Shown here piece by piece: positions 1-64,000 of a DNA stretch of 64,000 nt. Source of the DNA: Sanderia malayensis (taxonomy: Eukaryota > Cnidaria > Scyphozoa > Semaeostomeae > Pelagiidae); the NCBI GenBank assembly GCA_013076295.1, contig RQOL01000936.1, forward strand, positions 62,001 to 126,000, read 5' to 3'. How positions within the stretch are numbered: the first letter of the stretch is position 1; every line of letters begins with the position of its first letter. Under the pieces are notes generated by a model that was not told where the DNA came from, made no database searches, and saw only the letters and a list, made by a program, of their open reading frames with translations. The translations under genes were made by a program, and so were the position numbers.

Positions 1-1
1 A

Positions 2-1435
2 CCATGGGCGATTGCTGACCCCTATGGAATGCCCAGAAAAACAAATAAGGCACAGCTCCTGCAGAAACTTGAGAAAGGAACTTCCCCTGCTGATCAGTAT
101 CCTGAGCATGCTACAAGCATTTACGATGGAATGGCAGTTCTTCAGAAATATCAGCCTCCAAGTGGATCAACACTTCGTACCGTGGCTGAGACTTTGCTTC
201 AGATATGTTCAAGTCAAATCAGTAGAAAGCTCCATATAGTTTTTGATGTGTATCGAGACATATCAATAAAGAATCCCGAGAGATCAAAGAGGAGTTCTGG
301 TAGTGTTGAAGGGGTCAGATACAAGAATATCCTTCCATCATATCCAATCAAGTCTTGGAGGAAATTGTTGTCGATCCAATCAAATAAGACAGAGATTGTG
401 AAATTCCTTGTATCTGAATGGAAAAAGCCAGAGTTCATTGCCAAACTGGAAGGGAAGACAATGTATGTGACAGAAGGAAGCAGGTGCTGGAGAATAACAG
501 CGGACAGTTCTGAGATCGTTCCAGAGTTAGAATGTTCACATGAAGAGGCTGATACTCACATGCTGCTTCATGCAAAATACGCAAATGGCCCTGTGGTCAT
601 TCATGCAGATGACACAGACGTGTTCATATTGCTCCTTGGACACAGCAATGCCCTTTCATACACCTACATGAAGGTAGGAAAAGGCTCCAAGACAGGGATA
701 ATCAACATCGACAAGATTAAGGCAGCAATCACTTCAAAGCTGTACGCACAGATTTCAAGCCAAGAGTTTTGCAGATCGCTAATTGGCATGCATGCATTCA
801 CAGGATGTGATTCCATATCAGCACTAGCAGGCAAAGGAAAGAGTAGAGCTCTGAACTTATTAATGGCCAATAGTGATTACGTAGCAGCTTTCTCAAACCT
901 TGGCAATACATGGATAGTGTCAGCCCATTTACTAAGCAAACTCGAGGAATTTGTTTGCGCATTATATGGAAAGCAACTTCAAAATGTAAACCTTCTCCGC
1001 TACCAGCTATACTGCTCAAAGGGTGGAAAAGTTGAACCAGAAAACTTGCCCCCATGCAAATCAACTCTTGCTTTACATGTAACAAGGGCCAATTATCAGG
1101 CTGGAGTGTGGAGAAGGGCCATTTTCCAACTTCCTGACGTCCCATCTCCCGACAACCATGGCTGGGAGGTCAGTGAGGATTCAATAGCAATCAAATGGCT
1201 AGCTAGCAATCCTGCACCGGATGAAGTGATGGAGCTGTTAAGCTGCCGTTGCAAGAGATTGTGCAAAACTGAATCTTGTTGCTGCTTACAGGCAGGATTG
1301 AAATGCACAGATCTATGTGCTACTGAATGTGATAACATGGATGTGGGAATTTCAGATGAACAATCAAACGAACTTGATCAGAATGCTTATGCGACCACTT
1401 CAGACAGCGATTCTTCGGACTTTGAGGATGATTAA
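2..1435 (+). CDS. PIN/FEN1-like domain protein with Cys-rich tail, 5' partial
   Basis: The frame is open to the left window edge, so the N-terminus is missing; the first ATG at 29 is internal. The central part carries an acidic signature resembling PIN/FEN1-like nucleases: an EEADTHMLLHA stretch, then HADDTDVFILLL, then a FTGCDSISALAGKGK segment. The C-terminus is a cysteine-rich cluster (about residues 410-435, with several CxC and CxxxC pairs) followed by an acidic Ser/Asp tail. I recall this architecture from a large multicopy family in cnidarian, mollusc and fish genomes that is usually left unnamed. The nuclease function is inferred from the acidic motifs. No frameshift is seen in the visible 469 codons, so this copy may be intact. 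It is not clearly part of the LINE or Helentron next to it. Confidence 0.7.
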   Translation, partial: PWAIADPYGMPRKTNKAQLLQKLEKGTSPADQYPEHATSIYDGMAVLQKYQPPSGSTLRTVAETLLQICSSQISRKLHIVFDVYRDISIKNPERSKRSSGSVEGVRYKNILPSYPIKSWRKLLSIQSNKTEIVKFLVSEWKKPEFIAKLEGKTMYVTEGSRCWRITADSSEIVPELECSHEEADTHMLLHAKYANGPVVIHADDTDVFILLLGHSNALSYTYMKVGKGSKTGIINIDKIKAAITSKLYAQISSQEFCRSLIGMHAFTGCDSISALAGKGKSRALNLLMANSDYVAAFSNLGNTWIVSAHLLSKLEEFVCALYGKQLQNVNLLRYQLYCSKGGKVEPENLPPCKSTLALHVTRANYQAGVWRRAIFQLPDVPSPDNHGWEVSEDSIAIKWLASNPAPDEVMELLSCRCKRLCKTESCCCLQAGLKCTDLCATECDNMDVGISDEQSNELDQNAYATTSDSDSSDFEDD

Positions 1436-1951
1436 TTGATAACCAATAACACTATTCCTTTAAAACATTTTAAATTTTGTGTTGAGACAACGCGATGGAC
1501 AATAATATTTTTGTCATGAGACCCCCTGTGAACCCCCAACAGAGGCCTTGCCCCCTTCATAGGAAAAACTTATGTTTAAAAACAAATTTTATCAAAAAGT
1601 TTTTTGAATCTTGAACAAATCTCCGATAAATGTCAAGGATGTTTAGATATTTGCAATACATTTAGGAGAATTTGCATTTTGATCACATATGATATTTGCA
1701 ATTTGAATCAACCCCCGGTTCGTTGCTAAGCTACCATTTTGAAACGTCCATCATAGTTTTTCGTCTTCGGGTAGCAAATACGAGTATTTTAAGATATATT
1801 TCGTTTGTTTCGGCCAAGTGAGTATTAAGATCCTGTCAGCTGACGGACTATATAATGGTTGAAAATCAAGAAGAGGGCTAGTTCATTGAAAGTGTTGTTA
1901 TATTTGTTTAAATTTTTGATCTTTGGAATCAATAAGAAGCAACAGCTAAAT
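1436..1951. other. Gene-free spacer between the PIN-like gene and the LINE
   Basis: AT-rich sequence with no supported ORF. The right part probably holds the 3' untranslated tail of the minus-strand LINE, since the LINE reading ends at about 1952. No poly-A tail or target-site duplication was identified, so the LINE 3' end is not fixed. Confidence 0.5.
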
Positions 1952-4131
1952 CTATTGCAATAACCATTTTTGTAAAAGGTTACAAAACAAAGTTTTGCTT
2001 TTGATTTCTCTTAATTCGAGAGGTAAGCTATTCCAAACTTTTACTCCATTATGTGTAATAAACTTTTTTTGTAATTAGTTCTAACCATTGGAGTTGCAAA
2101 ATGTTTTTTAGTAGCCTGGCGGGTACGATAGTCGTGCCGAGAGGCTGTTTTCTCAAAATATTGGCAAAATATTGAATTCTGATTATTATTGCTAATGTCA
2201 AACATATATTTTGCACATTCTAGATTAAAACTTTCTTCAAAGTTGAGAATACCTAATTGCTTGAAAATTGGTTTGGCGCTAGTAGTACTATTTTTGAATT
2301 TCATTATTCTTAATGCTTTATTGAGATTGCGCTGGATCGTTTTTGTTACAGTTGAGGCTGCGCAGCCCCAATTAATCAAAGCAAAATTCACATGAGGAGC
2401 AATGAAGGCAAAATAAAGGCTGTGCAAAATTTGATCTGGGACAAAGTGTCTAATTTTTGCAAGGATACCAATACCTTTAGATATTTTTATATTTATATGT
2501 TTAGTATGCTGTTTCCAATTTAAATGTTTATCCAATATTACTCCCAGGTACTTGATCCAGTCTTTTTGCACTATAGTTTTGTTATTCATAGATGGATAGG
2601 GTAGCTTTTTCTGAGGTGGTGAAGTTATTAAAAAATTTGATTTGTCAACATTCAAGGTTAATTTGTTAGCGATTAACCAATTAGATACTTTGCAAAGTTC
2701 ATTATTAACTACGCTTTCGATACAGATCAAATTTTCATGAGAGTAAAAGATACTTGTATCACCAGCAAATAAATGAAATTTTAGAAGGTCCGATGCAAAG
2801 GGCATATCATTGATATATAACAGAAAGAGTAGAGGTCCAAGTACACTTCCTTGAGAAACTCCATTAGTAATATTACCAGAGCCAGACAGTGCACCATTTA
2901 TAGAAACTTTTTGTGTCCTCTCGGTTAAATACGACTTGAAGCAGAGAAGTGGGGTGCCTCTAACACCATAATATTCTAATTTATCTAATAGGATACCTTG
3001 ATTAACGGTATCAAAAGCTTTTGCAAGAACTAAGAAAATACAGCATGCAAATTTCTTATCTTCAATAGCATTTACAAGTTGATTGTACAAATCTAAGATC
3101 GCCAATGAAGTAGATTTGTATTTTTGAAAACCAAATTGGTGTTCAAAGATGATGTTATGCTTGACAAGAAAATTCGTCAATCTAATGTGCATCAATTTTT
3201 CCAAGATTTTATTAAAAATAGGCAAAAGTGAAATAGGGCGATAGTTCGAAACATCACTCCTTGACTTCGCTTTAAAAATTGGAATCACTTTTGCGTACTT
3301 TAACATCGAAGGGAAATGGCCTAATTGAAAAGACTCGTTTATAAGGTTAGTCAGCGGGGTAGTTAGGACATCATTTACACATTTAACCAACTTAACTGGA
3401 ATGTGATAAGCATCTGGAGCTTTATTTTCATTTAGGTTTGATAGCTGGGTACGTACTTCTGCACTTGTGACAGGTGCAATAAAAAAGGATTCACTGTTCT
3501 TGCTTTTCAAATAATCTGTGAAATGATTATCTGCATTTCCCAGCTTATCGACAAGGTTCTGTGCAATGCTAGTAAAAAAGTTGTTAAAAACATTTGCGAT
3601 TTCATTAGGATCTGAGACAGAATTACCGTTTACGTTTAGAGTGTATTCTTGAGAATATTTTGTCTTTTTTCTATTTAAAAGATTATTTAACCCTGACCAA
3701 ATTTTTTTTGAATCATTTTTAAAAGTTTCAAAATAAGTTAAGTGATATAATTTTTTACTAAGTCTTATAACATGATTTAAGGTATTTCTGTAGTTTTTAT
3801 AGCGTTGAAACCAGAAATCATCTTTAGTCTTTATGTATTTCTTATATAATTTATTTTTTGACGATATAGATTTTAATACTCCGTTAGTTATCCAGGGTTT
3901 TAATTCTTGTTTTCTTGGACGCTTAGTTTTCAATTTAAGGGGTGCATGTTTATTTATAACATTCAGCACACTTGATTGAAATAGTTCATATTTATTATGT
4001 AGATCAGTAGCGTTGTTTAAAATAATATCAAAATCTTTTTGTTTTAAATCGTTTTGATATTTTTCAAGGGAAAATGCTCGGTAATCTCTAATCAAACTTT
4101 GATTTATATTCTTCTTGGTTACCTTAGTCAT
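1952..4131 (-). pseudogene. LINE reverse transcriptase, catalytically dead copy
   Basis: The frame from 4131 to 2041 encodes 696 residues with the RT core in order: a YRPISLLP motif, FGFQKYKST, a KAFDTVNQ block, a GVSQGSVLGPLLFLLYINDM block and the palm motif. Two essential aspartates are lost. The FxDxxKAFD box (near 3009-3040) reads FLVLAKAFD, so Asp is Val. The FADD box (near 2751-2772) reads FAGD. Upstream of the RT core is a spacer with basic residues joining it to the endonuclease. At 2041 the frame stops, but the homologous tail (an HNGVKVWNSLP block typical of LINE RT C-termini) continues in another frame to about 1952, so one more frameshift is present. RT identity is certain; the CR1/L2 assignment is by family resemblance. 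Confidence 0.9.
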
Positions 4132-4759
4132 ATGCTACAATTGAAAAGTTAGGCAGATGGTCAGATAAATTATCCACAAGGTTACCACTTATAGTATTAA
4201 GATCAATAGAGTTTATAAAAATATTATCAATTAAACTGGGACAGGAAGAGGCATTTATACGGGTAGGGTGAGTAATCAAAGGTTTATAAAAATTGGCTAA
4301 CATAAGATTTAAAAAGGATTCAACACTCGGATTTGTATCATGTTTCAACAAGTCAAGATTAAAATCACCAGACAAAAGAACTAACTTATATTCACGGTTA
4401 ATTTCATTGAATATAGTCTGGAGATAATCTAGAAACGGGGTAGAGTCTTTACGAGGGTGATTATATATTACACCGATAATTATATTTTTACCACTTATGT
4501 TTGTTATTTCAACCCAAAGAGCTTCGAATTCACAGTTTTGTTCATGTAGAGATTTAGTAAGGTCATCTCAAGGGATAAATGAGAAAGAGTTTTTCAAATA
4601 AAGACCACAGCCACCCTTTCTGTTGTTCCCTTTTAAGCCAATGTAGTCATGGTAACTTTCAATTTTAAGCCTTTTTATATCATTATCATTATTATTCGTA
4701 TGCCAAGTTTCACTTAGAGCTATTATATCAAAGTTATAATCCAGGTTGCTTAGTAGCAT
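4124..4759 (-). pseudogene. LINE endonuclease (exonuclease-endonuclease-phosphatase fold), broken
   Basis: Two fragments in different frames make one EEP domain. The upstream piece (4759-4568) has the ALSETW motif with the metal-binding Glu and a GGCGLY segment. The downstream piece (4375-4124) has GDFNLDLL, the TRIN segment and a C-terminal SDHLP motif with the catalytic Asp-His. The 190 bases between them contain stops in all relevant frames. Such domains nick target DNA for LINE insertion. This one lies just upstream of the RT and overlaps its start by 8 bases. Confidence 0.82.
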
Positions 4760-4944
4760 TTGAAGGTTTTCATGAATTTTAGAAATTGAACATATGTTAC
4801 TATGCAGAATTCCTATGTTGTCATTAACTTTAAAGTTAGGTTTACTACATAACTTATGGAAATCATTATTATCGTAGTATTTGAAATAAGAAGAATAATC
4901 AAAGTTGCTATCAAGATCGTTGTTATGGAGACCGTTCCTCTCAT

Positions 4945-5448
4945 TCAGCGAGATTTAATAATATTATTGAATGGAAATTCCGAACACAGGTCTTGTCTAC
5001 AGGTTGAACATTCCCACGCATTTAAGTGACTCATGATATTGTTTATACAAAAAGTGTTGAGTTGAGCGCATTTCTGATGGATGAGATGTTTACAGTGACC
5101 ACAGGGTATCAAGCTTTTTGCGACACGAACACCTTTTTTGCAAACAGAACAAAGTTTATCATATCCTGTTTTTGGGTTAATAATTGAATACCAGTTTGAC
5201 ACAGACTTTTGACTGGGCGAGTCTAGTTCCTTAAGCAAACGAACATCAGTTAGCCTATGAAACGGAAAAACAATTTTAACACAATAACGGCAAAACCATA
5301 AACTAGTGTTGTCAGAAAGAGAATCAAACTCATCTTTGTTAAGACCTGAACATTTCAAGTGCAGCCAAAAATGGCATGAATCACAACAAATTGAATTTTG
5401 GTTATCCCATGCTCTTTTTTCGCATTTAGGACAAATTGGTTCAGGCAT
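4945..5448 (-). CDS. LINE-encoded PHD-finger protein
   Basis: The 167-residue ORF begins MPEPICPKCEKR and carries a PHD-type zinc finger in the first 60 residues (CPKC ... CCDSC ... WLHLKCSGL ... WFCRYC), the Cys4-His-Cys3 pattern. A second Cys/His cluster follows at about residues 95-150 (CSVCKKG, CGHCKHLIHQKC, CSTC), so it probably has two PHD/RING-like fingers. LINEs of the CR1/L2 group often carry such fingers in the protein before the endonuclease. The ORF ends about 190 bases before the endonuclease fragment and may once have been continuous with it. Confidence 0.75.
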   Translation of the reverse strand: MPEPICPKCEKRAWDNQNSICCDSCHFWLHLKCSGLNKDEFDSLSDNTSLWFCRYCVKIVFPFHRLTDVRLLKELDSPSQKSVSNWYSIINPKTGYDKLCSVCKKGVRVAKSLIPCGHCKHLIHQKCAQLNTFCINNIMSHLNAWECSTCRQDLCSEFPFNNIIKSR

Positions 5449-5544
5449 GGTTGTTAAGGGGTAGGGATGGTCTTAAAAATAAAATAAAAAATTTGTAAGA
5501 TTTGCGAGTTAAAAAAAAAAATAATAAGCATAAAGAGTAAAGCG

Positions 5545-5943
5545 TTAATGGAGTTTATCCAAGTCACCTGGAAAGTTTATCTTGAGTACAGGAGCAGACT
5601 CGTCTTTTCTGATATAAATTACGCCATTTCTCGTCCAGACAAACTTGAAATCCAATTCTCTTTTTTTGATTTTTGTAAGCCGGAGTAAATTTTTGATTCT
5701 ACTTGTAAAACTTTCATTTATGAAAATCTTACCATCGTTTTCACTACCAGCTCTAGAAACTTCGCACCCAACATCTGAAATTCTGAGCTTCTTCCCCAAT
5801 TGCTTTGCATCTTTCAACATCAGGGCCTCTTTTATCTTTCGAGAGTTGAATTTCGCAATGATAGCGGCATTTTCTTTTGGTAAGATACGATGGCACGCTT
5901 CGATGTCAGAATAAATTCTGTATAAAGCAGTTGCCCTGTTCAT
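5545..5943 (-). CDS. LINE ORF1-like basic protein
   Basis: A 132-residue ORF rich in Lys/Arg, beginning MNRATALYRIYSDIEACHR. The middle (NAAIIAKFNSRKIKEALM) and the C-terminal stretch ending in a basic-to-acidic tail resemble the C-terminal half of invertebrate LINE ORF1 proteins, which have an RRM-like or coiled-coil nucleic-acid-binding role. It is probably only the C-terminal part. It precedes the PHD ORF on the same strand with a 96-bp gap, which fits LINE order. Confidence 0.6.
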   Translation of the reverse strand: MNRATALYRIYSDIEACHRILPKENAAIIAKFNSRKIKEALMLKDAKQLGKKLRISDVGCEVSRAGSENDGKIFINESFTSRIKNLLRLTKIKKRELDFKFVWTRNGVIYIRKDESAPVLKINFPGDLDKLH

Positions 5944-6384
5944 AAACAGAAGCTAAGAAAGCTTAAAACTTTAGATCAAAGTAACAAAGGCAAAAAATTT
6001 GAAATTAGTAAACAAATATGAGATGAAAAAGACTATGAACAATGATTTCAAAGAAAAAACATTTCACAGACAATTATTGTGTCTGTAACATTTGCTATGA
6101 CTTCAGAAGCAGTTTTTACCTTCTGGTTGCACTGCCATTCTGTGTATTTATCATTAAAGTGTTATTTATCATTTTTCTGCATCAGAATTCACCCTCAAAT
6201 AGCCAATAATAATTATCATTGTGTGAAGGAAACATTATTTGTTTATAATATGGAGGAATCTAATTCTCTTGTTAGCAGCAACTTCATATTTCATCCAATA
6301 TCATGAGAGTTGCAAACTTTCTTATGTGGTAGTTTGAATATTCCATTGCTGATACATCATAAAAAAAGTATTGTGAAAAATCCG
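5944..6384. other. Spacer between LINE and Helentron
   Basis: AT-rich. It includes a short plus-strand ORF (6079-6306) with no recognised features. The 5' end of the Helentron should be here or further left, but Helentron ends lack strong motifs and none could be assigned. Confidence 0.4.
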
Positions 6385-8777
6385 GGCGAACCTTATCGTG
6401 TCTATAAAATATTGGGTGATGGCAATTGTTTTTTCGTGCTTTGTCATATGCAATTTCTAGGACACAGAGGTATCATGGATTAGTGAGAAATAGAATCACT
6501 TCACACATGAGAAATACAGAGGCTTATTTATATCCTCACATTTTATCGACTGCAGAAGAGTACCTCAAGAACAGCAATATGTGTGCTGATAAGACCTGGG
6601 GTACAGACATTGAAATAATTACTGCTGCATCATTGTTGCATTCAGACATTTATATATATGCAAAATGTGGCAATTCATTTGGTTGGTCCAGGTTTTCAAG
6701 CCAAGGAAATAGTTCTTTACCTTTACAACCCAAAGAAGCAATTTACATTCATAATATCAGTGGCCTACATTATGATATAATACTTGACGTCAAAGATGAA
6801 TGTAGCTCAATAACTGAGACAGTCAACGCATGCAATACTACAAACATTTCTGGGAAGATTTCTACTGTTACTGAATGTATGGAGGTCTTAAAGAAGAGAC
6901 TTGAATCAGTTGGCCTTGAAGCAGTTGATGTTGGTGGTGATGGAAATTGTTTTTTTAAGGCAGTGTCGCATCAGCTTTTTTCAGATGCAGATTTTCACAA
7001 ACTTGTTCGCTCACTCGCAGTGAAGTACATATTAGATAATCCTGAAAACTTCATTGATAAAATTTCAGACTCTTCTTTTCAAGCATACATTGATAACATG
7101 TCAAAGCGAGGAACTTGGTGTGACCATATTATCATCCAAGCTGTCTCAAATGCCTTTTCCTGTCAAATAACAATTACAGAAACAGCAAAAACATTTTCCA
7201 AATATACAATGATTGTGCCAGCCAATGCAATCGCTGCAAAATTTCAAATCTGCTTGGGTCATTTAGAAGAATTTCATTATGTATCAACACAGAAAGTTCT
7301 TGACAGAAATACGAAGTTTGATCTTAAAAGGAGATATATATTGGATGAAGATGACAAACTTGATGGTATTAAAAATAGGAGACTGAGAAACTGTGAATAT
7401 ATGCGTCTCAAACGACAAGACTTAGATTTTAAGGAAAAGGAGAAACAGGCTGAGAAGCTCAGCTACCACAATAACAATAAAATTAATTCAACAAATATAT
7501 TAAGGAGGAAATTAGTTAAAAAGTGGAAAGCAGTTTCACTTTCTAAATCAATGCAGACAAGTGATTGCAGGGAGAAGCCAGAGAATGAGCATATAAATAA
7601 TGAAAACATTATTTATGATGATCTTATCAACTCTTTTCACAATATGGTAATGTCTGGTCCTGAATATGTATGTACATGTTGTGACCAATTGTGGTTTAGG
7701 TGTTCTGTAGTGTCCTGCATCTGTGACAGTTATAACTTGTGTGATGAAAAGGTGAGGGAATTGTGTTTGACTGGGTTTAAAAGTGTGTCCAACCATGAAT
7801 GGATATGTAGCACCTGTGATAAGTCTTTACTTCATGGAAATATGCCAGTCTGCTCAAAGGCAAATCTTATTGGATTTCCAGAAAGACCAGCATGTTTAGA
7901 CTTGACGCTTTTGGAGGAACGGCTAGTTTCACCACGAATCCCTTTCATGCAAATAAGGGAGCTACCTAGGGGTGGACAGTTAAGCATACATGGAAGTGTA
8001 GTAAATGTTCCTGCAGATGTTATTTCCAGCATAAGTAAACTGCCGAGGGTTTTTTCAGAGTCACAGACAATACCTGTTCAACTCAAAAGAAGGCTGTCCT
8101 ACAAGTATTATTATTGTTTTGAAAATATCAGACCAAGAAACGTTCTAGAAGCTGCAGAATACTTGACAAAAAACAATATTCTTTTTAAAAATGAGGGTGT
8201 CACTGTTGACAATAACTGGACAGAACAAATTGATTCTGAGATAAACAGCACTGAATGGAGGGAATTCACTCAGTATAGTTGTGACACGGTTGATACACAG
8301 CGGTCTATTCCAGTTGAGGAGGAATGCACCAGTCATCTCATTGAAGTTGATCCATGGAATGAAGAAGATCCCCAACCATCTGGAGTTACCGATACCTTAT
8401 TGCAAATGGAAGATGTTTCTGAAATGGTAGAACAATTGATCAGTGTTGCACCAGGTGAAGGGAATAGGCCATTGGGACTATTTCAAGATCAAGATTCAGA
8501 ATACCTCTGTTTCCCAACTCTATTTTGTGGATTGAGAAGACCTACATATCAGCTCCCTATCCATTACAGTACATTATGCAAATGGGAATTACGCAACAGG
8601 GACAGACGGGTTGCATGTTCTGTGCCAAATATGTTTTTCAAGCTCAAGAAGCTTCAAATTAAGAGAATCCAAGATACTGCTCAAATTGCACTGAGGAAAT
8701 GTAAAACCCAAGGAAGGACATATACAGCAGGTGAATTGAAGAGTTCTACTTTCACCAAGGAATCTCATATCAATTGA
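6385..8777 (+). pseudogene. Helentron N-terminal part: tandem OTU domains plus DUF6570-like region
   Basis: The main frame (6426-8777, no ATG start) holds two OTU-type cysteine protease-like domains. The first has its catalytic loop GDGNC encoded just upstream in another frame (about 6415-6430); a one-base change in the T-run at 6428-6434 shifts it out of frame with FFRALSYAIS. Its catalytic His region is LHYDIILDV near residue 115. The second is in frame, with GGDGNCFFKAVSH near residue 172 and EEFHYVS near residue 275. A Cys-rich region with CTCC, CICD and CSTC pairs follows at about residues 410-470, then a segment (RPACLDLTLLEERLVSPRIPF) typical of Helitron DUF6570 regions. The frame stops at 8777, where the homologous reading moves to the next frame at about 8755-8770. 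OTU domains remove ubiquitin in cells; their role in transposition is unknown. Confidence 0.82.
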
Positions 8778-10640
8778 CGAAGGATTTCGAGTGTTACGGA
8801 GCCTTAGGGGATCACCAATATATTTTGAGAGATGCAGGAAAGATCTTTTTGCCATGATAAGACAGTTAGGAAATGCAACCTGGTTTCTCTCATTATCTGC
8901 TGCTGAAACAAGGTGGAAACATTTGCTGAGAGTGTTAGGGAAAATAGTGCACAGCCATGCATACTCAGATGATGAAATTGATGTGATGTCATGGCAAGAA
9001 AAGTCTTAGTTGATCCAGAACGACCCTGTAACATGTGCAAGAATGTTTGACCACATGGTACAGACACTTATTTACAAATTTCTTAAAAGCAATCATTTAC
9101 CTTTAGGTCTTGTTGAAGATTTCTTCTACAGGGTAGAATTCCAGCAAGGTGGCTCACCACACATCCATGCATTACTTTGGGTAAAGGGTGCACCGTTTGT
9201 AAAGGGTGCAGAGTTTGTTGATGAGTACCTTTCATGTGCTAAAGATACTCCTTATCAACAAGGCAAAGATCTTGTAAATTTGCAAACACACAGGCATGCT
9301 AAGACTTGCAAGAAAAATAATCAAAATCTATGCAGATTTAACTACCCATTGCCCCCACTGCCAGTTACTATGGTTTTAGAGCCTTTGGAGCATGCAAGTT
9401 TGGATTCCAAAAGCATCAAAGCAATGGAGTGCAACAGTACAAAAATTCAAGTTTTGCTTGAGGAGATGAAATATGGGGATAACATCACTTTCTCTGAGTT
9501 TTTGCAAGTTCTTGATATTTCACTGGATGATTATATACAGGCACTCAGATATCGATTGAAAAGAGCTAAAATATTCTTAAAACGGACACCCAATGAGATA
9601 AGAGTAAACAGCTATAATTCTAACCTACTTGCTGCATGGCAAGCAAACATGGATATTCAATTTGTCTTGGACCCATATTCATGTGCCATATACATTTTGT
9701 CATATATTTCGAAGGGTCAAAGAGGAATGAGCAAGCTTTTAGAGCAGCCTAACAAGGAGCCACAATCGCCATTTGGAGAAAATATCCAGAGGCAAGTTAA
9801 ACATATTGGCAATAAGTTTCTAAATGCTGTAGAAATTAGTGCCCAAGAAGCCGTCTACCTCATCATGCAAATTCCCTTAAAGCGATCTTCCTGTGCAGCT
9901 CAATTTATAAGCACAGGCCATCCTAGTGAACGATGCTTTTTGTTAAAAAGTATGGAAAAGTTGAATGATTTACCAGACGATTCAACTCAAATAGAAACAG
10001 ATAACATTCTAAAAAAGTATGCTAGACGACCTAAAAAACTAGAGAATTTATGTTTGGCTGATTTTGTAGCATGGTATGAGGTGCAAAAAGAGTGTAAATC
10101 TGTTGATAATAAAGTTGATTTGTCATACTATCTTCCTGAAGATGAATTAAATGACAACTGTGATGATGAGGTCATGCTAGACTGTGAAACTGGAAATGAG
10201 AAAATCTCACTGCCAAGTTGTTTTAGATTAGTTAAACGAAAGAAAATGAAAGTGATAAGGTCTGTCAGGTACAATAAGGAGAAAGATCCAGAGAACTTCT
10301 ACAGAGAGAAATTAATGCTTTATATGCCTTGGCGAAATGAAATGAACGACTTGATTGGGAAGTGTCACACATTTGAAGAGAGATACATAAATGTCCAAGA
10401 AATTGTGCAGCAAAATTCCGTTCCCTAAGAAAATAATGCAGATACCCTTGACAAAGTCATTGAAGACTTTTTATATGATGATATTCAAAACTACACAACT
10501 ATTGCCCCAAATACTGAGCACATTGAAGAACAGGATTATGCATGTGGCTCAAATGATAGTAAGTTTCATGGATGTTTTCAGCCTGCAGAAGCAAGTCACC
10601 AAAACTATGATTTGATACATGATATGGGAACTTACCCTTT
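8767..10640 (+). pseudogene. Helentron Rep (HUH endonuclease) with in-frame stop
   Basis: The Helitron-like N region (FRVLRSLRGSPIYFERCRKDL) starts at about 8767. An in-frame TAG at 9007-9009 interrupts it; the same frame then continues from 9010 to 10,428. The HUH metal-binding motif is HIH in [10 protein letters not shown] (9158-9166). The two catalytic tyrosines are at 9691-9693 and 9703-9705 in [10 protein letters not shown] cysteine cluster ([16 protein letters not shown]) follows the HUH motif as in other Helitron Reps. After 10,428 the reading continues in another frame as an acidic linker until 10,641, where the Ngaro-like element is inserted. Rep would nick and join single strands during rolling-circle transposition. 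Confidence 0.85.
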
Positions 10641-10641
10641 G

Positions 10642-10945
10642 ATGCTGGTTAGTCCAAAAATTAAGCAGGGTTAATGTGCGAAAGATAATTGCCTATTGCG
10701 TGGCTGTCAATATACTGTATCTACTTGCCAAGTCGGAGGCAAGCTGCCATACACAGCTCATCAACATACCGGTGAGACCTGGGGGCCCATTAGAACTGTC
10801 ACTTATCAGTCTCGTGCGGCTTGTTTGACGAACGGCGCACATGCGCAGAAAGTATTATTAGAATACACCCTAAGGCATATAGTCGTGCGTTAAGTAACCT
10901 GTTCAATCATTGTTCGCTGGAGCTCATAGCAATAGCATAATTTCT
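10642..10945 (+). repeat. Split direct repeat A1 of the Ngaro-like element
   Basis: 304 bp, nearly identical to A2 at 16,006-16,309 (a handful of substitutions such as C/T changes near 10,730 and 10,770). It forms the left end of the element. Short ORFs inside it (10,696-10,893) occur only because of the repeat. Confidence 0.92.
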
Positions 10946-11135
10946 TTGAAGTGCGTGTTTTTTACTGTTTTCGATTGATCGTTATTCGAGTTGAAGTTTG
11001 AAGTCGCTGGTTCAGTTACAAGTGGATTATTCCGGAGATACTTGCCTACGGGAAGTTCGTTGCAAAGACCAGAGACCGATCAGAAAGAAATTTGTGTGAG
11101 ACCGTTCTTTACTGTTTTATTCGTATTTAACTCAA

Positions 11136-12191
11136 ATGGCCGCGGAAAGTCAACAAGCCCCAGAAGGGTTGGTGTCAAATGCCCGAATTGAGTCTTTAGA
11201 AAGCTCGATTTCCAGTATCCAAGACACGCTACGATCTATGGCCACCGCTCACAAGGAGGCATCGGGATCTCCCTCTCCGGGTATGTCTTCTACTCCCGAT
11301 CAACCGGCAGGCCAGGCAGCCGTTCCTGTCGCCCCAAGTTTCTTAAGAGCCCAAACCTCCAACCAACCAGCGTCCCCAGCAATTTGTCCCAATCCACCAG
11401 TCGCTGGATTGTTCGCTCCGCAGACATCAGCGCCCACATGGTTCGAAAGCATTGCTAGTTTGTCCTCTGACGTTTGGAAAAGTGCCCCTCAACAGTTGTT
11501 CTCTCTTCCATCGATGCCAGCGGTTTCAGTCATGGGTGGCCTACCCCCTGTCCCGGGCTACCTGGTAGCAATGATCGAAAGAGGCGAGTTTGTTGACTTT
11601 GCGCTATTACGCTTATGCAATATTGCCTTATTACCAATGGCGTTGCCCTCAAGCCTTCAGCTGGACCACTTATTGAAAAGCACTTTGCAACCACTCATAA
11701 CTTTCGAAGACTGGGCCGAAGCCTGGGCCATCTTTGCCTCCGTCATTATTAGAAATTCCGCCGAAAAGTTACCCTCTCTACTTTCGTATTTTTTGTTAAT
11801 TGCGAAAGCGCACAGGGATGTTCCGGGACGGGGATGGCTATCTTACGATACCGCTTTTCGGAAGCAAGCAGCCAACAACCCCCAACTTTCGTGGGCAGAG
11901 ATCGATCCAACATTGTATATTTTTACGGTGCTGACCTCCGGGGTCCAACAGCCCGCTTTACCATTCAAGTCTGCACAATCCAATAATCGGCCCGGGGCCA
12001 CCTGCAACGTGTGGAATCGGGGATCATGTTCCTTTGGTAAAGGATGCCCCTACTTGCACGCCTGCGTTTTGTGCCGGGGGGATCACAAAGTTGCAGACTG
12101 CCCCTCTTCAACTTCTCGGCATGGGGATAACAGAAAAGGCCGCAGATCGCCTTCGCCACCTCCAACAAAAAAACAGCGCGCAGCAAGATGA
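11136..12191 (+). CDS. Ngaro-like gag protein
   Basis: 351 residues starting at ATG 11,136. The N-terminal third is Ser/Pro-rich and disordered. The middle (about residues 140-260) is an alpha-helical region. The C-terminus has a CCCH-like finger (CNVWNRGSCSFGKGCPYLH) followed directly by a knuckle-like cluster (CVLCRGDHKVADC), then a basic Arg/Lys tail. Gag proteins of Ngaro/DIRS elements in aquatic animals carry this type of zinc-binding C-terminus and package the RNA. The ORF is intact. It lies after repeat A1 and 48 bases before the RT frame. Confidence 0.8.
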   Translation: MAAESQQAPEGLVSNARIESLESSISSIQDTLRSMATAHKEASGSPSPGMSSTPDQPAGQAAVPVAPSFLRAQTSNQPASPAICPNPPVAGLFAPQTSAPTWFESIASLSSDVWKSAPQQLFSLPSMPAVSVMGGLPPVPGYLVAMIERGEFVDFALLRLCNIALLPMALPSSLQLDHLLKSTLQPLITFEDWAEAWAIFASVIIRNSAEKLPSLLSYFLLIAKAHRDVPGRGWLSYDTAFRKQAANNPQLSWAEIDPTLYIFTVLTSGVQQPALPFKSAQSNNRPGATCNVWNRGSCSFGKGCPYLHACVLCRGDHKVADCPSSTSRHGDNRKGRRSPSPPPTKKQRAAR

Positions 12192-12239
12192 CTAGACTTT
12201 GATATTTTAAACATTTCTACATATGTATTTGCTTTACCT

Positions 12240-13846
12240 GTGATTATCACCGCTTTGCGTGTTTATTCATGGTATGATTTTCTTCGCCATTCTTCTCACC
12301 CTGACGCTCAGTGGGTGCTTAAGGGGATTACCTTTGGTTTCGATATTGGCTTGACATCTGGGTCCCCCCGCGCAGCCGCTTGCAATTGCCTGTCCGCTTT
12401 AAAACAACCAGCGATTATTGATGCTTACATTGCGGAGGAGATTTCTCACGGCACTATGGCGGGTCCATTTGCCACATCCCCCTGGCCGTCCTTGATTACC
12501 AGTCGATTTGGGGTGATCCCCAAGTCTACACCTGGCAAATGGCGCTTAATAACAGACTTGTCCTTCCCACCTCAGCACAGTGTTAACGATTGCATCCCGG
12601 ACAGCAATGCGTCAGCATCATACTCAGGCATCCCAGACGCGGTTTCTAAAATCATGTCTCTCGGCAAGGGGGCACTAATGGCCAAATTTGACATCAGAAG
12701 GGTGTACCGTTTACTTCCAGTCCGAGAACAGGACCGTCGTTACTTAGGCATGTATTGGCAGGGCTATTATTTCGTGGATCTTGCCCTTCCATTTGGCCTG
12801 CGTTCGGCCCCTCTAATATTCACCCGCTTTGCTGACGTGTTGCAGGCAATTTTCCAGCAGCACGGATGTTCTGCCCTCATCCAGCATTATCTAGACGATT
12901 TTCTTGTTGTTGGTCAGCCAGGGACGGGGGACTGTGCGGACACACTTCAGCATTGCTTTCAAGTTTGTTCTCAACTAGGAGTGCCCCTTGCGGAGGAAAA
13001 AACCGAAGGCCCGGCCACCGAAATTTCCTTTTTGGGATTTATTCTCAATTCAGAAACACTCGAGTTGCGTTTACCAGACGATAAAGTCGAAAAAATCAAG
13101 CGCCACCTCAAAATGTGGAAAGGAAAATCTCGGGGAACGAAGTGTGAATTTTTATCTCTGATCGGCACTTTGCAGCATTGTTGCCAGGCTGTTGTTTTGG
13201 GCCGGCCATTCTTGCGCCGCTTGATTGACAGGGCGAGTTCGGTGCCGGACTTACACCATCATGTCCACTTAACAGTTTGGGAATGTGATGACATATGCTG
13301 GTGGGATACCCTCCTGTCTCAATGGAACGGCCGAAGTTTATTTTTATACCAGACCTGGTCAGAGGCGCCGACTATTAGAGTCACGTCCGACGCCGCAGGG
13401 AGTAAGGGCTTTGCAGCAATTTTTGAAAACAAATGGTTTGCAGCAGCTTGGCCTCTTAGCCTTGACCCCCTGAATATTGCAATCAAAGAACTAATTCCCA
13501 TTGTTTTGGCGGCTTGCCTTTGGGGAAACTCCTGGCAATGTAAGAGAGTAGTATTTCGATGTGACAACATGGCAGTGGTGCAATGCCTGCAACAGGGAAT
13601 GTGCAAAGAACGGCATCTGGCCTACCTGTTGCGGGAACTCTCCATTCTCGCTATTACAAAAATTTTACGTTCACCTCGGTACATATACCGGGGCGCACTA
13701 ATGTCGCAGCTGATGCCCTCTCTCGCTTCGATTTGCAGACGTTTCTCACGAGCATGCCAGACGCAGATCGAGATCCGCAGGTCATCCCCCAAGGTTATCT
13801 GAACCTGTTGTTGCTTCCGCCTTGGATCAAGGCTGGCAACATTTAA
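12240..13846 (+). pseudogene. Ngaro-like reverse transcriptase-RNase H, one frameshift
   Basis: The main frame (12,240-13,802; no convincing ATG near the start) has RT motifs in order: GKWRLITDLSFP, a MAKFDIRRVYRLLPV block, LALPFGLRSAP, the catalytic YLDDF (12,888-12,902) and SFLGFIL. RNase H begins near residue 375 (VTSDAAGSKGFAA) and continues with an IKELIPIVLA Glu region and a FRCDNMAVV Asp region. At about 13,650-13,670 the homologous RNase H tail (VHIPGRTNVAADALSRF) moves to the frame 13,583-13,846, so one frameshift breaks the polyprotein. The RT catalytic aspartates are kept. Confidence 0.88.
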
Positions 13847-14777
13847 TGGCGAACTCTCTCGCAACTAATACTCAGAAGACGTACGCATCTGCGCAAAAAC
13901 AGTTCGTTAGATGTTGTGAGAAACACGGATGCCTCAACGACCAAGGGTCTCCTCTCCCGGTTTCTGAATTGAAACTTCTTCGTTTTATTTCAAGCCTTAG
14001 CACGACCTGTAAAGCCTCGTCAATCAAGGTTTACTTGTCGGCCATCCGGGCACTCCAGCTACGTCACGGGTTTGACGACCCATTGGTCGGTAATATGCGG
14101 CTTCCCATGGCCATTCGCGGACTGCGCAGGCTACAAGCAGACCCGCCCAGACACAAAATGCCGATCACCCCTTTAGTTCTCCACATGATTAGCCTTCATT
14201 TGAACTTGACGGATGGTGACGATATAATGTTTTGGGCAGCATGCCTCACAGCTTTTTTCGGTTTTCTATGTGCCTCGGAATTTACCGTACCCCCCGAGGG
14301 ATTTCTCAAGGGCAGGCATCTAACAGTGAGCGACACTCCATCGATAAGCATCCTGTTCCGGATCGGGTTTTCATTAAATTAAAGTTTTCCAAGACCGACC
14401 AGTTTGGGCGAGGCTGTACGGTAATTTGATCTACTACCGGTTCTCCTCTTTGCCCGGTTTTGGCTCTGATGCGTTATCTACATCGTCGCGGGAACTCAAA
14501 GGGTCCTTTGTTTACTTGAGCAAATGGTGACCCCCTGACTAAACGAACTATGAATGCCAAATTGCAATCTCTTCTCCGTCTATGTGGCTGGCCGAAGACA
14601 TTTTCGTTGCACAGTTTTCGTGTAGGGGCCGCAACAACCGCGGCCTCTGTTGGCTTGCCGGACTATTTAATTCAAGCCTTAGGCCGCTGGACGAGCAGTG
14701 CCTATAAATTTTATATAAAACTACCGCAAAGCCAGCTGATTAAAGCATCGTGTGCGCTTTCACAGGCGACTCACTGA
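13822..14777 (+). pseudogene. Ngaro-like tyrosine recombinase, broken
   Basis: The N-terminal SAM-like domain and start of the catalytic domain run in one frame from 13,822. The catalytic tail is in another frame after a shift near 14,345, and that frame has in-frame stops at 14,427-14,429 and 14,516-14,518. The HxxR box is present (HSFR, 14,610-14,621). Candidate nucleophile tyrosines are in AYKFYI (14,703 and 14,712). The first catalytic arginine, normally in a GFLR-SEF context, reads Cys (14,269-14,271). In family terms this enzyme would integrate the circular cDNA. The RT and recombinase are usually translated from overlapping frames, and here the two frames overlap near 13,822-13,846. 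Confidence 0.85.
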
Positions 14778-15902
14778 ATCGAACTAACGCTAGCATTCAC
14801 GAGGACTGCCAAGGTTGTTCATCTATTATTATTGTCGTTATTTTTGTTCCTATTTTAACTTGTTGTTTGTGGCTTAAAATCTTACCGTTACTTGATAGCT
14901 TTTTTTTTTGTTTTTTGTTTGTCTTGCCCACCTTGTTCATTCAGTTCTTCTCAGTAATTTCAGTCCTCGCGGAGTTTAGTCGTAAATTCTACAGCATGAG
15001 TACCTGGTTGACAGGTAGTGTGTAAAATTCCTTGCCGAGTGGGCAATCATAATAATAAGCACGTGTTCGGACGTCGTTGAAGGTACTGAACAACAACAAC
15101 AACAACAACATAAAACAAAGGAAAAAGCGTTCGGACCTCGTTGAGGGTACTGAGCAACAAAATGCAAAGCGTTCGGACCACATTGATGGTACTGAACAAG
15201 AAAGAAAATACCACCGTAGAACATGTCATTGGCTTTTAGTTTCTTATGAGGTTGCCGGCGGCTGCCAGGTGGTGTCGTCTGTAAGGGGCCTCGAAAAAAG
15301 CGTTCGGACCACATTGATGGTACTGAACAACAAAATGCAAAGCGTTCGGACCACATTGGTGGTACTGAACAAAAAAGAAAATACCACCGTAGAACATGTC
15401 ATTGGCTTTTAGTTTCTTCTGAGGTTGCCGGCGGCTGCCAGGTGGTGTCGTCTGTAAGGGGCCTCGAAAAAAGCGTTCGGACCACATTGATGGTACTGAA
15501 CAACAAAATACAAAGCATTCGGACCACAGTGATGGTACTGAACAAAAACAAATACCACCGTAGAACATGCCACTCTTTCGGGCTTGTATGGCCTTATGCC
15601 TGCAGTCCTTTTGGCTTTTGGTTTCTTTATGAGGTTGCCGGCGGCTGCCAGGTGGTGTCGTCTGTAAGGGGCCTCCATTATTATTTATTATTATTTCGGT
15701 ATAATTTGTTTAGCCTTACCATTTGTTCCTGACCTGCCATTTTCTAGGTGTTATTGTTTGGAGGGGAGAGAAATTGTTGCCCGCCCTCATATTGAACTTC
15801 TGACATACTTATTGGATATTAGAGAGATACCTTAGATATAAGAAGATATAGATAAGAAAAATTTACGTTTGTGATTTCGATGGGCTCACATGCGTTCTGT
15901 GG
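14778..15902. other. 3' non-coding part of the Ngaro-like element
   Basis: AT-rich start (14,790-15,010) followed by the tandem repeat block described separately and about 200 bp of sequence leading to repeat B1. ORFs on either strand here repeat the same peptide and are products of the tandem repeat. Confidence 0.6.
15071..15680. repeat. Tandem repeat block, about 173-211 bp units
   Basis: A composite unit contains GCGTTCGGACCACATTGATG followed by GTACTGAACAA, then a CACCGTAGAACATG segment, then a GAGGTTGCCGGCGGCTGCCA segment. The last segment begins at 15,248, 15,421 and 15,632, so the spacing is 173 and 211 bp, the longer one carrying an insertion. Internal short repeats of the GCGTTCGGACC motif occur about every 40-55 bp. 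It lies in the untranslated 3' part of the Ngaro-like element. Confidence 0.85.
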
Positions 15903-16005
15903 CGGAATGGTTTTCGGAATCGGAATCACCGACCGTAAATGCCTTTCTCTACTCAAGCAATCCGGGCCGGTAGGCTAACCGCCCAATTTCTTGAGATAAC
16001 ATTAA
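15903..16005 (+). repeat. Split direct repeat B1 of the Ngaro-like element
   Basis: 103 bp from CGGAATGGTTTTCGG to GAGATAACATTAA, identical by eye to B2 at 16,404-16,506. It abuts repeat A2 directly. Confidence 0.92.
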
Positions 16006-16309
16006 ATGCTGGTTAATCCAAAAATTAAGCAGGGTTAACGTGCGAAAGATAATTGCCTATTGCGTGGCTGCCAATATACTGTATCTACTTGCCAAGTCGG
16101 AGGCAAGCTGCCATACACAGCTCATCAACATACTGGTGAGACTTGGGGGCCCATTAGAACTGTCAATTATCAGTCTCGTGCGGCTTGTTTGACGAACGGC
16201 GCACATGCGCAGAAAGTATTATTAGACTACACCCTAAGGCATATAGTTGTGCGTTAAGTAACCTGTTCAATCATTGTTCGCTGGAGCTCATAGCAATAGC
16301 ATAATTTCT
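16006..16309 (+). repeat. Split direct repeat A2 of the Ngaro-like element
   Basis: 304 bp copy of A1. B1-A2 are contiguous, which marks the internal junction from which the circular intermediate is normally copied. Confidence 0.92.
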
Positions 16310-16403
16310 CCCTCCCTCCCTGTTCCCCTCTATTGTTTTTTGAGTTATTTCATCATCATTTCGCAGTTTAGCCGTCCGGTTAAAGTCTGCCTGGTGTACC
16401 AGC

Positions 16404-16506
16404 CGGAATGGTTTTCGGAATCGGAATCACCGACCGTAAATGCCTTTCTCTACTCAAGCAATCCGGGCCGGTAGGCTAACCGCCCAATTTCTTGAGATAA
16501 CATTAA
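16404..16506 (+). repeat. Split direct repeat B2, right end of the Ngaro-like element
   Basis: 103 bp copy of B1. Helentron coding sequence resumes immediately after it (TCA CAG GTT AAT ... in the helicase frame), which fixes the right end. Confidence 0.92.
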
Positions 16507-18094
16507 TCACAGGTTAATACAGTTGTAAAAAACCATCAAATGACTGATTTTGAGTTCCTTGACAAAATGAGAACTTTGAACAAAGAACAGATAGAGTTTT
16601 TCTACCAGGTCCTTTATTCAGTGAAGATAGGCAATGAACCCCTCAAGATCTTTTTAAGTGGTGGTGCAGGAGTTGGTAAAAGCTGGGTTTTGAATTTGTT
16701 GTATGAAGCATTATTGAGGTTTCTTAATAAGCAATCAGGAGAAAACCCTGATGATATCAAGGTCATTAAGATTGCTCCAACTGGCAAGGTTGCATTTCAT
16801 ATAAGAGGCAGTACTATTCATTAATCTTTCTTAATACCAGTAACACAAGGATTCAAGTACAAGGCACTTGACAGTGACAGACTTAACACAATGAGAAAGT
16901 TATATGGTAAGTTGGAAATAGTTTTCATTGACGAAATTTCAATGGTGGGTAGTGGTCTGTTTAACTTCTTGAATCATCGTCTGCAACAAATTATGGGGAA
17001 ACCAGACCATTTTGGTGGATTAACTGTAATTGCCGTTGGTGATCCTTTCCAACTTCAACCAGTTTTCAACAGGTGGATATTTGAAAGTGCATTACCAATC
17101 AATACCTGGGAACAATGTTTTGAATTTTGCGAACTTACCACAGTCATGAGACAGAAGGATGATAAACACTTTGCTGAACTTCTTAATCGTGTGCGGGAAG
17201 GAAATCACACAGAAGAAGACATATGTCAACTTAACAAAAGAGTATGTAAAGTTGGATGTATGGAAAATAATGATCGTCTAACAATTACACATTTGTTTAT
17301 GACTAATGCTTCTTTTAATTCATTTAATGAAACAACATACAGAAATTCAACTGGTGACAAAGTAATAGTGAGGGCCATAAACATTTTTAATAGGGGACAT
17401 GAAAGAGGAAGTAAAGGAAAAGCTGCTGGCCAAAATACCTATCGATCCAACAAAGACCATGGGATTACACAGAGACTTGCCTCTTGTTGTAGGGTTAAAG
17501 TATGATCTGACTTTGAATGTTAATGTTGCAGATGGTTTAACAAATGGTGCAGAATGTACTATCAAGAAGATAGATTACAGAATAGCAAATTCTAACAGCC
17601 CAAGCATTATTTGGGTACAGTTTTTGGAAAATTTTGTTGGCATGAATCAGAGACAGCAATACAGAAATTTGCGAGATGCAAGTATACACAATGATTGGAC
17701 ACCAATTTTTGAAGTAAAAAGGCAATTCAATTCATATAAGAACAGTCAAGTTCACTTTCTTCGGCGGAAGTTCCCACTGAGGCAGGCTTCAGCAAAAACG
17801 ATTCACAGATGCCAAGGTGATACATTAAAGCAAGCTGTTGTTAACTTTTCAGGCAGACCAAGGAACCATATGCATTATGTTGGGCTTAGTAGAGTATGTA
17901 ATTTAAATGAATTGGTTATTGAAGATTTGAATGCAGACAAGATATGTGTCAGTCAAAAAGTTAAGGCAGAGATGCAGCGCTTAAGAGCAACGTGTAAATA
18001 CACACCATGCCTGCCATTGCTAGATTCATTTCAAGGAAGCATAAAGATCCTTTTTCACAATGTGAGATCATTGCCATTACCCATACATACATAG
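16507..18094 (+). pseudogene. Helentron Pif1-type helicase domain
   Basis: This continues the Rep gene after the Ngaro-like insertion. Walker A is GGAGVGKS (16,660-16,683). An in-frame TAA at 16,822-16,824 interrupts the frame. Walker B is DEISMV, followed by a GDPFQLQPV motif (frame 16,891-17,505). Near 17,390 the reading shifts to frame 17,399-18,094, which holds the C-terminal helicase motifs (DGLTNGAECT, KTIHRCQGDTL, HYVGLSRV). Total defects: one stop and one frameshift, besides the large insertion. The helicase would unwind the strand during rolling-circle transposition. The C-terminus runs on as FHNVRSLP, the start of the endonuclease domain. Confidence 0.88.
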
Positions 18095-18148
18095 ATACAT
18101 ACATTTTTTATTTGATAACGCAGGTTAATAATGGCTACAATACTGTAG

Positions 18149-18760
18149 ATGTGGACCATGAAAGATCTCTCATACAATTTAAATGTCAATGCTGCAGATA
18201 TAAATATTTTTGTAGAAACGAATCTAACCACTGCACACAAGAATGAAAATTTCCAAATTCATGATTTTGAGCTCTTCAGAAATGATGACATCAGTGATAG
18301 AGGAAACTATGGCACTGTTTTTTATATGCATAAACATTTGCTGTTAGCAGCAGAACCATGCAGACAAAATATAAATAGTGTAGAAGTAACATTTTGCATT
18401 CTTAGCAGGCCAATTGCAAATTTATATGTTGTTGGTGTTTATAGATCTTCATTGAAAGTTCCTTTCACTGAACTGAATAATGCTATGCATTTTATCAATC
18501 ATGAAATTATTAGAAACAATGCAGCACTTGTTTTCGGCGATTTCAACATAAACTTATTAGATACTAAAGCACCGCAGTCTGTGAATTTTGTATTCAATAT
18601 GAAACAAAGTGGCTTTGTGCAGTTGATCAACACAGTGACAACAGATTATGGGTCTCTTTTGGATCATGTTTATACTAATGTCCCATACCTTGTGAGTGAT
18701 GCAGTAGTCATGGAATCATATTTTTCTGATCACAAGCCAATAGTAGTTGCCTTGAAGTGA
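18149..18760 (+). pseudogene. Helentron EEP endonuclease domain
   Basis: 203 residues of an apurinic-type endonuclease fold: INIFVETNL (metal-binding Glu), a VFGDFNINLL motif, a LLDHVYTN segment and the C-terminal SDHKPIVVAL with catalytic Asp-His. It starts with the FHNVRSLP segment at about 18,050 in the helicase frame. Between them, 18,080-18,148 contains a low-complexity ATACATAC insertion and stops, so the fusion is broken. An endonuclease behind a Rep-helicase distinguishes Helentrons from canonical Helitrons. Confidence 0.85.
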
Positions 18761-18846
18761 AACAATATACGTAAAAATGCATTACTTTTGTAAACCTTGT
18801 TCCAGTGCTTTTTTAATTAACTGTCCTGTTCTTTTTTCTTCAGAAA

Positions 18847-19607
18847 ATGGAAAATGAAAATGGCAGAGCTTCAGGTGAGTAGCTAAATATTTAAATCTAC
18901 CTTTTGATAGTATTTATAAAGAGCTGATGTGAACTTTGGGTAAATGCCCTTCACTTGCTCAATATATATTGAACCTAATAGACCCTTCTTTATACAAGAA
19001 TTTTTTTGGATAGTTCTGATACAACAGAAACATTTTATGATAATGTATCTATAGTAGGTTTTCTTGTGTTTCTTTGGTGTGCACTAAGTAAGTATTATTA
19101 GACATCTTTTTCGAGCTGCAAATTGCTTTCTCACAGTGGAAATCTGACATTCAATACATTTTGTTCATGTTAGCAGGAAACTTTGTATGCATTGACTATA
19201 CATGTTAATTCATTTCAGGATACATACACTCATTGTCTCCTGTGAAGAGATCCAGAAAAAACAACTACTACTATGATTTTGCCCTGCAAGTCAGCCCCAC
19301 AAAGGTCAGGAGGGTTGTTGGATTCAATGCTGATGCCCATGCCACATCGCAGCAGGCTCAGACATCAAAGCATGCAGTAGAACTAAAGAATGTTAAGGAA
19401 TCAGATACTAATGATGCACTTATTTTCAACCAGCTATCAACTGTGCAGTTGCAACCAACCTCTGGGATATCATTTGACTACAAAGGAACGGATTCTTTCT
19501 CAATTGACACAGCAGCTCCCATCCAAGCAATGGAAATAAGTATTTCATCTAATATTACTATTCTGCGATGTCACGTGATGACGCACTTTCCCTCCCAAAA
19601 ACAATAG
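18847..19607 (+). CDS. RPA-like protein, 5' exons (Helentron-associated)
   Basis: A first small exon starts at ATG 18,847 and ends at 18,874 with a consensus donor (TCAG/GTGAGT). The matching acceptor is at 19,217-19,218 (TTTCAG), and the second exon begins at 19,219. The two halves of a glycine codon join correctly across this intron. Exon 2 encodes SLSPVKRSRKNN and YYYDFALQ, the start of an OB-fold like those of RPA large-subunit homologues carried by Helitrons. Its end is not fixed; a GT at 19,540 is possible but is out of phase with the downstream exon acceptors I tested. The encoded protein would bind single-stranded DNA during transposition. No ATG lies at the start of the longer open frame. 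Confidence 0.65.
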
Positions 19608-20313
19608 ATTCGACCCGAAACAATAGGTCGAACGCCCCAAAACAATGGGCCGAAACGGCGAACGGTGTAATCACAAAGGCTTTTTTGTTTGTGAGTAAAT
19701 GGCAATGAAATTCACACTGAATGTTTACTTTATTAATTTAACCAGGGTAATGGATTTTGTTTTTCGATTTTCTCCTGAAATTTTGAATTATTCCACTAAT
19801 TATTCTGCTAATTGTGCTATCACGAAAAAACTACGGTTTACGCTGGCGAAACTTCCAAATTCGCGTTTGGAACTCCATTTTCGAACAGAGTATTCGCTCT
19901 TCACGGGACCCGTTTCGCCTTTTCCTGCAATTTGATTGGCTCTTTTCGCGACTTCACGTGAACAGTCACGTGTATTTCGTTATCATGCAAATTTGCCCTC
20001 GGGTTGAACAGCAGGTACTTTTGAAGAAGACGTGTGTTTTTTTTTTCAACACAAAGGATAACTGGGCGCCTTTCAAAGTGTTTTACGACCTGAATTATCT
20101 TTGTAAAGACTTGCTAATTGTTTGAGAGACCTCTGGAAAATTACAGGAAACAATTGAGAACACAGGTGATAGCTTTGTTTTGTTTTTTGAGTGAGATAGT
20201 TGTAGTTTAGGTAGTAGACGACCGCCATTGTTGCTTCCGCATGCTTGCGACGCTTAGGCCTAATGTAAATAAGCCCAAAGTTTTAACAAACAAATTATGA
20301 TAAGGGGTTATCA
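19608..20313. other. Non-coding stretch between RPA exons, before the satellite
   Basis: Contains three spaced short repeats near 19,600-19,650 (AAAACAAT followed by GA/GG and a TCGA- or CCGA-like motif) and small ORFs without features. It is probably intron or inserted sequence interrupting the RPA-like gene. Confidence 0.4.
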
Positions 20314-21260
20314 GGCGAGCGAAGCGAGCCAAACTGTTGCAAGAGGAGTAGGCAGAGGCATGAGCGAAGCGAATGCAGCGCACGAAGTGCGCCCTATCAG
20401 TCAATGTTTCTTGATAATAGATAGACAGGCGAGCGCAGCGAGCTAACCCATTGTACGTGGGGTTGAAAGAGGCATGAGCGAAGCGAATGCAGTGCACGAA
20501 GTGCGCCCTATCAGTCAATGTTTCTTGATAATATATAGACAGGCGAGCGCAGCGAGCTAACCCGCTGTACGTGGGGTTGATAGAGGCATGAGCGAAGCGA
20601 ATGCAGCGCACGAAGTGCGCCCTATCAGTCAATGTTTCTTGATAATAGATAGACAGGCGAGCGCAGCGAGCTAACCCATTGTAAGTGGGGTTGAAAGGGG
20701 CATGAGCGTTAGCGAATGCAGCGCACGAAGTGCGCCCTATCAGTCAATGTTTCTTGATAATAGATAGACAGGCGAGCGCAGCGAGCTAACCCACTGTACG
20801 TGGGGTTGAAAGAGGCATGAGCGAAGCGAATGCAGCGCACGAAGTGTGCCTTATCAGTCAATGTTTCTTGATAACAGATAGACAGGCGAGCGCAGCGAGC
20901 TAACCCATTGTACGTGGGGTTGAAAGAGGCATGAGCGAAGCGAATGCAGCGCACGAAGTGCGCCCTATTAGTCAATGTTTCTTGATTATAGATAGACAGG
21001 CGAGCGCAGCGAGCTAACCCATTGTAAGTGGGGTTGAAAGGGGCATGAGCGTCAGCGAATGTAGCGCACGAAGTGCGGCAACCATAGGCGAGCGCAGCGA
21101 GCTAACCCATTGTAGTGGGGTAGAAAGGGGTATGAGCGTTAGCGAGTGCAGCGCACGAAGTGCGCCAACCATAGGCGAGCGCAGCGAGCTAACCCATTGT
21201 AAGTGGGGTAGAAAGGGGCATGAGCGTGAGCAAATGCAGCGCACGAAGTGCGCCAAACAG
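20314..21260. repeat. 114-bp satellite array with hairpin core
   Basis: The GGCGAGCGCAGCGAGC motif starts at about 20,314, 20,428, 20,542, 20,656, 20,771, 20,885 and 20,999 (114-115 bp apart), then at 21,087 and 21,173 with shorter units of about 87 bp. Each unit contains GCGCACGAAGTGCGC, a perfect 6-bp stem with a 3-base loop. Because 114 is divisible by three, minus-strand ORFs run through the array with a 38-residue repeat. A diverged echo (GCGAACGAGCGAAGCGAG) lies at about 21,290-21,307. Confidence 0.92.
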
Positions 21261-21332
21261 ATTAAGCCTTTTTTACTTGACGGGCTGGGGCGAACGAGCG
21301 AAGCGAGTGATGACCCCTAGTCACTGCAGACA

Positions 21333-22040
21333 ATGCAGCCAAATCAAGCCGTAAATGTCACTGCTACTCTATCAATGGGAGACAGTGAGCCAAAATCTAT
21401 TGTTATTAAAGCAACATCCAAAACACTCACTATCAAGGAAGACTGTGTTCTGGAGGACAAAACGGGTACTGCAGAACTGCATATTTGGGAGCCTCTGTTC
21501 CATGAGCTCATTGATGGACGACACACCTACAAATTCAAAAATCTTTCTGTCAAAATTTTTAAAGAATCATGTCCTCTGGCAACAAGGCAAGACACCAGTT
21601 TCTGTGATGCAGAACAAGAACTTACTGATGCTATTGGACACAAATTGTTGAATAACCCAGAACAAGAGCTGGAAGTTAAACACTTTTTGCTGATAAGAAA
21701 CCTCCGTGTGTTCTTATCATGCCAACACTGCAGTAAAAAGATCACAGCTATGAACAGTCAGAAAGTAAAATGCAGTTACTGCAAGACATGTCAGCGTGCC
21801 AATGAATGCAAAACCCATGCCTGTGCTCTTATAAAAGTCAAAGATGCAGGAAATTCTGACATATGGCTGACTGCATTCACTGATGTCTTGGAAGAGCTCT
21901 TGGCAGTGAGCCATACAGTTTCTTTGGCAAGCAACATTGATGTCATTGAAGATGTTCTTCTTGGCTTGGTCAATATTAAGTTTGTTTACAATGTAAGTAA
22001 ACATGCTTTTGTGAAAGTGCTGGATGTATCCAGGGAATAA
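21333..22040 (+). CDS. RPA-like protein, 3' part with zinc-binding region
   Basis: 235 codons. The first half is an OB-fold (VNVTATLSMGD, TLTIKEDCVLEDKTGTAELHIWE), like RPA large-subunit DNA-binding domains. The second half has a zinc-binding cluster (CQHCSKK ... CSYCKTCQRANEC ... C) comparable with the RPA C-terminal zinc ribbon. It follows the satellite array and should continue the 5' exons at 18,847-19,607. The exact junction is unresolved, and the first ATG at 21,333 is probably internal. No frameshift is seen in this part. Confidence 0.72.
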   Translation: MQPNQAVNVTATLSMGDSEPKSIVIKATSKTLTIKEDCVLEDKTGTAELHIWEPLFHELIDGRHTYKFKNLSVKIFKESCPLATRQDTSFCDAEQELTDAIGHKLLNNPEQELEVKHFLLIRNLRVFLSCQHCSKKITAMNSQKVKCSYCKTCQRANECKTHACALIKVKDAGNSDIWLTAFTDVLEELLAVSHTVSLASNIDVIEDVLLGLVNIKFVYNVSKHAFVKVLDVSRE

Positions 22041-23764
22041 CTTTACAGTGATGAATTTTGTGCTGATATCGGATAACATTTGAACATAATACATATGCAT
22101 TGAGACATTTGAAATTTTTAATTTGATTACCTTTGAACATTTTTCCTGTGTTTAATAATCAAATATCGACATTTTTCCTGAGTTTAAGAATCAATGTGGC
22201 CAAAAGAGGTAATCTGTGTTTTAGTTATTTAGTGAATTCTGAAATTTTAAACTTAATAAAAATACGTCATAATTGGCATTGGGTTGAAAATGCTACAAGA
22301 TAACTTTTGAGTAACTTATTTGAGTAAGAAAGGGCTGTTCTCCAATTTACATCAATAAACGTATTTATTTGTGATAAAACTCTCTTATATTTGTTATCGC
22401 TAGAGCTAAATTGTTTATCAAAAGTAACTTGACTACCTCAAAAGGCTAAATTGAATTGGTTAGAGGTCCAATACTTCTTTCGGATTTCAGAAACCTTGTT
22501 TATTTTTAGATTTTTAGACCATACCTTAAGTATCCGCACATTAGCAACCAGAATTTTTATCCATGATATTGTTTTGTAAACAATTTGCTATTGTTTTACC
22601 CATTGTTTTCTTCAAAAGAGTCAGCGTGAAATTTGTAAAATGTCTGTTTCTTAATCGCGGGAACTTACTGCAGTTGACCTGCTTTGGAATAATCCTTTAT
22701 GTGATTTGAGCTTCGATATGATATCGCACTTAAAATAGTTATAGTGGAAATTAATCTCAGTTCACTCTGACCTTCGAAATGATACAAACAGGTTATCTCA
22801 CTCCATCCCAGGCCCCTTTAATTTTATTGGCTTGCTTCTCCTTTATTTTTGTCATCCGTATATTTTGCTCCTGATGTTGTGTCAGTTATTTTGTAAAATG
22901 GCACATTTCTAGTTTATAGAGTTCTACTGCAAAAAGTAACCCTGAGGAGGGTGTAAACTCATAACAGGCTCTCTTCTGGTAAATTCTCCCCAGTTCCATA
23001 TTTGGGGTAACATTTCAATTTCATTGAAGTTGCCCGAGATGACACTTAAGACCCAAATGTTAAACCATACGTGACATTACACACTTTGTTTTGAAATCTA
23101 TCGATTTTTTATTAGTCATACTGCAGTGCAAGTTAATTTGGTATTTTAACTGTGAAGGCACCATTTGTTTCTATAACCCAATCAGTTTCTGTGTAAATTA
23201 CTTTGCCCTACTGCAGCTTGCGCTGCTCACTTAATGCGCTGTTTCTTTAAATTAAATTTATGAAATCAACAGTGTCCTATCACCTGTGGAAAACAGGTTG
23301 CCAAAATTAATACAGCTTGTTCTGCGAGCTACCCATAGGTTCCCCTTTTGATTTTTTGATATGAGAAGTAGTTTTTGAGATACGAGGCAGCAAGGGCCCC
23401 TTTTTCGTGGTTAACTTTTAGGATGCGTCAAGTCAACTATGACATCATAGTTGTGCCCCTTTTTTCCCGTACTCAAGCAACAAATCTGACATCAATTTTC
23501 TCTCACACGATGGGCTCCATATTTTTTTTTTACTTTGTTGATAGGAAAGAGGTCGGCGCATTATGGCTTGGAGTTTGAAAGCCGTGCGATGAGTTTGCAG
23601 CTGTGGGGAGGAATTACAAAATTCCCATGTAATGGCTGGTCGTTGTGATCAGTGGCGGCGGGCGTAGGCCGTGCAATGTTAAAACAGTACGGGAATGTGA
23701 AAACAGCACATGATGTTAAATCACATCAAGCACATGATAACAAAATTTTGCCAAGACAAGAATT
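22041..23764. other. Gene-free AT-rich region
   Basis: Only short ORFs (for example 23,375-23,578) with no recognised features. It may include the 3' end of the Helentron, but no hairpin plus CTRR-type terminus could be assigned. Confidence 0.5.
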
Positions 23765-24129
23765 ATGCCGTATCAATGTGCTTTGCCAGCTTGTGGAAAT
23801 AAACGCAATAAATCAAGATGTATAGGGCTCCACAACATTCCTTTTTACCAGACGATCGTCGAAGCCATAGAAGGAGAAATAAATGGATTGAGTTCATCAA
23901 TTCCAAAAGAGCAAACAAGTGGACAGCGATTAAAGAAACATCGATTTGTTCTGTTCATTTTAGTGAGGATAGTTTTGTAAGAAAAGTTTTAGTGCCTGAA
24001 ACCACTTGGAGACTTATCTGTGATAGTCGAGGCCTTGTTCCAGTTCCCACAAACAAGGCACTTTTTAATTTAAATAATCGAGGAAATGGATGCTCAGTTT
24101 ATGCAACTGAGCAACTCACAGAGTTGTAA
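23765..24129 (+). pseudogene. THAP zinc-finger protein, frameshifted
   Basis: The first frame starts MPYQCALPACGNK with the first two zinc ligands (Cys5, Cys10) and continues to LHNIP near 23,840. The rest of the THAP domain is in the next frame (23,818-24,129): a RNKWIEFINSKRANKW helix, then TSICSVHFSEDSF with the remaining Cys and His ligands. The switch falls in a short T-run near 23,840. THAP domains bind DNA and are common in P-element and Kolobok-type transposases and in host regulators. No transposase core follows, so its origin is unclear. Confidence 0.8.
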
Positions 24130-24521
24130 TGGGTCAAAGGATAAAGTGGAGGTGAATATTTATAATCATGCTTTAGTTGTTACTAAATCATTTCACAATG
24201 CTCGATGAATCCTATCTACTGCATCAGTTTTAACTTACAGCAACGCCAAGAATCAAAGAAGTTGGCCCCTAGCAAAATAATATCGGTGTGGCTGTTACTG
24301 GCAAAAGAATGAAACCAAAACAGAAGACTTGAAAGTATGTCATTTGTAACTGTGTTCACACGTCATCGTTCTCACTTTTGCTCCCTGTCCACTCTGCTTC
24401 TGTTGCAGTTTCAATTGCGACAAAATCATTGACAATTGGGAAAAAATTATCGTAGTCAATAGGCTCTGCTTTCATGCGTCCACACAATTCATTAAATCTA
24501 TAGGAAAGATCAACAAACTCA
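24130..24521. other. Host flank left of the viral element
   Basis: No recognised gene. On the minus strand the first 55 codons to the left of the junction stay open in frame with the truncated viral gene (24,356-24,521), giving a short chimeric tail. It could be chance or part of a host exon. Confidence 0.4.
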
Positions 24522-24522
24522 G
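24521..24522. other. Left junction of host and viral sequence
   Basis: Comparing the left arm with the reverse complement of the right arm, shared sequence begins at GCAATGTGGTAG (24,522), equal to the right arm up to 59,115. To the left the sequences differ completely, and the right arm goes on with viral coding sequence. The left copy is therefore truncated here. Confidence 0.85.
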
Positions 24523-24802
24523 CAATGTGGTAGACGAGTTTGGGATACTTGCTCGACTTCAGTCGTTCGAGGTGTTCGACGAGTTGTTCACGAGCAGCAC
24601 TCGACGAGTGCTGTCTCGGCACGAGAATGTCCAGCACGTAGAATTGTCTGTCGTCGAGTCGATCCAGGTGTTGCTGCAGCAGTCGGTGGCGATCCTGTTC
24701 GGGTATGAAGGCGAGGGAACGCTTCTCCTGCTCGGACAGTCGGTCGTGGTGGTGTTTGAAAAAGTGCTCTTTCAACGACGACGACGACGACGACGAAGAC
24801 AT
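24522..24802 (-). pseudogene. Truncated copy of the unknown viral gene (right copy 58,853-60,231)
   Basis: This holds the first 90 or so codons, from ATG 24,802. It has eight serines after Met where the right copy has two, from TCG repeat slippage. After residue about 93 the viral sequence stops at 24,522 and the frame continues into unrelated flank until 24,356. It is transcribed away from the Cys-rich gene, sharing a short divergent spacer. Confidence 0.8.
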
Positions 24803-24944
24803 GATGGCAATGATGATGTCGATGTTGAGATGAGTTTGTTTGTGTGTGCGCGCGCACGCGTGCGTGTAGAGATTATTTATGCGGAAAGAGGAGGGGAAAA
24901 AGAACGGAACTGATTGGTGTTTTATTTGATTTTTGTTTTTTTAG
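24803..24944. promoter_or_regulatory. Divergent spacer between the unknown gene and the Cys-rich gene, left copy
   Basis: Contains alternating CG/TG sequence (GCGCGCGCACGCGTGCG near 24,847) with Z-DNA-forming potential and, read on the minus strand, an ATAAATAA TATA-like box near 24,870, about 70 bp before the leftward ATG. It ends in a polypyrimidine tract and AG at 24,943-24,944 before the Cys-rich gene. The right copy has the same features at 58,719-58,852. Confidence 0.5.
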
Positions 24945-26019
24945 AAACGAGTCGTCGCTCGTTGTGGAAAGAAAAAAAAGAGCACGAACTGCTGTGGCGG
25001 CAGTTTCTGGACAAGAAGATGACGCCGATGACGAGCTCAGTGGTGCAGATCGACGTACTGTTGCCGAGAACGTGCGCATTCATTTGCTGTTGAAGGCCAA
25101 TCGATCTGCGTACGGCAACCAATTTCTGAGTTTGGTCGGTGAGCGGGTGTGCGTCGCTACGATTTTGTTGTATGCAGTGCGACAGATTGTGACCTTTCTG
25201 GTCAAGCTGGAAGACATTTTCGTCTTGGACGAGCTCGTCAGCTCTCCGGTGAATATGGGCGAACGAGAAAGAAGAACGCACGGTACTGTGGAGTTTCAGA
25301 ACAGATTCGACCGGCTGAAAGACGACTACAAGCAGAGAATGGAGGCAGCTTGTGGCACGCTGTGCAGTGTGTGCAAGGCGAACGTTGCTTTTCGTTGGTG
25401 CGAACATGCTCGGATGCGAGTGATGCCGGCGAAACGAAATCTGTGTTTGGAATGTTGGATAATCCAGGGCATGGAGGCGAATTCGATCAATGTGGTGGAA
25501 AGGCGAGTGACGTGCAGAGCGCCTTGTAACAAGTGCAAAACGCTCAAGTACATGCTTATCCATCTGGCGCTGACGACTACGGCGGGAAGAGTGTTGTTCA
25601 AATGGAGTTTTTTGCAAAGGGTTTTGTGCGAAGTCATGACCTATAATGCGTTTACCATTATGGGTTTTGGAAGTAAAGGAGAAGTGCTGGAGGACGTTAC
25701 GCAGTTGGTGTCTAGAGAGGAATTGATGGCACGCATACCGTACGATTTGGTCAACCACATGATGTCGTGTCGGTCGGCGAACATGGAACGCCTTCGCGTG
25801 CTCTATCTGACCGGGCTGGTGCGAGCCTATCGCTACGTGGAGTTGACGTGGGAAGAGCAGGCGTATTTGAATTTTCACGGAGACAAAAGACGATGTGCCG
25901 TCGTCGATTGGGCTACCGTGTGCGTGCATCGCCTGTTGGAACTTCACAAGAACATCCAACAGACGTCTTGCTCTGTTTGTTTGGGAGCCGTGAGAGATGT
26001 TGGCAACGAAAGAACATAG
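24945..26019 (+). CDS. Viral Cys-rich zinc-binding-like protein, left copy
   Basis: About 358 codons of uninterrupted frame. It is not recognised as a known family. Four CxxC pairs (LCSVC, LCLEC, PCNKC, SCSVC) plus CEH suggest two or more zinc-binding sites: a cluster at about residues 135-200 and a last pair near the C-terminus. The N-terminal 40 residues are basic then acidic, and the middle contains hydrophobic helices. No ATG lies near the start of the conserved reading. A T-rich tract with AG at 24,943-24,944, kept in both copies, suggests a splice acceptor. The right copy lacks about 30 residues near the C-terminus (an internal deletion after LEDVT). Confidence 0.65.
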
Positions 26020-26117
26020 ACTGTTTTTTTTGTTATTGTTGTTGTGTATTTTTTTTTTTTTTTTTTTTTATTATGAATATAGCAAAAAAAAGAATAATGT
26101 AATGGAAAAAAAAAAAG

Positions 26118-27681
26118 TTATTGTTTTTGGCATGGATTTTGCTCTGCGCAATTTTGTGTTTTGGCGACTCGTTGGTCGGCTGTGGTGGTGTTACCATGAG
26201 AGGATCTGCTTGGTGCTGTTGCTGCTGCGGCGGCGGCGGCGATGTGGTGAGTGTAGATATTGCACCAGTGGCACTGTCAGCAGTTGCATCATCATCATCA
26301 TTCTGGTCATCCTGATCATCATCATCATCATCATCAACTGTAAAACGATGACGACGACGACGAGGACGACGAGTAGTAACATTGTCGCCACTGTCGATGG
26401 CATCGTGAAGACGCAGACTGGAGGGGCGTTTGGGTGCTTTTCTTTTTGTTTGTCGGCTTGTTTTGGGAGTTGTGTGTTGCTGCCGTCTTCTTCTTCTTCT
26501 TCTTCTTCTCGGAAGCCGATTTGCTGCGAGTATTGGTTGGACAAAAGGTTTTGTTTTATTGCGTATGTGATGATGTTGTGCGGATTGAGGGCGATATCGT
26601 GTGAGCTGCTGTTGTCGTTGTTGCTGTTGTTGTGTCGTCGTCGTCGTCGTCGTCGTCGTCCAAGTTGAGGTCGATGTGGTATCGTTTCTCATACGAATGC
26701 ATTTGCTTTTTCAAGAGCAGCTTTGTGCTGCGGTTTTCGATTATCCCCGCCAGATTGCTGAAATCGGTAAAGTAACACGAGGTGGGCGTTTTGAGAAGTT
26801 TCATGTAATTTCGTACCTGGAAACCGTCGAGGCACAGGGTGGATTTGTCGCTGACCGGCTCTTTGCTTTTCGCATCTTTGCGACTGAGCACGAAGGCAAC
26901 GTCAAACCAGTCTTGCGGATTCTTTTCGTCACCGAACAAGTGCAGTTCGTTCGGGATGAGAACGAACATGCATTCGTCCATCTGCTCCGGTACCGGGTCA
27001 GGGGGTTTCGAAAACTGCACAATTGTAGACTGTAGATTTGGGTGTTGACAGCGGTGTTTTTCTTTTTGTTTTGGTTGGATTTTGTAAACGCTTGAATGCT
27101 GACTTGTCGTTCGCTGGTCGTGATTGGGATGGAGTGATTTAGTCGGTAGCCTGCCTGATAGCGAGCACGTTTTCGATCGCTTTGAATTTTGCTTCGTTTT
27201 CTGCAACGGGATCGTTGTGTACGAGCGATTTGCTTTGTTTTGAGCTGGGTTTTTGCTGTTGCATGATTTGCAAGGCCGTCTCGATGCTGTTGCATATGTT
27301 TTTGTTGATTTCGTTCAAGGTCTGATTCAGTTTGCTCAAGGTCTTTTCAGTTAATCTACCCTCTTGTGCCATGTGGTAGTTGGCGAGATCGTCGATGTCG
27401 TTGACATTGGCATCGACATTGTTGTTATCATTGTCGCTGTTTAGGGCGATGATTTTGTGTAATTTTTGTAAGCAGGCTGTTTTCTTGCTCTCCTGAATCG
27501 GCTTGTCGGCTTCGATGAAACGTCGTGTTTTGAAAATGAGGACTTCGTGGACCAGCTGTTCGTTGGTGTGACGTTTGGTTTTGCAAATGATTTCTGTAGA
27601 AAGTGTCTTGTATTCACCTTTGCTGTTGTTGTCATTACTGGCGGCGCTGTTGCTGTTGGGATTGATGTTTTTGCTCATCAT
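26118..27681 (-). pseudogene. Viral unknown gene with acidic and Arg-rich tail, left copy (frameshifted)
   Basis: Starts at tandem ATGs (27,681 and 27,678). The N-terminal region is Asn/Ser-rich then helical and stays open to about 27,150, where one base is missing relative to the right copy and the frame stops. The middle (26,700-27,000) encodes a conserved block including CMFVLIPNELHLFGDE and SCYFTDFSNLAGI, probably a folded domain, not recognised. An Asp run and a Lys/Arg-rich region (RQTKRKAPKRP, RRPRRRRHRF) follow, like a nuclear-localisation or DNA-binding tail. A second shift near the end moves the reading past the stop seen in the right copy. It is transcribed divergently from the polymerase gene. 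Confidence 0.7.
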
Positions 27682-27984
27682 CGTGATCGTCGTCGTCGTT
27701 GTCGTTTGCGAATTGCAATTTTCTTCTGCTGTCTCTCCTGTTTTATACACAGCGGACGTAAACGAGAGCAGGTGTGCAAAACAAAGAACCGTGTGCAAAA
27801 ACAAAGGACGTTCGCATTTGCGAACGCAAAAAAATAGAGCAGGTGGACAAACAAAAAGAGAGTTCGCACGGCAGCTGGCGTGTGCGGATGTGCAGTTGGT
27901 ATATAAAAAACCCCAGAATCGTCTAGATAGAGAGGAGAAACGAGCTTATGTGCGCGTGTGTTCGAAGACAGCAGAACGATGTAA
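27682..27984. promoter_or_regulatory. Divergent promoter with TATA boxes and 18-bp palindrome, left copy
   Basis: This 303-bp spacer lies between two genes read outward. A TATAAAA-type box faces the leftward gene (reverse complement of 27,741-27,747) about 60 bp from its ATG. A TATATAAAA box (27,900-27,910) faces the polymerase gene 75 bp before its ATG. Between them, 27,809-27,826 is an inverted repeat with 8-bp arms (CGTTCGCA/TGCGAACG) and a 2-base centre. The right copy holds two such palindromes 56 bp apart. The symmetry and position suggest a binding site for a replication or transcription regulator, or an origin. Confidence 0.65.
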
Positions 27985-30900
27985 ATGACTTTTTACTGTC
28001 GACAATGCGATCTGGATCTGACGCCAGTTTTCGGTGATTCGAATCTATCGGAACACGAACGACAACACGAGCACGAACAGTGCCCCATTGACAATTGTCA
28101 AAGACGAGTGACGACGAATCGACGAATCGAACACGAGGCGAAATTTCATCCAATCAAGTGTGCCGATTGTTCGTCTCATTTTCGCAGCGAAACGAACTTG
28201 AAGCGTCATGTGGCACGCGTGCACCGAGGTTTGGAATGCGTGCTGTGCAGCAATTCAACGAGGACAAGGACGACTGCTGCTTGCTGCTGCTGCTGCTGAT
28301 GGTGGGCGTGGGGATGTGTCTGATTTACGTGATGCCGCCGACGCTGGTGATGCTGCTCGTGGAAGATTTGATTCTGTGGCAGATTTGCGACGGCATAATT
28401 TGGTTGCGCACGACAGAAACGATTTGTGGTTTTGCCAACCCTGTTCGCGCATGTTCACGTCAGAGACAAATCTTAAACGACACAAAGACATGGCCCACCG
28501 CTTTGTCTGTGTTTATTGCGCAAAGCGTTTTGGTAGTGGTAAACAATTGAAATCGCACATTGCCACCGATCACAACGAGCATCCGTGTTATTTTTGCGGA
28601 GGCCAGTTCACGACCGAGAAACAACTGTACGAGCATCAGAAGCAGCACTGTCGCAAGTTCTGTTGCGACTCGTGTGACAAAGAGTTCGAGACGCTCGTGC
28701 ACTACAATGCGCATCGCAGCAAGCATTTTGGCAAGCTCGGCGCCTGTTCGACGTCCACGGAGCCGAGCCTGCGACGGTTTCACACGACCTGGAACGAGCT
28801 GCAGTACGAGCACGAGCCGTGGGAAGCCGATTGTGACGTGTTGCTTCGGGGTTCGGGTCTCGTGCAAAAGAAAGTGCAAAGAAAGCAGATGCTTTACGAC
28901 AACAACGAACTGACAACGACAAACAACGCTTGGTCGATGCGGCGCGCGTCAGCGTGCGCGAAGACTACATCAAGCGATTGCAGCAAGAATACATGGACAA
29001 TCTGAAAGAGCTGGTGAATCACGTGGTCATAGACAAAGAAGACGGTGAGATTCGTCGCATTACGGTGAATCTCGTTCAGAAGGTGCCGTTCGAGGAACAG
29101 CTGGAAAAGGCTCTGCGTGAGATTTTTGCCGCCGTGCGACACCAAACGCCGTACAAGCTCGTGTTGGCGTTCGGTTTTTTGCTCTACAAACGGAAAACGG
29201 ACGAGCTGTGGACGTTCTACGTCAACGAGCACTTGTCGCGCGATCCCGTCGACAGGCGATTCATTCACCAGCTGCCGAACGTTTGGAGCGTGCACGATCG
29301 TCGAGACGAGGAGAAAATCATAGTCGAATTGAAAGAGATGGATTTTTTCAACGCGTTGCAGAACCAACTCGATCAGCACGGCTACGACGTCATGGTCATT
29401 CGAGTTACGAACGTCGTGGCCGAAGTGTTTCCCACGGCTGACGCGGCCGAAAGCTATTCGAACCTGCTCCAGGCTGCCGTGCACGACGGTGACGACGATC
29501 GGACGGCGGTCTTGGAAGGCAGGGGAGGAGACGGAGGAGAAGATGATGACGACGACGACGACGATGTTGTTATGGATGATGTTTTTGATGATGATGATGA
29601 TGATCATCGAGAAGTCGAAGCCGAAGACGACGACGACGACAACAATTACGTATTGAATGCAGATCGACGAAAAACGAGAAGGAAAGAAAAAGACGAGAAC
29701 GGGGAAAGAATCGATGCCTACGTGAAGCGTTGTTCGACGAAACGAAGCACGATACTGTACGGCGGAAGAGTGAAAATATCCGAAGAAACGAAGACGTTCT
29801 ACAAAAACTGTGTTTTTTTATTCAGATGGCGTTTTGGCACTTGCGAGCAGAGAAGAAGAAGAAACCTAACGAACGAAACGGAGCAGAAATCGAACGGCGA
29901 GCACGAGACTACTTTCGACTCTACTGTCGAGAGTTTGGAATCGACAACGACGAAGAGTTTACCGGCGTCAACGTCAAAATCGTCGACAATCTCGAGTATC
30001 TGTTCAAGACGCGTGTGAACGTGTTCGTGTGCACTGCGCTCGAACAGAATGGTGACGACGACGACGACAACGATTGTCGACCGGTGTTGACGTGCGTGCA
30101 CGTGTCGAACATGTCGAACGCGTACGACAACAAGTACGCGACGTTGAACTACTGTTGCACAAAAATCACTACTACACCATACTGGATCGTCAACGTTTTC
30201 TCTATCACAAACTCAAGTGTTACGGTTGCGGAGGGACGTTTTCACGTTTGCCCTCTCTTGCTCGCCACATGAAGGACGTGTGCGGCAGGATAACCTACTG
30301 TTATCCGCGCGGTGCTTTGCAGGCGCACGAGAACGTGTGGCGTAAAGCGAAACGGATGTTTGCCATTCCCGACAGTCTGTTGGACGACGACGACGACGAC
30401 GACGGTCGCTCTACTGGACGCGACGCTACGTCACGTTCGACTTTGAAGCTTTGCTCAAGAACGTGAACCAATCGCAATTGGACGCCTGGGATGCACGCGT
30501 GGGCGACGACGTTGAAGAACGTATCATTGCAGACGACGACGACGACGACGACGACGATGAGGGTGGTGAAGATGTGTTGGTGAACATTCCTTTGTCGTAT
30601 GCTATTGCGACTAATTTCCCCTGCTGCGACGACGACGACGACGACGATGCGACACCAAACGTGTTCGAGAGAGAGTACGATGCCACAACAACAACAACAA
30701 CAACAACAAGAACAGAAAGACGAATCGATGTACTGCGAAAGAAGTGGTGGCGACGGGCAAGTATTTCAGTTTGTTTCGAGTGGCACGCAATCCGCGTCGA
30801 TTGGTGGCCCGCTTCGTCGGCGATCTGATGAAAATGGCCGATTGCAGACGAAAACAAGTTCGAACCGAGTACGCGTCGATTCTTACGCACGTGGAACGGT

Positions 30901-31315
30901 GGTTCGAAGAACGAGGTTTCACGTGTCGTCTGCAAAGCACCACGTGTGACGCGAGCGAATGCGTGACGGTACGCGGCGGTGACGACGACCGCGACAATGC
31001 CGAAGTTCTCATGGAAGTCTACAAGGACGAGATAAGCCTGGTGAGGAAACTGAAACGACGCCTCGACTACCTGCCCGTCATGGGTTTCAATTCGTCCGGC
31101 TACGATTTGCCACTCATCAAAAAGTACTTGTACGACGTTTGTTTGCACGATTTTGACATCAGCAGCGACAACTTCCACTTCATCAAGAAGAATTCCAAGT
31201 ACGTGTCGATGACGATCAGCGACGAACAGCGCAGTGGCGGTTTGTCGTTTCTCGATGTGATGAGTTATTTGGCCGCCGGCGCGTATTCTTTGGACACGTT
31301 CATCAAGGCATTCCT

Positions 31316-31347
<32 letters not shown>

Positions 31348-33954
31348 ACGATGCACGCAAATCCTACTTTCCGTACGAGTACGAGAGGTTGGACGAAACG
31401 TGCATGCCGCCGTACGAGAGTTTTCACTCCACGCTCACGCAGTCGAACCGATTGGAGGACGAGTTGCAGGCGTGGCTGTTGAAAAAACATCGCCGTCTCT
31501 CCGACCACCATACGACGACGACGACGACGACGAACAGCGACCGATGTCGGGACACGAAAAGTACAAACGACTGTGTCGCATGTGGCAGAAGAAGGGATTT
31601 CGAACGCTGGGCGATTTTCTGCGTGACTACAACGTGAAAGACGTGGTGCCGTTTTTGCGCGCCCTGGAAAGCTACGCTTTGCAATTGCGCGAGGCGGGCG
31701 TCGACATGTTCTTCGACGGCATTTCGTTGCCCGGTCTGGCCAAGGCCATTCTCAGTCACAAGATTCCGCCGAACACGTTCTACTATCTGGACAACGCCGA
31801 ACAGTATCGGACTGTGCACAAAAGCGAAGTGGGCGGACAGAGCATCATTTTCAAGCGTTCGAACACGCATCCGTACGTCAGAGGCTACGACGCGAACGCT
31901 CTCTACCTGCACTCCATGTGCGGCGGTCAGTACGTGGGCAAACCGCGCACTACCAACGCTTGGTCGGCGGTGTGATGGTGCGCAGGACGATGCCACCGTC
32001 GTCGATGCGCTTGACAGAGGAACGCAGACGACGCGATGCCGCGCTGGGTAGCATCGGTCCGATCAGAATCAGAGAACGACGCGACAGTCGAGAGGCGCAA
32101 TTGTTTCTTGACTACGTGGAACAGCACGTTCTCACGCCTCGTCGCATCGTGCTGCATCGACAAAAGTACCTGCGACTGTGCCGTTCCGAGATCGATTGGC
32201 TGCAAGGCAAGTACACCGAATTTTTCGGTGGCGGCGAACTGTTGCTGCGAGCGCCGCGATTCTTTACCGTCGACGGTATGTTTACAGATTACGAACAACA
32301 CGGAGGACGAGAACAGCGCTGCATCATCGAGTTCGATGGCTGTTACTGGCACGCGTGTACGCGCGCGGCAAGCAAGTGTCGCGAGAAGTTTGCCGACAAG
32401 ACGTACGCTCGAAATCGACGCAGGATGACGGGCGAGCAGGTGCGAACGCTGGACGAGTTCAGACGAGCGGTGTTGCGACGACGCGGCTATCGCGTGTTCG
32501 TCATGAAAGAATGCACGTGGCGAGAACGGTGTGGACGTCGCGACGGCAGCTCGGTGCACGTGTTCGTCGAAGAACGACGTCGACAACACGAAGACGATCC
32601 CTTGGAACGTAACGACAATTGGGCAGGCTACACCACCCAGGACACTCTAATCGAGGCGCTGTTGCACGGCAAAGTGCACGGAATGGTGACGTGCGACGTG
32701 CACGTGCCGCAGGAGCGACGCGAATACTTCAAGGAGTTCGCACCGATCATCAAGCACGCCTTCGTCGACTATGCCGACGTGGGCGAATTCACGCAAGCCG
32801 TCGCCGACGCGAACGGCATAGCGATCAAGAAACGCAAGTGCGTCATCGACTCGTACGTCGGACACGAGATAACGATCACGGACGAGTACTTCGTGTGGCT
32901 GTTGGAGCACGGTTGCAAGTGCACGAAAATCTACAGTTTTTTGCGTTGGAAAAAGGAGCCGGTGTTTGCCGAGTTCGGTCGAGAGATCACGCGCTTGCGC
33001 GTACAAGGCGACCGGGACAAGTCCAGCGAAATGAAGGCCAACACTGCGAAGCTCATCGGCAACTCGGCGTTCGGCTCGTGCATCACGAACAAAGACAAAC
33101 ACCGTGACGTTCGACTCGTCTCACTGCAGCAGGACGGCGACCGATCGAAAACGCGACGCATGTTGACGAGCGATCAAGTGCTGTCGAACAGACGGGCGAG
33201 ACGTGAGATTGCCTCGATGAACACGTTCGTGCGCTACGAACAGGTCTGTCGACAGGTGCTCGAGGTGGAGACGAAGAAACGACGTGTCGTCTACGATCAG
33301 CCGCGCTACATCGGCAAGACGATCTTCGATCGCGCCAAGCTGTCCGTGCTCACGTTCGTCTACGACTTCTTGAAGAGCGTGCTCAAGCCCGACCACTTCG
33401 AGCTGCTCGAGACGGACACGGACAGCATCTACTTGGCGTTGAAAGAGGACCGTTTCGAAGACAACGTGGCCGAGGAGAAGCGCGACGAGTACGAACGGAA
33501 AAAAGACGTCTACTTCATCACGGATCGGTGCGAGTTCGGCAAACGCCAACCCAATCGCTACAAGCTGGAGTTCTCCGGACATCGCATGGTGTCGCTCTGT
33601 TCCAAGTCCTATTGCGGATTCGACGAGACGTCGCGAGACGTGAAAATCTCCAGCAAGGGCGTGCAGAAGCGCAACTTTGTGCAACACGCTCTGCAACGAC
33701 AACAACAACAACAACAAGACGACAACGACGACGGCAACAAGGACGTTTCTGAAATTATCTACGACATATACAAAGAAGGCTTGAAAACGGATCCGAACGC
33801 AAACTGCAAGACGCACGCGGCGACGAATCGCGGGATAAAGCGAAAACAAAACCTCATGCAAACGTACGCGCAAGAGAAGAACATGCTGAACTCGCTGTAC
33901 TGCAAACGACGCGTTCTAGAAGACGGCATCAGTACCGTGCCATTAAATATTTAG
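27985..33954 (+). pseudogene. polB: Viral zinc-finger/family-B DNA polymerase, left copy (several frameshifts)
   Basis: The product would be close to 1,990 residues if unbroken. N-terminal region: an array of C2H2-like fingers (27,985-28,750), then a helical region and an FGFLLYKRKTDE block (28,930-29,470), acidic runs, and another zinc-finger-like segment before the exonuclease. Exonuclease: FDFEA (30,436-30,450), NSSGYDLPL (near 31,090-31,115), YNVKDVVPF (31,628-31,654). Polymerase: GYDANALYL (31,883 on), a nuclease-like insert with IEFDGCYWHAC (near 32,325-32,358), KLIGNSAFG (33,050-33,075), DTDS (33,415-33,426) and KSYCGF. All catalytic carboxylates seen are intact. The reading changes frame about seven times, mostly in GAC or CAA microsatellites; the polymerase core 31,918-33,954 is one open frame. 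The lineage is that of protein-primed-type polymerases in invertebrate endogenous viruses. It would copy the viral genome. Confidence 0.9.
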
Positions 33955-34057
33955 CAATTAGCAGTTGAACAATTAAAATTCGAACATGTTCCATATATGT
34001 ATGTATTTAATGATTTTGCAAACATTTTTTTTTGTTTGTTTTGTCTCATTCCTCTGC

Positions 34058-34088
<31 letters not shown>

Positions 34089-34100
34089 GCATTAATAAAG

Positions 34101-34125
34101 ATGGCGCCACCACGAACGCTTGAAA
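34101..34125 (+). CDS. Possible first coding exon of a spliced viral gene
   Basis: ATG at 34,101 opens a short reading (MAPPRTLE) that ends at 34,125 directly before a perfect donor GTAAGT. Both ATG and donor are unchanged in the right copy (49,662-49,686). The phase (one base left over) fits the acceptor TTTTTAG at 35,551-35,556, whose exon needs two bases to complete the codon. The intron would contain the 412-codon ORF at 34,236. This is inference from signals only. Confidence 0.45.
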
Positions 34126-34235
34126 GTAAGTGTCATATGATTATTTGATGTTGTTTCTATTATTTTTGCTATTCTTTTGTAAGACAACACAATAGTGATG
34201 ATGATGATGATGATGATGATGATGACGACGATAAC

Positions 34236-35353
34236 ATGTTTACTGCAAATAGAAAAAGTGGACGTAAGTCGTCCTCTTCCTCTGCCAACAGACGAATAGA
34301 TGCTTACGAGCAAGACACGAAATTGTTAAAGTTCATATTTCCGACTGTGTATCAACAGGAAACGTTTTGTTTTCTTTACGATTTTTTCATGCAAATACCT
34401 GTCGATTTGCACGGAGAAAGACAACAGCAGCAAAGCGAAGAAGAGGAAGACATACAAATGAAACTGTTGAATCAGTTTCCATTGTTACGACTTGAACACG
34501 AAAGTATTGCTACGGCTCAATTGATTTTGTCAGAATGCACAATGGACTTGACGACGATTGTGCTGGAAATAAAACTCAGTGTTTTGTTTGAAAAATATTA
34601 CGTGTACTCGTCAGAGGCAACTACTACTGCTGCTGCTATTGCTACTTCTGTTACGGGCGGCATAAAAATGATCATTCCAGACGAGTTTCTACTCTTTAAT
34701 CTATCCAATTTGTGGAAACGATACGTGTTCATACGGAAATTCGAGAAAAATTCTCACGACAATCAGACGACGACAACAACAACAACAATACAAAAAGCAA
34801 AGACCTCCTTGTGTGAAACGGCGTGTCTAGTTGAATTTATTGACAGTAGTTTACGTGAAAAAATAAGCATAGGATTGTTGACGGATTTGCACGCTTTCAA
34901 GATAGAGGAGATATTGAAAGGCACCGGTCTGGGTCGAATGAAAAAACGAATGAAAATGGAAATTGGACACCACGTGGCAAACAATTACGTGTCACCTTTT
35001 AAGAATCTCTACAGTACGTACATCGAAATGCCCCTCGACTATTTGCGACGGAAACGAGAATACGAGTGGGCCAGTGCATCCTTGCAACGACCGGTGCAAA
35101 AATCGAAACGAGGACGAAAAAAGAAAGATGCACAGAAAATCATTCTCGAAAACGAGTCGTTATTTTCGAACAACAACAACAACAACGCTGTAATACCATC
35201 ACCGCCGACAACAACAACAACAACGATAAACAACGACAATGTTGTACACATTGAAAAAGCATTTGAAAATATGGTGGAAAATCTCCTGTCGTCATCGACG
35301 GAAAATTTTACCCCGCTCGTTCTCACAACACCACCACCGCCACCACCGTCACT

Positions 35354-35384
<31 letters not shown>

Positions 35385-35474
35385 CGTCGACTTACGACAT
35401 GCAGCGGTCAAGGAAATTTTGTGAAAAAAATGAATTCGTCAAACTATGAAAAAAAAAACCAAAGAAAAAAATAA
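34236..35474 (+). CDS. Viral unknown protein, 412 residues, intact in left copy
   Basis: Starts at ATG 34,236 after an in-frame run of Asp codons (GAT repeat). Not recognised. The N-terminal 35 residues are basic and Ser-rich; residues 40-270 look folded and largely helical, with hydrophobic blocks (KFIFPTVYQQETFCFLYDFF, TTIVLEIKLSVLFEKYYVY, DEFLLFNLSNLWKRYVFIRK). A basic motif KSKRGRKKKD near residue 297 could be a nuclear-localisation signal. The last third is Asn/Thr/Pro/Gln-rich and disordered. It follows the polymerase gene by 280 bp. The right copy (49,549-48,249) has one frameshift within the FNLSN segment. It could be a structural or DNA-binding protein; there is no direct evidence for either. 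Confidence 0.7.
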
Positions 35475-35556
35475 TAATAAATTCAAATAGTTTATTGTTT
35501 AGTAATATTTAGTTATACTATTTGTACATATATATATATCTGTTTTTACTTTTTAG

Positions 35557-36392
35557 ACTATGTAACTTGGCTATGTAAAACGATTGGGAAAATATTCCGA
35601 AAAATGAAAATGACGTATTGCAATACGTTCACGATCACATTACAAGCGTGAATTTTTGTGTGAAAGGAAAAAACACATTCCCGACTACTCCGGAAAACAT
35701 TCACACGGCGCACGATTGCGTTCCTCGACAGGCGTTGATCTACAAAAAACCCGCCCGCTGTTCGGTAAAGGACAGGCTCGTTTGTCAAGTAAGATGTTAC
35801 GCGAACACGGTTTGCTTCCCGATGCCGAGTCAGGCGGCGGTGGCGGCGACAGCAATAGTGTCGACGACGACGGATTCGTGTACAATCAAGTCGATCCCGA
35901 ATTGCTCTATAAGAAAAAACTAGACGTTTTTCGACACAATCTCAGCAAAGAACTGCTCAATGTTGTAACCAATTACAATCAAAACAAAAACATCGAAGAA
36001 CAAAATAAAACTGACGACACAGGACAACAACGTCGAATCTCGAAGAAACCAAAGCAAATTGCAATTGTGGTCGGACATAAACAAAACAGTAAATAAAAAT
36101 TTACAACAAGAACATGCTAATGACAACGACGCTGAGGTAGATTGTCATTCGGAAATGACAACCATCAGTGCCGACGACGACGATGACGACGACGACAACG
36201 ATAGTGATTACAGCATTTCAACATCTTCGTCTTTACTATCGTCCTTACCACCATCGCCTTTACCAGTTACTAAAAAAAAAGAAAGAAAAAAACACCAGTA
36301 AAAACGAATAAAACAACAACAACAACAAAGAAATCGTCAAAAACGAAATTGACTCCTAATGTTGGCATGTTTGCGAATAACGAAAGAACATG
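35557..36392 (+). pseudogene. Viral unknown gene before the ATPase, left copy (frameshifted)
   Basis: The reading opens right after a TTTTTAG splice-acceptor-like site and has no ATG near its start, which suggests an upstream exon. The right copy is continuous over the first 160 codons; in the left copy a base is missing near 35,580, and the reading is split between frames 35,618 and 35,656. The middle has a Gly-rich loop and an acidic segment. After about 36,060 the frame moves to one encoding WSDINKTVNKN, an Asp run and a Ser/Pro-rich then basic tail. In the right copy that tail ends in a stop that overlaps the ATPase start (ATGA). Function unknown; tight coupling to the ATPase suggests a role in assembly. 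Confidence 0.55.
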
Positions 36393-37368
36393 ATTGCCGA
36401 AGATGATGATGATGATCATGATCCTCTCACCGACCAAGACGAGCAGTACCTGCACCGGTACGCGGACGACATTGAGCAGTATTACGCTTCGATTGCCGAC
36501 GAAATTCTGCAACAGCAAATCAAACAGATGCCGGCGAACGCAACGACACAACAGCTTATCAACTTTGTGTGCGACTCCATCTACTACGGCGGACCGCAAG
36601 AGCAGTACGATTTTCGATTCAAAACGCCGTTCACCGTCATGCTGGCAGGAAAGACGAAATCCGGCAAAACCGAATTGGTGCTGGACATTCTGCAGCAATG
36701 GCGTTTCATCACGGACGACACTGCCGGCGCCTACACGAAAAAACTCTACTGGTTCTACGGTACTCGCAGCGAAGACCAAATCAATCGAGCCAAACACATC
36801 TGGGACGGATTTCGCGACGAGCTTCAAGACGGTGACGACACGAAAAACATAGCATGGCATCCTGTCAAAGGAGTCGAGTCGCAAGAGGCGCAAACTCGGA
36901 TAGAAGAAATGAGCGATGCAATCGTCGTATTCGACGATCTCATGACCGAGATGACGAAAAGCGATAAGATGTCGCAGTTTTTCACTCGAGAAAGTCACCA
37001 CAGAAATCTGTGCATGTTTTTTCGTGTGGCAAGACATCTTTCCCCAGCAAAAGCACGCCGCAATGATATCGAAAAAACACCGACTACAAGATCATTTTCG
37101 ACAATCCGAGCTGTCGTGACAGCGTGCGTCACATGCTCGGTCGGATGTATCCCAAGACGAAACAGGCCGGCGAAGTGACGGCCAAAATTCTTGACGCTTT
37201 GGAACGTGCTCCGCCCGACTCGTATCCGTTCGTTCAGTTGAACGATCTGAGTTCGCACCGAACGAAAGACCGGAGACGCGCATAGTCAGCAACTTGATCT
37301 CGCGAAACCTCGACGACGTGCACTATCAGTTTCCTGCCAACGGTGTCGGCACGTTAATCAAAACGTGA
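36390..37368 (+). pseudogene. Viral packaging ATPase (A32/FtsK-like), left copy with frameshifts
   Basis: Starts at ATG 36,390. Walker A is AGKTKSGKT at residues 86-94 (36,645-36,671). Walker B is IVVFDDLM at about residues 178-185 (36,921-36,944). Downstream is a FFTRESHHRNL segment, a sensor-like motif seen in the packaging ATPases of adintovirus-like elements. Near 37,023 a one-base change moves the rest of the domain into another frame, and a further shift lies near 37,245. The reading ends at the stop 37,366-37,368. About 325 residues is a normal length. These ATPases drive genome entry into preformed capsids. Confidence 0.87.
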
Positions 37369-37464
37369 CGACCAGGAAAATAACCGAAACAGTGTAGTTT
37401 TTAATTTTTTATATTTTTTAAATAATAATGATGACAGCATCTATTGGTAGATAACAGAAAAAAA

Positions 37465-38983
37465 ATGCCTTTTCCTTTGGCCGCTGCTGCTGCTCTTCCA
37501 TTAGCAAAAGTTGCTTTACCATTTATTGGAAAAGCATTAGCGGGAGGTGCTCTGAGCGGACTTGCTAATTTTGGAGTTGGAAAAATCTTTGGCGGTCGCG
37601 GACGACCGTTTCGAGCACCCGGGCGTCGACGTCCGCGAAGTCTGGGCGGTGGCGGCGGCGGCAGACGTTTCTTACGCAGAGCACATTTGGTACGACGTCA
37701 CCGTCGACGACGACGACGACGACGACGACGATGATTCAGTTGCCGACGAAAAAGAGTCGTCTTTTTGCAAAGTTTCTCCGTCGAGAAAAAAAATGGAAAA
37801 GAAAAAAAGCACTGCTATCCTCGCTGCTGCTGCTGAAGGGTAAGGGACGGCTGCAGCGACGATTTGCAGCACCCCCACCAGACGCTCGTCGCGCTCTGGA
37901 ACAGAGCAATCGCGATCGACAACTGATTGCCGAGCTCGGCGCAAACGGTATCGATTTGAACATGGAAAATATCCATCGTTACGTAGGTCCGTACGTGTCG
38001 GCCGAACTCGTACACGCGCTGTCTCGACAGTCTCGGCAACGACGTCGCCAAGTGCTGATCAATTACTTTCGAGAACATTTCGACGATCACATACCGTCGC
38101 ACATTCGTCGCGTTCTCGGACGGGAACCGGTGCCTACGCCCGATGCGGCCGTTGCCGCCAATGCTCGACGACTGGCAACTCGAGATCACAACCAACGGTT
38201 GGCACTGGTCGGATCGCCTGGGGTACCGACCGCCGTCGGACGTCGACATTAGCATTTCACCGTGACACTCGCCACGCCCCCCCAACGCCGTGCGGCAGCT
38301 GCCGTTGCACCTGGCGCCTACTCTCTTCGCGCCGCCAGTGTCGCCAGCGAGGACAACCTACTACAACAGCCGAGCCCGTTGCAACACGATGACGCAGCGG
38401 TAAGAGCAGCGCGTGGACTTGTCGCCGAATTGGAACACGACAACGACGACGAAAGCAGCAGTAGCGGCGCGTGGACTTCTCGACTATCTCCAGGGCAACA
38501 ACAGCAGCGGCAGCAGTGGTGTACACAGTTTGGGAGGAGACGACGACAATTTGATACTTCGTACACCGTCGCCAATAGACAACAACAACATTTCACCGAC
38601 ATTGTCAGCACCAAACGTGTCGCCTGCCGTTGTTAGCATCGAAGAAACGCAACATAGCGAAGAACAACAGCGCAATATGAGCGACATACTCACTGCGCTG
38701 CAAGTGGCAAGCGCAGCTGCAGAATCGGCCACCAGAGAATTACTTCGAAACATCTCACCCCTTAGTGCGGTGGACAGCGACGGCAATCTGCAAAGAACAA
38801 CAGTCGACACGTCCAAAACCGACAACCCCACCATTGGGGACTCCTTTACGATCGTCAACACCAACACCGATTCAAGCTGCTGCTACACCCGGCGCCTATT
38901 TTTTTCGACCCATCAATCCCAACCCACCAACATTTACCGAGTCGTCAATCGGGTCGGTGTCTGGTATCGATTCCATATTATAA
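37465..38983 (+). pseudogene. Viral capsid-associated-like protein with hydrophobic N-terminus, left copy
   Basis: Starts at ATG 37,465. The first 45 residues are Ala/Leu/Gly-rich and hydrophobic (LPFIGKALAGGALSGLANFG), like a membrane-active or capsid-anchoring segment, followed by a Gly/Arg-rich stretch. In other frames after slippage in a GAC tract near 37,700, the reading continues with a Lys/Arg-rich block, a helical region (LIAELGANGIDLNMENIHRY, HIPSHIRRVLGREP) and a long disordered Ser/Pro/Asn tail ending DSIL. Total about 500 residues. Small hydrophobic minor capsid or core proteins of adenovirus-like and adintovirus-like viruses often start this way; the assignment is inference. The left copy lacks two segments present in the right copy (about 90 and 230 bp). 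Confidence 0.55.
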
Positions 38984-39060
38984 TACGTTAACTTGTACAT
39001 ACATAATACTCTATTAGATTTTTGTTGCCCTATTGTATTTTTATTATTCTATTGAATTTT

Positions 39061-39204
39061 TTTGTTGTATCATTGAATTTTTTGTTGTATCATTGAATTT
39101 TTTGTTGTATCATTGAATTTTTTGTTGTATCATTGAATTTTTTGTTGTATCATTGAATTTTTTGTTGTATCATTGAATTTTTTTGTTGTATCATTGAATT
39201 TTTT
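39061..39204. repeat. 20-bp tandem array, left copy
   Basis: Seven units of TTTGTTGTATCATTGAATTT, nearly perfect, preceded by two degenerate units (39,020-39,060). The same unit is found at 44,357-44,398 and at 60,345-60,590 in the right copy. It lies between the capsid-like gene and the TATA box of the next gene. Confidence 0.95.
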
Positions 39205-39226
39205 ATTGCCATTATACTCTTACTCC

Positions 39227-39233
39227 TATAAAT
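39227..39233 (+). promoter_or_regulatory. TATA box of the spliced viral gene
   Basis: TATAAAT, 85 bp before ATG 39,312, just downstream of the 20-bp array. It is similar in spacing to the boxes in the divergent promoters of the element. Confidence 0.55.
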
Positions 39234-39311
39234 TCGAACGCGAATCAAAAACAAACCTTATTCAGTTTTTGATTCCGAAGCACACACACACACACATACT
39301 AGCCTGTGCTA

Positions 39312-40537
39312 ATGATGGCTACTCTCATGGAAAACCAAGATGCCGTCGTCTATTGTTACAACGAATGTTTTTTAGTAAATGAACTAGTAAGTAATACAAC
39401 ATTGTACATTTTGCGTAATTTATTCTCTTAAAATTACATTGTATATTTTATGTAATTAATTTAAATTGTAGATTCGTAACTACGGTGGCGCCCAACGCTT
39501 TCTGTGCAAATACCTGCCGGTGGGTTACGTGAACGACTTTTTCGCGCCGAAGGAAGAATTGCCCACGAATGCACAATTTCGTCTACCGATGAACTTGTAT
39601 CGAGACGAAACGACTGTTTGGGACGACTTTCAAATCACGACCAACAATACTCTCGTGTACCCATTGGAGAACCGGGGGTTGTCACTATCCAGTCTTTGCA
39701 CGACGTCATCTGCCAACAGCATTCAAAATTCAGCCTTGAATAAACTCTTGTGCCTGAAACCAATCCGTGCAGAACATGCCAAATGGATGCTGCAGCCGGC
39801 CACCTCCGAAGACTGCAAAAAATACATCGATACTTTGCCGGAAATATTCAAAATCAACGATAATGATGATAATGATGATCATCATGATGATAATGATGAT
39901 AATGATAAAGCTAACAACAACAAAGACAAAACCGTCACTGTCAATGATAATGATGATGATGATAATAACGAAACAACTTCACCATCATCATCATCAACAA
40001 CGTCACCAGCAGCATCGTTACCCCAGTATCGCAGCGTGAACGACGAGTTTGGTTTAACAATGACGAAAATCCGCATGGAAACAAGAAACGTGAAAAATCA
40101 CAACAACGTCCACAGATATTTTAGAACCGTGGGCAAATTGCCAAGCTATTCATTGAGTTCTATTCTCGCTGTGCCGACATGTTGCCCAAGTTTGCGACTT
40201 TATTCAAGGACAGCTCTTGGATTGAAATCCTACCACATCCCACCAAAGCAGACTTTTTTCTCAACATCCAACTAGTCGGCACCTTTCTTTCAAACACCAA
40301 AGCCATTCACCTAAACAACCTCGAGCGTTGGGGAACATTGAAGAAATATACAGAATTGATACCGGTAAAAGTCATCTGCAAGATATGCAAAAAGATGTTT
40401 GGCTCAGCGAACGGTTCCGTTCACGACGCCTACTGTAATGAATGCATTGAACACCTATTTCAAAACAAATCCGATTTTCAAGATCGAAAACAATATTACA
40501 AAGAAAAACTTCATGCAGCCGCATCATCAACAACATT

Positions 40538-40577
<40 letters not shown>

Positions 40578-40772
40578 GCAACATCAACAGCAACATCAAC
40601 ACCAACAACACCAACAACGATGACAAATGATGGATTTACAATCATTATCACATCGTCGAACGAAAAAGAGCACAGCAGAAAAAGATCCTCTCCTTTAAAA
40701 GCTTTAGATCCCATATCAAAACCAACAACAAAGAAGCGCCATTTAGATTTCAATTCACCAGCTGACAATTGA
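39312..40772 (+). pseudogene. Spliced viral gene, exon 1 + 85-bp intron + exon 2 (one frameshift)
   Basis: Exon 1 (39,312-39,386) starts with two ATGs and reads MMATLMENQDAVVYCYNECF to a donor GTAAGT at 39,387. The acceptor TTGTAG ends at 39,471. The two exons join in phase 0 and the reading stays open to 40,275. A frameshift near 40,150-40,180 then moves the conserved reading to frame 40,179-40,772, which has a zinc-ribbon-like CKICKKMF ... CNEC pair and a Thr/Ser-rich tail with basic end. Middle part acidic (Asp/Asn run). Not recognised. The intron has consensus signals at both ends and is AT-rich, so nuclear transcription is likely. This gene is present only in the left copy; the right copy is missing this region or it lies in the gap. 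Confidence 0.7.
39387..39471 (+). other. Spliceosomal intron in the viral gene
   Basis: 85 bp, GTAAGTAA at the 5' end, TTAAATTGTAG at the 3' end, and stops in the frame of exon 1. The join is in phase and joins open frames on both sides. Confidence 0.75.
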
Positions 40773-40937
40773 CATTTTTTTTTTTTTTTTTTACTATTGT
40801 AGCTTTTTAATTGCTGCATTATTACTATTGTTCAAAAACTTACTTATTAGAGAATACTACTTGACAGTTTGTTGTTTTCGATTCTCCTCTAGTTGCATTT
40901 AAATTTTTTTTGTCGTTTTCTACTATCGCACATCACG

Positions 40938-41463
40938 ATGTCGTCTTTCGGTTCTCACGCGAATCATCACGACGTATTGAAATACAATCACATAAAAACT
41001 CTGATGAGTTTCGGATCGTCGTCGGCACGCGTAAAAGCCGATCCGTACACGCCAAAACCGCACAATCTCAACGAAATTCTCAACGGACACGGCCGTCTCG
41101 TAACATTCAAAACGAAAACCGCTCGTCGTCGTCGTCGTCGTCGTCATCGACGGACGACATTCCGACTTTCAAAAAATGCTCGAAACCAATCGAATTCGCG
41201 ACACGGCCGCACTGCCGCCGTACATGAAAGCGAGCATTTACGCGACCACTTTGCAACAGCACCAGAAACACCAACATCATAAGAACTGGTCGCCAGCCGT
41301 CGGTTTCCACGCCAACCTACCCGGCGTGACGACGAAAAGCAACGTCTACCAAAACTACGGCAACGCAAAACAGATGGCCAAAATCAATCCGTTTGCCGTG
41401 GGACGTCTCCGAAAGCCCGTCTACTACGATTCGACGTACCATCTGCAAAACATTATCGCCTAA
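40938..41463 (+). pseudogene. Viral unknown gene, frameshifted
   Basis: ATG 40,938 opens MSSFGSHANHHDVLKYNH and a basic region. CGT/CGA repeats near 41,125-41,150 and an A-run near 41,170 switch the reading to frame 41,176-41,463, which encodes RDTAALPPYMKASIYA and ends in FAVGRLRKPVYYDSTYHLQN. Together about 175 residues. Not recognised; basic and possibly a virion core or DNA-binding protein. Confidence 0.5.
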
Positions 41464-41548
41464 CAGATTGTCGTTTCCGACAGTGAACGTCTTGTATAAT
41501 AATAATATACTACTGTTGCTAAACAAAACTCAATACTAAGCGAACAAC

Positions 41549-41797
41549 ATGCCCACCACAATACGCAGACGCTTGTTCCAAAAAAAAAAGAAAAAACGTC
41601 ACCACATACGCGTCGGTTTCTTCGGCGAGAATCCACAGCACATCTATCCCACAGGACCGGGATACAATTGGACCTTCCATTCGGCACAACTACAAAGTCA
41701 ATTGCGAAACTTCACACGACTACCCATGCCGGCACCGATCATTCGTCTGAAAAACGGATTCACGTACGTGCCGTATCCCAACGGATTTCAGCGTTGA
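41549..41797 (+). CDS. Small basic viral protein, 82 residues
   Basis: Intact ORF from ATG 41,549. The N-terminus is strongly basic (RRRLFQKKKKKRHH), followed by a short hydrophobic/aromatic part (YNWTFHSAQLQSQL) and a C-terminus ending PYPNGFQR. The length and basic N-terminus would suit a core or DNA-condensing protein; the function is not known. It lies between two other unknown genes on the same strand. Confidence 0.55.
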   Translation: MPTTIRRRLFQKKKKKRHHIRVGFFGENPQHIYPTGPGYNWTFHSAQLQSQLRNFTRLPMPAPIIRLKNGFTYVPYPNGFQR

Positions 41798-41926
41798 TAA
41801 AAACAATTTCTTTATTAACTATATATATATTTACACACACGTATGTAAACGAATCGATTATTTTTTTGTTATTATCAGAACAATCAGATCAACTGCTTTT
41901 TTTGTCGCGTTTTTTCTTTTCCCATC

Positions 41927-43338
41927 ATGGCCACCGCGGCTTCGTCTCCGCCGTCGAAAAAGAAGAAAAAGACCAAATCAAAATCCGACGGCGAGTACGA
42001 CGACGACGATGATGCCACCGGTAGAAAAACAAAACAACCAAACGCACGACAGACCGGTGCCTACTTGGGCAAATCCACGTTTGCCACTCACGCAACATAG
42101 CAGCAATGACTCCGCCTCTCACTCCACAACAAACGACACCGGCAACAACACCGTCGGCAGCAGGCAGCAGCCAGAGCAATCTGACACCGCACCACGCCGG
42201 CACGTACGGCGAAATGGTGCTGGTACCGCGTAGCTTTTACAGCACGGCCATCCAGACGTTCCAGAAACACCTGCCCTCGTTGCAACAGCACTACATCCAC
42301 AAAAAAGTCACGGCGGCTCGCAAGAACGCCAACAATCCGAACGAGTACAGCCGACACATGATCGACGCAAACAAGTACCTCCGCGCACACGTCATGAACA
42401 GCGACGTCGACGCGCACATACAACGCAGTCTGACGTCGCCGCTGCTGGAACAGACTCGCAAGCGACTGCAACAGTTGTCGCGCAACAAACAGCTCCTCTC
42501 CACGCACCACGGCATGAACATGTACGAACACTTGAAGAGCGACGAGACGACACAGCTGAACGTGCTGCGGCGCGCCGAAAACAGCAAATACGACAATCTG
42601 GTCAACAATCCGCTCAATCTCTTGCAGCCGTCGCCGCAGAGTTTGCACGACAGTCCGTTCCACGCGCAAATGCTGCAGTCGTTTCTCGGTCAACACCCGC
42701 ACATCCTTCGACACGACAGCAGTCGCGGCACGCTGCAGGTGCTGCGCAAAACCGTGTCGTACAATCCGCACGCGAGCTCACGCTTGTTGCACTTTTTCAC
42801 TCACGATCACGGCAACGCCAGACAGCCGCCCGAGGGAACGCACGAACTGCTGCTCGCTCTGCACCGACACGGCTTCCCGTTGCACCACCTGGGCAACAAA
42901 TTTTTACGCGAAAATGCTCAGAAACTTTTGCACGAAGCCGGCGTACGCGAACGTAGACATCCGACCGGCGGAGCAATACCGCGAAGCGACCAGTCTCGTA
43001 CACCAGCAACAACACCGTCCAGTGTTAGACGACGACAACTCCCAACACCACCGTCGTCAACACCACCCAGTGTTAGACGACGACAACTCCCAACACCACC
43101 AACATCGTCGCCTTGGCTGCCGCCGACACCGGCAGCAACCGCTTCTACTCCGAAAATTTCCAAACCGACCGCACCGCCGACTCCTTCGCCCCAGATGCAA
43201 ACGCGCAAACGACGACGGGAAAAACAAACCGACCAAACTCCGAAAACCCACAAACAGCAGCAACAAAAAGGAACTGCTCGAGTCGTCTTGCACGATCCGC
43301 GAAAAATGAAATGGAAACTAAAATCGCATAAAAAATAA
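41927..43338 (+). pseudogene. Viral unknown gene with Lys-rich start and Pro-rich basic tail
   Basis: ATG 41,927 opens a short Lys/Asp-rich reading that stops at 42,100. A second frame from ATG 42,106 is open for 410 codons to 43,338. They may be one gene with a frameshift, or two. The 42,106 ORF has a helical, His-rich body (residues 30-280; for example LPSLQQHYIHKKVT, HDHGNARQPPEGTHELLLAL) and a Pro-rich, basic tail. In the tail a 48-bp tandem repeat (43,015-43,110) gives two copies of a SVRRRQLPTPP peptide. Not recognised. It could be structural. Confidence 0.6.
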
Positions 43339-43363
43339 CGTTCCACCAACCGAATGCAAAAAA

Positions 43364-44256
43364 ATGTACACACTAAACGGTGGAGCACCGATCGACAACA
43401 GCAACAGAATGGACTATGCCAACAACGATATCGATTTCGGTGATGACAACAACGTAAACGATGATGATGTCGATCCCTATCGCGACGACGACGACGTCAA
43501 CGGTAATGATAATGTTGACAATGCGTCACCGGCTGAAAAGAAACGAAAACGTCGCCGCCGCCGTCAAACACCATCTCAAAAACAACGCAAAAAAACCACA
43601 AACAACAACAACAGTAGTAGCAGCAGCACTGACAGCAGCAGCAGTAGCAGCAGCAGCAGTGACGACGCCGACAACAAAACAACAAAGTGAAAAAAAATGT
43701 CAAAAACAAGCCGGTCAAAAAACGACAAAACATCAAAACAACCGTTAACGAACGCGAACTCCTTCGACAACTCTACGGTCATTTCAAACGAAACAAAAAA
43801 CAAACTCGTTTCGATCAAAAACTCCAAGATCTGCAGTCGCGTCTTCACGACGAATTCACCGACATCAATCGCAGCAGCAGCAACAAAAAGAAAACAAATG
43901 TTCCTGTTACTGCTGCTGCTGCTACTGACGACACCGACGACAATGACAACGACAACGATGTCGATCCGAAAATGTTGAACATCCTGCAAGAAAAACTCGC
44001 CGAAACTGCCGACATGAAACCCACTCGCTTCAAGCACCTGGACGACGAATTGAATCTCACCCAACTGCCTTTTGACAGCAGCGACGACGACGACGACGAC
44101 GATGCCGACGACAGTAGTAAAAAAGCCATCGAAATCGCCAAAGATGCACCGAGCGTGAAAATCTCGGAACAAGAATACAAGAGTCTGAAAGACAACTACC
44201 AAAAACTCCACATCGTGCGCTACATCATTAAACAACTGAAACCGTACATCAAAATT
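43364..44256 (+). CDS. Viral acidic/Ser-rich gene, cut by the gap
   Basis: ATG 43,364 opens an Asp/Asn-rich, then Lys/Arg-rich, then Ser-rich reading to 43,690. It stops in an A-run next to frame 43,687-44,256, which begins without ATG (KKNVKNKPVKKRQN) and continues with an Asp-rich region and a helical C-terminal part (EQEYKSLKDNYQKLHIVRYI) before the N gap. It is probably one gene with a one-base change near 43,688. The 3' end is missing. Not recognised. Confidence 0.5.
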
Positions 44257-44356
44257 NNNNNNNNNNNNNNNNNNNNNNNNNNNNNNNNNNNNNNNNNNNN
44301 NNNNNNNNNNNNNNNNNNNNNNNNNNNNNNNNNNNNNNNNNNNNNNNNNNNNNNNN
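44257..44356. other. Scaffold gap of exactly 100 N
   Basis: A run of 100 N, the usual placeholder for a gap of unknown size. All conclusions about the orientation of the two arms depend on the sequence join here. Confidence 0.98.
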
Positions 44357-44398
44357 AAAAAATTCAATGATACAACAAAAAATTCAATGATACAACAA
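44357..44398. repeat. 20-bp tandem array, right copy, gap end
   Basis: Two units plus one degenerate unit of the same 20-bp repeat, in inverted orientation, cut by the N gap. Matches the left copy at 39,020-39,204. Confidence 0.9.
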
Positions 44399-44455
44399 AA
44401 AATACAATAGGGCAACAAAAACTAATAGAGTATTATGTATGTACAAGTTAACGTA

Positions 44456-44660
44456 TTATAATATGGAATCGATACCGACCCGATTGACGACTCGGTAAAT
44501 GTTTCGTATAGTGTCGGAAAATGATCGTTCTGTTTTTCGGTTAGCACAAAAGCGTTCTAATATTTCCAATAGATTGTGCCGATTTTTGAATCGGACACGT
44601 TCTCGTTGCAATTGCGTTGCCATTAGTGGCGGTAAGTCGTTATTGTCATGTTGTTGTTGT

Positions 44661-44698
<38 letters not shown>

Positions 44699-46308
44699 TG
44701 TGATGAAGCAACAGGAGCTAGTGGTGCTGCTGTGCTGCTGCTGCTGCTGTTGGTGGGTTGGGATTGATGGGTCGAAAAAAATAGGCGCCGGGTGTAGCAG
44801 CAGCTTGAATCGGTGATGGTGTTGACGATCGTAAAGGAGTCCCCAATGGTGGGGTTGTCGGTTTTGGACGTGTCGACTGTTGTTCTTGCAGATTGCCGTC
44901 GCTGTCCACCGCACTAAGGGGTGAGATGTTTCGAAGTAATTCTCTGGTGGCAGCAGCAGCACTGTCGTCAATACGTTGCACTACAACGTTAACCGGACGA
45001 GTCGTTGGCGGTGACTGCTGTCGTTGTTGCTCTAAATTCGATGCCGATTCTGCAGCTGCGCTTGCCACTCGCAGTGCAGTGAGTATGTCGCTCATATTGC
45101 GCTGTTGTTCTTCGCTATGTTGCGTTTCTTCGATGCTAACAACGGCAGGCGACACGTTTGGTGCTGACAATGTCGGTGAAATGTTGTTGTTGTTGTTGTT
45201 GTCTATTGGCGACGGTGTACGAAGTATCAAATTGTCGTCGTCGTCTGCTCCCAAACTGTGTACACCACTGCTGCCGCTGCTGTTGTTGCCCTGGAGATAG
45301 TCGAGAAGTCCACGCGCCGCTACTGCTGCTTCGTCGTCGTTGTCGTGTTCCAATCGGCGACAAGTCCACGCGCTGCTCTTACCGCTGCGTCGTCGTGTCG
45401 TGTTGCAACGGGCTCGGCTGTCGTAGTAGGTTGTCCTCGCTGGCGACACTGGCGGCGCGAAGAGAGTAGGCGCCAGGTGCAACGGCAGCTGCCGCACGCG
45501 TTGGGGGGGACGTGGCGAGTGTCGCGGTGAAATGCTAATGTCGACGTCCGACGGCGGTCGGTAGCAGGCGATCCGACCAGTGCCAACCGTTGGTTGTGAT
45601 CTCGAGTTGCCAGTCGTCGAGCATTGGCGGCAACGGCCGCATCGGCGTAGGCACCGGTTCCCGTCCGAGAACGCGACGAATGTGCGACGGTATGTGATCG
45701 TCGAAATGTTCTCTAAAGTAATGATCAGCATTGGCGACGTCGTTGCCGAGACTGTCGAGACAGCGCGTGTACAGTTCGGCCGACACGTACGGACCTACGT
45801 AACGATGGATATTTTCCATGTTCAAATCGATACCGTTTGCGCCGAGCTCGGCAATCAGTTGTCGATCGCGATTGCTCTGTTCCAGAGCGCGACGAGCGTC
45901 TGGTGGGGCGCTGCAAATCGTCGCTGCAGCCGTCCCTTACCCTTCAGCAGCAGCAGCGAGGATAGCAGTGCTTTTTTTCTTTTCCATTTTTTTTCTCGAC
46001 GGAGAAACTTTGCAAAAAGACGACTCTTTTTCGTCGGCAACTGAATCATCGTCGTCGTCGTCGTCGTCGTCGCGACGGTGACGCCGTACCAAATGTCTCT
46101 GCGTAAGAAACGTCTGCCGCCGCCGCCACGCCAGACTTCGCGGAAGTCGACGCCCGAGTGCTGAAACGGTCGTCCGCGACCCGCCAAAGATTTTTCCAAC
46201 TCCAAAATTAGCAAGTCCGCTCAGAGCACCTCCCGCTAATGCTTTTCCAATAAATGGTAAAGCAACTTTTGCCAATGGAAGAGCAGCAGCGAGCAAAGGA
46301 AGAGGCAT
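44456..46308 (-). pseudogene. Viral capsid-associated-like gene, right copy
   Basis: ATG 46,308 with the same Ala/Gly-rich hydrophobic start as the left copy. The frame shifts near 46,060 and again later, but 45,731-44,718 is one long open reading for the Ser/Pro/Asn/Gln tail, which shows the tail is real coding sequence. It includes a segment SASNLEQQRQQSPP and about 230 bp near 44,500-44,740 that are absent from the left copy. The left copy lost those through an apparent deletion at a short shared sequence (CCACCAAC/AACATT). It ends in GIDSIL. Confidence 0.6.
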
Positions 46309-46405
46309 TTTTTTTTCTGTTATCTACCAATAGATGCTGTCATCATTATTATTTAAAAAATATAAAAAATTAAAAACTACACTGTTTCGGTTATTTTCCT
46401 GGTCG

Positions 46406-47373
46406 TCACGTTTTGATTAACGTGCCGACACCGTTGGCAGGAAACTGATAGTGCACGTCGTCGAGGTTTCGCGAGATCAAGTTGCTGACTATGCGCGTCT
46501 CCGGTCTTTCGTTCGGTCGACAGTTCAACTGAACGAACGGATACGAGTCGGGCGGAGCACGTTCCAAACTGTCAAGAATTTTGGCCGTCACTTCGCCGGC
46601 CTGTTTCGTCTTGGGATACATCCGACCGAGCATACGACGCACGCTGTCACGACAGCTCGGATTGTCGAAAATGATCTTGTAGTCGGTGTTTTTCGATATC
46701 ATTGCGGCGTGCTTTTGCTGGGGAAAGATGTCTTGCCACACGAAAAACATGCACAGATTTCTGTGGTGACTTTCTCGAGTGAAAAACTGCGACATCTTAT
46801 CGCTTTTCGTCATCTCGGTCATGAGATCGTCGAATATGACGATTGCGTCGCTCATTTCTTCTATCCGAGTTTGCGCCTCTTGCGACTCGACTCCTTTGAC
46901 AGGATGCCATGCTATGTTTTTCGTGTCGTCACCGTCTTGAAGCTCGTCGCGAAATCCGTCCCAGATGTGTTTGGCTCGATTGATTTGGTCTTCGCTGCGA
47001 GTACCGTAGAACCAGTAGAGTTTTTTGTGTAGGCGCCGGCAGTGTCGTCCGTGATGAAACGCCATTGTTGCAGAATGTCCAGCACCAATTCGGTTTTGCC
47101 GGATTTCGTCTTTCCTGCCAGCATGACGGTGAACGGCGTTTTGAATCGAAAATCGTACTGCTCTTGCGGTCCGCCGTAGTAGATGGAGTCGCGCACAAAG
47201 TTGATAAGCTGTTGTGTCGTTGCGTCCGCCGGCATCTGTTTGATTTGCTGTTGCAGAATTTCGTCGGCAATCGAAGCGTAATACTGCTCAATGTCGTCCG
47301 CGTACCGGTGCGGGTACTGCTCGTCTTGGTCGGTGAGAGGATCATGATCATCATCATCATCTTCGGCAATCAT
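46406..47373 (-). pseudogene. Viral packaging ATPase, right copy with one frameshift
   Basis: ATG 47,373. Walker A is unchanged (AGKTKSGKT). A shift near 47,030-47,045 separates it from the rest, which is then open from 47,065 to the stop at 46,406 and includes the Walker B region (IVIFDDLM) and the complete C-terminus (ends GTLIKT). The breaks differ from those in the left copy, so each copy shows the part that is broken in the other. The start overlaps the stop of the preceding gene (ATGA). Confidence 0.87.
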
Positions 47374-48206
47374 GTTCTTTCGTTATTCGCAAACATGCCA
47401 ACATTAGGAGTCAATTTCGTTTTTGACGATTTCTTTGTTGTTGTTGTTGTTTTATTCGTTTTTACTGGTGTTTTTTTCTTTCTTTTTTTTTTAGTAACTG
47501 GTAAAGGCGATGGTGGTAAGGATGATAGTAAAGACGAAGATGTTGAAATGCTGTAATCACTATCGTTGTCGTCGTCGTCGTCGTCGACACTGATGGTTGT
47601 CATTTCCGAATGACAATCTACCTCAGCGTCGTTGTCATTAGCATGTTCTTGTTGTAAATTTTTATTTACTGTTTTGTTTATGTCCGACCACAATTGCAAT
47701 TTTGCTTTGGTTCTCTTCGAGATTCGACGTTGGTTGTCCTGTGTCGTCAGTTTTATTTTGTTCTTCGATGTTTTTGTTTTGATTGTAATTGGTTACAACA
47801 TTGAGCAGTTCTTTGCTGAGATTGTGTCGAAAAACGTCTAGTTTTTTCTTATAGAGCAATTCGGGATCGACTTGATTGTACACGAATCCGTCGTCGTCGA
47901 CACTATTGCTGTCGCCGCCACCGCCGCCTGACTCGGCATCGGGAAGCAAACCGTGTTCGCGTAACATCTTACTTGACAAACGAGCCTGTCCTTTACCGAA
48001 CAGCGGGTGGGTTTTTTTGTAGATCAACGCCTGTCGAGGAACGCAATCGTGCGCCGTGTGAATGTTTTCCGAGTAGTCGGGAACGTGTTTTTTCCCTTTC
48101 ACACAAATGAATTCACGTACAATGTGATCGTGAACGTATTGCAATACGTCATTTTCATTTTTCGGAATATTTTCCCAATCGCTTTTACATAGCCAAGTTA
48201 CATAGT
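47370..48206 (-). pseudogene. Viral unknown gene before the ATPase, right copy
   Basis: The reading opens after a TTTTTAG acceptor-like site (exon start 48,206) with no ATG nearby. It is open to 47,662; a shift there leads to the tail frame 47,699-47,370 with a Ser/Asp-rich then Lys/Thr-rich end. The tail stop TGA overlaps the ATPase ATG. It matches the left copy at 35,557-36,392. Confidence 0.55.
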
Positions 48207-48248
48207 CTAAAAAGTAAAAACAGATATATATATGTACAAATAGTATAA

Positions 48249-49549
48249 CTAAATATTACTAAACAATAAACTATTTGAATTTGTTATTATTTTTTTCTTT
48301 GGTTTTTTTTTTTCATAGTTTGACGAATTCATTTTTTTCACAAAATTTCCTTGACCGCTGCATGTCGTAAGTCGACGTTGTTGTTGTTGTTGTTGTTGTT
48401 GTTGTATGACATGTGTCGATGACGACATTAATGCTGCAGCGCGTGGTGGCGGTGGTGGTGTTGTGAGAACGAGCGGGGTAAAATTTTCCGTCGATGACGA
48501 CAGGAGATTTTCCACCATATTTTCAAATGCTTTTTCAATGTGTACAACATTGTCGTTGTTTATCGTTGTTGTCGGCGGTGATGGTATTACAGCGTTGTTG
48601 TTGTTGTTGTTGTTGTTCGAAAATAACGACTCGTTTTCGAGAATGATTTTCTGTGCATCTTTCTTTTTTCGTCCTCGTTTCGATTTTTGCACCGGTCGTT
48701 GCAAGGATGCACTGGCCCACTCGTATTCTCGTTTCCGTCGCAAATAGTCGAGGGGCAGTTCGATGTATGTACTGTAGAGATTCTTAAAAGGTGACACGTA
48801 ATTGTTTGCCACGTGGTGTCCAATTTCCATTTTCATTCGTTTTTTCATTCGACCCAGACCGGTGCCTTTCAATATCTCCTCTATCTTGAAAGCGTGCAAA
48901 TCCGTCAACAATCCTATGCTTATTTTTTCACGTAAACTACTGTCAATAAATTCAACTAGACACGCCGTTTCACACAAGGAGGTCTTTGCTTTTTGTATTG
49001 TTGTTGTTGTTGTTGTCGTCGTCTGATTGTCGTGAGAATTTTTCTCGAATTTCCGTATGAACACGTATCGTTTCCACAATTGGATAGATTAAAGAGTAGA
49101 AACTCGTCTGGAATGATCATTTTTATGCCGCCCGTAACAGAAGTAGCAATAGCAGCAGCAGTAGTAGTTGCCTCTGACGAGTACACGTAATATTTTTCAA
49201 ACAAAACACTGAGTTTTATTTCCAGCACAATCGTCGTCAAGTCCATTGTGCATTCTGACAAAATCAATTGAGCCGTAGCAATACTTTCATGCTCAAGTCG
49301 TAACAATGGAAACTGATTCAACAGTTTCATTTGTATGTCTTCCTCTTCTTCGCTTTGCTGCTGTTGTCTTTCTCCGTGCAAATCGACAGGTATTTGCATG
49401 AAAAAATCGTAAAGAAAACAAAACGTTTCCTGTTGATACACAGTCGGAAATATGAACTTTAACAATTTCGTGTCTTGCTCGTAAGCATCTATTCGTCTGT
49501 TGGCAGAGGAAGAGGACTTACGTCCACTTTTTCTATTTGCAGTAAACAT
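48249..49549 (-). pseudogene. Viral unknown protein (412-residue family), right copy with frameshift
   Basis: ATG 49,549. It is identical by eye to the left copy until a one-base change near 49,075-49,080 (FNLSN), after which the reading moves to frame 49,079-48,249. The C-terminal disordered tail is longer than in the left copy: a Ser/Thr/His segment before the Gln run and a later stop. Confidence 0.7.
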
Positions 49550-49661
49550 GTTATCGTCGTCATCATCATCATCATCTCATCACATCACATCACTATTGTG
49601 TTGTCTTACAAAAGAATAGCAAAATAATAGAAACAACATCAAATAATCATATGACACTTAC

Positions 49662-49686
49662 TTTCAAGCGTTCGTGGTGGCGCCAT
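49662..49686 (-). CDS. Possible first coding exon, right copy
   Basis: Same ATG, MAPPRTLE reading and GTAAGT donor (49,656-49,661 in reverse) as 34,101-34,125. Conservation of both signals in the two copies supports, but does not prove, splicing. Confidence 0.4.
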
Positions 49687-49821
49687 CTTTATTAATGCTG
49701 TTGTTGTTGTTGTTGTTGTTGCAGAGGAATGAGACAAAACAAACAAAAAAATGTTTGCAAAATCATTAAATACATACATATATGGAACATGTTCGAATTT
49801 TAATTGTTCAACTGCTAATTG

Positions 49822-52800
49822 CTAAATATTTAATGGCACGGTACTGATGCCGTCTTCTAGAACGCGTCGTTTGCAGTACAGCGAGTTCAGCATGTTCTTC
49901 TCTTGCGCGTACGTTTGCATGAGGTTTTGTTTTCGCTTTATCCCGCGATTCGTCGCCGCGTGCGTCTTGCAGTTTGCGTTCGGATCCGTTTTCAAGCCTT
50001 CTTTGTATATGTCGTAGATAATTTCAGAAACGTCCTTGTTGCCGTCGTCGTTGTCGTCTTGTTGTTGTTGTTGTTGTCGTTGCAGAGCGTGTTGCACAAA
50101 GTTGCGCTTCTGCACGCCCTTGCTGGAGATTTTCACGTCTCGCGACGTCTCGTCGAATCCGCAATAGGACTTGGAACAGAGCGACACCATGCGATGTCCG
50201 GAGAACTCCAGCTTGTAGCGATTGGGTTGGCGTTTGCCGAACTCGCACCGATCCGTGATGAAGTAGACGTCTTTTTTCCGTTCGTACTCGTCGCGCTTCT
50301 CCTCGGCCACGTTGTCTTCGAAACGGTCCTCTTTCAACGCCAAGTAGATGCTGTCCGTGTCCGTTCGAGCAGCTCGAAGTGGTCGGGCTTGAGCACGCTC
50401 TTCAAAAGTCGTAGACGAACGTGAGCACGGACAGCTTGGCGCGATCGAAGATCGTCTTGCCGATGTGCGCGGCTGATCGTAGACGACACGTCGTTTCTTC
50501 GTCTCCACCTCGAGCACCTGTCGACAGACCTGTTCGTAGCGCACGAACGTGTTCATCGAGGCGATCTCACGTCTCGCCCGTCTGTTCGACAGCACTTGAT
50601 CGCTCGTCAACATGCGTCGCGTTTTCGATCGGTCGCCGTCCTGCTGCAGTGAGACGAGTCGAACGTCACGGTGTTTGTCTTTGTTCGTGATGCACGAGCC
50701 GAACGCCGAGTTGCCGATGAGCTTCGCGGTGTTGGCCTTCATTTCGCTGGACTTGTCCCGGTCGCCTTGTACGCGCAAGCGCGTGATCTCTCGACCGAAC
50801 TCGGCAAACACCGGCTCCTTTTTCCAACGCAAAAAACTGTAGATTTTCGTGCACTTGCAACCGTGCTCCAACAGCCACACGAAGTACTCGTCCGTGATCG
50901 TTATCTCGTGTCCGACGTACGAGTCGATGACGCACTTGCGTTTCTTGATCGCTATGCCGTTCGCGTCGGCGACGGCTTGCGTGAATTCGCCCACGTCGGC
51001 GTAGTCGACGAAGGCGTGCTTGATGATCGGTGCGAACTCCTTGAAGTATTCGCGTCGCTCCTGCGGCACGTGCACGTCGCACGTCACCATTCCGTGCACT
51101 TTGCCGTGCAACAGCGCTTCGATCAGAGTGTCCTGGGTGGTGTAGCCTGCCCAATTGTCGTTACGTTCCAAGGGATCGTCTTCGTGTTGTCGACGTCGTT
51201 CTTCGACGAACGCTTGCACCGAGCTGCCGTCGCGACGTCCACACCGTTCTCGCCACGTGCATTCTTTCATGACGAACACGCGATAGCCGCGTCGTCGCAA
51301 CACCGCTCGTCTGAACTCGTCCAGCGTTCGCACCTGCTCGCCCGTCATCCTGCGTCGATTTCGAGCGTACGTCTTGTCGGCAAACTTCTCGCGACACTTG
51401 CTTGCCGCGCGCGTACACGCGTGCCAGTAACAGCCATCGAACTCGATGATGCAGCGCTGTTCTCGCCCTCCGTGTTGTTCGTAATCTGTAAACATACCGT
51501 CGACGGTAAAGAATCGCGGCGCTCGCAGCAACAGTTCGCCGCCACCGAAAAATTCGGTGTACTTGCCTTGCAGCCAATCGATCTCGGAACGGCACAGTCG
51601 CAGGTACTTTTGTCGATGCAGGACGATGCGACGAGGCGTGAGAAGTGCTGTTCCACGTAGTCAAGAAACAATTGCGCCTCTCGACTGTCGCGTCGTTCTC
51701 TGATTCTGATCGGACCGATGCTACCCAGCGCGGCATCGCGTCGTCTGCGTTCCTCTGTCAAGCGCATCGACGACGGTGGCATCGTCCTGCGCACCATCAC
51801 ACCGCCGACCAAGCGTTGGTAGTGGCGCGGTTTGCCCACGTACTGACCGCCGCACATGGAGTGCAGGTAGAGAGCGTTCGCGTCGTAGCCTCTGACGTAC
51901 GGATGCGTGTTCGAGCGCTTGAAAATGATGCTCTGTCCGCCCACTTCGCTTTTGTGCACAGTCCGATACTGTTCGGCGTTGTCCAGATAGTAGAACGTGT
52001 TCGGCGGAATCTTGTGACTGAGAATGGCCTTGGCCAGACCGGGCAACGAAATGCCGTCGAAGAACATGTCGACGCCCGCCTCGCGCAATTGCAAAGCGTA
52101 GCTTTCCAGGGCGCGCAAAAACGGCACCACGTCTTTCACGTTGTAGTCACGCAGAAAATCGCCCAGCGTTCGAAATCCCTTCTTCTGCCACATGCGACAC
52201 AGTCGTTTGTACTTTTCGTGTCCCGACATCGGTCGCTGTTCGTCGTCGTCCTCGCAAACCGGTTTCGACTGCCTCGGTGACGCGTGCGGAGTGAAAACTC
52301 TCGTACGGCGGCATGCACGTTTCGTCCAACCTCTCGTACCTGTTCACGTACTCGTACGGAAAGTAGGATTTGCGCGCATCGTCGTCGTCGTCGCCGCCGC
52401 CGAGGAATGCCTTGATGAACGTGTCCAAAGAATACGCGCCGGCGGCCAAATAACTCATCACATCGAGAAACGACAAACCGCCACTGCGCTGTTCGTCGCT
52501 GATCGTCATCGACACGTACTTGGAATTCTTCTTGATGAAGTGGAAGTTGTCGTTGCTGATGTCAAAATCGTGCAAACAAACGTCGTACAAGTACTTTTTG
52601 ATGAGTGGCAAATCGTAGCCGGACGAATTGAAACCCATGACGGGCAGGTAGTCGAGGCGTCGTTTCAGTTTCCTCACCAGGCTTATCTCGTCCTTGTAGA
52701 CTTCCATGAGAACTTCGGCATTGTCGCGGTCGTCGTCACCGCTGCCGCGTACCGTCACGCATTCGCTCGCGTCACACGTGGTGCTTTGCAGACGACACGT

Positions 52801-55749
52801 GAAACCTCGTTCTTCGAACCATCGTTCCACGTGCGTAAGAATCGGCGCGTACTCGGTTCGAACTTGTTTTCGTCTGCAATCGGCCATTTTCATCAGATCG
52901 CCGACGAAGCGGGCCACCAATCGACGCGGATTGCGTGCCACTCGAAACAAACTGAAATACTTGCCGCCGTCGCCACCACTTCTTTCGCAGTACATCGATT
53001 CGTCTTTCTGTTCTTGTTGTTGTTGTTGTTGTTGTTGTTGTGCATCGTACTCTCTCTCGAACACGTTTGGTGTCGCATCGTCGTCGTCGTCGTTGTCGCA
53101 GCAGGGGAAATTAGTCGCAATAGCATACGACAAAGGAACGTTCACCAACACATCTTCACCATCCTCATCGTCGTCGTCGTCGTCGTCGTCGTCTGCAATG
53201 ATACGTTCTTCGACGTCGTCGCCCACGCGTGCATCCCAGGCGTCCAATTGCGATTGCTTCACGTTCTTGAGCAAAGCTTCAAAGTCGAACGTGACGTAGC
53301 GTCGCGTCCAGTAGAGCAAACTGTCATCGTCTTTGTCGTCGTCGTCCAACAGACTGTCGGGAATGGCAAACATCCGTTTCGCTTTACGCCACACGTTCTC
53401 GTGCGCCTGCAAAGCACCGCGCGGATAACAGTAGGTTATCCTGCCGCACACGTCCTTCATGTGGCGAGCAAGAGAGGGCAAACGCGAAAACGTCCCTTCG
53501 CAACCGTAACATTTCAGCTTGTGGTAGAGAAAACGTTGACGATCCAGTATGGTGTAGTAGTGATTTTTGTGCAACAGTAGGTTCAACGTCGCGTACTTGT
53601 TGTCGTACGCGTTCGACATGTTCGACACGTGCACGCACGTCAACACCGGTCGACAATCGTTGTCGTCGTCGTCGTCAGCATTCTGTTCGAGCGCAGTGCA
53701 CACGAACACGTTCACACGCGTCTTGAACAGATACTCGAGATTGTCGACGATTTTGACGTTGACGCCGGTAAACTCTTCGTCGTTGTCGATTCCAAACTCT
53801 CGACAGTAGAGTCGAAAGTAGTCTCGTGCTCGCCGTTCGATTTCTGCCCCGTTTCGTTCGTTAGGTTTTTTCTTCTTCTCTGCTCGCAAGTGCCAAAACG
53901 CCATCTGAATAAAAAAACACAGTTTTTGTAGAACGTCTTCGTTTCTTCGGATATTTTTCACTCTTCCGCCGTACAGTATCGTGCTTCGTTTCGTCGAACA
54001 ACGCTTCACGTAGGCATCGATTCTTTCCCCGTTCTCGTCTTTTTCTTTCCTTCTCGTTTTTCGTCGATCTGCATTCAATACGTAATTGTTGTTCTCGTCT
54101 TCTTTGTCGTCTTCGGCTTCGACTTCTCGATCATCATCATCATCATCATCAAAAACATCATCCATAACAACATCGTCGTCGTCGTCGTTGTCTCGTCATC
54201 ATCTTCTCCTCCGTCTCCTCCCCTGCCTTCCAAGACCGCCGTCCGGTCGTTGTTGTCGTCACCGTCGTGCACGGCAGCCTGGAGCAGGTTCGAATAGCTT
54301 TCGGCCGCGTCAGCCGTGGGAAACACTTCGGCCACGACGTTCGTAACTCGAATGACCATGACGTCGTAGCCGTGCTGATCGAGTTGGTTCTGCAACGCGT
54401 TGAAAAAATCCATCTCTTTCAATTCGACTATGATTTTCTCCTCGTCTCGACGATCGTGCACGCTCCAAACGTTCGGCAGCTGGTGAATGAATCGCCTGTC
54501 GACGGGATCGCGCGACAAGTGCTCGTTGACGTAGAACGTCCACAGCTCGTCCGTTTTCCGTTTGTAGAGCAAAAAACCGAACGCCAACACGAGCTTGTAC
54601 GGCGTTTGGTGTCGCACGGCGGCAAAAATCTCACGCAGAGCCTTTTCCAGCTGTTCCTCGAACGGCACCTTCTGAACGAGATTCACCGTAATGCGACGAA
54701 TCTCACCGTCTTCTTTGTCTATGACCACGTGATTCACCAGCTCTTTCAGATTGTCCATGTATTCTTGCTGCAATCGCTTGATGTAGTCTTCGCGTACGCT
54801 GACGCGCGCCGCATCGACCAAGCGTTGTTTGTCGTTGTCGGTTCGTTGTTGTCGTAAAGCATCTGCTTTCTGTTGCACTTTCTTTTGCACGAGACCCGAA
54901 CCCCGAAGCAACACGTCACAATCGGCTTCCCACGGCTCGTGCTCGTACTGCAGCTCGTTCCAGGTCGTGTGAAACCGTCGCAGGCTCGGCTCCGTGGACG
55001 TCGAACAGGCGCCGAGCTTGCCAAAATGCTTGCTGCGATGCGCATTGTAGTGCACGAGCGTCTCGAACTCTTTGTCACACGAGTCGCAACAGAACTTGCG
55101 ACAGTGCTGCTTCTGATGCTCGTACAGTTGTTTCTCGGTCGTGAACTGGCCTCCGCAAAAATAACACGGATGCTCGTTGTGATCGGTGGCAATGTGCGAT
55201 TTCAATTGTTTACCACTACCAAAACGCTTTGCGCAATAAACACAGACAAAGCGGTGGGCCATGTCTTTGTGTCGTTTAAGATTTGTCTCTGACGTGAACA
55301 TGCGCGAACAGGGTTGGCAAAACCACAAATCGTTTCTGTCGTGCGCAACCAAATTATGCCGTCGCAAATCTGCCACAGAATCAAATCTGTCACGAGCAGC
55401 ATCACCAGCGTCGGCGGCATCACGTAAATCAGACACATCCCCACGCCCACCATCAGCAGCAGCAGCAGTCGCCCTTGTCCTCGTTGAATTGCTGCACAGC
55501 ACGCATTCCAAACCTCGGTGCACGCGTGCCACATGACGCTTCAAGTTCGTTTCGCTGCGAAAATGAGACGAACAATCGGCACACTTGATTGGATGAAATT
55601 TCGCCTCGTGTTCGATTCGTCGTCACTCGTCTTTGACAATTGTCAATGGGGCACTGTTCGTGCTCGTGTTGTCGTTCGTGTTCCGATAGATTCGAATCAC
55701 CGAAAACTGGCGTCAGATCCAGATCGCATTGTCGACAGTAAAAAGTCAT
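49822..55749 (-). pseudogene. polB: Viral zinc-finger/family-B DNA polymerase, right copy
   Basis: Same gene as 27,985-33,954, ATG 55,749, stop 49,822. It is less broken than the left copy. Open frames are 55,749-55,453, 55,544-54,075 (zinc fingers and N-terminal domain), 54,165-52,147 (linker, zinc-finger-like segment and exonuclease I-II), 52,229-51,345 (exonuclease III and start of polymerase) and 51,531-49,822 (polymerase palm). A local shift near 50,370-50,490 scrambles the segment just before DTDS, and about 85 bp are missing near 52,260-52,300 relative to the left copy. It shows that the zinc-finger region and N-terminal domain are in one frame. Confidence 0.9.
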
Positions 55750-56134
55750 TTACATCATTCTGCTGTCATATCATCATCTCCTTTCTTCTGTCTTCGATCA
55801 CACACACACACACAAACTCGCTTCTCCTCTCTATCTAGACGATTCTGGGATTTTTTATATACCAACTGCACATCCGCACACGCCAGCTGCCGTGCGAACT
55901 CTCTTTTTGTTTGCCCACCTGCTCTATTTTTTTGCGTTCGCAAATGCGAACGTCCTTTGTTTTGCACACGGTTCTTTGTTTGCCCACCTGCGTTCGCAAA
56001 TGCGAACGTCTTTTGTTTTGCACACGGTTCTTTGTTTGCACACCTGCTCTCGTTTACGTCCGCGTGTGTATAAAACAGGAGAGACAGCAGAAGAAAATTG
56101 CAATTCGCAAACGACAACGACGACGACGATCACG
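55750..56134. promoter_or_regulatory. Divergent promoter with two palindromes, right copy
   Basis: Matches 27,682-27,984 but is longer because a 56-bp unit is duplicated: palindromes CGTTCGCAAATGCGAACG at 55,935-55,952 and 55,991-56,008, each followed by a TTTTGCACACGGTTCTTTG segment. TATAAAA at 56,069-56,075 faces the unknown gene (ATG 56,135), and the TATATAAAA box facing the polymerase gene is kept near 55,855. A CA repeat lies near 55,800-55,812. Confidence 0.65.
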
Positions 56135-57671
56135 ATGATGAGCAAAAACATCAATCCCAACAGCAACAGCGCCGCCAGTAATGACAACAACAGCAAAGGT
56201 GAATACAAGACACTTTCTACAGAAATCATTTGCAAAACCAAACGTCACACCAACGAACAGCTGGTCCACGAAGTCCTCATTTTCAAAACACGACGTTTCA
56301 TCGAAGCCGACAAGCCGATTCAGGAGAGCAAGAAAACAGCCTGCTTACAAAAATTACACAAAATCATCGCCCTAAACAGCGACAATGTCGATGCCAATGT
56401 CAACGACATCGACGATCTTGCCAACTACCACATGGCACAAGAGGGTAGATTAACTGAAAAGACCTTGAGCAAACTGAATCAGACCTGAACGAAATCAACA
56501 AAACATATGCAACAGCATCGAGACGGCCTTGCAAATCATGCAACAGCAAAAACCCAGCTCAAAACAAAGCAAATCGCTCGTACACAACGATCCCGTTGCA
56601 GAAAACGAAGCAAAATTCAAAGCGATCGAAAACGTGCTCGGCTATCAGGCAGGCTACCGACTAAATCACTCCATCCCAATCACGACCAGCGAACGACAAG
56701 CCAGCATTCAAGCGTTTACAAAATCCAACCAAAACAAAAAGAAAAACACCGCTGTCAACACCCAAATCTACAGTCTACAATTGTGCAGTTTTCGAAACCC
56801 CCTGACCGGTACCGAGCAGATGGACGAATGCATGTTCGTTCTCATCCCGAACGAACTGCACTTGTTCGGTGACGAAAAGAATCCGCAAGACTGGTTTGAC
56901 GTTGCCTTCGTGCTCAGTCGCAAAGATGCGAAAAGCAAAGAGCCGGTCAGCGACAAATCCACCCTGTGCCTCGACGGTTTCCAGGTACGAAATTACATGA
57001 AATTTCTCAAGACGCCCACCTCGTGTTACTTTACCGATTTCAGCAATCTGGCGGGGATAATCGAAAACCGCAGCACAAAGCTGCTCTTGAAAAAGCAGAT
57101 GCACTCCTATGAGAAACGATACCACATCGACCTCAACTTAGACGACGACGACGACGACGACGACAACAACAGCAACAACGACAACAGCAGCTCACACGAT
57201 ATCGCCCTCAATCCGCACAACATCATCACATACACAATAAAACAAAACCTTTTGTCCAACCAATACTCGCAGCAAATCGGCTTCCGAGAAGAAGAAGAAG
57301 AAGAAGAAGACGGCAGCAACAACACAACTCCCAAAACAAGCCGACAAACAAAAAGAAAAGCACCCAAACGCCCCTCCAGTCTGCGTCTTCACGATGCCAT
57401 CGACAGTGGCGACAATGTTACTACTCGTCGTCCTCGTCGTCGTCGTCATCGTTTTACAGTTGATGATGATGATGATCAGGATGACCAGAATGATGATGAT
57501 GATGCAACTGCTGACAGTGCCACTGGTGCAATATCTGCACTCACCACATCGCCGCCGCCGCCGCAGCAGCAACAGCACCAAGCAGATCCTCTCATGGTAA
57601 CACCACCACAGCCGACCAACGAGTCGCCAAACACAAAATTGCGCAGAGCAAAATCCATGCAAAAACAATAA
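56135..57671 (+). pseudogene. Viral unknown gene with acidic and Arg-rich tail, right copy
   Basis: Starts at ATG 56,135. The reading stops at 56,486-56,488 because of small deletions relative to the left copy (near 56,487 and 56,505). It resumes in frame 56,529-57,671, which is open through the conserved block, Asp run, Glu run and Arg-rich tail to a TAA at 57,669-57,671. It lacks the frameshift at 27,150 in the left copy, so the two copies are broken at different sites. Confidence 0.72.
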
Positions 57672-57763
57672 CTTTTTTTTTTTCCATTACATTATTCTTT
57701 TTTTTGTTATATTCATAATAAAAAAAAAAAAAAAATACACAACAACAATAACAAAAAAACAGT

Positions 57764-58718
57764 CTATGTTCTTTCGTTGCCAACATCTCTCACGGCTCCC
57801 AAACAAACAGAGCAAGACGTCTGTTGGATGTTCTTGTGAAGTTCCAACAGGCGATGCACGCACACGGTAGCCCAATCGACGACGGCACATCGTCTTTTGT
57901 CTCCGTGAAAATTCAAATACGCCTGCTCTTCCCGCGTCAACTCCACGTAGCGATAGGCTCGCGTAACGTCCTCCAGCACTTCTCCTTTACTTCCAAAACC
58001 CATAATGGTAAACGCATTATAGGTCATGACTTCGCACAAAACCCTTTGCAAAAAACTCCATTTGAACAACACTCTTCCCGCCGTAGTCGTCAGCGCCAGA
58101 TGGATAAGCATGTACTTGAGCGTTTTGCACTTGTTACAAGGCGCTCTGCACGTCACTCGCCTTTCCACCACATTGATCGAATTCGCCTCCATGCCCTGGA
58201 TTATCCAACATTCCAAACACAGATTTCGTTTCGCCGGCATCACTCGCATCCGAGCATGTTCGCACCAACGAAAAGCAACGTTCGCATTGCACACACTGCA
58301 CAGCGTGCCACAAGCTGCCTCCATTCTCTGCTTGTAGTCGTCTTTCAGCCGGTCGAATCTGTTCTGAAACTCCACAGTACCGTGCGTTCTTCTTTCTCGT
58401 TCGCCCATATTCACCGGAGAGCTGACGAGCTCGTCCAAGACGAAATTGTCTTCCAGCTTGACCAGAAAGGTCACAATCTGTCGCACTGCATACAACAAAA
58501 TCGTAGCGACGCACACCCGCTCACCGACCAAACTCAGAAATTGGTTGCCGTACGCAGATCGATTCGCCTTCAACAGCAAATGAATGCGCACGTTCTCGGC
58601 AACAGTACGCCGATCTGCACCACTGAGCTCGTCATCGGTGTCATCTTCTTGTCGAGAAACTGTCGCCACAGCAGTTCGTGCTCTTTTTTTTCTTCCCACA
58701 ACGAGCGACGACTCGTTT
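57764..58718 (-). CDS. Viral Cys-rich zinc-binding-like protein, right copy
   Basis: Uninterrupted frame matching 24,945-26,019, with the same CxxC pairs. An in-frame deletion of about 40 residues removes the segment between LEDVT and RAYRYVEL. The start is again without ATG, directly after a T-rich tract and AG (58,719-58,720, reversed). Confidence 0.65.
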
Positions 58719-58852
58719 CTAAAAAAACAAAAAATCAAATAAAACACCAATCAGTTCCGTTCTTTTTCCCCTCCTCTTTCCGCATAAATAATCTCTACAC
58801 GCACGCGCGCGCGCACACACACAAACAAACTCATCTCAACATCGACATCATC

Positions 58853-60231
58853 ATGTCGTCGTTGAAAGAGCACTTTTTCAAACACCACCACGACCGACTG
58901 TCCGAGCAGGAGAAGCGTTCCCTCGCCTTCATACCCGAACAGGATCGACACCGACTGCTGCAACAACACCTGGATCGACTCGACGACAGACAATTCTACG
59001 TGCTGGACATTCTCGTGCCGAGACAGCACTCGTCGAGTGCTGCTCGCGAACAACTCGTCGAACACCTCGAACGACTGAAGTCGAGCAAGTATCCCAAACT
59101 CGTCTACCACATTGCCGTGCAAAACACGTGTCGTCAAAACGATCTGTTCAACCTGCTCACCGTCGTCCAGTTCAAGCCGAAACAGAAGGCCGACACGAAT
59201 TGTCACACCTGGCTGCACAACAACGGCTTTCAAGAGCTGTTCAAGCGCATTCACGCCGTCGCCGCGAAACCGTTCGCCTACCTGTGTCTGTCGGAAAGCC
59301 TGAAACTGTTCAACGCGCACTGCAATCGCACCGGCTGCGTCCTCGACACTTACCCGATCGACGAACTGTTCGCCGCCACCGCCGCCACTCTGTCCAACAC
59401 GACTTCGGCACCGACTACTGCTGCCGTTAGTCCTCCCGTCCCTCTCTCCACAACAGCAGCAGCAGCAGCAACAGCATCAAGACCATTTGCCGCTCCTGGC
59501 AGCAGCGGCGGCGGCGGTGGTGGCAAAACTAACGGAGGCGGTACCGTTGCCGGCATCGGCATGCCAACCGAACGCCAAAAAGACGCCACTTCCTCTGACA
59601 TTGCCGGCGGTGCTGCCATACTGTCGCCGTCGTCTACAAAAGATCAGGAAAAAAAAAACACCACGATTATCTGCTGTTCACGTCGTTCATGCACTACGGT
59701 CAGTGTCAAAAACCCTTCATCGACATCTACTGTCACGAAACGCACCAACCTGCCGGCGCCGATCTCGTACACCACATCGTACTCGACGAACACACTAACA
59801 AACACAAAGACATTCACTTTGTCGTCTCCCACCGCAACAGCCACCATCAATCGTCACAACAACAACAAAATAACACAATAAAAACAAAAAAAAAGAAATC
59901 GCCTGTTAAAAAACGCAAACGTACCTCTTTGTCGTCGTCGTCGTTAACAGCAAAAACGAAACGAAAAAAACCACCGACAACAACAGTCAATGATGATGAT
60001 GATGACAACAATACAAAGAATGCCGAATACTTTTCGTGCGATTCCTGCTCCTCGTCGTCGTCGTCAGTGTCGGTGTCGGTGTCGTCGGCGTCGGTCTCTT
60101 CAGACGAAGAACCAGAAAAAAAAGAACAAAACAAAAAACACAAAAGAACAAAGAAAATACCTTCACGTACTAAAAACACTACTAGCAGTATCATTAATAA
60201 CAACAGCAGCGGTGACACTAGTGTCGTTTAA
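58853..60231 (+). pseudogene. Complete unknown viral gene (truncated in left copy), one frameshift
   Basis: ATG 58,853, TATA-like ATAAATAA about 70 bp upstream. Residues 1-185 look folded and helical, with several conserved-looking Cys/His residues (NTCRQNDLFN, TNCHTWLHNNGF, NAHCNRTGC). A Thr/Ala/Gly-rich linker follows. At the A-run 59,650-59,659 the reading shifts to frame 59,689-60,231 (HYGQCQKPFIDIYCHETHQ, then Lys-rich and Ser/Asp-rich disordered parts). About 460 residues overall. Not recognised. The poly-A position suggests slippage or a sequencing error. Confidence 0.65.
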
Positions 60232-60344
60232 CAAAAACCAACTCGTATTTATATATCATTTTCATGCATTGTTCTATAAATGTATAAGCACATTATCATC
60301 TTTTCTTTCCACACCTGCCTCACACACACACACGCGCGCAAACA

Positions 60345-60471
60345 ATGATACAACAAAAAATTCAATGATACAACAAAAAATTCAATGATACAACAAAAAA
60401 TTCAATGATACAACAAAAAATTCAATGATACAACAAAAAATTCAATGATACAACAAAAAATTCAATGATAC

Positions 60472-60502
<31 letters not shown>

Positions 60503-60590
60503 CAATGATACAACAAAAAATTCAATGATACAACAAAAAAATTCAATGATACAACAAAAAATTCAATGATACAACAAAAAATTCAATGGA
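60345..60590. repeat. 20-bp tandem array, right copy, outer end
   Basis: About twelve units of TTCAATGATACAACAAAAAA, interrupted by a poly-A tract at about 60,471-60,500. Same unit as at 39,061 and 44,357. In viral orientation the two arrays are direct repeats flanking about 16 kb. Confidence 0.95.
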
Positions 60591-60742
60591 GTAAAATAGC
60601 ATCTATTGAATACGCCCACTTCTTTTGTTCGTCTCGCGTAGATAAAAAGAGCGCAACAGAAGACGAAAATCAGTCAGTCCTCACTCACTCACTCACTCAC
60701 AAGTCACAAGAAGTCAAGAAGACAAGAAGACAAGAAGACAAG

Positions 60743-61489
60743 ATGATCTGCAATGATAATGATGAAGACACTGCGACCACTGTTGCTAATAGTACTAACC
60801 GTACTACTGCTACTGTCACCAAGAGCAGTTCTAAATCCAATACTATGGCTACTGTGGCTACTGCTACTGCTACTCGTTCGGTTTACAAGATAAAAAGACT
60901 CAACAAACAGCTCCAAGCAGCAACCGCCAACACTCGTCGTGTGAAACAAACTCTACGACAAATGCTACAACTTTTCATTCGCCACAGCAACCAGAGTGCC
61001 GAACTTCTCAAACGAGCAGAAGACAAAAACAAAATTCTCTACTCAACGGTAGCAACACAGATAGAGGTCAACGCAAGACTCAGAGAACAGCTCGAACAGC
61101 AACCATCACCACCACCACCAACAACAGCCACCGACCTCTCACAGAAGTGCTGCTGTTGCTGTCGTCTTCATTCTCACAACAACACCACTGCTGATCGTCG
61201 TCATCATGTTAGCGGCGGTGGCGGCGGCGACGACAAAGACGAAGCAATCAGCATCACATCGTCCGTCGACGATTTCCTCGAAAGCAACAACAGCAGCAAC
61301 AGTGACGACGACGACAACATCGAAACATACAATCCTCCCAGCGACGGCTTCTCTCAGAAAATCATGTTCAACATCCCCGCCCGCCACGACGACGACGACG
61401 ACGACGACAGCCTGATGAAGGAAAGAAAATCTGACAACGATGATTCAATCACTGAAGCACTTCACCAACTTACAGAGAACAACAAGTAA
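60743..61489 (+). CDS. Viral coiled-coil protein, right copy only
   Basis: ATG 60,743, 248 residues, intact. After a Thr/Ala-rich start, residues about 50-120 form a likely coiled coil rich in Leu/Gln/Arg (IKRLNKQLQAATANTRRVKQ). A C5 cluster, Gly run, acidic Ser/Asp region and Asp run follow. A GATAAAAAG box lies about 100 bp upstream, and the 20-bp array lies upstream of that. Could be a bZIP-like regulator or a scaffold; there is no evidence to decide. Confidence 0.6.
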   Translation: MICNDNDEDTATTVANSTNRTTATVTKSSSKSNTMATVATATATRSVYKIKRLNKQLQAATANTRRVKQTLRQMLQLFIRHSNQSAELLKRAEDKNKILYSTVATQIEVNARLREQLEQQPSPPPPTTATDLSQKCCCCCRLHSHNNTTADRRHHVSGGGGGDDKDEAISITSSVDDFLESNNSSNSDDDDNIETYNPPSDGFSQKIMFNIPARHDDDDDDDSLMKERKSDNDDSITEALHQLTENNK

Positions 61490-63694
61490 TTACATTTTTT
61501 TTTTCCATTCGCATGTTGTAACATTTGCTTTGCATCCTTCGTTTTCTTTGTTCTTGTCTTCAGATTTCTTGACGACATCATACTTAACTGTCGATCTTCT
61601 TCTTCTTTCTTCTCTTTTCCAACAACTTCAATTGATGGTTTTGCAATTTTTTTTTCTTTTCGTTGATTTCGCATTCGTTCAAGCGTCAACAATGAAACAT
61701 CGCATGACAATTCACGTTCAAACACGTGACTACGGTTTGAACATCCCTAGTTAGGTGTTTGAACATGAATTCGAAAAAGTGTATTAATTCCTGTGGTGAG
61801 TAACACTGTTGGTCCTGTTATTATTAAAAAAAAAGTTTAAGCCTCTAAGAATTTTCACTGTTGGTCTTGTATTATATTTGTTAACTTGCATTTGCGCATC
61901 TTCAACTGGTTGCGCTACCAAAAACAATTCACGCTGTTGTGGTCCATCAATAGCTGTATCTTGAACGCGCTCAAAAAAAAAAGTGGTGTCTCATTGTTTG
62001 TGTTAAGAAACATCTATTTTTTTTTTTGGTACTCTGGCATCGTTCGAATCAATGATTTTTAACGGTTTTAATTGTAGCATAAAAAGCATCGGTATCTTTT
62101 TTGGCATCAATTCCATTGTTCGTGTTATGCTTTCGTGACTCTTCTATTTGCTTTGCCTTGGTTTTTTGGAACGATTATTTTCATTGGGGCCAATGCATTG
62201 GTATCAATTGTCAATGCATCGACCCCAATGGAAATAACTCACAAAGTCCTTTTTGTAGCATTTCATTTATGCTCAGTTTGTTTTTATTATAAGCAATTGA
62301 ATTCAGTAATGGTATTCACTTTTGTGTCTTCTTTCGAAAGCCGAAACTTGAAAGAACATTTGAATCTTTTTTCGACAGTGTTTCCTTTGCTCGTTTCTTT
62401 GAATTGATAAAGCATTCTATTGACGCGTTTATGACAGTCTTCTAAATACGTGAATAGGATGCTTTACCAATTTGATGTTAATGCAACCTCTACACTGTCA
62501 AACACTAGATGATTCGGCATGGAAAAAAATCAGAAAACTATAAGCTTTTTATGGGTTTTCTAAATATCGGCACTCCTTTTCGTTTGTTATTCCATTCGAA
62601 CCGCGCTTTCACATGACCGCATAGTCTAAATTTATTTGAACAATGCGATCTTTGTCCTGGATGTTTTATTTCTCAACTTGCTTGATGGGTTTTGTTGTAC
62701 GAATGGCACTGTTCACATATAATTGAGCCTTCTTCCTGTTCCACTTGCGCTATTTTGATTCAACTAGTGTGAGTGATAATTTTTTGCCTCTGCGGTACGC
62801 TTCCTGATGAAATATCTTACTGCAGTAGCGTCAATTTCGTATGTCGAAAGATACAACCGGGGTTTATTTGTAAATGTCTGACTTGCTTGAAAGTCATTAT
62901 TGTTTACTGTGGATGCATTTGACTTGTCTTTTCCGCAATTCCTTTTCCTCTTATTGTTGTCATTGGTGAATTGATTAATTAGACAATCCTGTACAATTGT
63001 TGTCTTCTTTTATCTACATCAGAGTCTTTTTTGGATGGAAAAAACCTTTCGTCTGTTTTCCCACGTTGTTTTCGCCGAACTTAACAAACAAGCCAAACGG
63101 ATAGAAAGTGCCTGTACGTCTTATTTTTTTTCCTTGCCAACAATAGCTCTCTATCTTTTGTTAATGGAAAAAGAACTGATAAACAATTCTGTCAATTCAT
63201 TCAACTTCATCATCTTCATAGGATGTTTGCCTGAATAGCAAATCTATACAGCATTCGTGTAGTACTCTTGCGCACGTTAACTTGTCAATCTGTAAACCTT
63301 CATTAGCGTTGATATTTTCCGAGAACATCGCAACATTGTCTCGTCATTTTTTGAAAATCATCTTCAAGTTTGGCGACTCGCTCTTTTGAAAACAACGCAT
63401 CGATGTTCTTCATGCCTGATGGCGATGCTGTTTCAAAAAAACAACAACACTTGTCACCTGTACATATACGTGTAGTATGTGTTAAAACTGTCATCTTTGG
63501 TAAACGAGTTACTAATTGTGATTAAAACTTTTGTCATTTTTGATAAATAATAGCTCGTTTATCATTATTATTATTATTATTATGGTAAACCCTTTGCGTA
63601 ATGCTAACGAATCACTTGTAACGAATCATTGGAAATCCCGCATGTCTTGAAAGAATCGCGAGGTGAAGCATTTTGATTAGCATCTTCAAAAAAC
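61490..63694. other. AT-rich flank right of the element
   Basis: No confident gene. Near 61,713-61,764 there is an inverted repeat GTTCAAACAC/GTGTTTGAAC that could mark an element end. CACTGTTGGTC occurs twice (61,807 and 61,858). Short ORFs (62,101-62,407, 63,035-63,238, 63,303-63,494) have no recognised features. Confidence 0.4.
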
Positions 63695-63999
63695 TCAACA
63701 TCCATCCGCCTTTTCGTATCCTGAGTTTTGTGTGCTACTAGTGGTTTTTTCTTTTTTTTTCCTTTTTTCTTTTGTCGTCACAACGACGTCATATCTGTGC
63801 AGCTTTTCTTTGCCCAGTTTATTAGCAAAAGCAATTGTCCCCAAAGGAAAGACGCGCTTGAACTTGCTTTCACTTGTGTAGTTAAAATAGTATTGAGCTT
63901 GTTTTCCAGCATTTCCAAAATTCTTGCATCCAGTATGTGCCTGAGTGTGTTTGTTCTCTTCTTGAATGTTGTATTGCATTCGCCAATTGGGATTAGTTG
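63695..63999 (-). CDS. Unknown ORF, open to the right window edge
   Basis: On the minus strand the reading stays open from the window edge through ATG 63,979 to 63,695, about 100 codons. It has a Cys/His-containing N-terminal part and a Lys/Arg-rich C-terminus (TTKEKRKKKEKTT). Not recognised; it could be the 3' part of a gene or a chance ORF in flank. Confidence 0.3.
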   Translation of the reverse strand, partial: TNPNWRMQYNIQEENKHTQAHTGCKNFGNAGKQAQYYFNYTSESKFKRVFPLGTIAFANKLGKEKLHRYDVVVTTKEKRKKKEKTTSSTQNSGYEKADGC

Positions 64000-64000
64000 C

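Follow-up and report, generated by a model that had tools for sequence, protein, structure and literature searches.

The window analysed here, 64,000 nucleotides of Sanderia malayensis DNA on scaffold C886, carries two inverted copies of a virus-like element. An earlier note, made from the sequence alone, had claimed such a pair, and a blastn self-comparison showed it to be real: 24522-38932 (+) is repeated in inverted orientation at 59115-44748. Four main alignments, 95.9-97.4% identical, make up the repeat, and further short ones extend into a 20-bp tandem array common to both copies. Copy B (24522..44256, +) was delimited by the self-comparison and by reference to sister copies, in which the order is much alike. 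Its left end is truncated, cutting at 24522 a gene (ORF r) that runs on in copy C (58853..59881, +), and its right end lies at an assembly gap of 100 N (44257..44356), where sister copies carry an integrase. Copy C (window part 44357..64000, -) begins at the gap and runs on beyond the window to a terminal inverted repeat (TIR) at C886:130485-130699. Since the DNA as far as 64000 is common to the C289 copies and copy C ends at C886:130699, the element does not stop at 61489, as had been proposed. The 20-bp array, with 7.8 units at 39051..39208 (+) between ORFs k and l, recurs where copy C meets the gap (44357..44421, -), and it is likely that copy C is broken within it. A second 20-bp array of the element, of 12.2 units, is found at 60343..60588 (-).

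The replication gene is represented by several pieces. On the N-terminal side of the polymerase (polB) lies a C2H2 zinc-finger ORF (28202..29005, +; Pfam zf-C2H2_4, 4.3e-13), followed by an N-terminal polB piece (28837..30018, +), which is matched in sister copies and whose frame is broken downstream. The palm piece (31918..33954, +) has 25 homologues and shows KLIGNSAFG and DTDS motifs by eye, and its counterpart in copy C appears in the ORF list at 49822..51531 (-), within the inverted repeat. The zinc fingers and motifs bear out the earlier claim of a zinc-finger/family-B polymerase. The dN/dS of the palm was 0.13-0.32 in 6/6 copies. Neither the window piece nor five sister polB pieces gave a Pfam hit; among eight proteins scanned, the homologues P0018 (28.5 bits) and P0025 (30.3 bits), which come from other records, exceeded the PF03175 (DNA_pol_B_2) cut-off of 25.8, and four of the 18 members of the polB alignment matched DNA_pol_B_2 at E 0.01. 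By way of these palm-piece homologues, the element appears to encode a family-B polymerase of the protein-primed type expected of Mavericks/Polintons, which would itself be primed by protein. A PDB sequence search with the polB piece gave 0 matches at E 1, and the polB profile A2 gave three, at E 0.23-0.36. In PHROGs the piece had an endonuclease match (5.2e-4), and IMG/VR scans with the piece and with A2 returned 0 loci. The Pfam OTU family had no hit in the N-terminal polB pieces or in gene models P0005 and P0006, from which the N-terminus is possibly missing.

A putative A32-like packaging ATPase lies at 36390..37178 (+), its frame interrupted in copy B. A Pox_A32-like match in keeping with the earlier note is there, at 4.9e-4 and 20.1 bits, below the Pfam cut-off of 22.8, and a Walker-A-like stretch was seen by eye. 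The ATPase has 148 match rows in its own genome, 21 of them at no less than 60% identity, and its dN/dS was 0.13-0.29 in 8/8 copies. A PDB sequence search found no match at E 1, an IMG/VR scan gave 0 loci, and PHROGs gave a weak terminase match (0.0076).

The remaining ORFs were for the most part silent in family searches. A Pfam scan of 31 ORF pieces from 24522..61489 found no integrase, protease or capsid family in them, and only zinc-finger families exceeded the cut-off. The Cys-rich ORF a (391 aa; 24844..26019, +), with 48 match rows in its own genome, had no Pfam match, and neither did its 328-aa form in copy C (57764..58750, -). The conserved ORF f (412 aa; 34236..35474, +) had none above cut-off, and its dN/dS was 0.17-0.31 in 7/7 copies. 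A hydrophobic, Ala/Gly-rich ORF that had been described is present, as read by eye from the translations; the small hydrophobic/basic ORF at 37435..37734 (+) had no Pfam match and is one that we presume to resemble adenovirus pVI. Part of the fast-evolving ORF l (39472..40275, +) is matched in sister copies, as is ORF q (43663..44256, +), which ends at the gap. Between them lie the small, strongly conserved ORF m2 (41104..41463, +; dN/dS 0.06-0.15 in 8/8 copies), the small basic ORF n (41540..41797, +; 0.30-0.64 in 7/7) and the 410-aa ORF p (42106..43338, +; 0.23-0.42 in 7/7). A protein search with ORF p found 0 homologues among 8000 scored candidates, a result of little weight, since copies from its own species were missed as well. 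ORF t in copy C (60566..61489, +) lies in DNA common to the C289 and C686 copies. Over the genes and copies compared, dN/dS (pN/pS where dS was saturated) was at most 0.5 in 84 of 106 gene-by-copy rows and above 0.5 in the other 22; ORF g against C686 gave 1.15.

What follows q was seen in sister copies from the same 184-Mb animal genome, which extend past the equivalent of 44256 and in which the genes are for the most part ordered as in the window. Wnt, a marker of animals, gave 45 match rows in this genome and was matched in 0 of 14 control genomes. An integrase ORF in C608 has its first ATG about 70 nt beyond the point matching 44256, where q ends in the window, and integrase matches adjoin q in C608, C686 and C806. 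Among the sister copies, rve (PF00665) was matched above cut-off at E 5.9e-13 (C608) and 5.9e-14. In a Pfam scan for the C-terminal chromodomain of the integrase, P0003 gave the rve core only, and in PHROGs the integrase part of P0001 was matched by entries of transposase type. An adenain-like protease (Peptidase_C5, PF00770; 1.2e-5, 25.5 bits against a cut-off of 21.3) was found outside the window, in copy A of the same scaffold and also in sister copies. Its best PDB matches were the solved sentrin-specific protease 8 (0.0043) and adenains (0.025-0.067). The order protease, 535-aa class, 560-aa class, integrase occurs at five contigs (C806, C686, C711, C451 and C420), which makes it unlikely that another element carrying integrase and protease had merely inserted next to q. 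Exceptions to the order are an inverted integrase/560-aa segment in C815, an inverted l piece in C608 and a duplicated polB piece in C607.

The earlier note had found no recognisable integrase, and had taken the missing genes to be either too diverged or the sign of a separate lineage. The first statement holds for the 31 window pieces, but not for the family, and the second fails for the integrase and the protease, since in sister copies each of the two scores above its Pfam cut-off. The window lacks them because of the 100-N gap and the truncation. The idea of a separate virus lineage truly devoid of integrase and standard virion module draws on the window ORFs, which alone have neither, and on the assembled C886, on which there is no match row for the integrase or the 560-aa class. 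That idea is very improbable, since both window copies stop at an assembly gap, and sister loci keep integrase and protease in a shared order within units bracketed by TIRs. By comparison with the sister copies, copies B and C would have carried integrase and 560-aa-class genes too.

Copies on C886 end in a 215-bp TIR, 98.1% identical, with the outer end AGTAGT; Maverick/Polinton TIRs end in AG...CT. Full or partial matches to this repeat were found at 39 places, and diverged versions bracket stretches of 39.9 kb in C686, 40.8 kb in C806 and, measured from one outermost matched base to the other, 42.1 kb in C815, the matches being partial in C806 (bases 62-136 of 215, at both ends), in C815 and at the left end of C686. 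The gene content of about 22 kb given earlier is therefore roughly half of an element that measures 40-42 kb between TIRs in sister copies. Typical Mavericks are described as 15-25 kb, with sizes of up to 40 kb reported (PMC6431247), and 40-42 kb is at the upper end of that range.

Four copies (A, B, C and D) lie on C886 and differ by <1% substitutions. The closest pairs are A-B (0.50%) and C-D (0.52%), with 0.81-0.96% between pairs, and the near-duplicates C and D have about 6 kb of flank in common beyond the TIR. Given the low divergence among the four, some copies are either young or the product of recent duplication. Because the 100-N gap parts copies B and C, their inverted junction is a statement of the scaffolding, and the simplest reading of the pair is that scaffolding has linked contigs from a locus which holds several near-identical copies. 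A genuine dimer of the element, head to head and inverted, produced by replication or recombination with no scaffolding join, might be suspected from C711, where another mirror pair surrounds an N gap (in L026), with two ATPase matches of equal score on opposite strands. Both junctions lie in N gaps, however, and the common flank of C and D, together with the A-B and C-D closeness, is the pattern expected if alleles or recent duplicates had been put into a single scaffold; we consider such a dimer unlikely, and favour the scaffolding of near-identical copies.

By size and place, the capsid candidates are L011:8040-9503 (488 codons), L012:235-1950 and L037:240-1796 (560-aa class). The 488-codon ORF, seen in copy A, adjoins the protease. 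It had no convincing match in Pfam, PDB or IMG/VR, and neither the 560-aa nor the 535-aa class had one in Pfam, PHROGs or PDB. A PHROGs search with nine proteins, the 488-codon ORF not among them, gave nothing convincing for the virion candidates, and IMG/VR scans with A1 and with the 488-codon ORF returned 0 loci. A protein search with the 560-aa class had as its only hits four gene models in EukProt, apparently from its own species, and an AlphaFold model of A1 (560-aa class, P0001) had a mean pLDDT of 29.9 and was unusable. The 560-aa class (L037, P0001) was dropped as major capsid protein, as size and place beside the protease favour the 488-codon candidate. The claim that no major capsid protein is recognisable thus holds by sequence, both in the window and for the sister-copy candidates, although candidates of suitable size exist. 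Of the clear matches to known integrase and capsid genes that, by the earlier note, would refute its reading, the one for the integrase was obtained as a match to the rve family, and none was obtained for the capsid.

The silence of the 560-aa, 535-aa and 488-codon candidates could also be explained by a chimera, in which Maverick-type replication and integration genes are combined with a capsid module of other descent than the double jelly roll of adenoviruses and Polintons; chimeras of such a kind have been described (PMC11071296). The element would then represent a 40-42 kb animal lineage with a standard integrase/polB/protease core, a non-double-jelly-roll capsid module (the 560-, 535- and 488-codon ORFs) and about ten further genes of no assigned function, mostly under purifying selection. 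We give such a lineage little credence, and hold the chimera itself to be improbable, because an adenovirus-like virion module would accord with the adenain-like protease seen beside the 488-codon ORF. Moreover, diverged capsids usually lack sequence matches.

We conclude with high confidence that B and C are incomplete and in part decayed copies of a single multi-copy endogenous dsDNA virus family of Maverick/Polinton type, probably adintovirus-like, of about 40-42 kb. The placement near adintoviruses and Mavericks made in the earlier note is supported by polB, the rve integrase, the adenain-like protease and the TIRs. The Maverick/Polinton gene set comprises polB, an rve integrase, an adenovirus-like cysteine protease, a packaging ATPase and TIRs (PMC11071308, PMC6431247). 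Like Mavericks/Polintons (class Polintoviricetes), the Sanderia family has polB, integrase, protease and TIRs, with integrase and protease found outside the window; its putative A32-like packaging ATPase matches Pox_A32 below cut-off. It differs in its 40-42 kb size, in capsid genes unrecognisable by sequence, in the C2H2 fingers N-terminal of polB, in its many ORFs of no assigned function and in the internal 20-bp tandem arrays. Adintoviruses are a group defined by reciprocal BLASTp recognition of the hexon, other marks being an OTU-like domain N-terminal in polB and a C-terminal chromodomain in the integrase. Compared by description only, they live in animals and share with the Sanderia element polB, the rve integrase, an adenain-like protease and probably the packaging ATPase, and some also have zinc-finger ORFs (PMC11071296); the difference is a hexon that was unrecognisable in the searches done. 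Membership in the adintoviruses is likely. With adenoviruses the element has in common the adenain-type protease and a polymerase which, by motif, we take to be of their protein-primed type, but it has an integrase, is endogenous and multi-copy, and shows no recognisable hexon. Under the definitions of the families, membership in the bidnaviruses or adenoviruses was rejected, since an integrase and an adenain-like protease in a TIR-bracketed integrated unit fit neither.

The gene content and order, the end TIRs, the mostly low dN/dS and the integrase and protease families observed suggest a life cycle, read from what comparable sets of genes are known to do. A linear genome with TIRs would be copied by polB through protein priming and packaged by the A32-like ATPase; it would be inserted into host DNA by the retroviral-type integrase. 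Particles, if formed, would mature through the adenain-like protease, with one of the candidate ORFs presumably serving as capsid. The element seems to be a large representative of an established virus group, not a new kind, with virion genes that escape identification by sequence, and a scaffold gap can give an endogenous virus the false look of a new kind. A large multi-copy family with many conserved genes of no assigned function, and with virion genes silent by sequence, is useful for structure-based work on animal Mavericks and adintoviruses.

The earlier note proposed two inverted copies of one element at 24522-61489. Two such copies were borne out, reaching from 24522 to the window's right edge: 24522-38932 in copy B aligned to 59115-44748 in copy C in four main blocks at 95.9-97.4% identity, with short matches extending into a 20-bp array common to both. 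Copy B lies at 24522-44256 (+) and copy C from 44357 rightwards (-), and exactly 100 N, the conventional mark of a scaffold gap whose length is not known, lie between them at 44257-44356. The genome searched comprised 184 Mb in 918 contigs, the window being C886 62001-126000. Two further copies, A and D, lie on C886 outside the window. Copy D (from C886:136829) is a near-repeat of copy C, the terminal inverted repeat (TIR) and ~6 kb of flank past the TIR, at 96-99% identity, and copies C and D each start at an N gap. Over 10.8-14.1 kb aligned, substitutions came to 0.50% within A-B and 0.52% within C-D, whichever copies of different pairs were compared differing by 0.81-0.96%. The simplest reading of the inverted arrangement is that near-identical copies or alleles were put into one scaffold. 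A true inverted dimer of the element is possible, but the B/C junction at which it would be seen falls inside the gap. At C711:57223-107142, two mirror copies whose ATPase matches score equally on the two strands flank an N gap, with a TIR pair around both; an inverted dimer and an assembly fold-back are both possible readings of these mirror copies.

A Pfam scan of 31 window ORF pieces of the element gave only zinc-finger families above cut-off; integrase, protease and capsid families were absent. The observation that no integrase or protease is visible by motif holds for these pieces but not for the element family, whose sister copies on other contigs continue past the point where copy B ends (44256). 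In C608 the first ATG of an integrase ORF lies 70 nt beyond the point matching window 44256; this ORF matched Pfam rve above cut-off (5.9e-13), as did the C686 piece (5.9e-14). The integrase is followed by a 560-aa-class ORF (open for 558 codons in C451 and for 567 in C806), a short ORF (L020:203-907; Med26_C match only, sub-threshold in Pfam) and a 535-aa-class ORF. Copy A, on the window's own scaffold, then shows a basic ORF, a 488-codon ORF (413 from the first ATG) and a protease matching Peptidase_C5 (adenain) in Pfam at 25.5 bits against a cut-off of 21.3; its best PDB sequence matches were sentrin-specific protease 8 (0.0043) and adenains (0.025-0.067). C806, C686, C711, C451 and C420 all share one order: protease, 535-aa class, 560-aa class, integrase. 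C815 has its integrase/560-aa segment in inverted orientation. C886 gave zero rows in own-genome searches for the integrase and the 560-aa-class ORF, and what lies between ORF l and the short ORF seems to have been lost from copy A. Window gene order is largely kept in pieces from C686 (two copies), C608, C806, C815, C607, C711 and C913, except that in C608 a piece of l lies inverted and in C607 a piece of polB occurs twice.

The 488-codon ORF is a capsid candidate because of its size and its position beside the protease. Neither it nor the 535-aa- and 560-aa-class ORFs gave anything above cut-off in Pfam or a PDB sequence match of weight. The sole hits of a protein search with the 560-aa-class ORF were four EukProt gene models that seem to come from the same species; AlphaFold on these four gave a mean pLDDT of 29.9.

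For the A32-like packaging ATPase, the Pfam result was a Pox_A32 match that is sub-threshold. Of the 148 match rows in the own-genome ATPase search, 21 reach at least 60% identity; some rows are pieces of one gene. For the proposed zinc-finger/family-B polymerase, the zinc-finger families pass, and the polymerase assignment is carried by relatives: the window palm piece (31918-33954) alone and five sister polB pieces had no polymerase family match in Pfam. A protein search with the palm piece found 25 proteins, of which, by name and identity, eight read as same-species gene models and 17 as coming from other records (36-51% identity). Two of these 17 were above the DNA_pol_B_2 cut-off, and 4 of the 18 members of the alignment matched at E 0.01 or better.

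Frame changes in the ORF lists break several window genes, including polB in B and C and the ATPase in B; there are sister loci whose open frames are longer. Microsatellite change or sequencing error may be part of this breakage, because each pair among copies A-D has 73-117 gap openings against 56-105 substitutions. By eye, ORF l seems to have a putative short GT...AG intron at 39380-39471. Codons of copy B were compared with those of up to eight sister copies in 106 gene-by-copy rows, each 40 codons or longer, using dN/dS, or pN/pS in 10 rows with saturated dS. The ratio was 0.5 or less in 84 of the 106 rows. dN/dS was 0.13-0.32 for the polB palm piece (6/6 copies), 0.13-0.29 for the ATPase (8/8), 0.17-0.31 for the 412-aa ORF f (7/7), 0.06-0.15 for m2 (8/8), 0.23-0.42 for the 410-aa ORF p (7/7) and 0.16-0.39 for q (7/7). 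The 22 rows above 0.5 were all in c, d, g, j, l, m1, n and o; among them, g against C686 reached 1.15. ORF a has no row because the sister pieces end near it.

A 215-bp inverted repeat, 98.1% identical and with outer bases AGTAGT, forms the end of copy C (C886:130699) and that of copy A (C886:23135); the genome search found it, in full or in part, at 39 places. TIRs bracket copies at C686:5019830-5059773 (39.9 kb), C806:684-41521 (40.8 kb) and C815:5686459-5728603 (42.1 kb), these sizes being spans between the outermost matched TIR bases, with sequence gaps inside possible. The TIR matches in these three show divergence, and most cover just part of the repeat; at each end of the C806 copy, the match is limited to bases 62-136 of the 215. 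A shorter TIR pair in C451 spans 32.5 kb.

We take the host for an animal because Wnt genes, a marker of animals, are present in 45 match rows (best 1.4e-52), against 0 of 14 control genomes. Window 1-24400 is a host stretch rich in other mobile elements, i.e., an RVT_1 ORF (2041-4131) with a PHD-finger ORF nearby, OTU ORFs and Helitron-like N-terminal ORFs (6426-10428), a second RVT_1 ORF adjoining one whose phage-integrase SAM match is sub-threshold (12240-14382), a PIF1-like ORF (16891-17505) and a THAP ORF (23818-24129). At 20312-21256, a 114-bp unit is repeated in tandem 6.7 times, and an array of an 87-bp variant comes after it. On the other side, in L016:4644-9451 (C886:130644-135451), copy C's TIR adjoins an ORF that by eye looks like polB of another Maverick family, and whose sole Pfam hits were weak zinc-finger ones; retrotransposon-like ORFs, also by eye, lie past it. 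The genome also has many more matches to the ATPase, the integrase and the protease, most of them 25-40% identical, which suggest that it harbours at least one other Maverick family.

The gene set that PMC11071308 gives for Mavericks/Polintons fits what is seen here: an integrase, polB, an adenain-type protease and TIRs. At 39.9-42.1 kb, the family lies at the upper size limit of Mavericks, since PMC6431247 gives 15-25 kb as typical and 40 kb as reached. The adintovirus definition in PMC11071296 includes an OTU-like polB domain, a chromodomain and a hexon test; Pfam detected neither the OTU-like domain nor the chromodomain. We therefore file the element as Maverick/Polinton-type with a candidate capsid only, and as probably adintovirus-like, in agreement with the adintovirus/Maverick-like placement made earlier. 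The rest of its life cycle would follow from the known functions of such genes.
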